In this document: positions 1-64,000 of the stretch, one piece after another
Layout of the letters: each line of letters begins with the position of its first letter
Position numbering within the stretch: position 1 is the first letter of the stretch
Assembly: GCA_039583875.1 (NCBI GenBank)
Contig: CM077166.1
Span: 94,396,094-94,460,093 of the forward strand
Direction: 5' to 3'
DNA: 64,000 nucleotides
Source: Platanthera guangdongensis
Taxonomy: Eukaryota > Streptophyta > Magnoliopsida > Asparagales > Orchidaceae
Notes under the pieces: generated by a model
What the model was told of the DNA's origin: nothing
The model's database searches: none
What the model saw: only the letters and a program-made list of their open reading frames with translations
Position numbers and translations under genes: made by a program

Positions 1-76
1 AGCTTAGACTGTACTCGAGGCAAGAGGGCAGGGAACCGTTCCGCCAAGTGAGCATCTTGCTCTTCGCAGGGAATTC

Positions 77-298
77 TTTGGGTTGATTCTATAGCTTGTA
101 GCCCGGTGAGGAAAGTATGCCGCTCAGGCTCACCTGCCCACCTGGTCGCAAGTTATAGGTCATTCTGTTTTTTTAGCGGACTGCTTTTCTCTGTCCGCAG
201 AGTCCGCTTTTTGGGTTGATTCTATAGCTTGTAGCCCGGTGAGGAAAGTATGCCGCTCAGGCTCACCTGCCCACCTGGTCGCAAGCTATAGATCATTT
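77..298 (+). repeat. 133 bp-period duplication carrying a hairpin
   Basis: A segment of about 89 bp occurs twice (77-165 and 210-298) with few differences. The second copy has 11 bp inverted arms, TCTATAGCTTG at 221 and CAAGCTATAGA ending at 292. Inside them lies a further GGTGAG/CTCACC pairing. In the first copy the right arm has one change (AAGTTATAG). The function is unknown; it lies in the noncoding 3' region of E1. Confidence 0.7.
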
Positions 299-304
299 CT
301 ATTA

Positions 305-462
305 TGAGCGGATTGTTTTCTGTATCCGCTCAGTCCGCAGGGTACATATTCAAGTTTTATTTTCCTGTTATAAGCGGATTGGTTTCTATATCCGCTCAGT
401 CCGCAGAATTATAAGTTTCGATCACTTCTATTGTGAGCGGATTGGTTTTCTGTATCCGCTCA
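305..462 (+). repeat. Three tandem GCGGAT/ATCCGC hairpins
   Basis: Three units spaced about 65 bp apart each contain TGAGCGGAT, a 10-11 nt T-rich loop, then ATCCGCTCA followed by GTCCGCAG or GTCCGTAG. The first (305-332) and third (434-462) have perfect 9 bp arms; the middle one (near 371-398) has one mismatch. They form the densest block of the element-specific GCGGAC word. Confidence 0.75.
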
Positions 463-979
463 GTCCGTAGAATGATTCTCGCATTATTTGATAAATTCAT
501 CAATGAGCTTTTATATTATGTGCGGTCTGGCTTGCGGACTACAGCTATAACTAAGTACCCCAGGCATTATTATCAGCTGGCTGTTCTCTGAAGCGGATGA
601 TGAATGAGTTGATGTCTAAATACTTTAATCAACAAGGTTCACTGTAAATAATATATCATGCGGACTGCAAGAGAACTCGACAGAGTCCGCCTGAGTTTCT
701 TGGTCCAAAGTGGAACAATATTCTCTAATCAGCAAGATTCATTATAAATGACATATATCGTGCGGACTTCAATTGGAGCTAAACAGCGTCCGCCTGCTAT
801 TGTTTTTCTTCTAAAGGCAAACAGCAATTATTTCTAATCAGCAAGTTAAAAAGCCCAAGTTTATTAGCATGACATGCGGACTGCTAAATATCGGTGCGGT
901 GAGCGTGGAAAAAGAGCATTGCAGAAAGCACACATGACAAAAAATATCCTTTCTATTTCTTCAAAAAATTTTACATCAT
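463..979. other. E1 noncoding spacer with scattered GCGGACTG words
   Basis: No credible ORF is seen. The words GCGGACT and AGTCCGC recur singly (near 529, 660, 686, 757, 790 and 877). A weak repeat of the phrase around 'ctaatcagcaag' occurs near 725, 840 and, partly, 630. This is probably the 3' flank of the antisense gene that ends at 980. Confidence 0.5.
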
Positions 980-2876
980 TCAAAATGTTCGGCGGACTGC
1001 AATCTTGCGTCCGCCACTTTTTACAAGTAAAATTACAAAATGTATACATATGCATTGATCATCAGTCAGTCCGCTGTCTCTTCTCAGCAGGTGCAGGGCT
1101 GTCACCAATGATGTCGACATCTGGAGAGTAGCCCCCGAGCTGCTCCCACTGCTACCTGACCCTGAACTAGTGGCGGACCCGCTATGCGAGCTGCCAGTAT
1201 CAGAGGAAGAAGCAGAAGAGCCGGACTCGGCGGACAGACCCTCTCCTCGCCGGCTTGATTCGGCATTGTCCGCAGGGACTTGCTCTTCACCTTGAGAGCC
1301 TCCGTCTTCTTCTTCGTCTTCATCATCTTCCTCGACAACCTCTTTTCCTTTTTTGGCTCTTTCCATCGCCGCGACCTGAGGGGCCAGCTCAGGAAAGATC
1401 TCCAGGAAGGGGACGCCGCTCACTCCTTCCTTCATGAGGCCGTCGCAGGCAAGCCGCTCAACAGCAACCTCAACTGTCTCCATCACAAAAGGGAGCGTGG
1501 CGGCCCGGAATTTAGTGTTCTCCAAATCATAGGCGACCTGCAAAAGCAAGATTGCAAACTCAGACAGATCGCGGCGAATAGCAAATCCAGATCGCGGCGA
1601 ATTCAACTCACCGCCAGCTCCTCTCTTTGCCGGGCATTCCTTTCTCCCAGCCGCGCGTTCCTTTCCCTCAGCGCTTCATTATCTTTCTGAAGCTGTTCAT
1701 TTTTCCTCAACATGTCTCTGGCCAGTGTGGCAACATAATGATTTGTCACCGCGCTGTTCGCAGAGGCCTGAGAGGCCAGCAGAGGGAGGTCGGCGGCGGG
1801 CACCTTCTTCAGTTCGCTCAAGTTGCGCTTTCCGTAGAGAGTGGAGAGCGCAACATGGGCGTGGCGCGTTATCCGCGGACTCCTCCACGAGGGAAGTGCG
1901 GTGGATAAGCGGACATGCTTCTCCTTGCTGTGCCAATGGACCATAGGGTTCCCCCTAAGGTCCCTCTGGCTGATGCCAAAGCCGGACATGGAGAAGCTTT
2001 CGGAGGAGGAGTAGTCCGCAGCGACATCCCCTTCCTCCTTCCTCTTCTTTGCAACCGCTTCTTTCTTCTCCTTTTGTGTAGGAACAAAGCCGCTTGGCGT
2101 CTGCGGCAGGTTGGCGGGCACCGCCAAGGTCGCTGCAAAAAGAGAACCGGTTAAAAAGCATGGTGGCGGCGGATACAAAAGCTGAGTCCGCTAATACTTA
2201 CTGTCCTCAGGCGTGACGTCCGCTAAGCTCGCCAGCAGCGGAAGGTAGTGCTCAATATCAAGCCTGGCGTTGGCCAGGAACTCGACAATTGCGGACTCCA
2301 TTTCGTTCAGCTGCACGTTTTTGAAAGCAGAGTCCGCGCGCACTTGCGGATAAGTGTGCGCGAACCCGAGGTCGCCCTCAAAGATTAAGAACCTTGAGGT
2401 CCAGTTGTGGATCTTGTTTGGAAGACCCACTACTTTCATCCCCCTGCAATAGAAGTAAATTACGCCCTTGTAGGGGCGGCCTCCAGAGGCAGTTATGAGC
2501 GGACAGAGAATATTTTTCGGAAGATGTTCATTGAGAAGGCAATCCTTTCAGATCGCAGGTAAGAGAGGAAGCTGCAGATCGCAGCGACGGTATTCGGCGC
2601 GAGCTGGCCTGGGACCATCCCGTAGTGCTCGAAAATTGCGGCAAGCTCCCATAAGAGCGGGAACTTAAATCCGCTGTCGAAGTGGTCAACTGGAATGGCG
2701 ATCTGGGTCGCCGTCGAGAAGTTCAATCTTTCCTGGTGTGCGGGTAGGCGGACAAGAATGTTGGAATCCGCCATCTTCCTTTCAACAAAAGCCGCCAGAT
2801 CAGCCTCTTTCAAAGTGCATTTTCTGTGGTCGGCAGAGTGGAAGGCGACTGCAGCATCAGTACGCGCGGACACCAT
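980..2876 (-). pseudogene. Antisense accessory gene of E1, gypsy-type 'putative transposase' domain, spliced
   Basis: Read on the minus strand from the ATG at 2876. Residues around 60-120 contain a pattern (FPLLWELAAIFEHYG, then PGQLAPN) like the plant 'transposase (putative) gypsy type' domain, followed after a break by a YFYCRGMK segment typical of the same proteins. Two introns are well supported: 2201-2133 (donor GTAAGT, acceptor TTTTTGCAG) and 1611-1538 (donor GTGAGT, acceptor TTTTGCAG). Both restore the reading frame exactly. The second exon ends in a coiled-coil-like Glu/Arg/Asn-rich segment; the last exon has an acidic, Ser/Gly-rich tail. A one-base frame change near 2470-2500 breaks exon 1, so this copy looks dead. 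Its role in the element's life cycle is unknown. Confidence 0.65.
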
Positions 2877-3339
2877 GTTGCAGCAGCCGCAGGGTTTCGT
2901 TTACTTCAGGAATTTCCTACATAGAGAAAGCAGAAGGCACTATTTATAGATAAAATTTCTGACAGCTTTTTGGCCAGTCCGCGTAGGTCGCATATTCAAT
3001 CCGCACAGTCCGCAAAAAATCAACAAGCAGCCAAACAAATAACGCGGATACAAAGACAAATTAACATTCCAAGGGAAATTCAGGGCCAAGTCGCGGCCGT
3101 CGCAGCTTCCTATCCGCTCAGGTCGCGTATTTTCCCACCTGCAGGTTAGGAAGAAGCGGACACAGCGCTAGTCCGCACAGTCCGCCACAAATCATGCCAA
3201 AGATAAAGCTACATAAGAATAGCGGACATATAATCTGGATCCGCACAGATCAAATAGAATTCAGTTCACAACACAGCATCGTTTGAGTAATCATACAAAC
3301 AATATACATTTAATCAGATAAGTTCAAGGAATTGCGGAC
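2877..3339. other. Spacer between the two antisense genes
   Basis: No ORF is supported. The stretch holds several GCGGAC/GTCCGC words (near 2980, 3000, 3045, 3155-3185, 3220-3240). It lies upstream of the gene starting at 2876, with 'tatttataga' near 2940 as a possible TATA element on either strand, so it may hold that gene's promoter. This is positional inference only. Confidence 0.35.
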
Positions 3340-5246
3340 TCAGCGATCCCTGTTGTCCGTCCGCGCCGGCTTTTCTGCTCTGTCCCTGCATAGATGAGCC
3401 GCCTGATCGCTTATCTGAAGAATTTCACTGTATACCCGGCAGAGATGGTGATGGATGACGTTTATAGTCCGGTGCATATGGGCGGCTTCCCGGTCAACTC
3501 GACTGAGAGGCACCATTGGCTCCGCTGCCGGCCTCGGCTCCTCATCCGCGGGCTGCTGGCCACCTGCCGGTGCCGCGATCTCAGGAGGAACGCGATCTGA
3601 CGCCCGCGGCCTCTGCTCAGCGACCTCAGCAGTCCGCTTCTCCTTTCCTTCACGAGCCGACGCCAAGTGCTTGCCTCTGTAGTATCGGACGTCATCCGCG
3701 AGCCTTTTCTTTTCCCTTTCAGACCTCTCCAGCGCCCGCGAGATGCTGGCGACCTGGTCTTTGAGGGCCTTCTCGCGTTCTGCGAACGCTTTCTCGCGCG
3801 CCGCGGACGCCCTCTCGCGCTCCGCCGCTTTCTCTAACTCTGCTTTGACACATTGCATTTCAGCTTCAAATTTCTTCTCTAACTCTTTTATCATACTCAG
3901 GCTGGGTGGCTCATCTTCCGCGGACTCCACATGTGAGACCGCGTCGGCGCCAGTGTTGGGTGTCACCACGATCTCGCCACTCTCTATGGAGCCCGGCAGC
4001 GACTTTCTACCTGCAACAAATAAAGTCAAACTTCGCATTCAAAGGCAGTTCGCGGCGGACTAAAAGAAAGGTAAAAGATCACTTTTAGATATAGCGGCAG
4101 CGAGTTTCCGACTATCAAAGATGATTGGCCGCCTTGCCCGCTCTGGGTCAAAGGCGCTTAACCGCTTTTTCCATTCACGGTGAACCCTTGCTCTTCTCTC
4201 GGCAGCCGCGCTTGTTGAGACCACGATATCGTCCGTCTTGGTGATAATTTTGATCGGTCTTGACGTCCGCGGCGGCGACCTGTAAAGCCACTTGCGCTGA
4301 AAGTATTTGGGCGCCGGCTGAAGTTTACCTGACCGCATCAGCTCCGCCGCAATCCTCAGATCCTCAGCAGCTTTGTCCGCCGCGGCCTGCTTCGAGGCTG
4401 CCTCGACCGCGGCAACATGAGCAACGATTTGCTTCTTTTGTTCCTCCATCTTCTCCTTCAGCCTCTCCCTCTCCTCTTCCTCCGCAGCGGACAAGGAAGG
4501 GAGTTCGTCCCCTTATCTCCAGCAGTCCCTGCCTCATTCTGCTGCAGCATAACCAGCAAGGAGTCCTGGATTAAGTCAAGTTGATCGACGTCTATAGAAT
4601 CAAATATCTCATCCGTGGAAAGACTCACCGTTGAGAGGGAATTCTCTCCCTGGATTTGGGCCTCCGGAGTAACCAGATCGCCGTCTGGAACTTCTTTGTC
4701 GCGCGGCCTGTGTTGTAAGTCCGCTTCCCCAGTCCGCTTGGAGATGTTCTTCTCCTTCATAGCGCGCAGCCTCCTCTCAACCCGCTCAGCGACGGTCTCT
4801 CCGTCTCTCTTCCTCTTCTTCCTCTTGGCGGTCTTCTCAGCAGCATCCGCGGCGGACCCACCTAAATCAGGCTGGTCAGCGCGGACAGGTTCAGGATTCA
4901 CAGCAGACAATGCCTTTGAGGGCGCGTTGTCCTCTACCTCAGTCCGCCGGTCTTCTTCGTCCAAGTCAACGATTTGCACCGAGGCATTGGGGGAAGATAT
5001 GTCAGTCTCCATGTGTTCGCCAGTAGTGTCCGCCGAGGTCGCAGTCTTATGAGAAGGGGCGGAGTCCGACAAGGTTGCCATCTTCTCACTCCTCAATGGT
5101 TCGGCGTCGACTACGGCATCCTTGCGAGCAGAAACATCGACGTGGCGGACTGTTTTCTACGCAGGCTTCTCGTTCTGGGAGTTTTCTCCTGCGAGGCGGA
5201 CAGGATCTTGTCTTGCCGGCCTCTTTGCAATTTTCTTGGTCTTCAT
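3340..5246 (-). pseudogene. Second antisense accessory gene of E1, coiled-coil, basic, not recognised
   Basis: Read on the minus strand. I place the start at the ATG at 5246 rather than 5096, because the reading frame continues upstream with a basic N-terminus (MKTKKIAKRPARQ); one in-frame TAG at 5159-5157 interrupts it. Downstream come an acidic stretch, a Lys/Arg block (KRKKRKRD) that could be a nuclear localisation signal, a Glu/Lys/Ala coiled coil, and a frame change near 4500. A candidate 72 bp intron (4082-4011, acceptor TTTGTTGCAG) joins a second coiled-coil exon ending at 3340. I do not recognise a catalytic domain. Similar low-complexity coiled-coil proteins accompany gypsy-type accessory domains, so partnership with the neighbouring antisense gene is plausible. 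Confidence 0.5.
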
Positions 5247-5493
5247 TGCGTTGACGGCTCCGAGTCGCCTTTGGCAGTGAAGCTAGAGAGGAATGTACCA
5301 AGTCTTGCCATGCCGGACTGGAAAGTGGAGACCGCAAGTGGTGAGTATCGCCCCGTGTCGATCAAGATTCTCAGCAGATCCAGGCCCTCCAGCGATATTT
5401 ATAGCTTTGGCGGCATTTTCGAGGTTTGCGGACTCGGCGGTTAAAGAAACATTTTCGAAGTTTTTCTGGAAACTTAAAAATGTGCGGGGATTA
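5247..5493. other. E1 spacer and putative polypurine tract
   Basis: Lies between the antisense gene start and the LTR. The segment ending at 5493 (TGTGCGGGGATTA) is purine-rich and abuts the LTR start, so it is the likely plus-strand primer site. Confidence 0.45.
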
Positions 5494-6243
5494 TGTTAAC
5501 CCCTCAGTCCGCAACATACTCCAAGTTCCCAAAGCCCCCATTCAGCAGGCGCGGACAGGATTTGTCCGTCCGCCCAGTCCGGCACTGTCGCCAGTTGGGC
5601 GCCAAGGGTTGTACCCCAGCAGCGGACGAAAAGAGCTGTCCGCTCAGTCCGCCGGCGCTTTGGGATCCAGATTCTCTAAAGCGGCGGACTCAGTGTCTCG
5701 TCCGCCCAGACCGCCGGTCTCCAGTGGCCGCGCCCAGCAGCAGTGGAAGCTCCAGTTCGCGAGCCCAGTCCGCCCCTTCTGTGCGGACTGGCGTGTTCTT
5801 TCTTTTTGCTTCCCGTCACCGCTGCCCGGTTCTCCTGTACCCCGGGCAGCCGGTTATTTTAGCCCTGCCCGCTTGGGCAGGCCCCCTATCCTATAAATAG
5901 GGGGAGGTGGTGCACTCAAGGCATGCTGACTCGGACCCAGGAGCCTACTTGTTACAGGCTGCGGACTCGAATCCTGTGCCTTGCGGACTCCCCCTTGCTC
6001 TACTTCCCTCAGTCTTTTCTTTTCACTTGTAACCCACTTCTTCTTCAATCAAGGGAAAGCCCGTCGCAAGAGAGGCATTCAGGCCGCGACGGGCGAAGTC
6101 TGTTGTTGCCGTGGTTTCACGGCCCTGCTCCTCTTTCAGCTCTCATCCGCTTAGTAGATCGCTGCTCGCAGTCTCCCCTTTTTCCCGTGTTCGAACCGTT
6201 AGCTGGTGGTGACCGACTCCCTGTCCGTTTTCGTGCATCAACA
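5494..6243 (+). repeat. 3' LTR of E1 (750 bp)
   Basis: Starts TGTTAACC and ends GCATCAACA, giving matching TGTT/AACA termini. U3 carries repeated GCGGAC/GTCCGC pairs (5550-5720), for example AGCGGACG followed by TGTCCGCT near 5621-5644. The TATA box is at 5892-5899, followed by a T/C-rich R-U5. The partner 5' LTR is outside the window, so the boundaries rest on terminal motifs only. Confidence 0.65.
5892..5899 (+). promoter_or_regulatory. TATA box of the E1 LTR
   Basis: TATAAATA followed by a G-rich stretch, about 170 bp downstream of the palindromic word cluster. Typical U3/R position for an LTR promoter. Confidence 0.65.
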
Positions 6244-7305
6244 TTAGGGATGTGTGTAGACGACCATTAGGTTCGTATTGCTCGAGTCGGGAGGATGGAT
6301 AGTCTTTCTCGTTGGCTAAGAACTTGCCCCATGCTATTCTTGAAGCATGGTATAGGTTAGTTCACTCGCATAAGCATGATGTAGGCCATCATTTGGCCCG
6401 GTTGAGCTTTTTACAATTCCTAACATCTTATTTTCGCTAGCCCCGTTGTGCCTACCCCTCCTTTTGATTCAGCTCCACCATGATTTCACCAAAGCCTCAT
6501 AGCCAATTCTAGACGCACACCCAAGTTGAGCATTAGAGTTTTACTTTTCATTCTGGGATGTGATGTGGTGATATTACATGTGAATATGTGGATGTGCTCC
6601 AAAGTTTTATTTGCTGAAATTGTTAAAATAAAATAGGATTCAAAAAAATATATAAAAAAATTAATTGTGAAAAGAAAAGTGAAAAGAAGAAAAAGTTTGA
6701 TTGAAATTTCTTTTTTAGATGAGATTGTATTTGGAGTAGGCGGTACACACACCCATATTTGAAAAATTAAGTCTGGGGGTGTGCTGTACCCGCGCGTATT
6801 TTGCTTAGCAGAGGGATTCTTTTTATGATAGCTCATTTGGGTTAGGTGTTTAGCCTTCCTGTTTATCTTTGTTTACCTCACCGAAACCCAAGCAACATCT
6901 CTTCACCTAAAGTCCTACTGATTCGTGTGTGAACCAAACCAGTGCCGTGGAGAGAATGCGAATGGGCAAGCATATGGTCACCAATATTGGTGGATTCCTT
7001 TGGAGGTTATCCCGAGCCCTAATCTTTGGCAATGCTCGCCTAGAGATTTGTCTACTTTCTCCCTACGCGTGACCGGCTAATTCACCGTGATTCCATTTTT
7101 TAGTAATAATAAAATGTTGATACGCATTGTAAAAAGTTTAAACTATTTTGTATACTTAGAAATTTCTTCTATTATATTTTTATGCGTGCGAGCATGCGAA
7201 TTCGCATGATACTCTTTATCGCAATTTCCTTGTTAGCTAAATCATTTTACCAATCTGCATAGATTTTGTTTGCTCGGGATGCGCAAACAGTTAAGTCTGA
7301 GGGTA
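6244..7305 (+). mobile_element. Athila-like element, 3' internal remnant
   Basis: No ORF of note survives. The phrase 'agccccgttgtgcct' near 6440, and TAAGTCTGGGGGTGTG at 6768 with a weaker match at 7291, resemble the region downstream of the env-like gene and the polypurine tract of Athila Gypsy elements. E1 abuts it at 6243 and may have inserted here, but the other flank is outside the window. The Athila assignment comes from remembered motif style, not alignment. Confidence 0.4.
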
Positions 7306-8866
7306 TGGTGAGTCTGATTTATATAGGGTCTTTCGGAATCATCTGGGCTAGTTTTCATGCGTTTGCACTTCACTTTTAGTTCTATATCGTTCATATTTCT
7401 TATTATCTATTTTACCATAGGAAGTGCACACTTTGGCCCGTATTGTGTATTTCTGTACTTTTATTGTTTATACTCCTTATTGTGATTGCCTGAAATGTCT
7501 GCACATATTAGTGATTTGTTTTTCCTATTGGTACATGGGTCATGTACGTATTCCGGGAGTGTTTGGAAATAGGAATACTGTGCACGATCATCAGATCTAC
7601 TGCGCACGACCATTGGTCGTGCATCGATGATCGTGCGCACTTGCCTTCCTTTTCCAAGTTCTGCTTGGGCATACGCACGACCACTGGACATAGTGCGCAC
7701 GACCACCGATCGTGCGCCTATGATCGTATGCATTGATTCCTCTTTTCCTAGAGTAGTGTCTGGGTAATCGCACGACCATTGGACATAGTGCGCACGACCA
7801 CCGGTCGTGTGCCATTGCTCGTGCGCAGTACCCCAGTTCTTCTTCCTAATCTGCCATGCCAGTGCGCACGATCACTGGACACAATGGTCGTGCGCCCGTG
7901 ATCATGCGCATTGTTCAATTCTTCTTTCTATAAATATGCAGTTGTCACCCTAATTCCAAATCGCTCATTTTTCCTCCGTCGTTTTCGTCTTCGAGGAGGG
8001 ATTCCACCGTCCTCCTTCAATCTCCACCCTAGGGAGGTGCTCTGGGCAAGCTTTCACCACCAAATCCAAGCCGGAGCTTCCTCTCAGCCTCCTCCATCAT
8101 CTCTTGGGCTCATTTCAAGCTTCAACGCCATAGCCATCAAGCAAAGGGAATCTTGCAACTTTCGTCCGCTATCGTGACACGAAGAAGACAGGCCATTGGA
8201 AGGTGGTGACATCCCTTCTCTAACCCGGATGCAGTTGAGGACCGAGCTTGGACGCGGATTGACAACCCAATGATTCCAACCGTGAATCCTCAGCAAGACT
8301 TCGGATTCGGTCGATCTCTTGCCTTATTCTTCCTTTATTGTTGTTTATGTGTTGTTGTAAACTTTATTTATAGATGATGTGCGCTTAGTTGCAAAACACT
8401 TATATTAAATCATGTCTTTGTGATTTGTATTTTCATTATATTTGCTTGAGGTGCGCCATATTCCATCCACCACCATCCACCCTTGCCGCACTAGTAATTG
8501 CTAGTGGTGTGCGTAGAGAAGAGGTGCTCACGACCCTCATTCCGCCGTTCTAACCACCTCATCTGCAAGCCTACTCGTCCATCCGCACAGCGATTCGGTG
8601 CATAGCGGCTCGTCTAGTCTTCCATCCCGCCTGGCGAAGCATCGCATAGCGGCGTTGCATAGGAGTAGTTGTTAGATTTTTATTTTCTTTTTATCGCAGC
8701 AATCAAAACCCCCATCGTTACCGTCGACCTTGAGGACTTCAATCTCAAGTCCTCCTCGACATTAACTCCACCTTACTGTGTTCCTTGAGAGATCGATACT
8801 TGGGAAAGCCCATTTTATATTACTTGTGCGACCGGTTCACTGGCGTGATCATAGCATCACCTAGCA
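7306..8866 (+). repeat. Athila-like LTR (~1.56 kb)
   Basis: Begins just after the purine-rich TAAGTCTGAGGGTA and ends near CTAGCA, where E2 sequence starts. It contains a palindromic GCGCACGACC array (7600-7910), a TATA box TATAAATA at 7929-7936, and a U5-like end with 'ccttgagagatcgatacttggg' style sequence near 8780. No partner LTR is present, so both borders are approximate. Confidence 0.45.
7600..7910 (+). repeat. Array of GCGCACGACC / GGTCGTGCGC interrupted palindromes
   Basis: About four units mix GCGCACGACCA, a short central segment with GGACATAGTG or GGACACA, and CGATCGTGCGC or GGTCGTGTGCC. Each half is the approximate complement of the other, so the units are dyad-symmetric. The array ends about 20 bp before the TATA box. 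Confidence 0.75.
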
Positions 8867-9035
8867 CACGCCCGTGTCGCAGGGCGTGTTCACTTTCAAA
8901 AATTTCCTCAATCACATTTTGTCGACCACTCACCAGCCAGCTTTACCATACCGAGTAGGACAAGGCTTGGGACACACCCGTTTCCCAGGCCGTGTTGCCC
9001 TACCTGAACCCATACTTGGGATTTGGGGTGTTACA
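8867..9035 (-). repeat. Truncated 3' LTR of E2, with adjacent polypurine tract
   Basis: Matches 16050-16217 of the full LTR, including the TGTTACA end (plus strand), the 'cattttgtcgaccactcaccagcc' segment and the CACGCCCGTG word, then stops at about 8867 against the Athila-like LTR. On the minus strand the sequence just before it (9050-9036) reads AAGTATGGGAGGGT, a good polypurine tract. Confidence 0.85.
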
Positions 9036-9153
9036 ACCCTCCCATACTTACAATAAATTTCGTCCCAAAATTTGCACACAGTAATGAAATCAAAAACAAG
9101 ATGTTATAACTTCGTCAAAGTTTGATACACCTTGAGACGCACTACATAACAGT

Positions 9154-10452
9154 TTACACAAATAGCTCGGTAAATTCAGCACTCTTGGTATATTCTCGCT
9201 CCCATGTTAGCTCCTCACGGCCACAGTTGTCCCACCGGACTTTGGCCATCCCGATTGCCTTGTTATGCAACTACTTCTCGGCTCGATCCTCGATCCGAAT
9301 GGGCCGAAACTTCGTTGTTAGCCCATACTCCACCGGCACCCGATCATTCTCGATTACATGAGCTGGATCTTTGACGGCTTTCCGAAGTACCGAGATGTGA
9401 AACCCATCATGTAATCCACTCAATTCTGCCGAAAGAGCTAGCCGATAGGCAGCTTCCCCAACTCGCTCCACCACTTCAAACAGACCAAGATATCTAGGAC
9501 TCAACTTTTTCAGACGCCAAATCCTGAACACGCCTTTGAAGGGTTTGATCTTCAAATATACCCAATCGCCCACCACGAACTCCATGTTCCGGTGCTTGGC
9601 GTTGTAGTAATTTGCTTGTCGATCTTGGGCTATCAGTAGCCTCTCCTAAATAGCGTGTATCGTCAAGTTATCTTCATCGACTTCCTTACGCTTATATAGT
9701 TTTGATTCTCCTGCTTCTATCCAAGCTAACGGTGTACGACACTTCCGACCATACAGAGCTTCAAACGGTGTCATATCGATGCTCGCTTGGTAGCTATTGT
9801 TGTAGGAAAACTCCAACATATAAAGATGATCTTCCCATCTCTTACCAAAATCTAGGGCGCATATTCGGAGCATATCCTCCATTATTCTGTTTGTCCTCTC
9901 AATTTGGCCATCTGTTTGGGGTTGAAAGGCCGTACTGAATGTCAACTTTGTGCCCAATAGTTGATGGATTAACCTCCAATCATTCGATGTAAATCGACCA
10001 TCACGATCACTCACGATGCTACGAGGAAAACCGTGCAGTTGTACGATCTGCTCCACATAGAGCTTTGCCAAACTTTCCACTGAATCGTCCCGCTTGTTCG
10101 AAAGGAAGTGCACCACATTCGTCAACCAGTCTACAATCACCCAGATTGAATCATTCCCGCATTGAGATCTTGGCAACCCATGCACGAAATCCATTGAAAT
10201 GTCATCGAACTTCCATTCCGAAATCGGCATCGACTTCAAGAAACCGCCAGGCTTTTGGTATTCTGCTTTCACCAAAGCACAAGTTTGGCATTTCGCCACA
10301 TAATGAGCTATATCCTTCTTAAGTCCCGGCCACCAGAACAAATTTTTCATTTCCATGAACGTATTTGTGCTCCCAGGGTGAACTGAGAACTTCGTAAAGT
10401 GAGCTTCGTACATCAACTCTTCTCGCAACATACCCATACTCGGGACGCACAA
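9154..10452 (-). pseudogene. E2 integrase with chromodomain, degraded
   Basis: Integrates the cDNA. The N-terminal HHCC zinc finger is visible (HFTKFSVH, then CQTC). The DDE core shows Asp in SMDF, Asp in VSDRDGRF and Glu in QIERTNR, followed by a GPY/F-like region. A stop ends the core near 9646, and the C-terminal segment (9271-9585) continues in the same frame. A chromodomain-like end follows (VRWDNCGREELTWERE, about 9175-9235) after another stop, finishing at a TAA at 9154. Chromodomains are thought to bias integration to histone-marked chromatin, which fits the heterochromatic setting. All catalytic residues seem kept, but stop codons make it non-functional. Confidence 0.85.
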
Positions 10453-12516
10453 TCAGCCCACTTTCGGCAAAAGGCCGTCATCCCAGGAGAATTGGCCATC
10501 CTTCCCATCCTTTGCATAGCGTTGGAGACTTTCATCCATCTCCGTTGCTCGTCCAATCCTATCCTCCAGGTCATATCGTACCTCCGTCTAGTTCAAACAT
10601 GCATCGGCTGTAGAATTATTGTCAACACAAGAAATCTCTAACGCTTCCAACTCCTGAATAAGATGCTCATCATGCATCTGCAACCAATTTGCCCGTGATG
10701 GAGCCCTCCGACTCATGTCATCAGCGACCATATTTCCCTTCCCGGGAGTATAATGAATCTCAAAGGTGTAGTCCCCAAGAACTCCAGCCACCTGCGTTGT
10801 CGTATATTCAGATCCTTTTGCTCCAACAAGTACTTTAGGCTCTTATGGTCCGTAAAGATATCCACTTTTATGCCATAAAGATAATGTCACCATAACTTCA
10901 TTACAAAGATCACCTCCGCAAACTCTAAGTCATGGACGAGATAATTTCGCTCATGCACTTTCAACTAGCGTGAGCCATAAGCAATCACATTTCCAAAATG
11001 CAGAAGAACGCAGCCTAAGCCACTCCCCGAAGCATCACTATAGATCTCGTAGCCATCTGTACCACATGGTGATGTCAACACAGGCTCCATGGTCAAACGA
11101 CTCTTTAGCTCTTCAAAAGCTCGTGCGCACTCCGGCATCCAAGCGAACTTCCGATCCTTCCTTATCAGTGTGGTTAGAGGCAAAGCGATCCGCGAGAAAT
11201 TCTCTACAAAATGTCTGTAGTAGCCTGCCGGTACAAGGAAACTCCAGACTTCGGCCACCGAAGAAAACACTGGCCAATCCTGAATGGCTCTTATCTTTGA
11301 CGGATCCACTGCTATGCCCTCTCCACTTACCACATGGCCAAGAAAAGCCACAAATGACAACCAAAACTCATACTTTGAGAACTTGGCATAGAGCTTATTC
11401 CTCTGCAAGGTATGCAACACCAACCACAAGTGGTTTGCATGATCAGCTTTCGATTGAGAGTACACCGAAATATCATCAATGAATACAATCACGAACAAGT
11501 CCAAGTACTCTCGGAACGTTCGGTGCACTAGTTCCATGAATACCGATGCCGCATTGCATAGCCCAAAATGCATTACCGTGAACACATAATGCCCGTAGCG
11601 TGTTCCAAATGCGGTCTTAGGAATGTCACCTTCCATAATCCTCAACTGGTAATATCCAGATTTCAAATCCAATTTGGAATAGATGGTTGATCCCACCAGC
11701 TGAGTGAACAATTCATCTATCCGTGGAATCAGATACTTGTTCTTCTCTATCAGCTTATTCAATTCACGGTAGTCAATACATAACCGCAAACCACCGTCCT
11801 TCTTTTTCACAAACAGAATAGATGCGCTCCAAGGTGACATACGTGGGCGTATATATCCTTGCTCCTGCAACTCTTGCAATTGGACTTTCAACTCAGCCAT
11901 TTCCTTTGGCGCGACGCGATATGGCGAGCGGGCCACAGGTTTCGCACCTGGCACCAACTCGATCGTGAAGTCGATCTCCTGCTGGGGTGGTAACCCAGGA
12001 AGATCCTTAGGAAACACATCCGCAAACTCCAATACAATCGGAACATCACTCACATTAGCATTTAGCTCAACAACCTGAATCAGCGTGATGAATAACTTTG
12101 CGCCCTTCCGAACAGCCTTGACGACTTTGAGTGCAGACAGCAAGGTCCCGCTGACCCCTCGCATACCAGCAAACTTAGTCGCAAGCTCGGTATTCTGGCC
12201 CAGTGTGACGTCTTTTGACTGGCAATCAATACAGGCACGCTGCTCCGTAAGCTAGTCCATACCAAAGATCACATAAAATTCTGATATCGACAGTACAAAT
12301 GCAGTCAAACAAAAATCCAGACTTCCAATTTGAACCGCCACATCGCAAGCCTTATCTGCAAGCATCAAACAGCCATTCGGTAATAACACTCTTACGCTAT
12401 CTGCTTTCACATGACTAGGTACTCAATCCGAGTTACGAAGTCCTTAGACAGAAATGAATGCGAAGCACCCGTATCAAACAGTGCTCTTGCCAACGTGTTT
12501 CGAATCATAACAAAGC
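10453..12516 (-). pseudogene. E2 protease, reverse transcriptase and RNase H, degraded
   Basis: Protease begins near 12516 with DTGASHSF (about 12440-12480). Reverse transcriptase occupies 12164-10965, with the fingers ([20 protein letters not shown]), the catalytic FIDD, and a primer-grip-like [10 protein letters not shown]. RNase H starts at DASGSGLG and is cut by a TAG near 10965. The same frame then continues ([13 protein letters not shown]) until a one-base frame change near 10770. A TAG also stands where a conserved Trp is expected after IFGMD (near 12255). These proteins would normally come from one polyprotein with integrase; this copy cannot make it. Confidence 0.85.
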
Positions 12517-12601
12517 CTATGGCAATTACATTACACACAAGCTACACACAAAGCATACAATAAGAAAAGCAATTGAAAACTTAACTCGTACCTATGACGA
12601 C
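12517..12601 (-). other. Candidate 85 bp intron between E2 gag and protease
   Basis: On the minus strand a GT...AG segment (GTACGAG ... CCATAG), AT-rich and containing stops, separates the gag end (DVVI) from the protease start (MIRNTLARALFDTG). Removing it joins the frames with a shared Gly codon. Alternatively it is a small insertion: ATAGG flanks it on both sides as a short direct repeat. Confidence 0.4.
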
Positions 12602-13720
12602 GTCAGTTTGCTTTATGGCCTCCTGCTGGCCAAGGTAGTAGACTCGGGGCTGTGCCTGGGATGCAGAGGACTCCACCACTCCTTTCCCTTCTCATCAAAA
12701 CATGCTCCCGCCTTCTTTTCTCCCTTTGGCGGACCAACCCAATAGTCACGGGCTATATGCCCCACTCTTCCACAATTAAAGCAAACACGAGTCTCTGGCC
12801 TCTAAGTGGCCCCCGAGGTTGCACCCGATGCAATCGTAGAAGGAGCTTGTCCAGACGAATTGGACCTCTTTCCCCATTTCTTTGTATCGTACAATTTCCC
12901 AGGTCGGGGCGCTATAATCTCTGGCTTTGTCACAGCCAATGCTCGCTTTCCTTGCACCCTCTTCATGTCTTTCTCCAGCGCACACGCAGTATCAACCAAT
13001 GCCTGGAACCGTTGGTTCACGGAACTCGAGAGCACAAATCGCAACTCATCCCGCAGTCCTTGTTAGAACCTATTGGTTTTCCGCTGCTCATCGGCGAAGA
13101 TGGAGCCCGCATACCATCCTAACTGTGTGAACTCATGTAGGTACGTCTCCACACTACCTTCTCCTTGCGTTAGCCGTTGGAACTCATTTTCCATGGCAAT
13201 GTGTTGTGTCGCTAGTAGGTGCTTTGCCAGGAAGAGTCGCGAGAACTCCTCAATCGACATGTGTGTTAACTGCATGCCCGCTAAGTGGTGTAACTAGATC
13301 TCGTACCACCATAACCGAGCCTCTCCTTTAAATAAGAAGGTGGCCAAGGTGACCTTATGATATTCCTCTGTCCTAATCACCGTCAATATACGCTTGACAT
13401 GCGACAACCAATCCTCAGCCTGCATAGGGGATCCCACACCCATAAACGTAAGGTGATTGAAGCTCATGAACTGCTTCAACTACATTTCAGCTGCTCGAGG
13501 ATCAACAGCCGCAACAAGTTCTGGCCTCGCCGCAACCTATTCTAACACCACTGTCGGCTGCGCTTGCCTACCAGGCTGTGCTTGAAATATCGCAAACAGC
13601 ACCTCAGTAACTAAGCAGACAGTTTTTACAGAAGGGGGAGGTGTAGACACCTCAGCTGGTGTCGTACTCTCATCAGAATGCTGGAGCTCCGGCTGCCCAA
13701 CATCACTCCGAGTCACCTAT
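12602..13720 (-). pseudogene. E2 gag, degraded
   Basis: Read right to left. The capsid-like retrotransposon gag domain is recognisable (LTFMGVGSPMQAEDWL, then ATFLFKGEARLWW, then FSRLFLAKHL and YLHEFTQL), followed by a basic linker and one zinc knuckle at about 12750-12795. The knuckle reads CFNCGRVGHIARDY, so the last zinc-binding Cys is Tyr. Five or more in-frame stops (near 13540, 13495, 13291, 13060, 12800) interrupt what is otherwise one frame. Gag forms the virus-like particle and binds genomic RNA. Confidence 0.8.
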
Positions 13721-13914
13721 AGCTGAGCAAGACACACACATTAGCGACCTCGCACAAGCAATAACAATAATATAGGAACGCGTAGGTTCCTCAAACAAGT
13801 GTATTTGCATTCCTAAGTGTTCATTGCAGAGTTCATTAATGTTAACGCGGTTCGCACGTACACGTGCTCGCCGCCCCACAAAAACATTTGACCACGAATT
13901 CGAAAGGGAAAGAC

Positions 13915-13935
13915 CGAGATAGCTGATACCAAAAA
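13915..13935 (-). other. E2 primer-binding site
   Basis: On the minus strand TTTTTGGTATCAGC directly follows the LTR end (ATGTTACA). It matches the first bases of the initiator-tRNA-Met site TGGTATCAGAGC, with decay after TGGTATCAG. Confidence 0.6.
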
Positions 13936-16217
13936 TGTAACATCTCCATCCATTCATATAGCATATAATAGAAGGTCCGGCCGGGGCCCCACACCATATG
14001 CCACAAAATAGGCGGCGAAGTCACGGGTTGATATCAGAGCTGCGCATCCTAACTCATATCATTCTAGCGGAATATTTTAACATAAATACTGAACTCCAAC
14101 TATGAACGTCCACTGATATAAACACGCATATTTATATAGGAATGCACAGCAGATACAATATCGTTTGGCCTTATGGCCTTACAATTACTTTTTACAAGTG
14201 TGGATTTCAAACATTGGCAAGCAGGCCTGCCATACGTGAACCAAAAATCACATTTTTAGCTTAGCCTTCAATGTCTAGAAGCAGCAGCAACAGCAGCAGG
14301 TACTTTAGCCTTTATATGTCCCGCTCGCCACTCCAACATCTGCATAAGGACAGCCCACCGAACGGTGGCAAACAAGACAACGGTCAGCATTCAGCTGACC
14401 AATTTATAACGACCCTACCCCTTTCCCAGGGCAGTGGTATTCCTTCCCTGCAGGCATAACAATTTATAGACAGATATATAAATATTACACATTGTGCTCT
14501 CACAGACAAACAATCCATCACAACCATCAGCCACGCGGTCCGACAATCCGTGAACTAAGGACACATTCTTGGTGTATGGCGAACCAGGGTCCCACCACCA
14601 TTTTAGGGCCGAAACCCAACGGTAAAATTGAGCATTTAGTCTTAGTGGCACGTAGGCCTAAGACTCTCATTATGTGCTCCAACAGACAACACTTTCAGGT
14701 CTTCAAGTCAGAAGGACATAATACATGTACGGATCAGCCACCCCCCGTTGCTCAAGTCGCCTTGCCATCACCGAATACCAACGTACTCTCGGATAAGTAT
14801 AAGGCGCGGGTCAGTTTCACCTTGCCTGTTTGGCATGAAGACTTTTTAAGAACTCTCCAAGCTCACACATAGCCATACTGTCCCCGAGGGACTGGCTTCA
14901 CATTCATAGGTTAAATAGGAGCCACGCCCAGCATTAGCGACAGAACTCACTTTCCGTCCCTAGCTCTAACCTTAGCATTCATAGCATACAACACAAGCAT
15001 TTAGTGGGTGTTTTCCTAGGCTTCCACTCCAGTACTTGCTGCTACTATCATTCACGGGCACAACCCATTGAAATCACAAACATCATAAGGGTCTTTTCCG
15101 GGACTACCACTCCAGTACTTCCTATTACTGCCCTTCATAGGTCCAACCCATCGATTCCACAAATAAAAAAGTTTAACCGCGGAGTCTTCTCCGGTGTGCG
15201 AATGCAACATCACCAATCCAGACTAACCTGTCCAGATGGGCTTCACACAACATGCCTATTCTGTACTCCATTTTTGGATCTATATGCAAAATTATTGGGG
15301 ATTCCAAGAATCAACCCAAGGGAAATCCCTTCACAGTCCACGCTCTAGTGGAGGGGAAATCCATGCACATGCCAAAAGGAAGGACTTCACATGTCGAAGA
15401 AGGAAGATCGTTACCCTTGACGACCTCTTCGGAGCAATGGAATTATAGCCAGCTGGAAAGCACCGCAGCAGCCTTGCCTCCACAACGCTAGCCTCTGATC
15501 TCTAATCGGAACTCTGCAGCTCCACCGTTGGTCGGGTACCCTATCCTCCTCCTCCTCCTTGCTCTCTCTTCTCTCCAGCTTCTTAGAAAGAGAATAACCC
15601 AAGGCAAAATGAGAATTCTCTTCTCATATTCGGCCTTAAAGTAGCAGGGAGGACCCTGAGCCATCAGATCCCAGATAAAGGAAAAGGACGACCACGATCC
15701 GTCCACAAAAGTCTAATTTTTGGCTGACACGGCCTGTGACACGCCCGTGTCACAGGCCGTGTACCATCAGTGGCACACAACCGACTCATCTAGAAAAGTA
15801 CACGGCCATGTGACATGCCCGTGACACGGCTATGTGACACACCCGTGTCACAGGCCGTGTGCCTAGAGACATACTCGTGTCCTGCCCGTGATCACCAGGC
15901 CTCACTGCACAAGCCAGATCCAGAAAAGGACACGGCCATATGATAGGCCCGTGTCACAGGCCGTGTGACCTTACACGGTTTCATACACGCCTCCATCATG
16001 TAATTCGTCGAGCAAAGTTCTTCGACCAGAAGAGAACACGGCCTACGACACGCCCGTATCGTAGGGCGTGTTCCCTTTCAAAAATTTCATAGATCACATT
16101 TCGTCGACCACTCACCAGCCAGCTCAACCATACTGAGTAGGATATGGCGTGGGACACACCCGTGTCCCAGGCTATGTTGCCCTACCTGAACCCATACTTG
16201 GGATTTGGGGTGTTACA
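13936..16217 (-). repeat. 5' LTR of E2 (2282 bp)
   Basis: Minus-strand start TGTAACACCCC at 16217 and end ATGTTACA at 13936, next to the primer-binding site. U3 contains a dense ACACGG/CCGTGT palindrome array (15727-16190). A two-copy direct repeat of about 55 bp with ~82 bp spacing lies at 15025-15163. No gene lies inside; short ORFs here are noise. Confidence 0.8.
15727..16060 (-). repeat. Array of ACACGG/CCGTGT palindromes in E2 U3
   Basis: Repeated words GACACGCCCGTGTC and CAGGCCGTGT. The first unit (15727-15762) is a perfect palindrome with 17 bp arms (ACACGGCCTGTGACACG and its complement) around a CC centre. Decayed copies follow near 15803-15860, 15930-15965 and 16035-16072, and one more near 16146-16176. 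Confidence 0.85.
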
Positions 16218-16250
16218 CGTGAACAACTGTTAATCATTACAAAAGAGAAG
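16218..16250 (+). repeat. Satellite remnant between E2 and E3
   Basis: The 33 bp (CGTGAACAACTG ... AAAAGAGAAG) match the monomer phase of the array at 28444 onward (CGTGAACACCTG ... AAAAGAGAAG). E3 therefore inserted inside the satellite, which abutted E2. Confidence 0.85.
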
Positions 16251-17833
16251 TGTTGGAACACCCTATTACTAATTTCAGTCAGGATCACTATGTCTTTAGG
16301 AAACCTGTTTTTGATCTCATTGTATAGATCTAAAGGTCAATTAGAATTGAGTCTAAGGGTTAGTAGTTAGGTTTGGAAGCTGCCCTCAAGACCAAGGTTT
16401 TTCAGTTTGGAGACTAAGTCATTTCGTCGAGCTCAGTACGACGAATCGTCGAACTCCTATCGACGATCGTTTAGCTCAACTTCGACGAATCGTCGAACTC
16501 CATTCGACGATCGCTGAGCTCAACTTCAACAAATCGTCGAACTCCATTCGACGATCTTCGAGCTCAGTTCGACGATCTTGACTCCAGTTTGTTCCGCTAT
16601 CTCTAAGCTCAGTTCGACGATAGTTGAGCTCAGATTGACGAACTCTGTTTCTGTATAAGTACAAATCACTGAGCTCAGTTCGACGATAGTGGAGCTCAGT
16701 TCGACGTTTCTCTGAAGAGTTCAACGACTTTCAAGATTCAAATTCAGAACAGTTAAGGAGTTATTCTCAGCAATTAATTCAGAAGATTTTGTAGCCGTTT
16801 TCATTTATTCTGGAGCAAGTTTCAAGGAGTTATCAAGGAATGTTTCATTGGACTTTCCCCCAGAAGACAAAAGAAATTAAGGAAGTCATTTATGACAGGC
16901 CAACGACTATCTTGACAGTGGATCATTTCTATTCAGAGAAAGAGGAATAAAAGACAAGATTTTTTTAAAAAAACTTCCAGACACAGGAAGAAGAACAAGG
17001 GAGAGACACACATTCTACAATATTCATTCTCTGCAAATCCTCTTCTGCAACAACTCTCACAACCACAATCACACAAGAGAAAGAAAAAGAGTTGCAGACA
17101 TTCTCTGTCTCAAGATTCATACAAGAACACCATCACCAAAAGAGATCAACCATCTGAAATCTTCATATCTCTTTTGATTCAAGTGTTCAAGGTCAACATC
17201 ATTCCAGACTCCAGACATCTCACATTTCAGCTGTTGCTGAAATCATCATTTGTCAATTTTCTGAAGGCCTATCACCCTACTACAAAGCTTCATTTCCTGA
17301 ACAACTACAGATCTCAGGGGGAGCTTTGACAACATCAATATCCACATAGTCTTCTCAGCTGCTTTGAGAAAGAGAATACTTCCATCACTCTCTCATCCCA
17401 ACCTCTGTAAAGGATTTTTCAAACTCCCTTCAAAAGTTTGTGTTTGGTTTTTGAGCACCTTATCAAAAGCTCATTGGTGGCAAGACACCTGATCAAAAAA
17501 TCTGGTTTGGTTTTTGAGCACCTTATCAAAAGCTCATTGGTGCCCAGGACACCTGATCAACTCATCCTGCAGTGGATTCCTACCTAGGGTGGTAGAAGAG
17601 TGGATGTACCCAAGTTTAGGGGAACCACTATAGCTCCTTGTGTCTTCTAGTTGCTTGTCTTTATTTTTGTTTCTGGCTGTTATTGTTTTGTGACTAGGTT
17701 ACTCTGTGGTTAGATTTACTATTTGCTTCCCTATTCACATTAGAATACAACAACTGTTGTAAAAGTTTTTAGCAAGTACCATACACTATTCACCCCCCCC
17801 TCTAGAGTATATCAGATCTAACTCGCACTTTCA
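16251..17833 (+). repeat. 5' LTR of E3
   Basis: Begins TGTTGGAACACCC and ends GCACTTTCA before the primer-binding site. It holds a palindrome array (16424-16712), a TATA-like TATAAG at 16654, and an R-U5 with direct repeats of 'ttttgagcaccttatcaaaagctcattggtg' (17453-17490 and 17512-17550). A C8 tract lies near its end. Confidence 0.95.
16424..16712 (+). promoter_or_regulatory. TCGTCGAAC / GTTCGACGA array in E3 U3
   Basis: About ten half-sites combine TCGTCGAACTC, a short spacer and TTCGACGATC, alternating with GAGCTCA. They flank a TATA-like box near 16654. Each full unit is an interrupted palindrome with several CG dinucleotides. The same motif recurs in gag and upstream of ORF3 within this element. 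Confidence 0.85.
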
Positions 17834-17835
17834 AT

Positions 17836-17851
17836 TGGTATCAAAGCGAGG
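17836..17851 (+). other. E3 primer-binding site
   Basis: TGGTATCAAAGCGAGG begins two bases after the LTR end. It matches the initiator-tRNA-Met complement TGGTATCAGAGC with one change, shared with E10. Confidence 0.85.
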
Positions 17852-17965
17852 TTGGTAAAACATACCACACCTTGGTGGTTGCACGGGCTAACACCTGAAC
17901 CCAAAGATTCCTAGTTAGATCTGCTTGTTGTAGATTTTGTTATTAGAATTATTTCTTCACAAAAT

Positions 17966-19980
17966 ATGGCCCAAAACAAAGATTATGCTAGCACCAGACC
18001 TCCAGTGTGCAATCTGTCTAAGTTTGCACTTTGTAAAGCAAGGATTAGACTCTACATGAATTCTATTGATGAGGATATTTTTAATTCTGTTTTAACAGTT
18101 TGTCCAAGACCTCCAGAGAACACGAGCACAAATGCTGTTCCACCTCCATCAGGAACAGATGCTGATATCAAGAAGTGGAAAATAGTAGATGCAAAGGCTA
18201 TGAATATCTTAGCCCAGACTATGTCTGATGACATTTTCCAAAAGGTGGCTGAATGTAATTCAGCAAAGGAAATCTGGGATAAGATCTCTGAAATAGTCTC
18301 AGGATCAGCTAATGAAAGAAAGGACAGGAGATCCCACCTCATATCCAAATATGATAATTTCAAGAAAGGAGAAGATGAGTCAGTAGCTGAAATGTATAAC
18401 AGACTCAGTCTCATAGTCAATGAGCTGAAAACCTTGGACAAGGAGATCTCATTGACTGAGCTAAATGACAAAATCCTAATGTGCTTCCCAAGCACTTGAG
18501 ACTCAAGGATCTGGCCAATAAAGGATGCCAGAAGTCTGAATGAGATCACCACAGAATCTCTCTTGGGCAAGCTCAAATCTTATGAGCTGCTCATCAAAAA
18601 TAGAGAAGAAGAGCAGAAGGCTGCCTCACCAGCCATAAGAAAAGAGAAGTCTATAGCTTTCACAGCCACTGAAGATCACCCTGAAGATAAAATCCCAGGC
18701 AATGATGAGCTACTTAGTCTGCTGGCCAAAAGATTTACAAGATGGCCAGAAAGGACTTCAGGAAGAGATCATACAAAGATCATGACAAGCCAAGGTATGA
18801 TAAATCAAACAATAAAGAAATTGCCTGCTTTGTTTACAGGAAACCAGGCCACATTATGACTGACTGTCCAAAGAACAAAAACAAGGACATAAAGGATAAG
18901 AGAGAAAGAAGAAAAGATAAGGACTCCAAGAAGAGTAGAAATGGCAAACCCTCCTCAAGCAAGAACAAACACACAAGGAAGAGATTTGTTACTGAATCTT
19001 GGAGTGAGACTGAAGAGGAATCAGAAGCTTCATCCATCTCTAGTGATGATGAAGATGATGCTGAAGAGAAGGACTTCTGCATGATGGCAATCAATGCCTC
19101 TCAACACAATTCAGATGCAAAAGAGTCAGAGTCAGACTCAGAGACTTAACTTGAAGAGGACCAGGTAATTAGTTCTTTTGATTTCAATTCTGAGGACTTT
19201 AAGTATGAATTAAAAGCACTGTGCTTAGACTTATTAAAATCTGAGAAGGAAATTATCTCTCTCAGAAATCAATTGTTTGAACACAGTTCCTTAAAATAAA
19301 AAAACCGCAAACTCTCTGAGGAGTTGGAGTGTTGTAGGGAGCAGATAGCCTCACTGAAAAGTGAGCTGTCAGAGGCCAAAAAGCTTGTAGAATCCCTTAA
19401 TGGGAGAAGCATCAAGCTAATGGACATCATAATCACAGTGAACTCTATATTTAATAGTACACTGGGATTGGGTGCTTCATCCAGCCAACCTATAGTTCTA
19501 ACAACCCCAATTAAGTTTATTTCTGATAAAGGGAAGGGGGTTGTAGAGGTAGCTAGGAAAAATTCTGATCTGCCTAAGAAAACCAAGTTCCAGCAGAAAT
19601 CGTCGAACAGAGCTCGACGATCGTCGAACATAGATCGACGATCTCAGGCAAAATCGTCGAACTCAGGTCGACGATCTCTAATTCCTGAACTCTGCCATAG
19701 TCGACCGTCGAACGGAGCTCGACGATCTGACCCAAGATCGTCAAACGCAGCTCAACGATCGTCGAACAGAGGTCAGAGCTTTGGAAATTCTTTCAAGGGT
19801 AAATCAAATTCCAATCCTAGGGGTCCTTCATCGCAAAGCTTTAACCCTTATACTGAATGGATAATACCTCCAAGGAGATTTCATCCTAAAGGTTATAAGA
19901 GTCAACCAGGGATGTCATTTATTTCTGAATTTAAAGGTTATCAACCTAGGCCCAAGGTAAACTGGGTCAAAAATAAGTGA
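17966..19980 (+). pseudogene. E3 gag, degraded
   Basis: Starts MAQNKDYAS at 17966, the same start as E10. It contains a UBN2-type gag domain (WDKISEIVSGSANERKDRR, then LSLIVNELKTLDKEI), a zinc-knuckle region reading CFVYRKPGHIMTDC (second Cys is Tyr), a Lys-rich then acidic Ser/Glu stretch, and a C-terminal part built of RRS-type repeats encoded by the palindrome motif. Breaks: TGA at 18497-18499, one-base loss near 18737, TAA at 19147-19149 and further damage near 19290. It ends at VNWVKNK and TGA (19978-19980). Gag would assemble the particle; this copy cannot. Confidence 0.85.
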
Positions 19981-22900
19981 TTTATTTTATGTGCAGGTGA
20001 AGACCTATCCAACATCAAACCAACAATGGTATTTGGATAGTGGGTGCTCCAAGCACATGACAGGAAATAGGGACAACCTCACATCCTTTAAAGCCAAGCT
20101 TGGACCCAAAGTCATATTTGGTGATTCAAACTTTGGACTGACAAAAGGATATGGTGCAGTTCAAATTGGCACAGTCATGTTCAAGAAAGTAGACTATGTG
20201 GAAGGACTGAAGCACAATTTGATCAGTATCAGTCAGCTATGTGATGAAGGCTATCAGGTGACTTTCAGCAAAGCCTTATGCAAGATCAAGTCAGAGGACA
20301 ACACAACTGTGTTGACAGGTAAAAGGAAAGGTAACATCTACTTAGTAGATTTTCTTTCAACAGATATAGACATTTGCCTGTTTAATTCTGTTAGTAGACC
20401 TAATCTTTAATGACATAAGAGACTAGGACATTTAAACCTTAGAACCATTGCTAGGCTATCCAAGGACAACCTTGTTAGAGGACTACCTTCTGGCCCCCAC
20501 AAGAAGGAAGGACTCTGCAGGGCTTGTCAATTAGGCAAGCAAACTAAAAATAGTTTCAAGTAACTTAATAAGAGTGATTCACCTAGGATTTTGTATCTGT
20601 TACACATGGACCTTTTTGACCCATTACAGTACAAAGCTTAGGAGGGAAATCTTACACTTTAGTAGTTGTAGATGACTTCTCTAGATTCACATGGTTGTTC
20701 TTTCTGAGGAAGAAGTCTGATAACTTTAAGTGTTTGACAGAGTTTCTCAGATGCATACAGATTGAGTTCAATACTCACATTGCCCTGATTAGAAGTGATC
20801 ATTGGACAGAGTTTGATTCTCTTCTTATGCAAGAGTTCTATCAGAGTGAAGGGATCAGGCACACTTTCTCAGCTCCTAGAACTCCTCAACAAAATGGGGT
20901 AGTTGAATGGAAAAATAGAACCCGTATTGAATCTGCCACTACATTGTTGTCAGATGCTCACCTTCCTCTATATTTTTGGGCAGAGGCAGTGAACACCTCC
21001 AACTATGTGCTGAACAGAAGTTTAATATATAAACTAAAGGGCAAGACTCCCTATGAATTACTCAAAGGGAAGAAACCTAAAGTAGATTATTTTAGAATTT
21101 TTGGTTGTATTTGTTATATACATAATAATGACAAGAAGTATTTAGCAAAATTTCAAGCTAAAGCTGATGAAGGAGTGTTTCTGGGATACTCCATGATCAG
21201 TAAGGCTTATAGGGTATATAATAAATCATCTCTTAAAATTGAAGAATTTGTTCACATATCGTTTGATGAATCTAACATGTCTTTCAAGGAGAAGAACACT
21301 TATACCATAAAACCTTTGCAGGTACACTCTCTAGCTGAAGACTTGGACAGATTACAAATCATTCAAAAAGAGGAAAGCAGTGAAGATGAAGAAGACATTC
21401 AACATCATGAAGAGAAACTTCTTGAAGAGCCAGTTGTTGTACCACAAGAGGAAACAACAACACATGTTGGTGAACAATCAACACCCCATGTTGATTTAGT
21501 AACATCAAGAGACCATCCAATTTCCCAAGTAATTGGAGACATCTCAGCTGGTGTGCAAACCAGAAATCAGGTCAACCAAAACCTGTTGCACACTTGCTTC
21601 CTATCTCAAATTGAACCTCAATCCATTCAAGATGCAGAGCAAGATCCACACTGGATCATTGCAATGCAAGAAGAGTTGCATCAATTTGGAAGGAACAAAG
21701 TTTGGGAACTAGTGCCAAGGTCTATGGATCACTCCATTGTTGGAACAAAGTGGGTGTTCAGAAACAAATTGGATGATCAAGGAGTTATTGTAAGGAACAT
21801 GGCAATGCTAGTTGCTCAAGGATACTCTCAAGAAGAAGGCATAGATTATGACCAGACTTTCGCACCAGTTGTAAGGTTGGAGGCTATTAGAATCTTCTTA
21901 GCATATGCAGCACATAAAGGTTTCAAAGTATACCAGATGGATGTAAAGAGTGCATTTCTCAATGGAGACATCAAAGAAGAAGTCTATGTCAGACAACCTC
22001 CAGGTTTTATCTCTCCAACCCATCTTGATTATGTTTTTAAATTGAATAAAGCATTATATGGTCTCAAGCAAGCTCCTAGAGCATTTTATGAGACCCTAGC
22101 ATGCTTTCTCCTAAAAAATGAATTTATAAGGGGTAGAGTAGACAAAACTCTTTTTATTAGAACCCATAAGTCTCATACCCTACTAGTACAGATCTATGTA
22201 GATGATATTATCTTTGGTTCTACTAATTCAAATTTGTGCAAAAGGTTCTCCAACCTAATGAATTCTAAATTTGAAATGAGTAGCATGGGTGAGCTATCCT
22301 TCTTTATAGGATTGCAATTCAAACAACATGCTGAAGGAATATTCATTTCTCAAACCAAGTATGCAAAAGAATTGGTTAAGAAATTTGGTATATCTGAAGC
22401 ATCTTGTATGAAAACACCTATGCCTACTAATGCTGTATTGGATGCTGATGAACATGGGAAACCTGTTGATCAGACAACATATAGAGCAATGATTGGCTCC
22501 TTACTGTACCTTACAGTTAGTACACCTGACATAATGTTTGCTACATGCATATGTGCTAGGTTCCAAGTAAGCCCTAGAGAGTCACACCTAACATTAGTAA
22601 AAAGGATTCTCAAGTATGTTAAAAGTTGTCCAAATATAGGTCTCTGGTATCCAAAAGATTCAGCATTTGACTTAACTGGATTTTCTGATGCTGATTATGC
22701 TGGATGCAGAATTGACAGGAAAAGCACCAGTGGAACTTGTCATTTTCTTGGTGACAGACTTGTCTCTTGGTTTTGCAAGAAACAAACATCTGTGTCAACT
22801 TCAACTTCTTAAGCTGAATATATGGCTGCAGGTAGTTGTTGTTCACAAATATTGTGGATTCAAAACCAACTCCTAGACTATGGCTACAACTTAGAGAAGT

Positions 22901-23145
22901 CTAAAATATTTTGTGATAATACCAGTGATATTTCTATAGCTCAATATCCAGTCCTCCATAGTAGGACAAAACACATAGAAATTAGGCATCACTTCTTAAG
23001 GGATAATGTTGAGAAGAATAAAATTGAACTTCAATATATCCCAACTGATTTGCAAAGGGGAGATATTTTCACCAAACCCTTGGATGAAAAGAAACACACC
23101 TTCTGCCTAAATCAGTTAGGAATGTTAGATGGAGGAAGAGTTTAA
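19981..23145 (+). pseudogene. E3 pol (protease-integrase-RT-RNase H), degraded
   Basis: Lies in the +1 frame relative to gag. Protease shows [11 protein letters not shown] (about 20030). The integrase zinc region and core follow, with SDHWTEF (a Trp in place of Gly) and NGVVEWKNR. Reverse transcriptase has DVKSAFLNG and catalytic YVDDIIFG (about 22195-22215). RNase H has SDADYAGC (22686) and ends at 23145. Damage: stops near 20410 and 20561, one-base loss near 20618, a stop at 22810. The long intact stretch 20695-22812 covers integrase core through most of RNase H. Compared with E10 it has many nonsense changes, so it is older or has lain silent longer. Confidence 0.9.
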
Positions 23146-23234
23146 AATAAGTTCCAAGATTTTAAAACTCTAAAAATTGACCAAAACTAGGCAAACATCT
23201 TGCTTTTTCTAGTGTCTAGAGTATTTCTAGTCTC

Positions 23235-23535
23235 TGAACTGCGCTCGACGATTTTCGCCCAGATCGTCGAACGGAGATCGACGCTTTCCAAAATCGTCGA
23301 CCAGAGTTCAGCGCTTCTCAGATAGTGTTCAACTATCTCTCCAGGTCAACGATCGTCGAACGGTGCTCGACGATTTTGTTTTCTGAACTATCGTCGAACA
23401 GAGCTCGACGCTCTCCAATATCGTCGAACGGAGACAGACGATATTGAAGACCTTTCAGATTCCTTTAGAAGCCCCGATCGTCGAACTGTGTTCAACGATC
23501 TTTCCTTTTCTACGTCGAACCCTAATATAAAATTC
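23235..23535 (+). promoter_or_regulatory. Motif array plus TATA-like box upstream of E3 ORF3
   Basis: Between pol and ORF3, about six TCGTCGAACGGAG...TCGACG units (same motif as in U3) run to 23516. They are followed by TATAAAA at 23526-23532, a T/C-rich leader, a possible splice acceptor (TGTTTGCAG) and ATG at 23648. The layout mimics an LTR promoter. Confidence 0.6.
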
Positions 23536-23647
23536 ATTTTTCGGCCGTCATTCTCCTTTTGCGCTTTCAATCTCTCTGCAAATTTTCTCTTTCCCTCCAA
23601 ACATCTCTACACTTGGTCGTTTGGTTGTTTATTGTTTGCAGGAAACC

Positions 23648-26646
23648 ATGGCCGTCTCCATCGTCGTTCTGGCCGCCATGAAATTCGATGCAGGTTTCGA
23701 TATTGATATGGTTTCTTTTAGCACCAGTGATCAAATCTTCCAAGACATTCTATAACTGTTCAAGGAACAAAAGCTTGTTGCTATCATGTCCACCAGAATC
23801 AAATTGCCTGCAGATGAAATCAAGGAGTGGGTCTATACTGCGCACAACCAAGACCAAAATACAGTTGTTGGATCAATTTTAGGAACCTAGGTACCTCTTA
23901 CACCTGCTATTCTGACAGAGATTTTTGGATTGAATTCTGGAAGAGATTCTGTTGAAATGTCTGGAGAAGAATTTTCTACCATGCTTGATAGAATGGGTCA
24001 TTCTGATGCAAACGCTAGCAAGATGCTGAAAAAGAATTTGGCTGTTGAGTATATGTTTTTAGCTGATGTAGTGGGAAAAGTGCTTTTAGCCAAGCACTCA
24101 GCCCATGATACCATATCCAGGTATCAGCTATGCCTGATGGGTGCTTTAGTGGAAAAGAAACAATTAAACTGGGGAGAGATTTTCTTTGATCTGATTAAGA
24201 AGAAGATAAATAAGAATTTTGTGAATTATGGAAGGATATTAGGGTTGTTTCTCCAAAACAGATGCCCTGCCCTGCTTGTATCAAATGGGATGCACATCAA
24301 TGCCTCTAAGAGGCTCTTCTGTTCCCTCTTTGGCAAGTGGGACAGACAGATAGTGAAGCCTAGCAGGTCCTCTGCAGCTGCAACTTCAGGCACAAGGACT
24401 GCTACAGTCTCTTCCCCTCAAGTCTCTGCCCCTGTAGAAGACTTGCCTGCTGCTTCTCCTCCTTGTCCACCTCTTATTTCATCTCCACCAGTCACCTCCA
24501 CCATTCAAATTTCATCCACCATCATTATTTCCAGCCCATCTCCTACTTCAATTCCATCTCCAATCCCTACTCTCACAGAAGAAATCTTCCACCCTCTACA
24601 TCACTACCCTCAACCAGATCTTGACACATCATCTCATCTTCCATCATTCAATCTGATAGATAATTCCTTCATGGATGATTCACCTTCATCCCCTCCTGAT
24701 CTACCCTCTTCATCCACATTATATCAACAGCTACTGCAAGATATCATTGCTCAACCCTCCTTCACACCTTCTATCTTCATTCCCCTTTCTTCCATTTCAA
24801 CAATCCCCACACTTCAACCTTCCTTTCCCCCATACACCAGCTCTCCACCAACATCACCAGTTGCTCCATCTTCATTCTCTACCTCTGCTCAAGTCCCTAC
24901 TGAGCATGTAGATATTCTAGCCTTAGCTGACAAACTGTATGAGCTGATAGCTCCCAGGCTCTCACTTCTGTTGGAGACCTCCTTGGCTCCACTCTTCAAG
25001 TCAGTTGCAGTCTTATCTGCCAGGATCTCCTCTATCTTTCCACCTCAGGCAATCCCTTCCTTTGGGTTCCTTGATCCAACTATCTCTGAATCTAGGCAGG
25101 GGGGATGCCTCATGAAGATGTTAGATTGCCTGCTGCTGCCATTTCTTCAGTCCCTGCTGCAGCTATTTCCTCAGTTCAAGTTGCTGTCTCTTCAACTCAA
25201 GCTCAAGCTTCAACACCACCTCAGGTTGCAGTTTTCTCAGTGGACCTCAGGTCACTTTTATCAGAGTTTGATTATATATACTTTAGCTATCTTCTAGAGC
25301 AGAATGCAGTCCAGCCATCTGAGGATCTCTCTAAGGCCATTGTGCCCATTTCAAGCTGTGACACCAGCGTTATACATTCCTTTGTAAATTCAGTTTATGC
25401 TGCTGGTTCTGTTGCTGTTGCCCCTACTGTTGTTATAAATGATACTGCTGATGATGTAGTTTCTAAGGATATACATATGACAGAGCCATATGAATTTGAG
25501 CCTGCTGTCATTGCTGATGTTGCCCCTGCTGATGTTTTTGTATCTGAAACTGTTTTCTCTGAATCTGCTGCTGCCCCAGTTGCTGCTGTTACTACTGCTG
25601 ATGTATCTTCTGAGAGTTTTGCTCCTAAAAGTTCTGTATCTACTGTATCTACTACTGCTGCTACAACTTCTGTCAGTGTTATTTCTGCTTCTACTGCTGC
25701 TGCTATAATTGCTGTCACTACTGTTACCTCTGCTCCAACCCAATAATAGAAAGATTATCTAAAAAGGATTGATGCTTTATATGATGAACAAAGCTCTGAA
25801 AGTGATCAGTTCAGAACTGATTCTGATGATTCCTCAGCTACTATAGCAAGGAAAAGAAAAGTAAGAAGCAAGGCAATGAAAAGAGTTCCTCCAGCTAAAG
25901 TCAAAAATACAAATGATATTCCCTACTATATTCTGCATGACTGCCCTATAACAGAACACTGGATGCAATATTCAAAGAATCAACTAAAGGCTATGAAGAA
26001 GAAGAGAAAATATGAGAAAGGTTCCTCTCAGTTCCATCATCCTCCTCCACCTCCTCCTCCTGATGCAGGTGCAGGTGGTAGCTCTGCTGTTCATCCTTCT
26101 GTTAGAAGTCAAATCTCCTATCAGCCTCAAGGAAGATCTCAATATAGGGGAAGCCAATTCAGAGGCTCTCAATCTAGGAGAGGAAATTATAGAGGAAACC
26201 AAAGAGAACTTCAAGTTTATTCCAAAGGTTACTCCAGGCAACATCCTTACTCAAGGGAAGGATCAGGTTCATCTGATACTACTTCAGGTCCATTTACTTA
26301 TAAGTTGAAAGTATTAGTCTCCTCCAGAGCTCCTCCAGATAATCCCTCCAACAGATATGAGCCTCGAGTGCCCTTTGAGGATCCAGAGAACAATCCAACT
26401 GCCTGGACAGCTAGAATGAAGGAATTAGCCGCCTTGGATCAGATTAAGAAAGCCAGAGAGCAAGGCAAGGACACCTCCAGCATTATTATCTTGTTAGAAC
26501 AAAGAAAGAAGGAACTTGAAAGATATGCTTCCAGCAAGTTTTTTGATTCTGAAAGATACATGGAGCTGCACCCTGAAGCTGTAGTACCAAGGCCTAAACA
26601 ACAAACATCTCTAGGTGCAGCTAATGACAGAAGATCAAAGAAGTAA
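23648..26646 (+). pseudogene. E3 ORF3 (accessory gene, plant transposon-protein-like), degraded
   Basis: Starts MAVSIVVLAAMKFDAG at 23648. The N-terminal ~240 residues resemble the 'putative plant transposon protein' domain that often accompanies plant retroelements (KHSAHDTISRYQLCLMGALVE, then LNWGEIFFDLIKKKI). Then comes a Pro/Ser/Thr-rich region, an Ala/Val low-complexity stretch and a basic Arg/Gly/Gln-rich C-terminus with PPPPPPDAGAGG. Breaks: stops near 23753 and 23888, a frame change at a G run near 25095, and a stop near 25746. I see no signal peptide or membrane segment, so it is not an obvious envelope protein despite its env-like position. Function unknown. Confidence 0.7.
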
Positions 26647-26840
26647 GCTCTTAATCCAAATAGAGAAATTAAACTTATAAAGAGCAAGGAGAAAGAATAA
26701 TTCTGTAAGGTGACAATTATTCTGATTTCCGATCTGTCTGAGATATTATATCTGTGATTCTGCAATGTTGTTGTTTTTTATATTATTGCTTTGTATTTTG
26801 TTCTTAATTTCTACAATTTCTGTAAATAGTAATCCTAACC

Positions 26841-26855
26841 CAAATAGGGGGAGAT
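26841..26855 (+). other. E3 polypurine tract
   Basis: CAAATAGGGGGAGAT directly before the 3' LTR. The same sequence occurs in E10 and, on the minus strand, in E8. Confidence 0.9.
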
Positions 26856-28443
26856 TGTTGGAACACCCTATTACTAATTTGGGTCAGGATCACTATGTCT
26901 TTAGGAAACCTGTTTTTGACCTCATTGTATAGATCTAAAGGTCAATTAGAATTGAGTCTATGGGTTAGTAGTTAGGTTTGGAAGCTGCCCTCAAGACTAA
27001 GGTTTTTCAGTTTGGAGACTAAGTCATTTCGTCGAGCTCAGTATGATGAATCGTTGAACTCCTATCGATGATTGTTTAGCTCAACTTCGACGGATCGTCG
27101 AACTCCATTCGACGATCGCTGAGCTCAACTTCAACAAATCGTCGAACTCCATTCGACGATCTTCGAGCTTAGTTCGACGATCTTGACTCCAGTTTATTCC
27201 GCTATCTCTGAGCTCAGTTCGACGATAGTTGAGCTCAAATCGACGAACTCTGTTTCTATATAAGTCCAAATCACTAAGCTCAGTTCGACGATAGTGGAGC
27301 TTAGTTCGACGTGTCTCTGAAGAGTTCAACGACTTTCAAGATTCAAATTCAGAACAGTTAAGGAGTTATTCTCAGCAATTAATTCAGAAGATTTTGTAGC
27401 CGTTTTCATTTATTCTGGAGCAAGTTTCAAGGAGTTATCAAGGAATGTTTCATTGGACTTTCCCCCATAAGACAAAAGCAATTAAGGAAGTCATTTATGA
27501 CAGGCCAACGACTATCTTGACAGTGGATCATTTCTATTTAGAGAAAGAGGAATAAAAGATAAGATTTTTTTAAAAAAATTCCAGACACAGGAAGAAGAAC
27601 AAGGGAGAGACACACATTCTGCAATATTCATTCTCTGCAAATCCTCATCTGCAATAACTCTCACAACCTCAATCACACAAGAGAAAGAAAAAGAGTTGCA
27701 GACATTCTCTGTCTCAAGATTCATACAAGAACACCATCACTAAAAGAGATCAAACATCTGAAATCTTCAGATCTCTTTTGATTCAAGTGTTCAAGGCCAT
27801 CATCATTCAAGTCTCCAGACATCTCACATTTCAGCTGTTGCTGAAATCATCATTTGATGGAGATCAATTTTCTGAAGGTCTATCACCCTACTACAAAGCT
27901 TCATTTCCTGAACAACTACAGATCTCAGGGGGAGCTTTGACAACATCAATATCCACATAGTCTTCTCAGCTGCTTTGAGAAAGAGAAGACTTCCATCACT
28001 CTCCCATCCCCACCTCTGTAAAGGGTTTTTCAAACTCCCTTCAAACGTTTGTGTTTGGGTTTTGATCACCTTATCAAAAGCTCATTGGTGGCAAGACACC
28101 TGATCAAAAAATCTGGTTTGGTTTTTGAGCACCTTATCAAAAGCTCATTGGTGCACAGGACACCTGATCAACTCATCCTGCAATGGATTCCTACCTAGGG
28201 TGGTAGAAGACTGGATATACCCAAGTTTATGGGAACCACTATAGCTCCTTGTGTCTTCTGGTTGCTTATCTTTATTTTTGTTTCTTGCTGTGATTGTTTT
28301 GTGACTAGGTTGCTCTGTGGTTAGATTTATTATTTGCTTCCCTGTTCACATTAGAATACAACAACTGTTGTAAAAGTTTTTACCAAGCACCATACTCTAT
28401 TCACCCCCCCTCTAGAGTATATCAGATCTAACTCGCACTTTCA
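26856..28443 (+). repeat. 3' LTR of E3
   Basis: Pairs with 16251-17833 and ends GCACTTTCA before the AGAAG duplication. Differences from the 5' copy cluster at CG sites in the palindrome array (27028-27315). TATATAAG at 27257-27264 is a better TATA box than in the 5' LTR. Confidence 0.95.
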
Positions 28444-30965
28444 AGAAGTAAAAACACAAGTAAATTTAAATATAATCCGTGTACCTAAAGTGAACTCGTG
28501 AACCCCTTCAAACCTCTAGATAGGAGAAGTCAAAAGTAGGTAAATATAAAATATAACGCGAGTTTCTGAAGTGAACTCGTGAACACCTGGTAATCTCGGC
28601 AAAAGAGAAGTCTAAAGCAGGTGAATTCAAAAGAGAAATCAAAAGTAGGTAAATTCGAAATATAATGTAAGTACCCTAAGTGAACTCGTGAACACCTACT
28701 AATCTCCGTAAAAGTGAAGTCAAAAGCTGGTAAATTTAAAATATAATGTGTGTATCTGAAGTGAACTTAAACAACAGATAATCTCTGAAAAATAAGAAAT
28801 CAAAAGAAGGAAAATTTAAAATATAATGCGACTATTTGAGGTGAACTCACGAACACCTACTAATCTATGTAAAAGAGAAGTCAAAAGTAAGTAAATTTAA
28901 AATATTCCGCGAGTACCAGAAGTGGACTCTTGAACTCGTGCTAATCTCTAAAAAAGAGAAGTCAAAAGAAGTTAAATTTAAAGTATAACATGAGTAGCTG
29001 AATTGAACTCGCGAACACCTATTAATCTCTGTAAATGTAATCAAAAGATGGTAAATTTAAAAATAACACGAGTACCTGATTTGAACCCGCGAACACCTAC
29101 AAATCTCTACAGAAGAGATGTCAAAAGCAGGTAAATTTAAAATATAACTCGAGTACCTGAAGTTTATTCGCGAACACCTTCTAATCTCTGCAAAAGATAA
29201 ATCTAAAGCATGTAAATTTAAATTATAACTCGTGTACCTGAAGTGAACTCTCGAACTCCTACTAATCTCTACAAAAGAGATGTCAAAAGAAGGTAAATTT
29301 AAAATATAACGCGAGTACCTGAATTGAACTCGCAAATACCTACTAATCCATGTAATGGAGTAATAAAAAGTAGGTAAATTTAAAATATTACTCAAGTACT
29401 TGAAGTGAACTCACAAACACATGCTAATCTCATCCATAGAGAAGTGAAAAAAGGTAAATTTAAAATATAATGCAAGTATCAGGAGTGAAATCGCAAACAA
29501 CTGCAAATCACTACAAAAGATATGTCAAAAAAAAAGATAAATTGAAAATATATCACGTGTACCTGAATTAAACTCGCAAACAAATACTAATTCTTACAAA
29601 GGAGAAGTCAAAAGAATGTAAATTTAAAATATAATGCGGGTAACTGAAGTGAACTCCCAAACATCTGCTAATCAGTACAAAAGAGAAGTCAAAAGCAGGC
29701 AAATTTAAAATATAATTCGAGTACCTGAAGTAAACTCTTTAACTCCTTCTAATCTATACATAGGATAAGTAAAACGCAGGTAAATTTAAAATATAACGTG
29801 ATTACCTAAAGTGAACTCTTGAACACCTGCTAATCTCTACAAAAGAAGGGTCTAAAGTAGGTAAATTTAAAAGGAAAGTCAAAAGTAGGTAAATTTAAAA
29901 TATAATGCGTGTACCCTAAGTGAACTCGTGAACACCATCTAATCTCCGCAAAAGAAAAATCAATTGCAAATAAATTTAAGATGTAACGAGCGTATCTGAA
30001 GTGAACTCGCAAATACCTTCTAATCTCTATAAAAATAGAAGTCAAAAGATGGTAAATATAAAATGTAACGTGAGTTACTATTGTGAACTCACGAACACTT
30101 GTAAATATATGCAAAAGAGTAGTCAAAAGTAAGTAAATTTAAAATATAATGCGATTACTTGATGTGAACTCAAAAATAGCTGCTAATCTATTCAAAAGGG
30201 AAGTCAAAACGAGGTAAATTTAATATATAATGCGAGTACCAGAAGTGAACTCGCAAACTTTTCTAATATCTGCATAAGTGAAGTCAAATACATGTAAATT
30301 TAAAATATTACACGAGTACCTGAAGTGACCACACAAACACCTTCTAATCTCTTCAAATACGAAGTCAACACTAGGTAAATTTAAAATATAACTCGAGTAT
30401 CATAAGTTAATTCACAAACACCTGCTAATCTCTGCAAACGAGAAGCCAAAAGCTAGTAAATTTAAAATATAAAGTGAGTACCTGAAGTGAACTTGTGAAC
30501 ACTTGCTAATCTATTTAAAAAGAGAAGTAAAAAGCAGGTAAATGTAAGAAATAACGTGAGTACCTGAGGTGAACTTGAAAACACCTGCTAATCTATGCAA
30601 AAGAGAAGTCAAAACAGGTAAATTTAAAGTATAACAAGTGTACCTGAAGTGAACTCGTGAACACGTGCTAATCTATGCCATGGTTTAAATATAATGCGAG
30701 TACGTAAAGTGAACTCGCAAACACCTGCTAATTTCTGCTAAAGAAAAGTCAAAAGAAGGTAAATTTAAAATATAACGCGAGTACCTGAAGTGAACTCGTG
30801 AACACTTGCTAATCTCTGCAAAAGTGAAATCAAGGAAGGTAAATTTAAAATATTCCTGAGTACCTAGATTAAACTCGCCAACACGTACAAATGTCTACAA
30901 AAGGAAGCCAAAAGAAGGTATATTTAAAATATAACGCGAGTACTAGAAGTGAACTCGCGAACACC
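28444..30965 (+). repeat. Satellite array, ~80 bp monomer, about 30 copies
   Basis: The phrase GAAGTGAACTCGYGAACACC recurs at ~80-81 bp steps (for example near 28571, 28761, 28841, 28922, 29003), with occasional longer units. Each monomer carries two dyads: CGCGAGT and ACTCGCG separated by 11 nt, and ACCTGC and GCAGGT separated by ~27 nt, both around an AT-rich AAATTTAAAATATAA block. Monomers are diverged from each other. No gene is present; long minus-strand ORFs here are repeat artefacts. The array ends where E4 starts. Confidence 0.9.
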
Positions 30966-31588
30966 TGTTTGTACAACCTTGGGCTCGCGAGAGGGTCCAG
31001 CGAGCGAGAAAGGGAGACTAGCGAGATAATAGGATGCCCACCTGAAGTGGGCGAGAGAGCCGACAGGCCGAGAGGACGGCGAGACAGACAGGGTTGTCGT
31101 CTCGCCCGGCAGTGCCTTCCCCACTAGCCACATGGGAGAGGAGATGTCTTTACCTTTTTACCCCAAAAAGGGATTTTACCTTTGTGCCCCAGGTAGTTTT
31201 ATATTTCTACCCCTGAAGGTCTGCGTATAGCTCTCGAGAACAGCGGAGTTTGGCTGTTGGCAGACCCAGCCCAGGGTGTTTTGGTCTTTTCAGGATGATT
31301 CAGAAGTGTTATTTACAGATCAGATTCGGGGCCTATAAATAGACCAATAAGGTGCCTGGGATGGTTGTTGAACCTTTCCACTGTTTTCCTCACAGGCACC
31401 TAGCTCAGCATTGGCTAGGGAGGGGAAGATCTTTGGTTCTTCCGGGAAAGAGGTGGGACCTCCGAGCTGAGACCCCTCGGTCTGTTTTTTAGGTCCCCGT
31501 CTCTCGTCAGGAGGATAGCTCAGGAAGAGTACGTGTGGGCTGCATCCTGGATCGAACATTAGGAGGAACCGAAAAGCTGGTTCCAACA
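30966..31588 (+). repeat. 5' LTR of E4 (623 bp)
   Basis: Starts TGTTTGTACAACC within the satellite and ends GGTTCCAACA. U3 has repeated GCGAGA/TCTCGC words (30990-31110); TATAAATA begins at 31334. After it comes TTTTTGGTACGGTGAGCG, a primer-binding site I cannot assign to a tRNA. The partner LTR is absent, so borders rest on terminal motifs. Confidence 0.65.
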
Positions 31589-31644
31589 TTTTTGGTACGG
31601 TGAGCGTGGATCGCAACCCTCAGAGAATAACCTTGAGCAACCAC

Positions 31645-33069
31645 ATGGCGGGGGATCACAGAGAAGGAGAAGGAGAGGGGTCGGATAACCCAGGAAGATT
31701 TTGTCGGAAGAGAGGAGTTTATGGCTTCAATCAAGGGGATCATGGATTTTCTGCAAGGGATCTCGCGACAGGGGGACTGTTCAATCCCACTGCCTCAAGT
31801 GCTTGCTCTCATGCCGCAAGAAGATCTCGTCTCGGCGCTAGTGGGAGAAGATGCCCCGGGGAGGAGACCGGGGAAAGAGGTGATGGCGGAAGGAAGCGGG
31901 AGGGACATGGCAGGAAGAGAGCTGTTCCCAAGCCCGGTAAGTACCATCTCACCATGAGAGGTCGTCGCGCGAGCGGGGGGGGGGGGGGGGGGGGGATACC
32001 GGTGGCGAGAGGGTCGCCTTTTTGTGAGTTGATCCTGTCAGCACCCGTCCCGGAAGGGTTCCGGGAACCAGAAATGAACTACTATGTGGGAAAAGATGAT
32101 CCCCTTCATCACTTGCAATGGTTTGAGGATGCGGTTTCGATCAGGCCCATGATGGATGCGTTTAAATGCCATCTTCTCGCCATCACTCTAAAGGACAAAG
32201 CTAGAGACTGGTTTCATCAGCTCCTGACAGGCTCGATATATTGCTTCAAGGACCTAAGCAGGAGTTTCCAGTTGTTGTTCTCCACTTCTAAGAAGAGAAA
32301 GAAGAACCCGGAGTCAAAAATTTTGATTAAGCAGAAGGCAGATGAATCACTCGCTCAGTACATGGACAGGTTCCAAGAGGAGATCTTGGATATACAGGAG
32401 GTTCCAGGGTTTGCCCTCCAGATGGCCTTTACTATGGGACTACGGGAAGGTTTCTTCAAAATGAGCCTCACCCGGAAGGCGCCGCTGTCTTATGAGGGCT
32501 TGATGGAGAAGGCGACAAAGGAAATAGCGATGAAGGCGGCAAACCCAGCTTTCACAAAAAAATTGGCAAGGCTTACTGAGGTGGAGTCGAGGGAGTTAGG
32601 GGGGAGACAGCAGGAGGCAAGGAGAAGAGAAGAGCCGAGGGCGTTGGCATATCAAGAGCTGGGATGGAGGCAACAGGGAGGCCCTGCCCGACAAGGTAGA
32701 GGATTTCCCCATGGGGGGAGGAACCAAAAAGGTGGACCGAGAATATTTTACCAGCAAGGGTGGGGGTATGGTCATAGACAACCCCTGCCCCCTCTGCAGC
32801 AGGCTATGGCTATCGGCCGAGGCAGAGGAAGGGGCTGGGAGAGAGGAACAGGAGCAGGTGCTGGGATAAGAAGAAACCCTCGGGAAGGAAGGCAAGGGGG
32901 GAGGCGGCGTTGCCATATTGTGACTTCCACGAGGAGGAAGGTCACGCAATGGCTACAGGCCCCCGATTTCTTGGAAATAAGGAGAACTAGAGGAGCAGGA
33001 GAACAACCAAGACCGGTACGGATAGAGGAAGTGATAGGTACAGGAGAAGAGTATCGGTGTGTGGATTGA
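31645..33069 (+). pseudogene. E4 gag, degraded
   Basis: The gag domain is clear at about 32015-32560: GSPFCELI, then YYVGKDDPLHHLQWFE, FKCHLLAITLKDKARDWFHQL, and QYMDRFQEEILDI. This is the Retrotrans_gag family form of plant Tat elements. The N-terminal part changes frame: the better protein (MASIKGIMDFLQGIS) is in another frame at 31721-31957, and the frame returns across a 21-base G run at 31975-31995. The C-terminus is Arg/Gly/Gln-rich. The start at 31645 (MAGDHREGEG) is a guess; an upstream ATG at 31600 is possible. Confidence 0.75.
31975..31995 (+). repeat. G21 homopolymer inside E4 gag
   Basis: Twenty-one consecutive G. It lies at the point where the reading frame of gag switches, so its length decides the frame. 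It could be a slippage tract or a sequencing/assembly length error. Confidence 0.9.
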
Positions 33070-33228
33070 ACGGATGAAGGAGATCGCGGAGGAATTGGAG
33101 TAATCCATGGGGGGGTAGGGATAGAGGCGGCCCGAAAGGCGAGTCTTCACACTATGTACCACTGAAACGTAGCCTCGACATCGCAATCCCCTTCCCCAGA
33201 TGAAAAGATCACCTTTTCGAGGAAGGAC

Positions 33229-33582
33229 ATGCCAGATCATGAAGACCCTTTCTGTGACGCACTGGTGATACGAACCGCCATTGAGAACTTTACAGTATCA
33301 CAGATCCTAGTAGACAATGGGAGTTCGGTGAACGTGATTTTCAAAAAGGCATTCAATGCGATGAGGGTGGAGGCCCGGAGGGTGTTGGCGGCGGATGGAC
33401 CATTGTTTGGATTCTCAGGAGAAAGGAAAGAAGTCGAGGGGGGAGTGGGACTCCAAGTAACCCTGGGAGAGCTATCCCGAAACTGCCGCTTCGTCATAGT
33501 AGATGCCCCTAGTAGTTACAACGCTATCTTTGGGCGCCCCTTGATCAACGCTTTCAGATGCATTCCGTCATCGTTTCACTAG
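33229..33582 (+). pseudogene. E4 aspartic protease
   Basis: Pepsin-like retroelement protease that would cut the polyprotein. The catalytic motif is ILVDNGSSVNVIF (DNGSS form, common in Tat elements). The flap region precedes a C-terminal YNAIFGRPLIN motif. A TAG at the end (after SSFH) and stops upstream near 33067 and 33165 interrupt a frame that otherwise continues from gag, as expected for a gag-pro-pol polyprotein. Confidence 0.8.
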
Positions 33583-34550
33583 TGCTTGAAACTGAACTCA
33601 GGAGGTACCCAAATCATGGTGCGGGGGATCCAAAGGCTGTAAGTGAATGCTACGTAACGGCAGTGAACACCGTCTCCTGGCAGGGAGATGCTGAAGAGAT
33701 GGAGAAGTCGATGGAGCAGTTGCAATAGGAACTGGGGGGCGAAGTCGAAGAAAGAGAGGCAGAATATGCTGGAGGAGAAGGAGAAGTAGTGATGGTTGGA
33801 GGCATTGCGGGGGAGCCAGAAATGACGGGAGATAAGTACGGAGAGACGGGGATGGTAGAAGAAAGAGGAGAGAAAGGTGCTGGAGGAGAGGGAGAAGTAG
33901 TGGTGGTTGGAGGCATTGCAGTGGAGCCAGAAATGGCGGGAGATAAGTACGGAGAGACGAGGACGGTAGAAGAAAGAGAGGAGGAAGGTGCTGGAGGAGA
34001 GGGAGAAGTAGTGATGGTCAAGGACATTGCGGGGAAGCTAGAAATGGCTGGAAAGGAGGGAGGAGAGATGGAGGCGGCAGAGGAAAGGGAGCCAAAAGAA
34101 GATGAAGGGAGGAAAGAGAAGAGGAAGATGGAGGAAGCGAGAGGGTCGCCCAGGAAGGGGGCCCGGCCGGAAAAAAGACGGGCCTCATGGCAGGAAGGAG
34201 AGGATGCAAGCAAGTGGGAGATGGAAGAGCTTGGGGAAGAAATGGTGATGGCCATCGCGGAAGATGAAGCCAGAGAGCCGGACGCGCTGGAAGAGCAGGA
34301 AGGAGAGGAAGAACCATCAAGGCTGAAGGCAGCCATGGATGTACTCGAGGTAGAGATCCATACCAAGGAAGGCAGAGAGGAGAAGATAAAGAACAGCGGC
34401 GAGCTCAGCCTGGAAGACCGAGAGAAGATCAAGGCCTGCGTGCAGAGAAATATTGACGTATTCGCATGGAGCGCCGCAGACATGCCCGGGGTCGACGCGG
34501 ACGTCGCTTGTCACCGCCTTAATCTCGACCCCAACACTCACCCCATATAG
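33583..34550 (+). pseudogene. E4 acidic linker region with 37-residue repeats, then start of RT
   Basis: Between protease and reverse transcriptase lies a Glu/Gly-rich region. It includes 2.5 copies of a 111 bp unit (33783, 33894, 34005) encoding a 37-residue repeat with IAGEPEM and GDKYGET. The end (NIDVFAWSAADMPGVDADVACHRL) is the conserved N-terminal lead into Tat reverse transcriptase, followed by two adjacent TAG codons at 34548-34553. E6 has a related but unrepeated acidic linker. The role is unknown; it may be a spacer. Confidence 0.65.
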
Positions 34551-34577
34551 TAGAAGAAGAGGGTCATCGCCTCCAAG

Positions 34578-36018
34578 ATGGCCGGACCTATTGGAGAGGA
34601 AGTAGAGAAATTACTTGAGGCGGGGTTTGTATCTGCCTGTAAGTATCCGGGGTGGGTGAGTAATGTTGTAATGGGTAAAAAGGGGGAGGGTGGATGGAGA
34701 ATGTGTGTGGATTTTTCTCTTTTAAATAAAGCATGCCCCAAGGATTGTTACCCGCTGTCCCGGATCGACGCGCTGGTTGACTCAGCCGTCGGTTTTCTTT
34801 TTATGAGTTTCTTGGATGCATTTTCCGGATATCACCAAATACGCATGCATCCTCCGGACGTTAAGGACGTCACCTTCATAACGGAGGATGGATGCTTATG
34901 TTTTAATATGATGCCTTTCGGTTTGAAAAATGCGGTAGAAACCTACCAAAGAATGATGGATCAGATCTTCCGAAAGCAGAGAGGGAGGAACCTCGAGGTG
35001 TACGTAGATGACTTGATGATCAAAAGCAAGGACCTCGAAGCTCATATCTTAGATCTTGAGGATACCTTTGAGACCCTAAGGAAGTATAAAATGAGACTCA
35101 ACCCCCTGAAATGTGTTTTTGGAGCCAGTAGGGGAAAGTTCCTCGGACATCTTCTCACACCATCGGGAATGGAACCCAACCCCGAAAAAGTAAAAGCAAT
35201 CCTGGAGTTGGAGTCCCCTAGAAATGCTAAAGAAGTTCAGCGTCTCACTGACAAGTTGGCTGGGCTAAGCAGGTTTCTCTCTCGAGCCGGAGAGAAATGC
35301 TCGCATTTCTTTCGGACACTGCGGGGAGGCAGGAGTTCGAGTGGATCCCAGAATGTGAGAAGACTTTCGAGTCTATAAAGCAACAGCTTATCCAGACGCC
35401 TTTACTCCAGGGGCCAAGGGAAGGAGAGGTCTTGTTTTTATACTTAGGGGTAGGGACTGGGGATGTGAGCTCGGTTCTTGTGCGAGAAGAATGGAGGAAG
35501 CAATTTCCAATCTACTACGTGAGCAGGGTCTTAAAGAAAGCAGAGCTCGGGTATCCCATCCTTGAAAAGTTAGCATTTGCCCTCATTGTCTCGGCCCGAA
35601 AGCTCATACCGTATTTCCAGGCTCATTCTATTCAGGTGGTAACAGATCACCCCCTCCCTCGCATCTTGGAGGGGGTAGAACATTCCGGGAGGCTGGCCAA
35701 GTGGTCAATAGAGCTCAGTGAATTTGACCTCGCTTTCATTCCGCGGCTCGCCATTAAGGCACAGGCAGTGGCCGATTTCCTGGTGGACTACATAGTTGAG
35801 GTCCCGGAGGCAGAAGTGTCCCCTCGAGCAACCTGGAAGATGTTAGTAGATGGAGCATCGGGAAGAAATTCTTTCGGAGGGGGAATTGTCTTGATAAGTC
35901 CGGAGGGGACCCGGATTGAGCAGGCCTTGAAGATTCATTTTACGATCACCAACAACCAAGCAGAATATGAGGCGATCATCACGGGACTCAGGTTAGCCCT
36001 GGAATTGGGCATACAGAT
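34578..36018 (+). pseudogene. E4 reverse transcriptase, RNase H and second (archaeal-type) RNase H
   Basis: Reverse transcriptase shows WRMCVDFSLLNKACPKDCYPL, FLDAFSGYHQI, the PFGLKNA motif and catalytic YVDDLMIKS (about 34997-35025). A frame change near 35300-35370 leads into RNase H (YYVSRVLKKAELGYP, then FQVVTDHPL-like and ADFLVDY). The second RNase H begins WKMLVDGASGRNSFGGG and reaches TNNQAEYEAIITGLRLALELG before the element ends at about 36018. The dual RNase H supports Tat placement. The truncation point abuts E5. Confidence 0.85.
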
Positions 36019-36024
36019 ATCGAG

Positions 36025-37416
36025 GCCTCGATGAAAGGGGAATTACCTGACTTTTCAATTAATGACGTTGGTACTCTAAAGTATCGCGACAAATATTGTA
36101 TTCCTGCTGTTGGGGACATCTGAGCAAGAATATGCAGTGAAGCGCATGGTTCAAGTGTTGCTTATCATCCTGATTCCACAGAAATGTACATAGATTTGAA
36201 GCAGATTGTTTGGTGGTCAGGTTTGAAGAACGACATTGCAAGATTTGTATCTGAATGTTATACCTGCCAGCGTGTCAAAGCTGATCATAGAAGGCCAGGT
36301 CGTAAGTTAACGCCTTTAGATATACCGAGTTGGAAATGAGAGAGTTTATCCATAGATTTCATTACTGGTTTCCCGAGATTTCCCTGAGGGCATGATGCAG
36401 TGTGGGTTATCGTGGACAGACAAACCAAGTGTGCCCACTTTGTGCCTTCCAAGATTGATTATTCCACGGAAAAGATAACTGAGCTTTATCTAGAAGAAGT
36501 CATCAGGTTTCATGGTGTGCTTATGAGTATCGGGTCAGATAGAGATTCCAGGTCCATGTCTTGTTTCTGGCAAAGCTTGTAAGGAGCTCTAGGTACTGAG
36601 CTTAGGTATTCTATTGCCTATAATCCTCAAAAAAATGGTGAGACAGAGAGAGTGAATTAGATCTTAGAGGATATGATTAGATGCTATATTCTGGACCATG
36701 GTGGGGCTTGGGATAAACACCTCAGACTGATGGAGTTTGCGTACAATAACAGTTATTAGGAGAGTTTGCAGATGGCGGCCTTTGAAGCTTTATATGGAAG
36801 TCGTTGTCGAACTCCCCTATTTTGGGCAGAAGTTTGTGAGAAGCCTTTGCTCGGCCCGGAAGCACTGGAGGATATGAGCATTTCACTGACGCATATTCCT
36901 GAAAAGCTGAGGTTAGCTCAGGAACGATACGAGAGGTATGCAAATCAGCGCAGAGTTGATCTGGAATTTGCAATTAGGGATTAGGTATTTCTGAAGGTCT
37001 CTCCGATGCCAGGTGTTAAGAGATTTGGAAGGAACCATAAGTTAGATCCCAGGTATGTGAGACTTTTTCAGATTATGGAGCGCATCAAAGTTTCTGCCTA
37101 TAAACTGGAATTGCCTGATTCTTTCCTTAGTGTTCACGACATGTTTCACGTGAGCCAGTTGCGAAAGTGTGTTCGTAGTGATCAGCATGTCCTTGACTTC
37201 GTGCCCTAGTTGCAGCCTAATCTCTCGTATGGCGAAGAGCCAGTCTGTATTTTGGAGACGCAAGATCGTGTGATAAGGAAGAAGACAATTTCGATGGTTA
37301 AGGTTCTCTGGCACAATCTGGATGCTAAAGGTGCAACTTGGGAATTAGAATACATAATAAGAGAATCTCATCCTCAGCTGTTCTCCCAGTCTTCCCCGGT
37401 TACTATTCGTGTTTAG
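36025..37416 (+). pseudogene. E5 integrase with chromodomain, nonsense-riddled but frame-intact
   Basis: The whole segment is one reading frame interrupted by about nine stop codons and no frameshift. Integrase zinc region: CYTCQRVKADHRRPG. DDE core: Asp in SIDFITGFP, Asp in SDRDSRS, Glu in ETERVN. It continues with ALYGSRCRTPLFW and a GPY/F region (LDPRYVRLFQIMERI), then the chromodomain SMVKVLWHNLDAKGATWELE (about 37290-37350), ending at 37416. Stops sit where CAG, CAA, CGA or TGG codons are usual, suggesting C-to-T decay. Confidence 0.85.
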
Positions 37417-38059
37417 TGAATTCTTCTGTCATGTCTCTCCCTCTGCCCTCTTGTTTCGTTTCGTGTTCCAAGTTTCGAGATAAAACTTTCTTTTTGAAGG
37501 GGTGACTGTAATGTCACTGATTTTCCGTCAATTATTTAATCCTCTTGTTGATGTCATAATGACGTAAGGGGTGTTACGTTAACATTGAGTTGACGGCGCA
37601 ATGCCGTTAAGGCATTTTCGCATCCGTTCGGTCGGGTCGGCCATATTCTTGAATTCTTGTTGTAATTGGAAAATTTTGCATTTGAAAATTTAGTTAAATA
37701 ATTTTGGACTTGCTCGTCAAGTTTTGTCGCGATCCGAGCGATATTCGGGCCTCAACGATTTTCCGAAGTTTTGTAAAATTTATGTTCGCCGTAAACTTTG
37801 AAAATTAATATCTCAAGAACGGCTCATCGGATTTTGGTTCTGTCTTCGCCGTTGTGTTCGTAGCTTCAGTGTTCGCCTATGGTGTGAGTTTCGTTCAATT
37901 TGGCGCGCGTTTGGGCCTCCATTTTGATCTCGTATTTCCTTATGCAAAAATATATAAATATGATAATTTTAATATTATAGCACTATTCAAAAATATCATT
38001 TACTATTCATGTATATAGTTTAATTTTTTAGATATATTTGCAAAGAATCCACTGTTCAT

Positions 38060-38336
38060 GTAATTGTTCTCGAGTAACTTTTTCCTGTTCTCGAGTACAG
38101 CAGCAATTGTTCTCGTGTAACTTTTTCCTGTTCTCGAGTACACCAACAATTATTCTCGAGTAACTTTTTTCTGTTCTCGTGTACGACAACAATTGTTCTA
38201 AAGTAACTTTTTCTTGTTCTCGAGTACAACATCAATTATTCTCGAGTAACTCCTTTCTTGTTCTCGAGTAGCCTGTTTTCTACTTCTCGAGTACCTATAA
38301 TCTTGTTCTCGAGTACTGTAGATTCATCTCGAGAAT
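38060..38336 (+). repeat. TTCTCGAGTA array in E5 U3
   Basis: About ten CTCGAG cores alternate as TTCTCGAGTAAC, then TTTTTCCTG, then TTCTCGAGTAC, then a CAACAATT-type spacer, giving a ~45 bp higher-order unit. The core is self-complementary. Some copies are CTCGTG or CTAAAG, consistent with decay. Confidence 0.85.
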
Positions 38337-38547
38337 TTCGTTCCAGTCTGCGTCGGGCGTCGTTTTGAGCATCAAAACAGTGTTGTATTGAAAAATGGTT
38401 AATCTGAATTTTGTTCGTCTCGACGTGATCTACAACTTTTATGTTGAGAACTTTTCGATTTGAGGCCATCCTAAACCTGTATTTTCATTTTCCGCGCACC
38501 TACTCATAAATAACCGTTTTTTTTCTATTTAGACAAAACCTTTATAA

Positions 38548-38551
<4 letters not shown>

Positions 38552-38639
<88 letters not shown>
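38552..38639. repeat. (AT)44 microsatellite
   Basis: An uninterrupted AT dinucleotide run of about 88 bp inside the E5 LTR. Length in the assembly may be approximate. Confidence 0.95.
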
Positions 38640-38641
<2 letters not shown>

Positions 38642-40687
38642 TGATACTTAAGATAATTAAAAAACAAACTTCATCTTCTTTCTCATGATTTAGACCGAAC
38701 CGAAACCACCTATGCAGCGACTCCCTCTCGTTCGCGAATCTTCCAGTGGCCGCCGACGGTGCTCCGTTGCTCGAAATCTTCAACCGATTATAGATCCGGA
38801 AAGCTCTCGTCGAGAGCTACGCCATTGCGGTAAAATATTCCCCATTTCTTGAGTTCTCTCGTTAGAATTGTTCGTCCCTAACCTCTATTTCGGCCATCTT
38901 TGTTCAGATTTCGACTCCTCCCATCTTCTTTTGCCACGATCTGTGATGTGGTGTGATTCAGTGGATTTTTCGGTAAAATCAAGGTAAGTGGTGGTTTACC
39001 CTCATTTCTTCTTGTCCGGTTTGATTTTAACGGTTAAGTTCTTATGTTCTTGAAAACTTTCTGCCCTTTTGTCTTTCAAGTTATTGCTATGATTAACCTT
39101 TCTTGATGATCACTTGATGTTGTAAGATTTTGCCATGGTGAACTCAATCTTGACAGGTTATGTTTAATCATTCTTGAAGTGTCTTATTGATGGCTTTAAT
39201 CGTCTCATCTATCATTATTGAACGCGTTAGAGTTTATCTTGGATTGTGACTTGTCTTTAAATTTCTGAGTTATTTCTTTGAACCTTTACCCCCAATTTTT
39301 GTTCTGTAGAGTTGGTAAACCAATTTGGTTATCCTGCCACTTTAATTATCGAGTCATGTAGATCATTGTGGTACCTAGTGCGTCTCATTATTTTGATTAT
39401 ACTACACTTTGTTTGACTCTCGAAATGTCCTTATGCAGTCCACTTCGTTGGTTAACCTTGAGTCTGTGATGAATAACAATGAAGCTCTGCAAGTATAATT
39501 ACTTAACTAAAGAAACACAGATGGTCTGTGCGCGTTGGAGTTTCTCCCTCGGCATAGTGCCTTATGGTTGAGTTTGTGCGCATTGTGTATTTACATCCCC
39601 GACACATTACCTTAGCTTGGTCTGTGCGCGTTGAGGTTTCTTCCTCGGCATGGTGCCTGTTGGCTGGGTTTGTGCGCATTGTGGACCCTTCTCCCCCATA
39701 CAATACTTTTTCCTGTTGAGCTGATCAGTCTCATTTTTTATTGATGAATAACATGAATATTAATGAAAGATGAAAAATTTGAACTTCTGATGTTTGGTAC
39801 TCTGTTCTTCCTATCGATGTGATTAGCCATTCCTGCTCGACTATATTTACTGTTTGCTTACTTTTACTCTGTCGCTGACCTTTTATTGCAGTCATTTTAT
39901 AGATTTCCTTCACTTTGAGGTTTGTTTGGTCTGCTTTTACTCTTTTCATCATTTGTAACTTGCTTCTTAGGTATTCTTCTTTTGAATGCCTCAGGATTAG
40001 AGCAGTAGCAGGTTTAGCTTATCGTTTTATGCTTCTAGTGCTGCTGGTTGCTGCGGCCGTTTGATTCCACCTCAGAGCTTTGAGGTAGTTGTCTTTGTTT
40101 AGACATGTCAGATTTTACTATGGGTTCGTGATAGTTGTTGACGCCCATAGTCTTGAACTTTTTCTGTGATCGACTACTTGCTGCTGTTACTTTTTACATG
40201 TTTATACTTGCTCTCTGGGAAGGATTTATGCTAGGATGCATTTAGTTATTTTAAAGTATACAAAACTGCATTCTGGAACATTGGCATGACATGACATTCA
40301 ACTACAAAATCTACTACCTTTATGCGCTATAAAAGTCTCTTTTTTATATATATTAAATGTAGAAGTCGCATCATCATTATAATATGCTAGACCTTCATTC
40401 TCATATAGGACAACAAATGAATCAACTAAGTATTTTCCACCGCGTAAAACCTATCTATTTTATCACCTATGGACTAGTGATCCACCCGTCCGAGGGACAC
40501 GGTCAGTAACTCTAATCACTTATATGTACTGTTTTTAACTTAATTTCATAAATCTTTTACATGAAGTAAATGTGAGGAGGAGCAGCCTGAGCGTCTGCAG
40601 TTGTCCCCTGCACGATGTGGCATCACGACGCGTATTTTTCTCTACTCTGACATATTTTTGAATACAAAGAAAATGCGGGTTGTGACA

Positions 40688-41764
40688 CCCATCCCCCGTG
40701 ATGAATGAGACATCTTTGACGTCGGGGGGGGGGGGGGGGGTCCATCCTGATCTGGTGATAACCTAAAAATGCATCTAAGAAGCTCATTACAGGAAAACCG
40801 ACGGCCGAGTCAACCAACGCGTCGATCCGAGGCAAAGGAAAACAGTCCTTAGGGCATGATTTATTAATCAAGGAAAAATAAATAGACATACGCCAGTGAC
40901 CGTCTCCTTTTTTTAACCATAACTACATTGGAGAGCTAGCAGGGGTATTGTATTTAGGATACAAAGCCGGCCTTGAGGAGTTTGGCCACCTCCTCCTTGA
41001 TATGCTCGACTAGCTTGTTTACGGTGGATCTCTTCTTCTGTTGGATGGGGCGAGCTCTCGAGTCTAAGTTGAGGCGGTGGCAGGCCACGTCAGCATCAAT
41101 TCCTAGCATCTCTATTATGCTCCATGCAAAGATGTCCACATTCCTCTAGATGTATACCAGCATCCTCTCCTGGGCCTCCGGAGCCAACCCCCCGCTGATG
41201 CAAACCTTCTCTGCCCTTCCTCCGAGGGTGAGAACCTCCATTTCAACTACATCCTCCGCAGCCTCCAGCCTGGACTGCTCCCCCCATTCTCCAACGTCCC
41301 TCTCCTCTTGGACAAGAACCTCCTTGGCTTCTACCGCCTCTTCCACGGCCATCGCCTCGGCCGGATCCTCCTGGTCTCCTCCTGCCACCTCCACCTCGGT
41401 GCGGCTCTCCTCTACCACCATCTCCTCTCCACCAGCTTCCTACTATACCTCCTCCATCCTCCGCTCCATCTCCTCGGCATCCTCTTACCAAGAGATAGAG
41501 TTTATGGCGGTGATGTAGCATTCTCTGGCACCTTGGGATTGCCCCAGTGCTGGACCTGGATCCCATCAACATTGAACTACAGGCATTGGTGGAAGGACGA
41601 GGGGATACATTGGAAGACGCTGATGAGGGGCTGCCCGAAGATGGCGTTGTAGCTACTGGGGGCATCCACGATGACAAACCTGCAGTTTCGGCACTGCCCC
41701 CAGAGTGACGTGGAGTCCCACTCCTCCTTCTACCTCCTTCCTCCCCCCCGAAAATCCAAGCCAC
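40688..41764 (-). mobile_element. E6: Tat-like Ty3/Gypsy fragment, minus strand
   Basis: Carries part of protease, an acidic linker and the first third of reverse transcriptase, with close similarity to E4 but opposite orientation. The left end is cut exactly at the E5 LTR terminus (40687/40688), within the RT motif that follows 'VKDVSFITGDG'. The right end meets Copia-like sequence near 41764. Confidence 0.75.
40688..41764 (-). pseudogene. E6 protease-linker-RT fragment
   Basis: Read right to left. A protease C-terminal part (41764-41520) matches E4's FSGERKEVEGG...YNAIFG region across frame changes. Then an acidic linker (41421-41146), the RT lead-in MDIFAWSIIEMLGIDADVAC (41139), where E6 keeps two Gln codons (RPIQQKK) at the place E4 has two TAG stops, and RT fingers (NKSCPKDCFPLPRIDALV, then FLDAFLGYHQIRMDP) up to a G/C homopolymer at 40724-40740. 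The catalytic YVDD part is lost at the E5 boundary. Confidence 0.75.
40724..40740. repeat. G17 homopolymer inside E6 RT
   Basis: Seventeen consecutive G (C on the coding minus strand), inserted where E4 reads a normal Pro-Pro-Asp. Slippage or assembly length uncertainty. Confidence 0.9.
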
Positions 41765-42310
41765 TCTCTGGTGGGGGAATCATATGCACATGCCAAAAAG
41801 AAAGCCTTCACATGGCTAGGAAAAGAAGCTGGGGAGAAGAAGGGTCACCATCACAAAGGCTAGAAGGATAAATCCTGCATTGCTATGAAACAAAAGAGCA
41901 GGACGGACTCCTCCTCATCAAAGTCAAAAAGATAAGTCCAAGATGAAGCTTACATTGGGCTAGTTTGAAAGTGAAGGGATAAATCTAACTCTATGTAGGT
42001 TATTACATCCACATTAACCAGATTTGATGAAATCACCCTGGAACTAAGATGAATTAAGTTGTATTTGATGCTTGGTTTGAGCTATATGTTTGCAGGAATT
42101 TCACTGGGAAGTGTAGACCAATATCAGCTCACAGTGGGTCACCAAACACAGGAACTGTGCAATGTAATCCCTCATTGCATATTCCAAGGTGTTGACTCAT
42201 GTGTGATCTCTCTATTGGGATACACTTCATATTCAAGCTATTGGTCTATGGGAAAGGAATTGGAAGTTGGCTACTCTAGAAGAATCAGCTTTTCCAACAT
42301 CAGAATTTTC

Positions 42311-43115
42311 TAAGTATTTTACTCGAGTAGAGCCTTCACCTACTCGAGTAGTCTGGGTATAAGTTACTCGAGTAAAGGAACCTTGTAATCGAGTAGACAT
42401 AGTCATATACTCGAGTAGCTAAGTCACCTACTCGAGTAGACATAGTCATATACTCGAGTAGCTAAGTCACCTACTCGAGTAGACCAAGTCATATACTCGA
42501 GTAGCATGCTTATATACTCGAATAGATTAATCTTTATACCCGAATACTAAAGGGTTTTCTCATCTAAATTTCTCTAAGTCATATACTCGAGTAAGTATAC
42601 TCATATACTCGAGTAAGTATACTCATATACTCGAGTAAGTATACTCACTTACTCGAGTAGATAGAAACATACTCGAGTAGTTCATTTTACCTACTCGAGT
42701 AGTTCATGTGTCACCCGTGTACCTTGCTATCTCCCTACTCCAGAATTTTTTCTAAGTCTTTTACTCGAGTAGAACTTTCACATACTCGAGTAGATTACTT
42801 CCTCTCGAGTAGTTTAGTTCAACTACTCGAGTAGTTGCCAGCAGACCTCTTCAGAATTTTTCTAAGTATTCCACTCGAGTAGTACTTCTTGTACTCGAGT
42901 AGGTTATGTAATATACTCGAGTAGCTCTTCCAGTACTCGAGTAGATCCTCTATATACTCGAGTAGGTCTCTATATATACTCGAGTAGTTCTGTCTGCTTA
43001 CTCGAGTAGTTGATCTCTATATACTCGAGTAGTCTTTATATTTATAACCGAGTATGTTCTCCTTCATATACTCGAGTAGGTATTCACCTACTCGAGTAGT
43101 TATTGACTTACTCGT
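42311..43115 (+). repeat. TACTCGAGTAG palindrome array, about 28 perfect cores
   Basis: By reading, about 28 exact CTCGAG cores in ~800 bp, most as the perfect 10-mer TACTCGAGTA within TATACTCGAGTAG or CTACTCGAGTAG, spaced mostly 18-35 bp, plus degenerate copies (CTCGAA, ACCGAG, CTCGTG). A sub-block at 42580-42650 repeats GAGTAAGTATACTCATA three times. Confidence 0.95.
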
Positions 43116-43237
43116 GTAGTTGGCTGAATCTTTCCGAAATTTTTCTAAGTCCTTTTTCTGACGGGATTTTTCAAATCACGCGACATGATTGGTCCACGTG
43201 TACGTCATTATGACCGATTATGACCGTTAGTCTCTCC

Positions 43238-43245
43238 TATATAAG
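43238..43245 (+). promoter_or_regulatory. TATA box of the E7 LTR
   Basis: TATATAAG about 120 bp downstream of the palindrome array. The R region then begins with 'aatgacaaaccctaag'. Confidence 0.65.
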
Positions 43246-43962
43246 GTCTTATCAGAAAATGACAAACCCTAAGTATTCTCAAAGCTTTCTTGTAATTTCT
43301 TTTTCGAGAAATATTCTTCAGCCGCCTCCTCTATGATTTTCGCGAATCGGAAGCCGCCGCCGCCGCCTTCTTCTCCGGCCAAAGCTTCTACTTTCAGAGG
43401 ACTATTCTGAAGAGAGTTACAGATCGAGATCGACTTCGCTGATCATCTTCTCTCTCGATTTCTGTAAAAGCGAGTAGATCCAGATCGAGGCTGGGAACTT
43501 CTTCACCGGTTTCTGAAAGTGCTACAAAGTTGAAAAGAAGAAGATCCTGGCCGTTTTGATTTACTGTTTGTATTCTTGAAAACACTGTATTAATTTTGTA
43601 GGAGAAATCTTCTCCAAGTGTAGGAGTTTTTCTTTACTCCGAGTTTGTAGGAAGTGTTATCTTCCGAGGTGTAGATCCGTTTTGTTTGGATCGAGTTTGT
43701 AGGAACTTTGTTCCGAGGGTAGGATCGATTTTTGATCCGAGATAGTGGAGTAGCCGAGTCTAGTTGATTGCTAGATTGGTGAGGGAAAGTGGATGTACCC
43801 AAGGTTGGGGAACCACTATACATCTTGGGTCGTCTGTGATATTGGTAGATATTTATGTGGTGTGCTCTAATTATTTTTTATTCCGCAAAAGACGCACAAA
43901 CCACCTATTCACCCCTCTAGGTGGTTTAGGTCGACAAAAGTTTTCTTTCACTTTACACTAGC

Positions 43963-43981
43963 GGGGGGGGGGGGGGGGGGG
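43963..43981. repeat. G19 homopolymer at the E8 LTR end
   Basis: Nineteen G on the plus strand. It corresponds to the C tract before TCTAGAG near the LTR end, which is 6-8 C long in E3 and E10. Confidence 0.9.
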
Positions 43982-44871
43982 TGAATAGTGTATATTAAAA
44001 ATTTGATTTTATTTTTATAGCAGTTAGAAATTAAGTGATATATATATATATATATATACATATAAAAAATAACATCACACAAATAAAAAGAAAACAATCA
44101 TAGATGACATAAGGATTTTATAGTAGTTCCCCAATAAATCTGGGTACGTCTACTCTTTTACCACCCAGGAAGGAATCCACTACTGGTTTTTGATCAGGTG
44201 CCTTGACACAAAAAAATCTATTTTTAAGGGAGATCTAGCAACACTTTGGGCTTTTGATCAGGTACCCAAAAACAAAATCTAAGTCTTTTGATCAGGTGGC
44301 TTATGAACCAAGAGTTAACTTTTAACGGGAGTTATAACCCTGTACATAGTTTAAAGAATAAACTATAAGAGTAGATGTTGTCTTCTCTTTCAAGAGTCTC
44401 TGAGAAGACTTATTGGATGATGTTGCAAAAAGCTCCGCTTGATTTGAATAGAATTTGTGATCTGGGGTTAAGACTTTTCTTCAGGGTGTAGGAATTCTTA
44501 TATACTTCTGCTCTCTAGTAGATATTCCAGACTGATCTGAATTTTGATGTCTCTTAAGAAGAGTCTGGAGCAGAATATGTATGTCTCAAATCTCTGTGTG
44601 AAAAATCTCTAGTTGTTTAGTGAAGCAGCAATCTATTATATATGTAGACTATTAGGGAAGATTTCAAAATTTTTAAATAAGACGATTCTAAAATGTCTGA
44701 ATCCCTCGAGAAATTATAACTGCCTTGGAATTAAATAGATTTAATAATCTGTGATAAATCCATATTAAATAATGCCTTAAACAACTATATTCATTAGAAT
44801 ATTTAGCATTAAATATCAGATTTTCAGTTACCAATCATATTAAAATATTCTGCCTTTTGTAATTGTCTGAT

Positions 44872-45105
44872 TCATCGAACTCTGCAAGCATTTCGTCGAA
44901 CCAAGCCCTGCTTTGGTTGAGCTGAGATTTTACTAACTGATCTTTTCCTTCGTCAAGTTGAGGCCAGCATTCGTTGAACTGAGCCTACATTTCATCGAAC
45001 TAAGTTCTTCATCCGTCGAACTATTCTTTAGAGTTGGAGATCAGAGTTTGTCGCACTAAGCTCTGCATTCGTCAAACTGAGCTCTGCGTTCGTCGAACTG
45101 AGCTT
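44872..45105 (-). repeat. Decayed TTCGTCGAACTGAGCT array in E8 U3
   Basis: About eight copies of CGTCGAACTGAGC-like words (for example 45090-45105), many with CG changed to CA or TG. This is the same motif family as in E3/E10 but with half-sites mostly in one orientation. Confidence 0.75.
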
Positions 45106-45399
45106 CTTTGGAATTCCTTCGGAAGTAACAACCCTGTAAATAACCTATGACCCTAGTCTATACAAGTTGGGTAAAAATAAACATCCTAAACGAAGAATAG
45201 TAATCCTAGAAAAAATCAGTAATAAGGAGTTCCAACAATCTCCCCCTATTTGGGTGAGGATACTATCAAATAAGAAAAACACAGCATAATTATTTGACAG
45301 AATTATAAATTTTGAGCAGATATAAAAAGTGCTTTCAGAAAGTTTATAAACATAACAACAATGTTCAAAGTAATAATCAAAAATTAAGAGTCCTTCTGA

Positions 45400-46899
45400 G
45401 GTGCAGCTGAAGAATAATCTGAAGAAGATTTGGTGAAAATCAATTATCTTGTAGGAACATCAGACTCCCTTTTGCTTAACTTCGGATCTTGAGAGCCAAT
45501 GATCTTCTGAAAAGAGACTGTAGGGACAACTTCTTCTGGATGTAAACTCATATATTCATCAACATTGAACATGTTTTTCTTCTGATATTTTTCTAGTTCT
45601 GGTTGCCTGTAAGTGGACATTGTAGTAAATTGAGAAGTGTGTCCTTACCGTCTGTCCTTGCTTTTTTATCTGAGCAATTGTAACTTGTTCCTTGAACCTA
45701 GCCATCCTGTAAATAGGATCTTGCTTTAGTTCTATCATAGGAGAAGCTGGCCTGTCTTGGCTTGAATATTGTTGACTGCTCTGAATGTTATTAGACTTAA
45801 ACCATCTAGGCCTATCCTTCTTGTACTGATTTGGTCTATAATAATGTGAAAATGGCCTCTAAGAAGAGGATAAACAACCTGCTGATCCTGCTGCTGGAGG
45901 AGGAGGAGGACGTCTCCTATACTTTGGAGGTGAATGATACCTCTTAATTTTCTTCCTCCTTTTCTGCTCATTTTTAGAGTACCTCGTCCAATATGGATGG
46001 TCTAGTGTAAGAGTAATCCCATGCATAATATAATAATGGATATCAACTGTAGATGAAGGTTGGGAGCAACCTTGACTGGAGCCTTTTTCCTGGATTTTCT
46101 TTTCTTAGCATCAGAATCTGTATGGACATCAGACTATTCCTTTGGCTGATCATACAATGCATCAATTTGTTTAACTACCTCATCAATTTTATCTACCTCT
46201 TCTATATCTTCGTTGAACAAATCATCAAAATTAGGCATAGGAGATTCATCCCATGCAAAAGTAGCAGGGGAATGAACCTGCTCAGGAAAATTCATTAAAT
46301 TATCATTCATAACATTTAGTGGGACTAGATTAACACTGGTAGAAGTAGCTCTGAGACTGGATCTAAGCTGTTCTAAAATAGGGGGATCAATAGGAGCAAT
46401 GTAACACACTAATGCTCTAGAGAGATCTTCTTCAAAAACTTGTAGACTGGGAATATTACTGTGTAGAAAATCAAAATCTGTTAATAAGGAATATAAATTT
46501 ACTGTAGGATTAATAATGACATCAACAACAGTAACAACTTCTGGAACTACTGTCAACTCATTCACAACTGAGATGAATTCAGTCATTTCTAAATCCCGAA
46601 CTTCAACAAAATTTGCTGCAGCTGGAACTGGAGCTTCAACTGCTGCTGCAACTATAACTAGAGCTTCTGCTGGTACTGCAACTGGAGCTTCTTCATCAAG
46701 CATCTCCCCCTGCCTAGATCCAGGGATAACTGAATCTAGGACATTAGAAGAAGGGACAGATTGGAGAGAGTCAATTTTAGAAGAGAGTTCAGCAATGGAG
46801 GACCACTAGAGCAAGAGCTTCATCCAAGAGCTTCTTGAGAGTAGGAGTGATGAAATCAAAAAGTTAATTAACAATTGATGAGAAGTCTAGATACATAAA
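45400..46899 (-). pseudogene. E8 ORF3, C-terminal half, degraded
   Basis: Reading leftward from 46899. The best frame (46703-46134) holds an Ala/Val/Pro stretch, then LLTDFDFLHSNIPSLQVFEEDLSRALV, matching the ORF3 middle of E10 (LLSAFDPVFYSCLPEVHAVQPPEDL), and ends with QIDALYDQ like E10's RIDALYD. Further left, a basic C-terminus with a Pro run (near 45890-45910) and several stops matches E10's tail. The N-terminal half lies beyond E9 (63739 onward). Its presence in a diverged relative shows ORF3 is an old part of this lineage. Confidence 0.7.
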
Positions 46900-47323
46900 T
46901 GTGGTTGTATGGAGACCGGGCGGTCTGGCGGTCTGATTCTGGTGGTTTAGAGATCGAGCGGTCTGTCGGTTTCTCTCCTTCGGTTTGGTGGATGGACTGT
47001 TGCTGTGGTTATCTGGGTGGTCTGACGGTTTGTCTCAGGTTGCTTAGAGATCGGGCAGTCTGTCATTCTCCTATGGCGGCTTGTTCTCTCTTTCTTATGG
47101 TGGCCAGGCGGTTAGCCTATTCGTCTAACCACGCGGCCTGTTCGGCTTGTTTTATGTTAAACCGCTTACACCTATAATTATTTAGTCCCACATTACTTAA
47201 TTTTAATCTCTCTCATCTCCTCCATTCTATAAAAGAGAGGTTATACATTTGTAATAGATATCTTTTTGGATTATAAAAAATTTTTTACTCCAATTTTTCG
47301 GACTCTTTTTTTCTGTTCGCACA
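46900..47323 (+). repeat. 5' LTR of E9
   Basis: Starts TGTGGTTGTATGG and ends TTCGCACA. U3 has a GACCGGGCGGTC/GGCGGTCTG array (46911-47150). TATAAAAG lies at 47228-47235. Confidence 0.9.
46911..47150 (+). repeat. GACCG/CGGTC palindrome array in E9 U3
   Basis: GACCGGGCGGTC is a 12 bp dyad. Variants (GATCGAGCGGTC, GATCGGGCAGTC, GGTGGTCTGACGG) follow, then GCGGTTAGCC and AACCGC words. In the right LTR (63325-63565) the corresponding copies differ at several CG sites. Confidence 0.8.
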
Positions 47324-47335
47324 TGGTATCAGAGG
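47324..47335 (+). other. E9 primer-binding site
   Basis: TGGTATCAGAGG directly after the LTR end; matches the initiator-tRNA-Met complement except the last base. Confidence 0.9.
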
Positions 47336-47876
47336 GACTCGATCTTTTGCTCCTTATTCTACGAGCTTCCTCTGTCCGCTCGACCTGTCCCCACGGCTTG
47401 CTCCTTCTTCTCGCGGCCTGTTTGCGACTTGTTTCTTCCGCCTGTTTGCGTCATGTTTGCACGGTTTCTATCTCTTTGTTGCTGCCCTTTGTGCGCGCGA
47501 CCTATCTCTTCTTTTTCTCCATGACCTGTTTTCGGGGTTGCTCTGCCTATCCTCTCCCTGCAATCTCCCTTTATTCGCACGGCCAGTTTCTATTCATGCA
47601 GACTCTGCTCTTTTTGCACGACATGTTTGGCTTTCTTGCGAACTCCTCCCAGTTTGCGTGGTCTTCTCTCTCTCCTATTCGCGCAGCCTTCTCTCTAGCT
47701 GTGTGACTTCTTTACCTATGCTTTGCTCTACTTCTTGGCTGCGGACTTCCTAGCCGCACGTCCTGCTTGCTGGTCGCCCAGCTTGGTGTGTCTGCCCTTG
47801 TCACCGCGACCTTCTTTCTCTCGGCTTCTTGTTGTTCTCACGCGGTGTACTGGTTGCTCGTGTGATCTCTCGTCTA
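47336..47876 (+). other. E9 pyrimidine-rich leader, gag absent
   Basis: A C/T-rich 540 bp stretch with a loose repeat of GCGGCCTGTTTGC-like words (near 47403-47660). Neither a UBN2 gag domain nor a zinc knuckle is seen in any frame. Gag normally sits here, so it appears deleted. Confidence 0.55.
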
Positions 47877-48416
47877 TGGCCTCCACCTCCTCCACGCAGT
47901 CCGCCTCGGTGGTCACGTCTTCCGGTAGTGCCCGTGTTGTTACTCACGATAGATGGTTGATCGACTCTGGTGCTACTAATCATAAGACAGGCAATCCTCA
48001 GTGTTTTTCTCATCTAGAAACACATGATTGTGTTCCCCCGGTCTTGGTTGCGGACGGCTCTTCCTCACCGGTCAATGGGACGGGAGTGGTTCAAGTCACT
48101 CCGTCTCTTCGCTTGATAGATACCCTCTATGTGGCCAAGTTCCCTTACAATTTATTATCGGTTTCTTCTCTATGCAAGCAACTACGGTGTTCCGTCACAT
48201 TCACTCCTACTTCTTGTTCTTTTAAGGTTCTGAAATCCCAATGGATGATTGCTACTGGGACTGAGAGCGAAAACCTCTACTTCCTCGATAATGTTTCTGC
48301 TCTATCCTCCTTCTCCTCCTCCTCTACAAATCTTCTCCAATGGCATATTCGCATTTATCATGCTCCTCCCCTGCTTACTCTCCAGCTTCTGCCCCACCTC
48401 CCTCCTCATCATCCAC
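47877..48416 (+). pseudogene. E9 protease and start of GAG-preintegrase region
   Basis: A protein starting MASTSSTQS at 47877 leads straight into DRWLIDSGATNHKTGN, the Copia aspartic protease catalytic motif (DSGA), then VADGSSSPVNGTG and LLSVSSLCKQL. It continues to LYFLDN and the pre-integrase His region (QWHIRIYHAP) before E10 interrupts at 48417. The MAS(T/S)S start is typical of gag N-termini in this group, so a gag deletion may have fused the gag start to protease (inference). Confidence 0.8.
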
Positions 48417-49998
48417 TGTTGGAACACCCTATTACTAATTTGGGTCAGGATCACTATGTCTCTAGGAATCTGTGTTTGACCTTCTGTATAGCTTAATAGG
48501 TCAATTAGAATTGAGTCTAAGGGATCAGGAGTCTAGGTTTGGAAGCTGCCTTGAAGACCAAAGTTTTTCTGGGAACTAAGTCAAATCGTCGAGCTCAGCA
48601 CGACGTTTCGTCGAACTCCGGTCGACGATCGTCTAGCTCAACTTCTGCAGATCGTCGAGCTCCATTCGACGATCGCTAAGCTCAACTTCTGCAGATCGTC
48701 GAGCTCCATTCGACGATCGCTGAGCTCAACTTCGCAATATCGTCGAACTCCATTCGACGATCGGTGAGCTCAGGTCGACGATTTTGACTCTGCACTGGAT
48801 CCTTATCTCTGAGCTCAGTTCGACGATCTTTGAGCTCAGATCGACTATTTCTTTGCTGCTTGCATTTTCCAGGTCGTTGAGCTCAGCTCGACGATAGCAG
48901 AGCTCAGTTCGACGATTTCAGTTATCTTTCAGAATTCAAATTCAAATCAGATAGAAGTTATTCTGCATTTAATTCAGAAGATCTGCCAGCCGTTTTCATT
49001 TACTCCTGGAGCAAGTTTCAAGGGATTTTTCAAGGAACAAATCAGTGGACTTTCCTTAGAAGAAATTATGCAATTAAGGCTGTAATCAATGCAGACCAAC
49101 GGCTATCTTTGACAGAGTAATATCCTATTCAGACACAGAGAATAAAAGACAGAATGTTTTTTTTTTGAATAAATAACAAGAAATACAGAGATTGACAAGG
49201 AGAGGACACACAACTCAATATACAGAGACCCTTTTGAAAATATTCTGTCAACAAGAATTCTGAAGAACACTCATCAAAGAGATCAAGCTTTCAAACAAAT
49301 CTTCAGATCTCTTCAGCTCTCAAGTGTTCAAGGCCAACATCATTTCAAGACTCCAGACACTCAACATTTCAGCTTGCTGAAATCATCTTTTGCTGGAGAT
49401 CTATCTTTGAAGGCCTATCACCCTCAGCAAAGCTCATCTTCCTGAAGATCAAGGACTCAGGGGGAGCTTTGAAATCCATCCACTTAGTCTTCTCAGTTGA
49501 TTGAGAAAGAGAAGACTGCCATCACTCTCTCACCCCCACTCTGTAAAGGGTTTTTCAAACTCCCTTCAAAAGTTTGAATCTGGTTTTTGAGCACCTTGTC
49601 AAAAGCTCATTGGTGGCAAGACACCTGATCAAAAAATCTGTTTTGGTTTTTGAGCACCTTATCAAAAGCTCATTGGTGCCCAGGACACCTGATCAACTCA
49701 TCCTGCAGTGGATTCCTACCTAGGGTGGTAGAAGAGTGGATGTACCCAAGTTGGGGAACCACTATAATTCCTTGTGTCATCTGGTTTTGCATGTTTTCTT
49801 TTTGTTTCTGGCCTAGATTTTCTTGTGCTTAGTTTCTGCATAGCTTAGTTTGTGATTAGTTTTATTTCTGCTTCCCTGCTTACACTCATTACAACAATTG
49901 TTGTAAAGCTTTGCAAAAGTTTTTCTTTGTGTTTTAAAAAGCACCATATACTCTATTCACCCCCCTCTAGAGTATATCAGATCTAGTTTCCCCTTTCA
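48417..49998 (+). repeat. 5' LTR of E10
   Basis: Ends CCCCTTTCA before the primer-binding site. The U3 array lies at 48586-48930. It shares the R-U5 direct repeats with E3 (TTTTTGAGCACCTTRTCAAA twice). The TATA-like box of E3 is not present at the matching place; a different promoter element must be used if active. Confidence 0.95.
48586..48930 (+). promoter_or_regulatory. TCGTCGAGC/AAC ... TTCGACGATC array in E10 U3
   Basis: About ten half-site pairs such as ATCGTCGAGCTCC-ATTCGACGATCGC, three of them in a near-perfect tandem of ~50 bp units (48650-48765). Sites alternate with GAGCTCA. Much cleaner than in E3. Confidence 0.85.
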
Positions 49999-50000
49999 AT

Positions 50001-50012
50001 TGGTATCAAAGC
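50001..50012 (+). other. E10 primer-binding site
   Basis: TGGTATCAAAGC, followed by GAGG, two bases after the LTR; same one-base variant of the initiator-tRNA-Met site as E3. Confidence 0.9.
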
Positions 50013-50127
50013 GAGGTTGGTTAAACATACCATATCTGTTTGGTTGTACAGGCTAACACCTGAACCCCAAGATCCCAATCTAGATCCTTCTTTTATATTT
50101 CATTATTAGATTTAGCTTGCACAAATC

Positions 50128-52196
50128 ATGGCCCAAAACAAAGATTATGCTAGCACCAGACCTCCAGTGTGCAATCTGTCAAAGTTTGCACTTTGGAAAG
50201 CAAGGATTAGACTCTACATGAATTCTATTGACGAAGACATTTTTAATTCTGTTTTGACAGTGTGTCCAAGACCTCCAGAGGGCACAAGCACAAATGCTGT
50301 TCCACCTCCATCAGGAACAGATGCTGACATCAAAAAGTGGAAAGTAGCTGATGCCAAGGCAATGAACATTTTAGCTCAGACAATGTCAGATGACATTTTT
50401 CAAAAAGTAGCTGAATGCAATTCAGCCAAGGAAATTTGGGACAAGCTCTCAGAAATTATCTCTGGCTCAGCTGATGAGAGAAAGGACAGAAGATCCCATC
50501 TCATCTCCCAATATGAGAACTTCAAGAAGGGAGAAACAGAGTCAGTGGGAGACATGTACAACAGACTGAGTCTAATTGTCAGTGAACTGAGGACATTAGA
50601 CAAAGAGATCTCACTGACAGAACTCAATGACAAGATCCTAATGTGCTTCCCCAGCACTTGGGATTCAAGAATCTGGCCAATTAAAGATGCCAGAAGTCTG
50701 AATGAGATCACCACTGAAGCCTTGTTGGGTAAGCTCAAATCTTATGAGCTACTCATCAAGAACAGAGAGGAAGAACAGAAGGCTGCTCCACCAGCCACAA
50801 GAAAGGAGAAGACTATAGCATTCAAGGCAACTGAGGATCTGCCTGAAGAAAAAGGAACAACCAATGATGAACTTCTCAGCTTGTTGGCCAAAAGATTCTA
50901 TAAGATGGCCAGAAAGGACTTCAGAAGAAGATCATACAAGGAGCAGGAAAGCCAAGGTATGACAAGTCCATTGGCAATAGCAAAGACATCATTTGCTTTG
51001 GTTGCAGGAAACCAGGGCATATGGTTCCTGACTGTCCAGAGAACAAGAACAAGGACAGAAGGGACAGAAAAGAAAGAAGAAAGGAGAAGGACTCCAAAAG
51101 GAATGGAAGTAGCAAACCTTCCTCCAGCAGAAATAAGCACACAAGGAAAGGATTTGTTGCTGAATCCTGGAGTGAGACTGAAGAGGAGTCAGAAGCCTCT
51201 TCCAGCTCAAGTGATGATGAGGATGATGCAGAGGAAAAGGAGTTCTGCATGATGGCAATCAATGCCTCACAACACAACTCAGAGGAAGAGGAGTCAGAGT
51301 CAGACTCAGAGACTCAACCTGAAGAAGATCAGGTAATCAGCTCTTTTGATTTTACTTCAGAAGATTTTAAATTTGAATTTAAAGCACTATGTTTAGACCT
51401 GCTAAAGTCTGAGAAAGAGATCATCTCTCTCAGAAATCAATTATCTGAACAAAGTGGTTTAAAATCAGAAAACCTCAAACTCTCTCAGGAGTTGGAGAAC
51501 TATAGGGAACAGATAGCTTCACTGAAGAGTGAACTCTCTGAGGCCAAGAAGCTTGAAGAATCTCTCAATGGGAGAAGCATCAAGCTGATGGACATCACAA
51601 GCACAGTGAACTCAAGATTCAACAGTACACTGGGCTTGGGTGCCTCATCCAGCCAACCTATTGTTCTAACAACCCCTATCAAGTTCATTTCTGACAAGGG
51701 AAAGGGAGTTGTAGAGGTTGCCAGGAAAAATTCTGATCTGCCTCAGAAAACTAAAGTCCAGCACAAATCGTCGAACGGAGATCGACGATCGCCGAATGAA
51801 GATCGACGATCGCCGAACGCAGCTCGACGATCTCAGGACAAATCGTCGAACGCTGATCGACGATCTAAGCCAAGATCGTCGAACGCTGGTCGACGATCCC
51901 ATATACCTGACCTCAGCCATAGTCGACAGTCGAACGGAGCTCGACGATCTGACCCAAGATCGTCGAACTCAGCTCCAAGATCGTCGAACAGAGGTCAGAG
52001 CTCTGGAAATTTTTTCAATGGCAAGTCAAAATTGAATCCTGAGGGTTTTTCATCCCAAACCTTCAACCCTGAATGGATTTTACCTCCAAGGAGATATCAT
52101 CCTGAAGGATATAAGAGTCAGCCAGGGATATCTTTCATCTCTGAATTTAAAGGTTATCAACCTAGGCCCAAGGTAAACTGGGTCAAAAACAAGTGA
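50128..52196 (+). pseudogene. E10 gag
   Basis: Starts MAQNKDYASTRPP. UBN2-type gag domain at about residues 60-200 (IWDKLSEIISGSADERKDRR; LSLIVSELRTLDKEI). One base appears lost in an A run near 50950, so the zinc knuckle (CFGCRKPGHMVPDC, all four ligands present) is read in the next frame, together with the Lys-rich and acidic stretches, a Leu/Glu coiled-coil segment, and an Arg/Ser repeat region encoded by the palindrome motif. It ends VNWVKNK-TGA at 52194-52196. E3 breaks at a different place, so the 50950 shift is a private mutation, not a programmed site. Confidence 0.88.
51768..51995 (+). repeat. Palindrome motif array inside E10 gag
   Basis: About seven TCGTCGAAC...CGACGATC units are set in frame, giving SSN-x-DRRS-like peptides (RRS six times). 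The same region in E3 is 19598-19775. The DNA word equals the LTR motif. Confidence 0.85.
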
Positions 52197-52197
52197 A

Positions 52198-55100
52198 TTG
52201 TTTTATGTGCAGGTGAAGACCTATCCAACATCTAACCAGCAATGGTATTTGGATAGTGGGTGCTCTAAGCACATGACAGGGAACAAGGACAACCTTAATT
52301 CCTTTAGAGCCAAGCTTGGACCCAAGGTTATCTTTGGTGACTCCAACTTTGGACAAACTAAAGGTTATGGAGCAGTCCAGATTGGTTCTGTAACCTTCAA
52401 GAAGGTAGCATATGTGGAAGGACTGAAGCACAACCTAATCAGCATCAGTCAGCTATGTGATGAAGGCTACCAGGTGACCTTCAGCAAAACCTTATGCAAA
52501 ATCAAGTCAGAGGACAACACAACTGTGTTGACAGGTAAAAGGAAAGGTAACATCTACCTAGTAGATTTTCTTTCAACTACTATAGATATCTGTTTATTCA
52601 ACTCAGTCTGTAGACCAAATGTTTTATGGCATAAGAGACTAGGACACCTAAACCTTAGAACTATTGCTAGGCTATCCAAGGACAACCTTGTTAGAGGACT
52701 ACCTTCTGGCCCCTACAAGAAGGAAGGACTCTGCAAGGCTTGTCAATTAGGCAAGCAAACTAAAAACAGTTTCAAGTCACTTAATAAGAGTGATTCACCT
52801 AGGATATTGTATCTGTTACACATGGATCTATTTGGACCCATCACAGTACAAAGCCTAGGAGGGAAATCCTACACTTTAGTGATTGTAGATGACTTCTCTA
52901 GATTCACTTGGGTGTTCTTTCTAAGGAAGAAGTCTGATAACTTTAAGTGTCTGACAGAGTTTCTCAAATGTATAAAGATTGAGTTCAATACTCACATTGC
53001 CCTGATCAGAAGTGATCATGGGACAGAGTTTGATTCTCTTCTTATGCAAGAGTTCTGTCAGAGTGAAGGGATCAGGCATACTTTCTCAGCTCCTAGAACT
53101 CCTCAACAAAATGGGGTAGCTGAAAGGAAAAATAGAACCCTTATTGAATCTGCCACTACATTGTTGTCAGATGCTCATCTACCTCTATCCTTCTGGGCAG
53201 AGGCAGTGAACACCTCCAACTATGTGCTGAACAGAAGTCTGATACATAAACTGAAGGGAAAGACTCCCTATGAATTACTCAAAGGGAAGAAACCTAAAGT
53301 TGACTATTTCAAAATTTTTGGTTGCACTTGCTATATTCACAATAATGATAAGAAATATTTAGCAAAATTTCAAGCCAAAGCTGATGAAGGAGTGTTTCTG
53401 GGATACTCCATGATCAGCAAGGCCTATAGGGTATACAATAAATCATCATTGAAAATTGAGGAATCTGTTCATGTTTCTTTTGATGAAACTAACATGTCTT
53501 TCAAGGAGAAGATTTCTTCTACCATAGAACCTTTGCAGGAACACTCTCTAGTTGAAGATATGAACAAGTTACAGGTTGCTCAAGAGAATGAAAGCAGTGA
53601 AGATGAAGGGAATGCTCAACACATTGAAGCCCAACTTGAAGAGCCAGTTGTTGTACCACAAGAGGAAACAACAACACAGGTTGGTGAACAATCAACACCC
53701 CCTGTTGATTTAGTAACATCAAGAGACCATCCAATTACCCAAATAATTGGAGAACTCTCAGCTGGTGTGCAAACCAGAAATCAGGTCAACCAAAACCTGT
53801 TGCACACCTGCTTCCTTTCTCAAATTGAACCTCAGTCCATTCAAGATGCAGAGCAAGATCCACACTGGATCATTGCCATGCAAGAGGAGTTGCATCAATT
53901 TGAGAGGAACAAAGTATGGGAACTAGTGCCAAAGCCAAAGGATCATTCCATTGTTGGAACAAAATGGGTATTCAGAAACAAACTGGATGATCAAGGAGTA
54001 ATAATAAGGAACAAGGCAAGGCTAGTTGCCCAGGGATATTCTCAAGAAGAAGGAATTGACTACGACCAGACCTTTGCACCTGTTGCAAGATTAGAAGCCA
54101 TCAGAATATTTCTAGCTTATGCAGCTCACAAAGGCTTCAAGGTTTATCAGATGGATGTCAAGAGTGCCTTTTTAAATGGAGACATCAAAGAGGAAGTCTA
54201 TGTCAGACAACCTCCAGGTTTTATCTCTCCAACTTACCCTGATTATGTTTTCAAACTACATAAAGCATTATATGGTCTCAAGCAAGCTCCTAGAGCATGG
54301 TATGAGACCCTAGCATGCTTTCTCTTGGAAAATGGTTTTATAAGGGGTAGAGTAGACCAAACTCTTTTTATTAGAACCCATAAGTCCCATACCCTACTAG
54401 TACAAATTTATGTAGACGATATCATTTTTGGTTCTACTGACTCAAAATTGTGCAGAAGGTTTTCTAACCTAATGCATTCTAAATTTGAGATGAGTAGCAT
54501 GGGTGAGCTATCCTTCTTCCTAGGATTGCAAGTCAAACAACATGCTGAAGGCATCTTTATTTCTCAAACCAAATATGCTAATGAGCTGGTTAAGAAATTT
54601 GGCATGTCTGAGGCATCTTGTATGAAAACACCCATGCCTACCAATGCTGTATTGATGCTGATGAACATGGGAAACCTGTTGATCAGACAACATATAGAGC
54701 AATGATTGGCTCTTTACTGTATCTTACAGCTAGTAGACCAGATATAATGTTTGCTACATGTATATGTGCTAGATTCCAAGTTAGCCCTAGAGAGTCACAC
54801 CTCACATTAGTAAAGAGGATTCTTAGGTATGTTAAAAGTTGTCCAAATCTAGGTCTCTGGTATCCAAAAGATTCAGCATTTGAGTTAACTGGATTCTCTG
54901 ATGCTGATTATGCTGGATGCAGAATTGACAGGAAAAGCACCAGTGGAACTTGTCAGTTCCTTGGTGATAGACTTGTCTCCTGGTTTTGTAAGAAACAAAC
55001 ATCTGTGTCAACTTCAACTGCTGAAGCTGAATATATGGCTGCAGGCAGTTGTTGTTCACAAATATTGTGGATTCAAAATCAACTCCTAGACTATGGTTAC

Positions 55101-55362
55101 AACTTAGAGAAGTCCAAAAATCTTTTGTGACAATACAAGTGCTATTTCCATAGCTCAAAATCCAGTCCTCCATAGTAGGACAAAACACATAGAGATTAGG
55201 CATCATTTCTTAAGGGACAATGTTGAAAAGAACAAAATTGAACTGCAGTATATCCCAACTGATTTACAAAGGGGAGATATTTTCACCAAGCCTTTGGATG
55301 AAAAGAAACACACTTTCTTCCTAAATAAGTTAGGAATGTTAGATGGAGGAAGTCTTAAATAA
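52198..55362 (+). pseudogene. E10 pol (protease-integrase-RT-RNase H)
   Basis: Begins in the +1 frame after the gag stop (first ATG 52198). Protease: [13 protein letters not shown]. Integrase zinc finger: HKRLGHLN with [28 protein letters not shown] and [13 protein letters not shown], all present. Reverse transcriptase: DVKSAFLNG, then [12 protein letters not shown], and catalytic YVDDIIFG (about 54413-54436). RNase H: SDADYAGC, then STSTAEAEYMA. One-base loss near 54655 and one-base gain near 55115 break the frame late; the end is at 55362. Nearly all catalytic residues are intact. The product would copy and integrate the element; this copy could only do so in part or by complementation. Confidence 0.92.
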
Positions 55363-55444
55363 TCCCCAAGATTTTGAAAGCTAAAATTGACCAAGACTAG
55401 GCAAAAATTCTGATTTTCCTTAGTGTCTAGAATTTTCTGATCTC

Positions 55445-55742
55445 TGAACTGCGCTCGACGATTTCCCCAAAGATCGTCGAACGGAGATCGACGATTTCCA
55501 GAATCGTCGAACTGAGTTCAGCGCCCCTCAGATAGCATGAACTGTCTCCTTCGGTCAACGATCGTCGAACGGCGCTCGACGATCGTTGTTCCCTGAACGA
55601 TCGTCGAACGGAGCTCGACGCCTTTCCAGATCGTCGAACGGAGATCGACGATGTTGGAGTCTCTTCAGATTCCTTTAGAAGCCTCGATCGTCGAACTGAG
55701 TTCAACGATCTTTCCATTTCTGCGTCGAACCCTAATATAAAA
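55445..55742 (+). promoter_or_regulatory. Motif array plus TATA-like box upstream of E10 ORF3
   Basis: Seven or so TCGTCGAACGGAG...TCGACGA units lie between pol and ORF3, then TATAAAA at 55736-55742. A leader of ~110 bp follows, with a possible splice acceptor (GTTTTTGCAG) just before ACCATGGCC. E3 has the same order at the same place. I infer an internal promoter for ORF3 or a cis-site for a self-encoded factor. Confidence 0.6.
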
Positions 55743-55853
55743 CTCATTTTTCGCCGTCGTTCTCTCTTGCGCTTTCAATTTCTCTGCAGAAATTTTCTTC
55801 CCTCCAAACAGTTCTACCTTGGTCGTTTTGTTTGTTAAGTTTTTGCAGGTACC

Positions 55854-58821
55854 ATGGCCGTCTCAGTTGCTGTCCTCGCCGCCATGAAGTTTGATGCAGG
55901 GTTTGACATTGATTTGGACTCCTTCAACACCACTGATCAATTCTTCCAGGACATCCTGAATTTATTCAAAGATCAGCATTTATCTGCCCTCATGACCACA
56001 AGAATCAAACTTGCCTCAGATGAAATCAAAGAATGGGTATATACTGCACACAACCTTGACAACAACACCATAGTTGGATCTATTGGTGGCACCCAGGTAC
56101 CTCTGACCCCAACAGTCTTAACAGAAGTTTTTGGTTTTAGAAATGGAGATGACTCTGCTGAACTTTCTGGAGAAGAGTTTACTGATATACTTGCCAGGAT
56201 GGGTCATCCTGAGGGAAACCCTAGCAAATTGTTTAAGAGGAACCTGTCAGTTGAATACAGGTTTCTGGCAGATGTTGTAGGCAAGGTCCTGTTGGCCAAA
56301 CACTCTGCTCATGACACCATCTCCAGACATCAGCTCTGCCTCATGGGAGCTCTGGTAGATAAGAAAAATCTGAATTGGGGAGAGGTCTTCTTTGACCTGA
56401 TAAAGAAGAAAATCAATAAAAGCTTTGTAAACTTTGGAAGAATCCTTGGAGTTTTCCTTCAGGCTAAGTGCCCTACTCTGCTGGTCTCCTCTGGAGTGCA
56501 CATCAATGCCTCCAAGAGACTCACCTGTGCCCTTTTTGGCAAATGGGACAGGCAGATTAGCAAGCCCAGCAGGCCCTCTTCAGCTGCCCCTTCAGGCACC
56601 AGGACTCACAGAGTCACTCCCCCCAGGTCTCTGACCCTGCAGAGAACCTGCCTGCTGCTAGTGCTGCTTTTCCTCCTCCTCCAAGTTCAACCCTACCTCC
56701 AGCTCCATCCACCACTCCAGCTCCATCAACAATTACAATCTCCAGCCCATCTCCAACCTCTATTCCATCTCCAGCAACCATTTCATCTCCACCAGCAGAC
56801 CACTTCCATTCCCTATTCTCCTATCCACCACCAGATGTCACCTCATCCCCATCCATCCCATCATTCACCCTTCTGGATGAATCCTACATGGATGATTCCC
56901 CCTCTTCTCCTCCAGACTTCCCCTCCTCCTCCACTTCTTTCCAAGATCTCCTCCACCACATCATTGACCAACCAACATTCACTCCATCCATATCCATCCC
57001 ATTATCCTCCATCTCCACCATTCCCACACCTGAGCCTTCCATTCCACTTCCAGCCTCCTCAGCCATCCCTCCTCCATCTACCTCTGCTCCTGCTATTGAG
57101 CATGTAGATCTTCCAGCCTTAGCTGACCAGTTGTATGAGCTCCTTGCACCCAGGCTCTCTCTTCTCATGGAGGCCTCTTTAGCTCCTCTACAACAGTCCG
57201 TGGCAGCTCTCTCTGCCAGGCTTTCCTCCTTCCTTCCTCCTCAAGCAGCACCCCCAGCAGTGTGCCTTGATACAGCTGTATCTGCATCCAGGCAGGGGGA
57301 GATGCCCTATGAAGCCAGCCTTCATGCTGCTGCTGCTGCCTCTGCTCCTGTTGTTGATTCTGCTGCCACTGCTGCTGTTTTTGTGTCTGCTTCTGCTACT
57401 GTTGCTGCTACCCAGTTCAGGCTCCTACTGCAGTCTTAGCAATTGACCTAGGGTCTTTGCTCTCTGCCTTTGATCCTGTATTCTACAGCTGTCTGCCAGA
57501 AGTGCATGCTGTCCAGCCCCCAGAGGATTTGTATAAGGCAATGGTGCCTTTCTCCTGCTGTGACCCCAGTATCATTTCTGCTTTTATTCATTCAGTGACT
57601 GCTGCTTCTGATGATGTTACTGCTGCTGCTGCTGAAGACAAGGCTGAATCTACTTCTGACATTGTTTTTGCTGCTGAAGAAGACAATGTTCCAACTACTG
57701 CTGATGAGCCCTCATCCCAGGATTTTCTGATGACAGGGGCTGTTGTTTTTGAGCCTGCTGAAGTTGTTGTTGTTGTTTCTGAAGCTGCTGCTGTGCTCCT
57801 TCCTGAAGTAACCACTGATTGTTTCTCTGCCATTGCTCCTGTATCTGTTGTTGTTACATCTGCTGCTTCTATTGCTCCTTCTGCTTCTGCTTCTGCCCCA
57901 TCTGCTGTAATGCAACTGAAAGAAAATTTGATGAAAAGGATTGATGCCTTATATGATGCACAGAGTTCTGAATCTGAGGATTACAACACTGCTTCTGATG
58001 ATTCCTCTGCCACCATTGCAAGGAAAAGGAAGGCAAGAAGTAAGGCATTGAAGAGGGTTCCTCCTGCCAAAGTTAGAGATGATAATGATGTTCCTTACTA
58101 TATTCTGCACAACTGTCCAATTACTGAGCATTGGATGCAGTTCTCTAAGAATCAGCTAAAGGCTATGAAGAAGAAAAGAAAGTTTGATAAGGACTCCTCC
58201 CAGTTCAAGCACCCTCATCCTCCTCCACCACCTCCACCTGATGCAGGTGCAGGTGGCAGCTCTGCAAGTTCAGGCCTAGCTAGAAGCCAGGCTCCCTACT
58301 AACCTCATGCTAGAACATATCAAAGGGAAAGCCAGTCTAGGGGCTCTTACTGTAGAAGGGGAGGATATAGGGGAAATCAAAGAGAGACTCAGGTTTACTC
58401 CAAAGGGCATTCCAGGCAGCATCCTTATTCCAGGGGAGGACATGTTCCTTCTGATACAACTTCAGGTCCATTCCCCTATAAGCTCAGAGAAACTGTGACT
58501 GCCAGGACTCCTCAAGATACTTCTTCCAACAGGTATGAGCCACCTGTTCCATTTGAGGACCCTGAGAGGAATCCTGTTGCTTGGACTGCTAGAATGAAAG
58601 AGTTGGCTACTTTAGACCAGATCAAGAAAGCCAAATAGCAAGGCCTGGACACCTCCAATATATCTACAATGTCAGAACAAAGACAGAAAGAACTAGAAAG
58701 ATATGCCTCCAGTAAGTTTTTTGATGCAGACAGGTACATGGAGTTGCATCCAGCTGCAGTGGTTCCCAGGACATCAAAGCAAATTTATTTGGGTGCAGCT
58801 GATGATACCAGATCCAAATAA
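55854..58821 (+). pseudogene. E10 ORF3 (accessory gene, plant transposon-protein-like)
   Basis: Starts MAVSVAVLAAMKFDAG in a strong ATG context (ACCATGG). The first ~240 residues are a folded domain resembling 'putative plant transposon protein' families: LTPTVLTEVFGF, KHSAHDTISRHQLCLMGALV, LNWGEVFFDLIKKKI, VFLQAKCPTLLVSSG. A Pro/Ser/Thr-rich linker follows (frame change near 56600-56620), then EHVDLPALADQLYELLAPRL, an Ala/Val tract, a frame change near 57430, and a basic region (ARKRKARSKALKRVPP) like a nuclear signal. A Pro run and an Arg/Gly/Gln-rich tail lead to a stop at 58821, with two TAA/TAG interruptions near 58301 and 58636. No membrane segment is seen. Nuclear or nucleic-acid-binding role is a guess. 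Confidence 0.72.
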
Positions 58822-59040
58822 CAAGCTTTAGATCCTAACAGAGAAATCAAGATGGTAAAAGGCAAAGAGAAAAAGTAACTCTGTAAGGTGACAATTCTTG
58901 GTTTTTCTGACTGATATCTGGATGTCATATATATATATCTCTGTGATGGTTCTGTAATGTCTAGCTGCTATTGTTTTTGTGTTTTTCTGATTGTATGATG
59001 TTGTTTGATTTTCCAAAGTCTGTAAATAGTTTTCCTAACC

Positions 59041-59055
59041 CAAATAGGGGGAGAT
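59041..59055 (+). other. E10 polypurine tract
   Basis: CAAATAGGGGGAGAT abutting the 3' LTR, identical to E3. Confidence 0.92.
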
Positions 59056-60644
59056 TGTTGGAACACCCTATTACTAATTTGGGTCAGGATCACTATGTCT
59101 CTAAGAATCTGTGTTTGACCTTCTGTATAGCTTAATAGGTCAATTAGAATTGAGTCCTAAGGGATCAGGAGTCTAGGTTTGGAAGCTGCCTTGAAGACCA
59201 AAGTTTTTCTGGGAACTAAGTCAAATCGTCGAGCTCAGCACGACGTTTCGTCGAACTCCGGTCGACGATCGTCTAGCTCAACTTCTGCAGATCGTCGAGC
59301 TCCATTCGACGATCGCTGAGCTCAACTTCTGCAGATCGTCGAGCTCCATTCGACGATCGCTGAGCTCAACTTCGCAATATCGTCGAACTCCATTCGACGA
59401 TCGGTGAGCTCAGGTCGACGATTTTGACTCTGCACTGGATCCTTATCTATGAGCTTAGTTCGACGATCTTTGAGCTCAGATCGACGATTTCTTTGCTGCT
59501 TGCATTTTCCAGGTCGCTGAGCTCAGCTCGACGATAGCAGAGCTCAGTTCGACGATTTCAGTTATCTTTCAGAATTCAAATTCAAATCAGATAGAAGTTA
59601 TTCTGCATTTAATTCAGAAGATCTGCCAGCCGTTTTCATTTACTCCTGGAGCAAGTTTCAAGGGATTTTTCAAGGAACAAATCAGTGGACTTTCCTTTAG
59701 AAGAAATTATGCAATTAAGGCTGTAATCAATGCAGACCAACGGCTATCTTTGACAGAGTAATATCATATTCAGACACAGAGAATAAAAAGACAGAATGTT
59801 TTTTTTTTGAATAAAATAGACAAGAAATACAGAGATTGACAAGGAGAGGACACACAACTCAATATACAGAGACCCCTTTTGAAAATATTCTGTCAACAAG
59901 AATTCTGAAGAACACTCATCAAAGAGATCAAGCTTTCAAACAAATCTTCACATCTCTTCAGCTCTCCAAGTGTTCAAGGCCAACATCATTTCAAGACTCC
60001 AGACACTCAACATTTCAGCTTGCTGAAATCATCTTTTGCTGGAGATCTATCTTTGAAGGCCTATCACCCTCAGCAAAGCTCATCTTCCTGAATATCAAGG
60101 ACTCAGGGGGAGCTTTGAAATCCATCCACTTAGTCCTCTCAGTTGATTGAGAAAGAGAAGACTGCCATCACTCTCTCACCCCCACTCTGTAAAGGGTTTT
60201 TCAAACTCCCTTCAAAAGTTTGAATCTGGTTTTTGAGCACCTTGTCAAAAGCTCATTGGTGGCAAGACACCTGATCAAAAAATCTATTTTGGTTTTTGAG
60301 CACCTTATCAAAAGCTCATTGGTGCCCAGGACACCTGATCAACTCATCCTGCAGTGGATTCCTACCTAGGGTGGTAGAAGAGTGGATGTACCCAAGTTGG
60401 GGAACCACTATAATTCCTTGTGTCATCTGGTTTTGCATGTTTTCTTTCTGTTTCTGGCCTAGATTTTCTTGTGCTTAGTTTCTGCATAGCTTAGTTTGTG
60501 ATTAGTTTTATTTCTGCTTCACTGCTTACACTCATTACAACAATTGTTGTAAAGCTTTGCAAAAGTTTTTCTTTGTGTTTTAAAAAGCACCACATACTCT
60601 ATTCACCCCCCTCTAGAGTATATCAGATCTAGTTTCCCCTTTCA
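59056..60644 (+). repeat. 3' LTR of E10
   Basis: Pairs with 48417-49998. Its array (59224-59560) is slightly closer to an ideal motif than the 5' copy at two CG sites. Ends CCCCTTTCA, then TCCAC. Confidence 0.96.
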
Positions 60645-61599
60645 TCCACCTCTCAACTGGGATGCATGTTAGCTTGGCAAGAATCACCGCTCCTCCTTCC
60701 CACCAACGTAAAGTCATGGCTCTTCCCGTCCTTTCGACCTCGTTCACTCTAACGTATGGGGTCCTGGTCCTACCCTCACCATCGGTCGGGGTAGTTCATA
60801 TTTCGTCACATTTATTGATGATTTCTCTAGGTGTACATGGGTGTATCTTCTAAAGGATTGCTCCGAACTATTCTCTGTTTGGACATCATTTTATTATATG
60901 ATTAAGGCTCAGTTTGATACATCTATTAAACTCTTTCATTCTGACAATGCTAAGGAATATCTTAGCCATGATTTCTCTTCTTTCTCTATGCAACATGGTG
61001 TTATTCAACAAACTAGTTGTGTCTACACCTCACAGAAAAATGGGGTGGCGGAACGCAAAAATCATCACCTCCTCGATGTCGCTCGCACTCTGATGACACA
61101 GATGCACGTTCCTCGCTCCTATTGGGGATATGCTGTTCTCCTCTCCTGCAATCTCATGAATCACATTCCCTCCATAGTTCTTAATGGTGCCACCCCATTC
61201 TCCATTCTTTATCCGAACAAGAATCCGTTTCCTCTTACTCTGCACATCTTTGGGTGCACCACCTTTGTGCACTCTCCTGCTGCCACCCGTGACAAACTCT
61301 CACCATGGGCCACTAAATGTATCTTTCTGGGGTACTCTACCACTCAGAAAGGTTATTGTTTCTTTGACCCGGTTACCCGCAAGCAGTTCATCTATGCGGA
61401 TCTCATCGTCTTTGAAAATGTATCTTACTTTTCTCCCTCCTCCTCCTCTACTCCTGATGATCCTACTTCTCATACCAACCCATCTGTTCCCTCTACACCT
61501 ATTGACGTTCCGCCACCTCCACCATCTCAACCCTCTCCTCCGCTGTGTCCACCTACCGTGATATCTCCCTCCTCTCCACAGCTGTCTCTCTACTCCTAG
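60645..61599 (+). pseudogene. E9 integrase, continuing after E10
   Basis: Resumes at the pre-integrase Cys region with stops and frame changes before 60841. It then reads through the integrase core: FIDDFSRCTWVYLLKD, the second Asp in FHSDNAKEY, Glu in [13 protein letters not shown], and HIFGCTTFVH to the C-terminal Ser/Pro-rich linker, ending at 61599. The first Asp of DDE lies in the disrupted stretch (near 60755-60765, seen in another frame). Catalytic residues of the core are otherwise present. Confidence 0.82.
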
Positions 61600-61779
61600 G
61601 CTAGCTCTCTCCACCACGGATGCTCCGGATACTGAGGAACCCGCTGACCTGGATCTCCCCATTGCTCTTCACAAAGGTGTTCTGGCAGGTACCCAACACC
61701 CGCTTGCTGCTGTTGTTTCCTATGATCATCTTACCCCTTCTCGCAGAGCTTTTGCATTAGCTATCTCGGCCACTGCCAC

Positions 61780-63306
61780 CCCCCATTCCTACTAGGAGGC
61801 CCTTACTATTCCTCATTGGAAGGCTGTCATGGATGAGGAGATTTCTACACTCACTGAACGGGGTACATGGACCCTCTGTCCTCCTCCCTTCGACACAGAT
61901 GTTGTTGGCTATCGCTGGGTCTATGTGGTGATGTTCCGCCCCGACGGCAGTGTGGATCGTTACAAGGCCCATGTTGTTGCCAAAGGCTTTACCCAGACGT
62001 ATGGGGTTGACTATTTTGACACCTTCTCTCCAGTTGCTCGTCTCAGCACTATCAGGGTCCAGCTCTTTGTGGCTGTCAACCGTGATTGGCCCATTTCTCA
62101 ACTGGATGTTAAGAATGCCTTTTTATATGAGAACCTTTAGGAGGACGTCTATATGGAGCAACCTCCAGGGTATGTTGCTCTGGGGGAGATACATGTATGC
62201 CGGCTATGGAAGGCTATTTATGGTCTCAAGCAAAGCCCTCGGGCATGGTTTAACAAGTTCAACGGGATTGTGGCGGCCGTGGGTTTTACGAGAATTCTGC
62301 TGATCACTCCTTATTTATTCGCAAAACCTCCTTGAGTCTGGTAGTGCTTGTTGTATATGTGGATGATATTCTTCTATCTGGAGATGACCAGACTGGGATA
62401 ACCTTGACAAAGAAGCATCTTCGCCAACACCTGGTCACAAAGGATATGGGCTCTCCAAAATATTTTCTGGGGATAGAAATCTCACGGAAGCCCAATTCCC
62501 TTGTCCTCTCCCAACGCAAGTATGCTCTTGATTTGCTAAAAGAGGTAGGGCTAACTAGGGCTAATCCTGCCCGATGCCCCATGGCGACTGGAGAAGATAA
62601 AACATGGGTGGGTTCCTCTTCTTTCAGATGTTACGAGGTACAGACGTCTGGTTGGAAAACTTATATATATCGCGGTGACCAGACCCGACATCGCCTATGT
62701 CGTAGGCAAGGTTAGCCAATTCATGCAGGCTCCTAGGGAGTGCCATCTACAGTCTGCCCTGAGGATATTGGAGTATGTTGAATCAGTGCCTAGGAAAGGA
62801 CTACTATTTCAGAATAATGGTCATTTGAAGATTGAAGAGTACTCAGATTCAAGCTATGCTGATGACAAAGGAGACCACAAGTCAACGTCGGGCTATTGCA
62901 CCTTTGTGGGTGGAAATCTTGTGAGCTAAAAGAGCAAGAAATAGTCTATCGTCTCCAGGTCCAGTGCCGAAGCAGAATATCGAAGTATGACATCTACCAC
63001 ATGTGAATTGAAGTAGTTACGGGCTCTCATGCTTGACTTAGGAGAGGTCTACAATCATCCTCTACCTATGTTTTGTGACAACAAGGCCGCTATATACATC
63101 TCCAAAAATCTGGTCTACCATGAAAGAACAAAGAACATTGAAGTCGACTGCCACTTTATTCAGGAAGAGATTTTGAAGAAACAAATTTGTACTCCATTTG
63201 TCTCCTCCGATAAAGAGCTGGAAGATATTTTCACCAAGCTGGTGTCCACCTCCTTTCTTCACATTTGCGACAAGCTGGGCATGATCTACATATATGCTCA
63301 AGCTTG
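61780..63306 (+). pseudogene. E9 reverse transcriptase and RNase H, degraded
   Basis: Reverse transcriptase runs from [16 protein letters not shown] (61829) through [21 protein letters not shown] (then TAG), YGLKQSPRAWF and catalytic YVDDILLSG (about 62357-62385). RNase H has YSDSSYADDKGDHKSTSGYC, RSSAEAEYRS, CDNKAAIYI and IEVDCHFI, ending KLGMIYIYAQA at 63306 next to the polypurine tract. At least five stops (near 62140, 62333, 62927, 62942, 63014) and several frame changes. Confidence 0.88.
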
Positions 63307-63314
63307 AGGGGGAG
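63301..63314 (+). other. E9 polypurine tract
   Basis: AGCTTGAGGGGGAG directly before the LTR start TGTTGTTG; overlaps the last pol codons, as is common in Copia elements. Confidence 0.9.
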
Positions 63315-63738
63315 TGTTGTTGTATGGAGACCGGTGGTCTGGCGGTCTGATTCTGGCAGTTTATAGACCGAGCGGTCTGTCAGTTTCTCTCCTGAGTTTT
63401 GGTGGCTAGACTGTTGCTGTGGTTATCCGGGCGGTCTGACAGTTTGTCTCAAGCAGCTTAGAGACCGGGCGGTCTGGCGGTCTCCTATGGCGGCTTGTTC
63501 TCTCTTTCTTGTGGTGGCCGTGCGGTTAGCCTATTTGTCTAACCGCGCGGCCTGTTCGGCTTGTTTTTATGTTAAACCGCTTACACATGTAATTATTTAG
63601 TTCCACATTGCTTAATTGTAATCTATCTTATCTCCTCCATTTTATAAAAGGGAGGCTAAACCTTTGTAATAGATATCTTTTTGGATAATAAAAATTTTGT
63701 TACTCCAATTTTTCGGTCTCTTGTTTTCTGTTCGCACA
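63315..63738 (+). repeat. 3' LTR of E9
   Basis: Same length as the 5' copy (424 bp). Contains the GACCGGGCGGTC array and TATAAAAG at 63643-63650. Followed by the ATAAA duplication. Confidence 0.93.
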
Positions 63739-64000
63739 ATAAACTCAGGTGGATTCTGAGTAGAGGTAGAGGATTGATTCTGAAAAGCTTGTGGTATGGT
63801 TGAAGGATTGATGAAAGGGGGAATGTCATCAGGAATTATGTCCTGGATGGGTGAGTGAGGTGGAGATAATTGAGGTAGAGATGAATGAGGTGGAGATTAA
63901 TGAAGTAAAGAGAAATGAGGTATAGATGAAAGAAGTGGAGATGAATATGGTGACTGATGAATAAGGGTATTTGTATGAAAAATTGTGGATGGAATTTCTT
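63739..64000 (-). mobile_element. E8 (second part): ORF3 Pro/Ser-rich region
   Basis: On the minus strand this reads as Pro/Ser/His/Ile-rich protein (SPPHSSPP-like repeats), matching the linker of E10 ORF3 (SIPLSSISTIPT region). It continues the gene broken at 46899. The DNA has a short repeat of GAGGTGGAGAT-type units (63855-63945). The element runs off the window edge. Confidence 0.65.

Follow-up and report, generated by a model that had tools for sequence, protein, structure and literature searches.

Arrays of CG-containing palindromes in LTR retrotransposons of the orchid Platanthera guangdongensis, and CpG restriction in its Sireviruses

Palindrome arrays in the window and across the genome

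We analysed a window of 64,000 nt from the 4.2-Gb genome of Platanthera guangdongensis (contig CM077166.1, 94,396,094-94,460,093, forward strand), in which LTR retrotransposons carry arrays of dyad-symmetric words containing CG (Table 1). The labels E1-E10 of the initial annotation were placed by the location of their words, with E10 receiving no separate placement. Two elements, Copia1 and Copia2, encode Copia-type gag and pol (PF14223, RVT_2) followed by a further reading frame, ORF3. As in Sireviruses, their PPT is joined to the AT-TG attachment site (AGGGGGAGAT-TGTTGG) and a C run lies near the LTR end, while the PBS, TATCAAAGC, is one base off the 9-base Sirevirus PBS TATCAGAGC given in the accessible text of Bousios et al. 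(PMC2829016). Sireviruses repeat their PPT ahead of the 3' LTR; the exact form AGGGGGAG, taken from the element itself, has a single copy in Copia1 and two in Copia2 (57294, 59046; exact copies only). The TCGTCGA arrays represent one family with two elements, in each of which one word recurs at three separate places. Sirevirus-type Copia elements carry the TCGTCGA arrays and probably the CTCGAG arrays as well, and genome copies of the E7 word TACTCGAGTA appear to fit Sirevirus anatomy. No Sirevirus relatives were confirmed in viral_contigs.

Table 1. Array-bearing features of the window, with CG-arm dyads observed versus the mean of 300 dinucleotide shuffles
Feature	Position	Strand	CG-arm dyads	Remarks
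E1, GCGGAT/GCGGAC..GTCCGC/ATCCGC dyads	150..1100	.	19 vs 0.74	words run on to about 6000
Athila-like LTR fragment, GCGCACGACC/GGTCGTGCGC dyads	7595..7900	.	14 vs 0.96	TATAAATA at 7929; Athila label putative
E2, ACACGGCC/GGCCGTGT array at LTR start of Gypsy element	15727..16217	-	18 vs 0.86	integrase 9649-10452, RT (RVT_1) 10968-12251, both minus
Copia1, Sirevirus-type	16251..28444	+		LTRs 16251-17834, 26856-28444, 95.7% identical; target-site repeat AGAAG
Copia1 5' LTR U3 array (E3), TCGTCGAA..TTCGACGA	16424..16706	+	21 vs 3.2	
Copia1 array in 3' part of gag frame, same word	19600..19770	+	21 vs 2.6	
Copia1 array between pol and ORF3, same word	23242..23520	+	17 vs 2.7	TATA-like box downstream near 23525
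Copia1 3' LTR array, same word	27030..27320	+		
E4, weak GCGAGA/TCTCGC cluster	30970..31120	.	4 vs 0.36, p 0.01	upstream of TATAAATA 31334; then open stretch with gag domain from 31519
E5, TTCTCGAGTA array	38060..38340	.	9 vs 0.46	7/9 CTCGAG steps 18-23 bp
E7, TACTCGAGTA array, 26 exact copies	42318..43110	.	114 vs 1.5	21/27 CTCGAG steps 18-23 bp; TATA-like ctatataagg near 43240
E9 5' LTR, non-Sirevirus Copia, weak CGGTCT/AGACCG dyads	46900..47160	+	2 vs 0.10, p 0.02	
Copia2, second family member, between E9 LTRs	48417..60644	+	LTRs 20 vs 3.0 and 20 vs 3.2	LTRs 98.7% identical; target-site repeat TCCAC
Copia2 5' LTR U3 array (E8)	48585..48916	+		
Copia2 gag-frame array	51767..51985	+		
Copia2 array upstream of ORF3	55452..55730	+		TATA-like box near 55735; ORF3 ATG about 55854
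Copia2 ORF3 first part, open stretch	55839..57104	+		weak Transposase_32 PF20167, E 1.1e-6, below curated cut-off
Copia2 3' LTR array	59225..59560	+		
E9 3' LTR, clearer dyads than 5' LTR	63315..63580	+	7 vs 0.16	

The initial annotation had described these arrays as interrupted palindromes in U3 near a TATA box, occurring in both Copia and Gypsy. The last point is borne out by the E2 element, with its integrase and RVT_1 domains, and by the abundance of the E2 pattern in the genome. U3 arrays are indeed found in the LTRs, but further arrays lie within the gag reading frame and ahead of ORF3, and several families have interrupted palindromes, whereas E5 and E7 are uninterrupted and have CTCGAG in common.

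Against expectations from composition, the window contains 31 copies of TCGTCGAAC and 10 of GTTCGACGA (0.2 expected each), 26 of TACTCGAGTA and 9 of TTCTCGAGTA (0.07 each), 3 of GCGCACGACC and 1 of its complement (0.03 each), and 4 each of ACACGGCC and GGCCGTGT (0.5-0.6). Other words are not enriched window-wide: GACCG and CGGTC (23 and 30 versus about 41 each), GCGAGA and TCTCGC (11 and 12 versus 11-13), and GCGGAT and ATCCGC (10 and 16 versus 11-13). GCGGAC and GTCCGC occur 36 and 34 times (about 9 expected), 32 and 31 of these within 1-6000; the E1 words extend over 6 kb. The words of E9, E4 and E1 stand out by local clustering.

The annotation had proposed comparing palindromes with dinucleotide-shuffled sequence, and CG-arm dyads exceeded the shuffles in all 13 array stretches tested; in five (E2, E7 and three Copia1/2 LTRs) dyads lacking CG exceeded the shuffles too (p<=0.02). 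Nor are the arrays restricted to this locus: in twenty 10-kb stretches placed arbitrarily in the genome we counted 24 symmetric arrays, of which 21 have a word containing CG, compared with a shuffle average of 0.55. In this sample the excess over shuffles was 14-fold for CG-arm dyads, 2.6-fold for GC-arm dyads and 3.5-fold for other arms. No array was found in 5 of the 20 loci sampled first. Of four loci used for replication, L029 and L030 likewise had none, while L032, drawn at random, repeated both the array positions and the CpG purge described below. Using the same pattern read backwards as the genome-wide control, we counted 39810+39947 places for GCGCACGACC (control 704+716), 263017 for TACTCGAGTA (7045), 121170 for ATCGTCGA-N5-9-TCGACGAT (0) and 123109 for ACACGGCC-N2-20-GGCCGTGT (4). 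Three of the four words thus occupy more than 100,000 places, and the fourth 79,757, which implies a very large target load for whatever factor reads them. We conclude that CG-dyad arrays are real, far above chance and genome-wide in this orchid.

CpG content and promoter layout of the Sireviruses

Several Sirevirus families are nearly CpG-free outside their arrays: one body of 11,544 bp contains 2 CpG where 473 are expected (o/e 0.004), and a second contains 16 where 677 are expected. Across 15 Sirevirus stretches from 11 elements, CpG stands at 0-0.45 of expectation, versus 0.54-0.88 in 13 non-Sirevirus stretches from this orchid. L031, which resembles a Sirevirus and carries arrays, is unpurged (0.33-0.76). 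The spacers within arrays are also CpG-poor, with o/e of 0-0.36 in five array sets and 2.3 in E5, the latter from a single CpG; this speaks against blanket protection of the array.

In five of six elements the region before ORF3 follows one order, in which the array is succeeded by a TATA-like box, then by 150-400 bp of ordinary CpGs and then by almost none; in five of the six examined the box lies past most of the array. Where the ORF3 start is open (Copia2, L020, L028), the box is 106-121 bp upstream of the ATG; L032 has no TATA-like match from array to ORF3. A constant array-to-TATA distance was dropped as a candidate, as the slices were picked by eye and their offsets are no evidence; the TATA-to-ATG distance was measured instead. 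The placement of arrays upstream of a TATA-like box is clear before ORF3 but not in the Copia1/2 LTRs, since no TATA-like match was found in the Copia1 LTR and only one, far from the array, in that of Copia2, and the E2 array has no clear one (the nearest about 280 bp past it, four more 1.26-1.59 kb past). In Sireviruses, arrays and adjacent promoter starts can hold nearly all remaining CG pairs.

This pattern could be no more than a mutational footprint, if deamination eroded the CpGs of methylated bodies and promoter zones escaped methylation. The excess of TG and CA in Sirevirus stretches (1.1-1.4) and the ordinary CpGs persisting just beyond the ORF3 TATA-like box are what such a process would leave. 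However, the 13 non-Sirevirus stretches have kept over half of their expected CpG, an o/e of 0.004 over 11.5 kb would lie below what deamination equilibrium alone would give, and CAG/CTG shows no general loss (0.74-1.38). We regard this explanation as improbable, and CpG loss via CHG methylation was rejected on the CAG/CTG values.

The claim that each family has its own word required revision. In 17 Sirevirus array stretches TCGA makes up 283 of the 529 contexts in which a CpG occurs, compared with 918 of 8047 in the sample from the genome, and one LTR type can carry two words (L032, L024), so a strictly private word per family was rejected, although the related arrays of L023/L031 and L017/L019 contain little TCGA (15% and 11%).

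Constraint on the sites

In five pairwise comparisons, site and spacer divergence were 0.053/0.209, 0.063/0.268, 0.138/0.291, 0.102/0.338 and 0.074/0.212, so that spacers diverge 2-4 times more than sites, with low site divergence favoured by masks set by motif match. In the Copia1/2 5' LTR arrays, site divergence (0.138) exceeds that of the pol control (0.107). Array CpGs were conserved in 62/68, 40/49, 52/61, 36/44 and 78/98 cases (both directions counted). For the ATCGTCGA-N5-9-TCGACGAT pattern, which admits only spacings of 5-9, the first 50 plus-strand places on contig C1 were listed; half-sites are 7 bp apart in 49 of them, while the spacer sequence varies. Site constraint and spacing together uphold the initial proposal of selection for dyad-symmetric sites.

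It should be noted that steps of 18-23 bp, found in 67/115 TGTCGACA gaps and 32/42 CTCGAG gaps, occur mainly at uninterrupted sites; the interrupted-dyad families have non-uniform steps (15, 21-22, 33, 44, 57, 63-66, 93-95), and general helical phasing was rejected. CpG hypermutability within arrays was likewise set aside: CpG transitions make up 7 of 34 one-step TGTCGACA variants, versus 125 intact sites, a weak count because more decayed sites escape it. LTR-pair rates per base for CpG versus other C/G were mixed (0.081 vs 0.048, 0 vs 0.016, 0.217 vs 0.094), and faster CpG change is therefore possible in Copia1 and E9.

Arrays might instead be neutral products of slippage or template switching, with CpG high only through youth. 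Unit lengths are regular within each family, and arrays vary in length (98/720 gap columns in the Copia1/2 5' LTR comparison, both directions), as such growth would predict. Against it are the greater conservation of sites than spacers in all five comparisons, the recurrence of one word at three places in Copia1 and Copia2, the parallel layout of unrelated families and the 14-fold excess of CG-arm dyads over shuffles, far above that of other arms; this already disfavoured reading seems to us highly improbable.

A role in RNA has also been proposed, for maize Sirevirus palindromes: transcript hairpins would feed host small-RNA silencing or serve RNA packaging. RNA folding in six arrays is much stronger than in shuffled sequence (z -3.8 to -7.0; -1.2 in one control stretch), and the accessible text of PMC5311732 describes LTR palindromes of maize Sireviruses as small-RNA mapping hotspots. 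Yet good folding is a property of every dyad array and gives no independent support. Moreover, the uninterrupted GTGTCGACAC and TACTCGAGTA sites lack an internal loop, although pairing between adjacent sites is possible; dyad mismatches (6 G.U, 12 A.C, 39 other, the orientation of one counted array being assumed) show no wobble bias; and placement before TATA-like boxes suits DNA better. We consider an RNA role quite unlikely.

We instead favour, with modest confidence, the interpretation that the arrays are selected cis-regulatory operators acting at the DNA level, read by a dimeric factor at two promoters and probably sensitive to CG methylation. Counted against it are that folding at the RNA level is also bound to occur in these arrays and that interrupted-dyad steps are non-uniform, together with L032 without a TATA match, the unpurged L031 and the E2 array without a clear TATA nearby.

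Known systems and a possible methylation switch

The core phenomenon is known, as Bousios et al. described in 2010, in the accessible text of their paper, palindromic RM boxes of Sireviruses, which constitute CpG islands ahead of the TATA box in the LTR and ahead of the env-like gene, with a CGG-CCG core in 12 of 13 published RMs (the exception being the Tnd-1 RM), and called RMs absent from classic Copia (PMC2829016). The orchid arrays resemble these boxes in being palindromic, CG-containing, high in copy number and placed both in the upper half of the LTR and ahead of the env-like gene, the TATA-like box being clear before ORF3 and not in the Copia1/2 LTRs. Unlike the boxes described there, the orchid Sirevirus words are TCGTCGA, TGTCGACA and CTCGAG, an array also lies within the gag frame, and arrays occur in a Gypsy element and a non-Sirevirus Copia. 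Because the CGG-CCG core is absent and TCGA predominates, the arrays work like an RM box yet are not RMs by core. The absence of that core, the Gypsy and non-Sirevirus arrays, the CpG purge, the pre-ORF3 layout and the site constraint go beyond the 2010 description, and we found no account of near-total CpG loss from Sirevirus bodies in the openly accessible literature searched, including the accessible part of that paper (PMC2829016).

A 2016 paper in Genome Research reportedly deals with maize Sirevirus palindromes and small RNAs. According to the accessible text of PMC5311732, the palindrome motifs of the maize LTR regulatory region are such small-RNA hotspots; that region, like the orchid arrays, is palindrome-rich and highly variable in sequence, although the words differ.

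VANDALs are DNA transposons. The accessible parts of the VANC literature report short, family-specific motif arrays in several noncoding regions per element, with fast turnover, much as seen here (PMC5735166, PMC10398659). The VANC motifs YAGTATTAY and AGTTGTCC/AGTTGTAC are neither palindromic nor CG-containing, and those of VANC21 are arrayed in one orientation (PMC5735166), whereas the orchid arrays are CG-containing dyads; a trans factor is known in the VANC system (PMC5735166, PMC10398659). By analogy, as the initial annotation had raised, an element protein, with ORF3 the candidate in Sireviruses, might bind its own array and remove or block methylation, word and protein changing together. 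The layout of many short sites at several noncoding places fits this (PMC5735166), as does a CpG-retaining zone of array plus promoter start, and complete loss of mCG reportedly rendered one VANDAL refractory to RdDM silencing (PMC10398659, accessible part). ORF3 also diverges faster than pol: Copia1 and Copia2 share 75% over 177 aa (pol 89%) and an identical word, Copia2 and L024 share 50% (pol 75%) and an identical pre-ORF3 word, and the word differs where ORF3 identity to Copia2 falls to about 25% (L020 and L028; pol 54-66%) or 22% (L016; pol 44-52%). But weak constraint on a gene would by itself lead to such divergence, one LTR can carry two words, and the Pfam scan of ORF3 stretches gave the weak sub-cut-off PF20167 as the sole related match and no DNA-binding domain. 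ORF3 as a recognisable DNA-binding fold was dropped, its predicted structure being poor (pLDDT 46, pTM 0.41). We therefore deem a VANC-like anti-silencing role unlikely.

Returning to cis-regulatory operators, many copies of a dyad-symmetric CG site would be read on double-stranded DNA by a putative dimeric factor. The Sirevirus arrays precede two predicted promoters, that of the LTR and a second driving ORF3, so that a single factor could co-regulate both; this suggests that they are control sites of the element and perhaps its methylation switch. In the most purged Sireviruses, sites and promoter starts would be nearly the sole places left for CG methylation, and array occupancy versus methylation could turn the element on or off.

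We speculate further, while holding it doubtful, that Sireviruses were selected for near-zero body CpG, with the palindromic array as the single CG-dependent switch of two promoters, read by a dimeric factor, and with turnover of its word from family to family resembling an arms race. If so, heritable CG methylation could not settle in the body. Apart from this speculation, the Sirevirus motif description of 2010 now becomes a testable system of elements keeping CG almost only at their control sites, one that would also reveal in what way elements rid themselves of the CpGs on which heritable silencing acts.

Palindromic CG arrays in the window and the genome

The initial annotation had claimed that unrelated LTR families each carry their own array of CG-rich interrupted palindromes, and had given their words without coordinates; the elements of the window were assigned to its handles (E1-E9 and an Athila-like element) by the position of those words. 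When 13 array stretches in the window were each compared with 300 dinucleotide-preserving shuffles, two-fold symmetric sites (dyads) with CG inside an arm exceeded the shuffles in all 13, the weakest being E4 (p 0.01) and the 5' LTR of E9 (p 0.02). In 5 of these stretches, non-CG dyads exceeded the shuffles as well (p<=0.02).

Among 20 stretches of 10 kb taken at arbitrary round coordinates, with arrays defined as 8-mers repeated on both strands, 15 carry arrays (24 in total, 21 with a CG word), while 20 shuffles average 0.55. Interrupted palindromes in this sample number 266 with CG in the arm (19 expected), 50 with GC in the arm (19 expected) and 287 with neither (83 expected). Replication at four loci drawn at random from a list of 140, with the thresholds of the first sample, gave five arrays in two loci and none in the other two, with at least one CG word in every array. 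Across the 4.25-Gb assembly, where the same pattern read backwards served as control, TACTCGAGTA occurs 263,017 times (control 7,045), the E2 dyad 123,109 times (4), the Copia1/2 dyad 121,170 times (0) and GCGCACGACC 79,757 times (1,420). That shuffled sequence would hold as many arrays, or that they belong to a few dead copies at this locus, is excluded for the words counted genome-wide, a count outside which the words of E1, E4, E5 and E9 lie.

Carrier elements

Copia1 and Copia2, whose 5' LTR arrays are E3 and E8, encode Copia gag and pol domains and then an additional reading frame, ORF3, downstream of pol. Their Sirevirus marks are the PPT-attachment junction, a poly-C signal and a PBS that differs from the published PBS by one base; no clear set of multiple PPTs emerged among exact copies, of which Copia1 has one and Copia2 two (57294, 59046). 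Their word is present at three places, namely the LTR, the gag frame and the gap between pol and ORF3, and because the DNA word in gag lies within the open reading frame, the protein contains an Arg/Ser-rich repeated peptide. E7 is probably of the same lineage; elsewhere in the genome an array of its word (C1:6297016 on) starts 202 bases past a pol end at C1:6296814, which shares 85% identity with the pol end of the Sirevirus locus L016, and the spacings of nearby E7-word arrays on this contig would fit LTR and internal positions. E2 is a Gypsy element, whose integrase and RT are both encoded on the minus strand; its LTR start and a PBS-like site were located. E9 is a non-Sirevirus Copia element, matching Sirevirus pol at 41% over 172 aa. 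In the E1 region, a scan of three of the open stretches gave no match that passed its Pfam cut-off.

Carrier elements, further array types and neighbouring features (L, sampled loci elsewhere in the genome)
Feature	Position	Description
Copia1	16251-28444	Sirevirus-type, same family as Copia2
Copia2	48417-60644	Sirevirus-type, same family as Copia1
gag arrays	19595-19775, 51765-51995	in open reading frame
Copia1, compared with its 3' LTR	16439-16468	5 CG-to-TG differences, same strand, within 30 bp
Tandem satellite	28444-30967	unit ~81 bp (also 109, 242); Copia1 inserted beside it, target-site repeat AGAAG
E1 region	1-6000	GCGGAC/GTCCGC words across ~6 kb, GC-rich
Two-word LTR	L032:8500-9650, L024:3801-5000	single Sirevirus LTR type; TCGACGAA sites flank central block of TGTCGACACC repeats, all one orientation
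Sirevirus-related loci	L017:2900-4250, L019:8500-9500	GCGTTGAGTG/CACTCAACGC dyad, also variants with TG or CA replacing CG

CpG restriction and promoter anatomy

Copia1 contains 146 CpGs and Copia2 160, each in ~12.2 kb; in either element four clusters surrounding the arrays account for most of them (130 and 155, respectively). The bodies of these two elements hold 16 CpGs in 16,116 bp (677 expected), and those of the TGTCGACA family (L013, L020, L028) 2 in 11,544 bp (473 expected). In Copia2 pol, arginine is encoded by 33 AGA/AGG and no CGN codons, NCG codons number 0 against 168 other NCN, and C meets G at 2 codon junctions against 99 for T and G. Across 28 coding stretches that we chose, CpG stands at 0-0.45 of expectation in the 15 Sirevirus stretches (from 11 elements; <=0.11 in 10), with L016 (0.37) and L023 (0.45) the least purged loci, and at 0.54-0.88 in the 13 non-Sirevirus stretches. 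The replication locus L032, which carries arrays in its LTR, at the end of gag and ahead of ORF3, has no CpG in 663 bp of gag, 0.02 in pol and 0.26 and 0.03 in ORF3; the Sirevirus-like replication locus L031 retains CpG at 0.33-0.76. Since non-Sirevirus stretches and L031 keep CpG, the purge is a trait of some Sirevirus families, neither genome-wide nor lineage-universal. It is CG-specific; CAG/CTG shows no general depletion (0.74-1.38), and the Sirevirus stretches hold more TG and CA than expected.

The pol-ORF3 gap was profiled in Copia1, Copia2, L020, L024 and L028, in all of which pol ends without CpG and is followed by an array with its CpGs mostly in sites (six further CpGs lie outside them in L028), then by a TATA-like box, around which the last few sites lie. 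Past the box, ordinary non-site CpGs continue for ~150-210 bp (~400 in L024), then nearly cease. From the box to the ATG of ORF3 there are 106-121 bp in Copia2, L020 and L028, where ORF3 starts open. In L016 both array and TATA are present, against a noisier background; L032 has array and CpG zone, with the TATA-like match absent there. A comparable CpG zone lies past the LTR array in L028, is weak in L013 and was not seen in the LTR of Copia1 and Copia2.

Site constraint, mode of reading and known systems

Site positions differ less than spacers in five of five comparisons between related copies, under a site mask that favours conserved sites. Array CpGs are retained at 80-91% between copies and GpC of the same stretches at 50-76%; in the pol control, none of five counted CpGs is common to both copies. 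Counting against constraint, sites in the Copia1/2 LTR arrays diverge more (0.138) than pol does (0.107). In the Copia1/2-type dyad the spacer is 7 bases long at 49 of the 50 listed plus-strand places, and its sequence varies widely among them; common descent contributes to this regularity of length.

Mismatches within dyads comprise 6 G.U, 12 A.C and 39 others, and because G.U is not in excess over A.C, the symmetry looks to be read on DNA. The arrays also fold strongly as RNA. We read them as probable operator arrays, recognized at two promoters by a dimeric factor that may be the host's or the element's own. ORF3 stands out as the candidate for this factor; its Pfam search gave a weak PF20167 match only, and its structure model is unreliable.

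In the part of PMC2829016 (2010) consulted, the repeated motifs of Sireviruses (RM boxes) are palindromic, contain CG and lie ahead of both the LTR TATA and the env-like gene, and several Sireviruses have no CpG islands but these; an internal-promoter idea is already raised there. That text gives a CGG-CCG core for all RMs except one, whereas TCGA makes up 283 of 529 CpG contexts in 17 orchid Sirevirus array stretches, its share being low in the arrays of L023/L031 (15%) and L017/L019 (11%). The same text reports classic Copia elements without RMs, whereas the orchid arrays also occur outside Sireviruses. Such palindromes have been linked to small RNAs in maize (PMC5311732, in part), and the targets of VANC anti-silencing proteins, as far as described in the part of PMC5735166 consulted, are alike in layout but different in motif type. 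Palindromic CG arrays at Sirevirus promoters are already known, and the orchid arrays are a variant in word and carrier.
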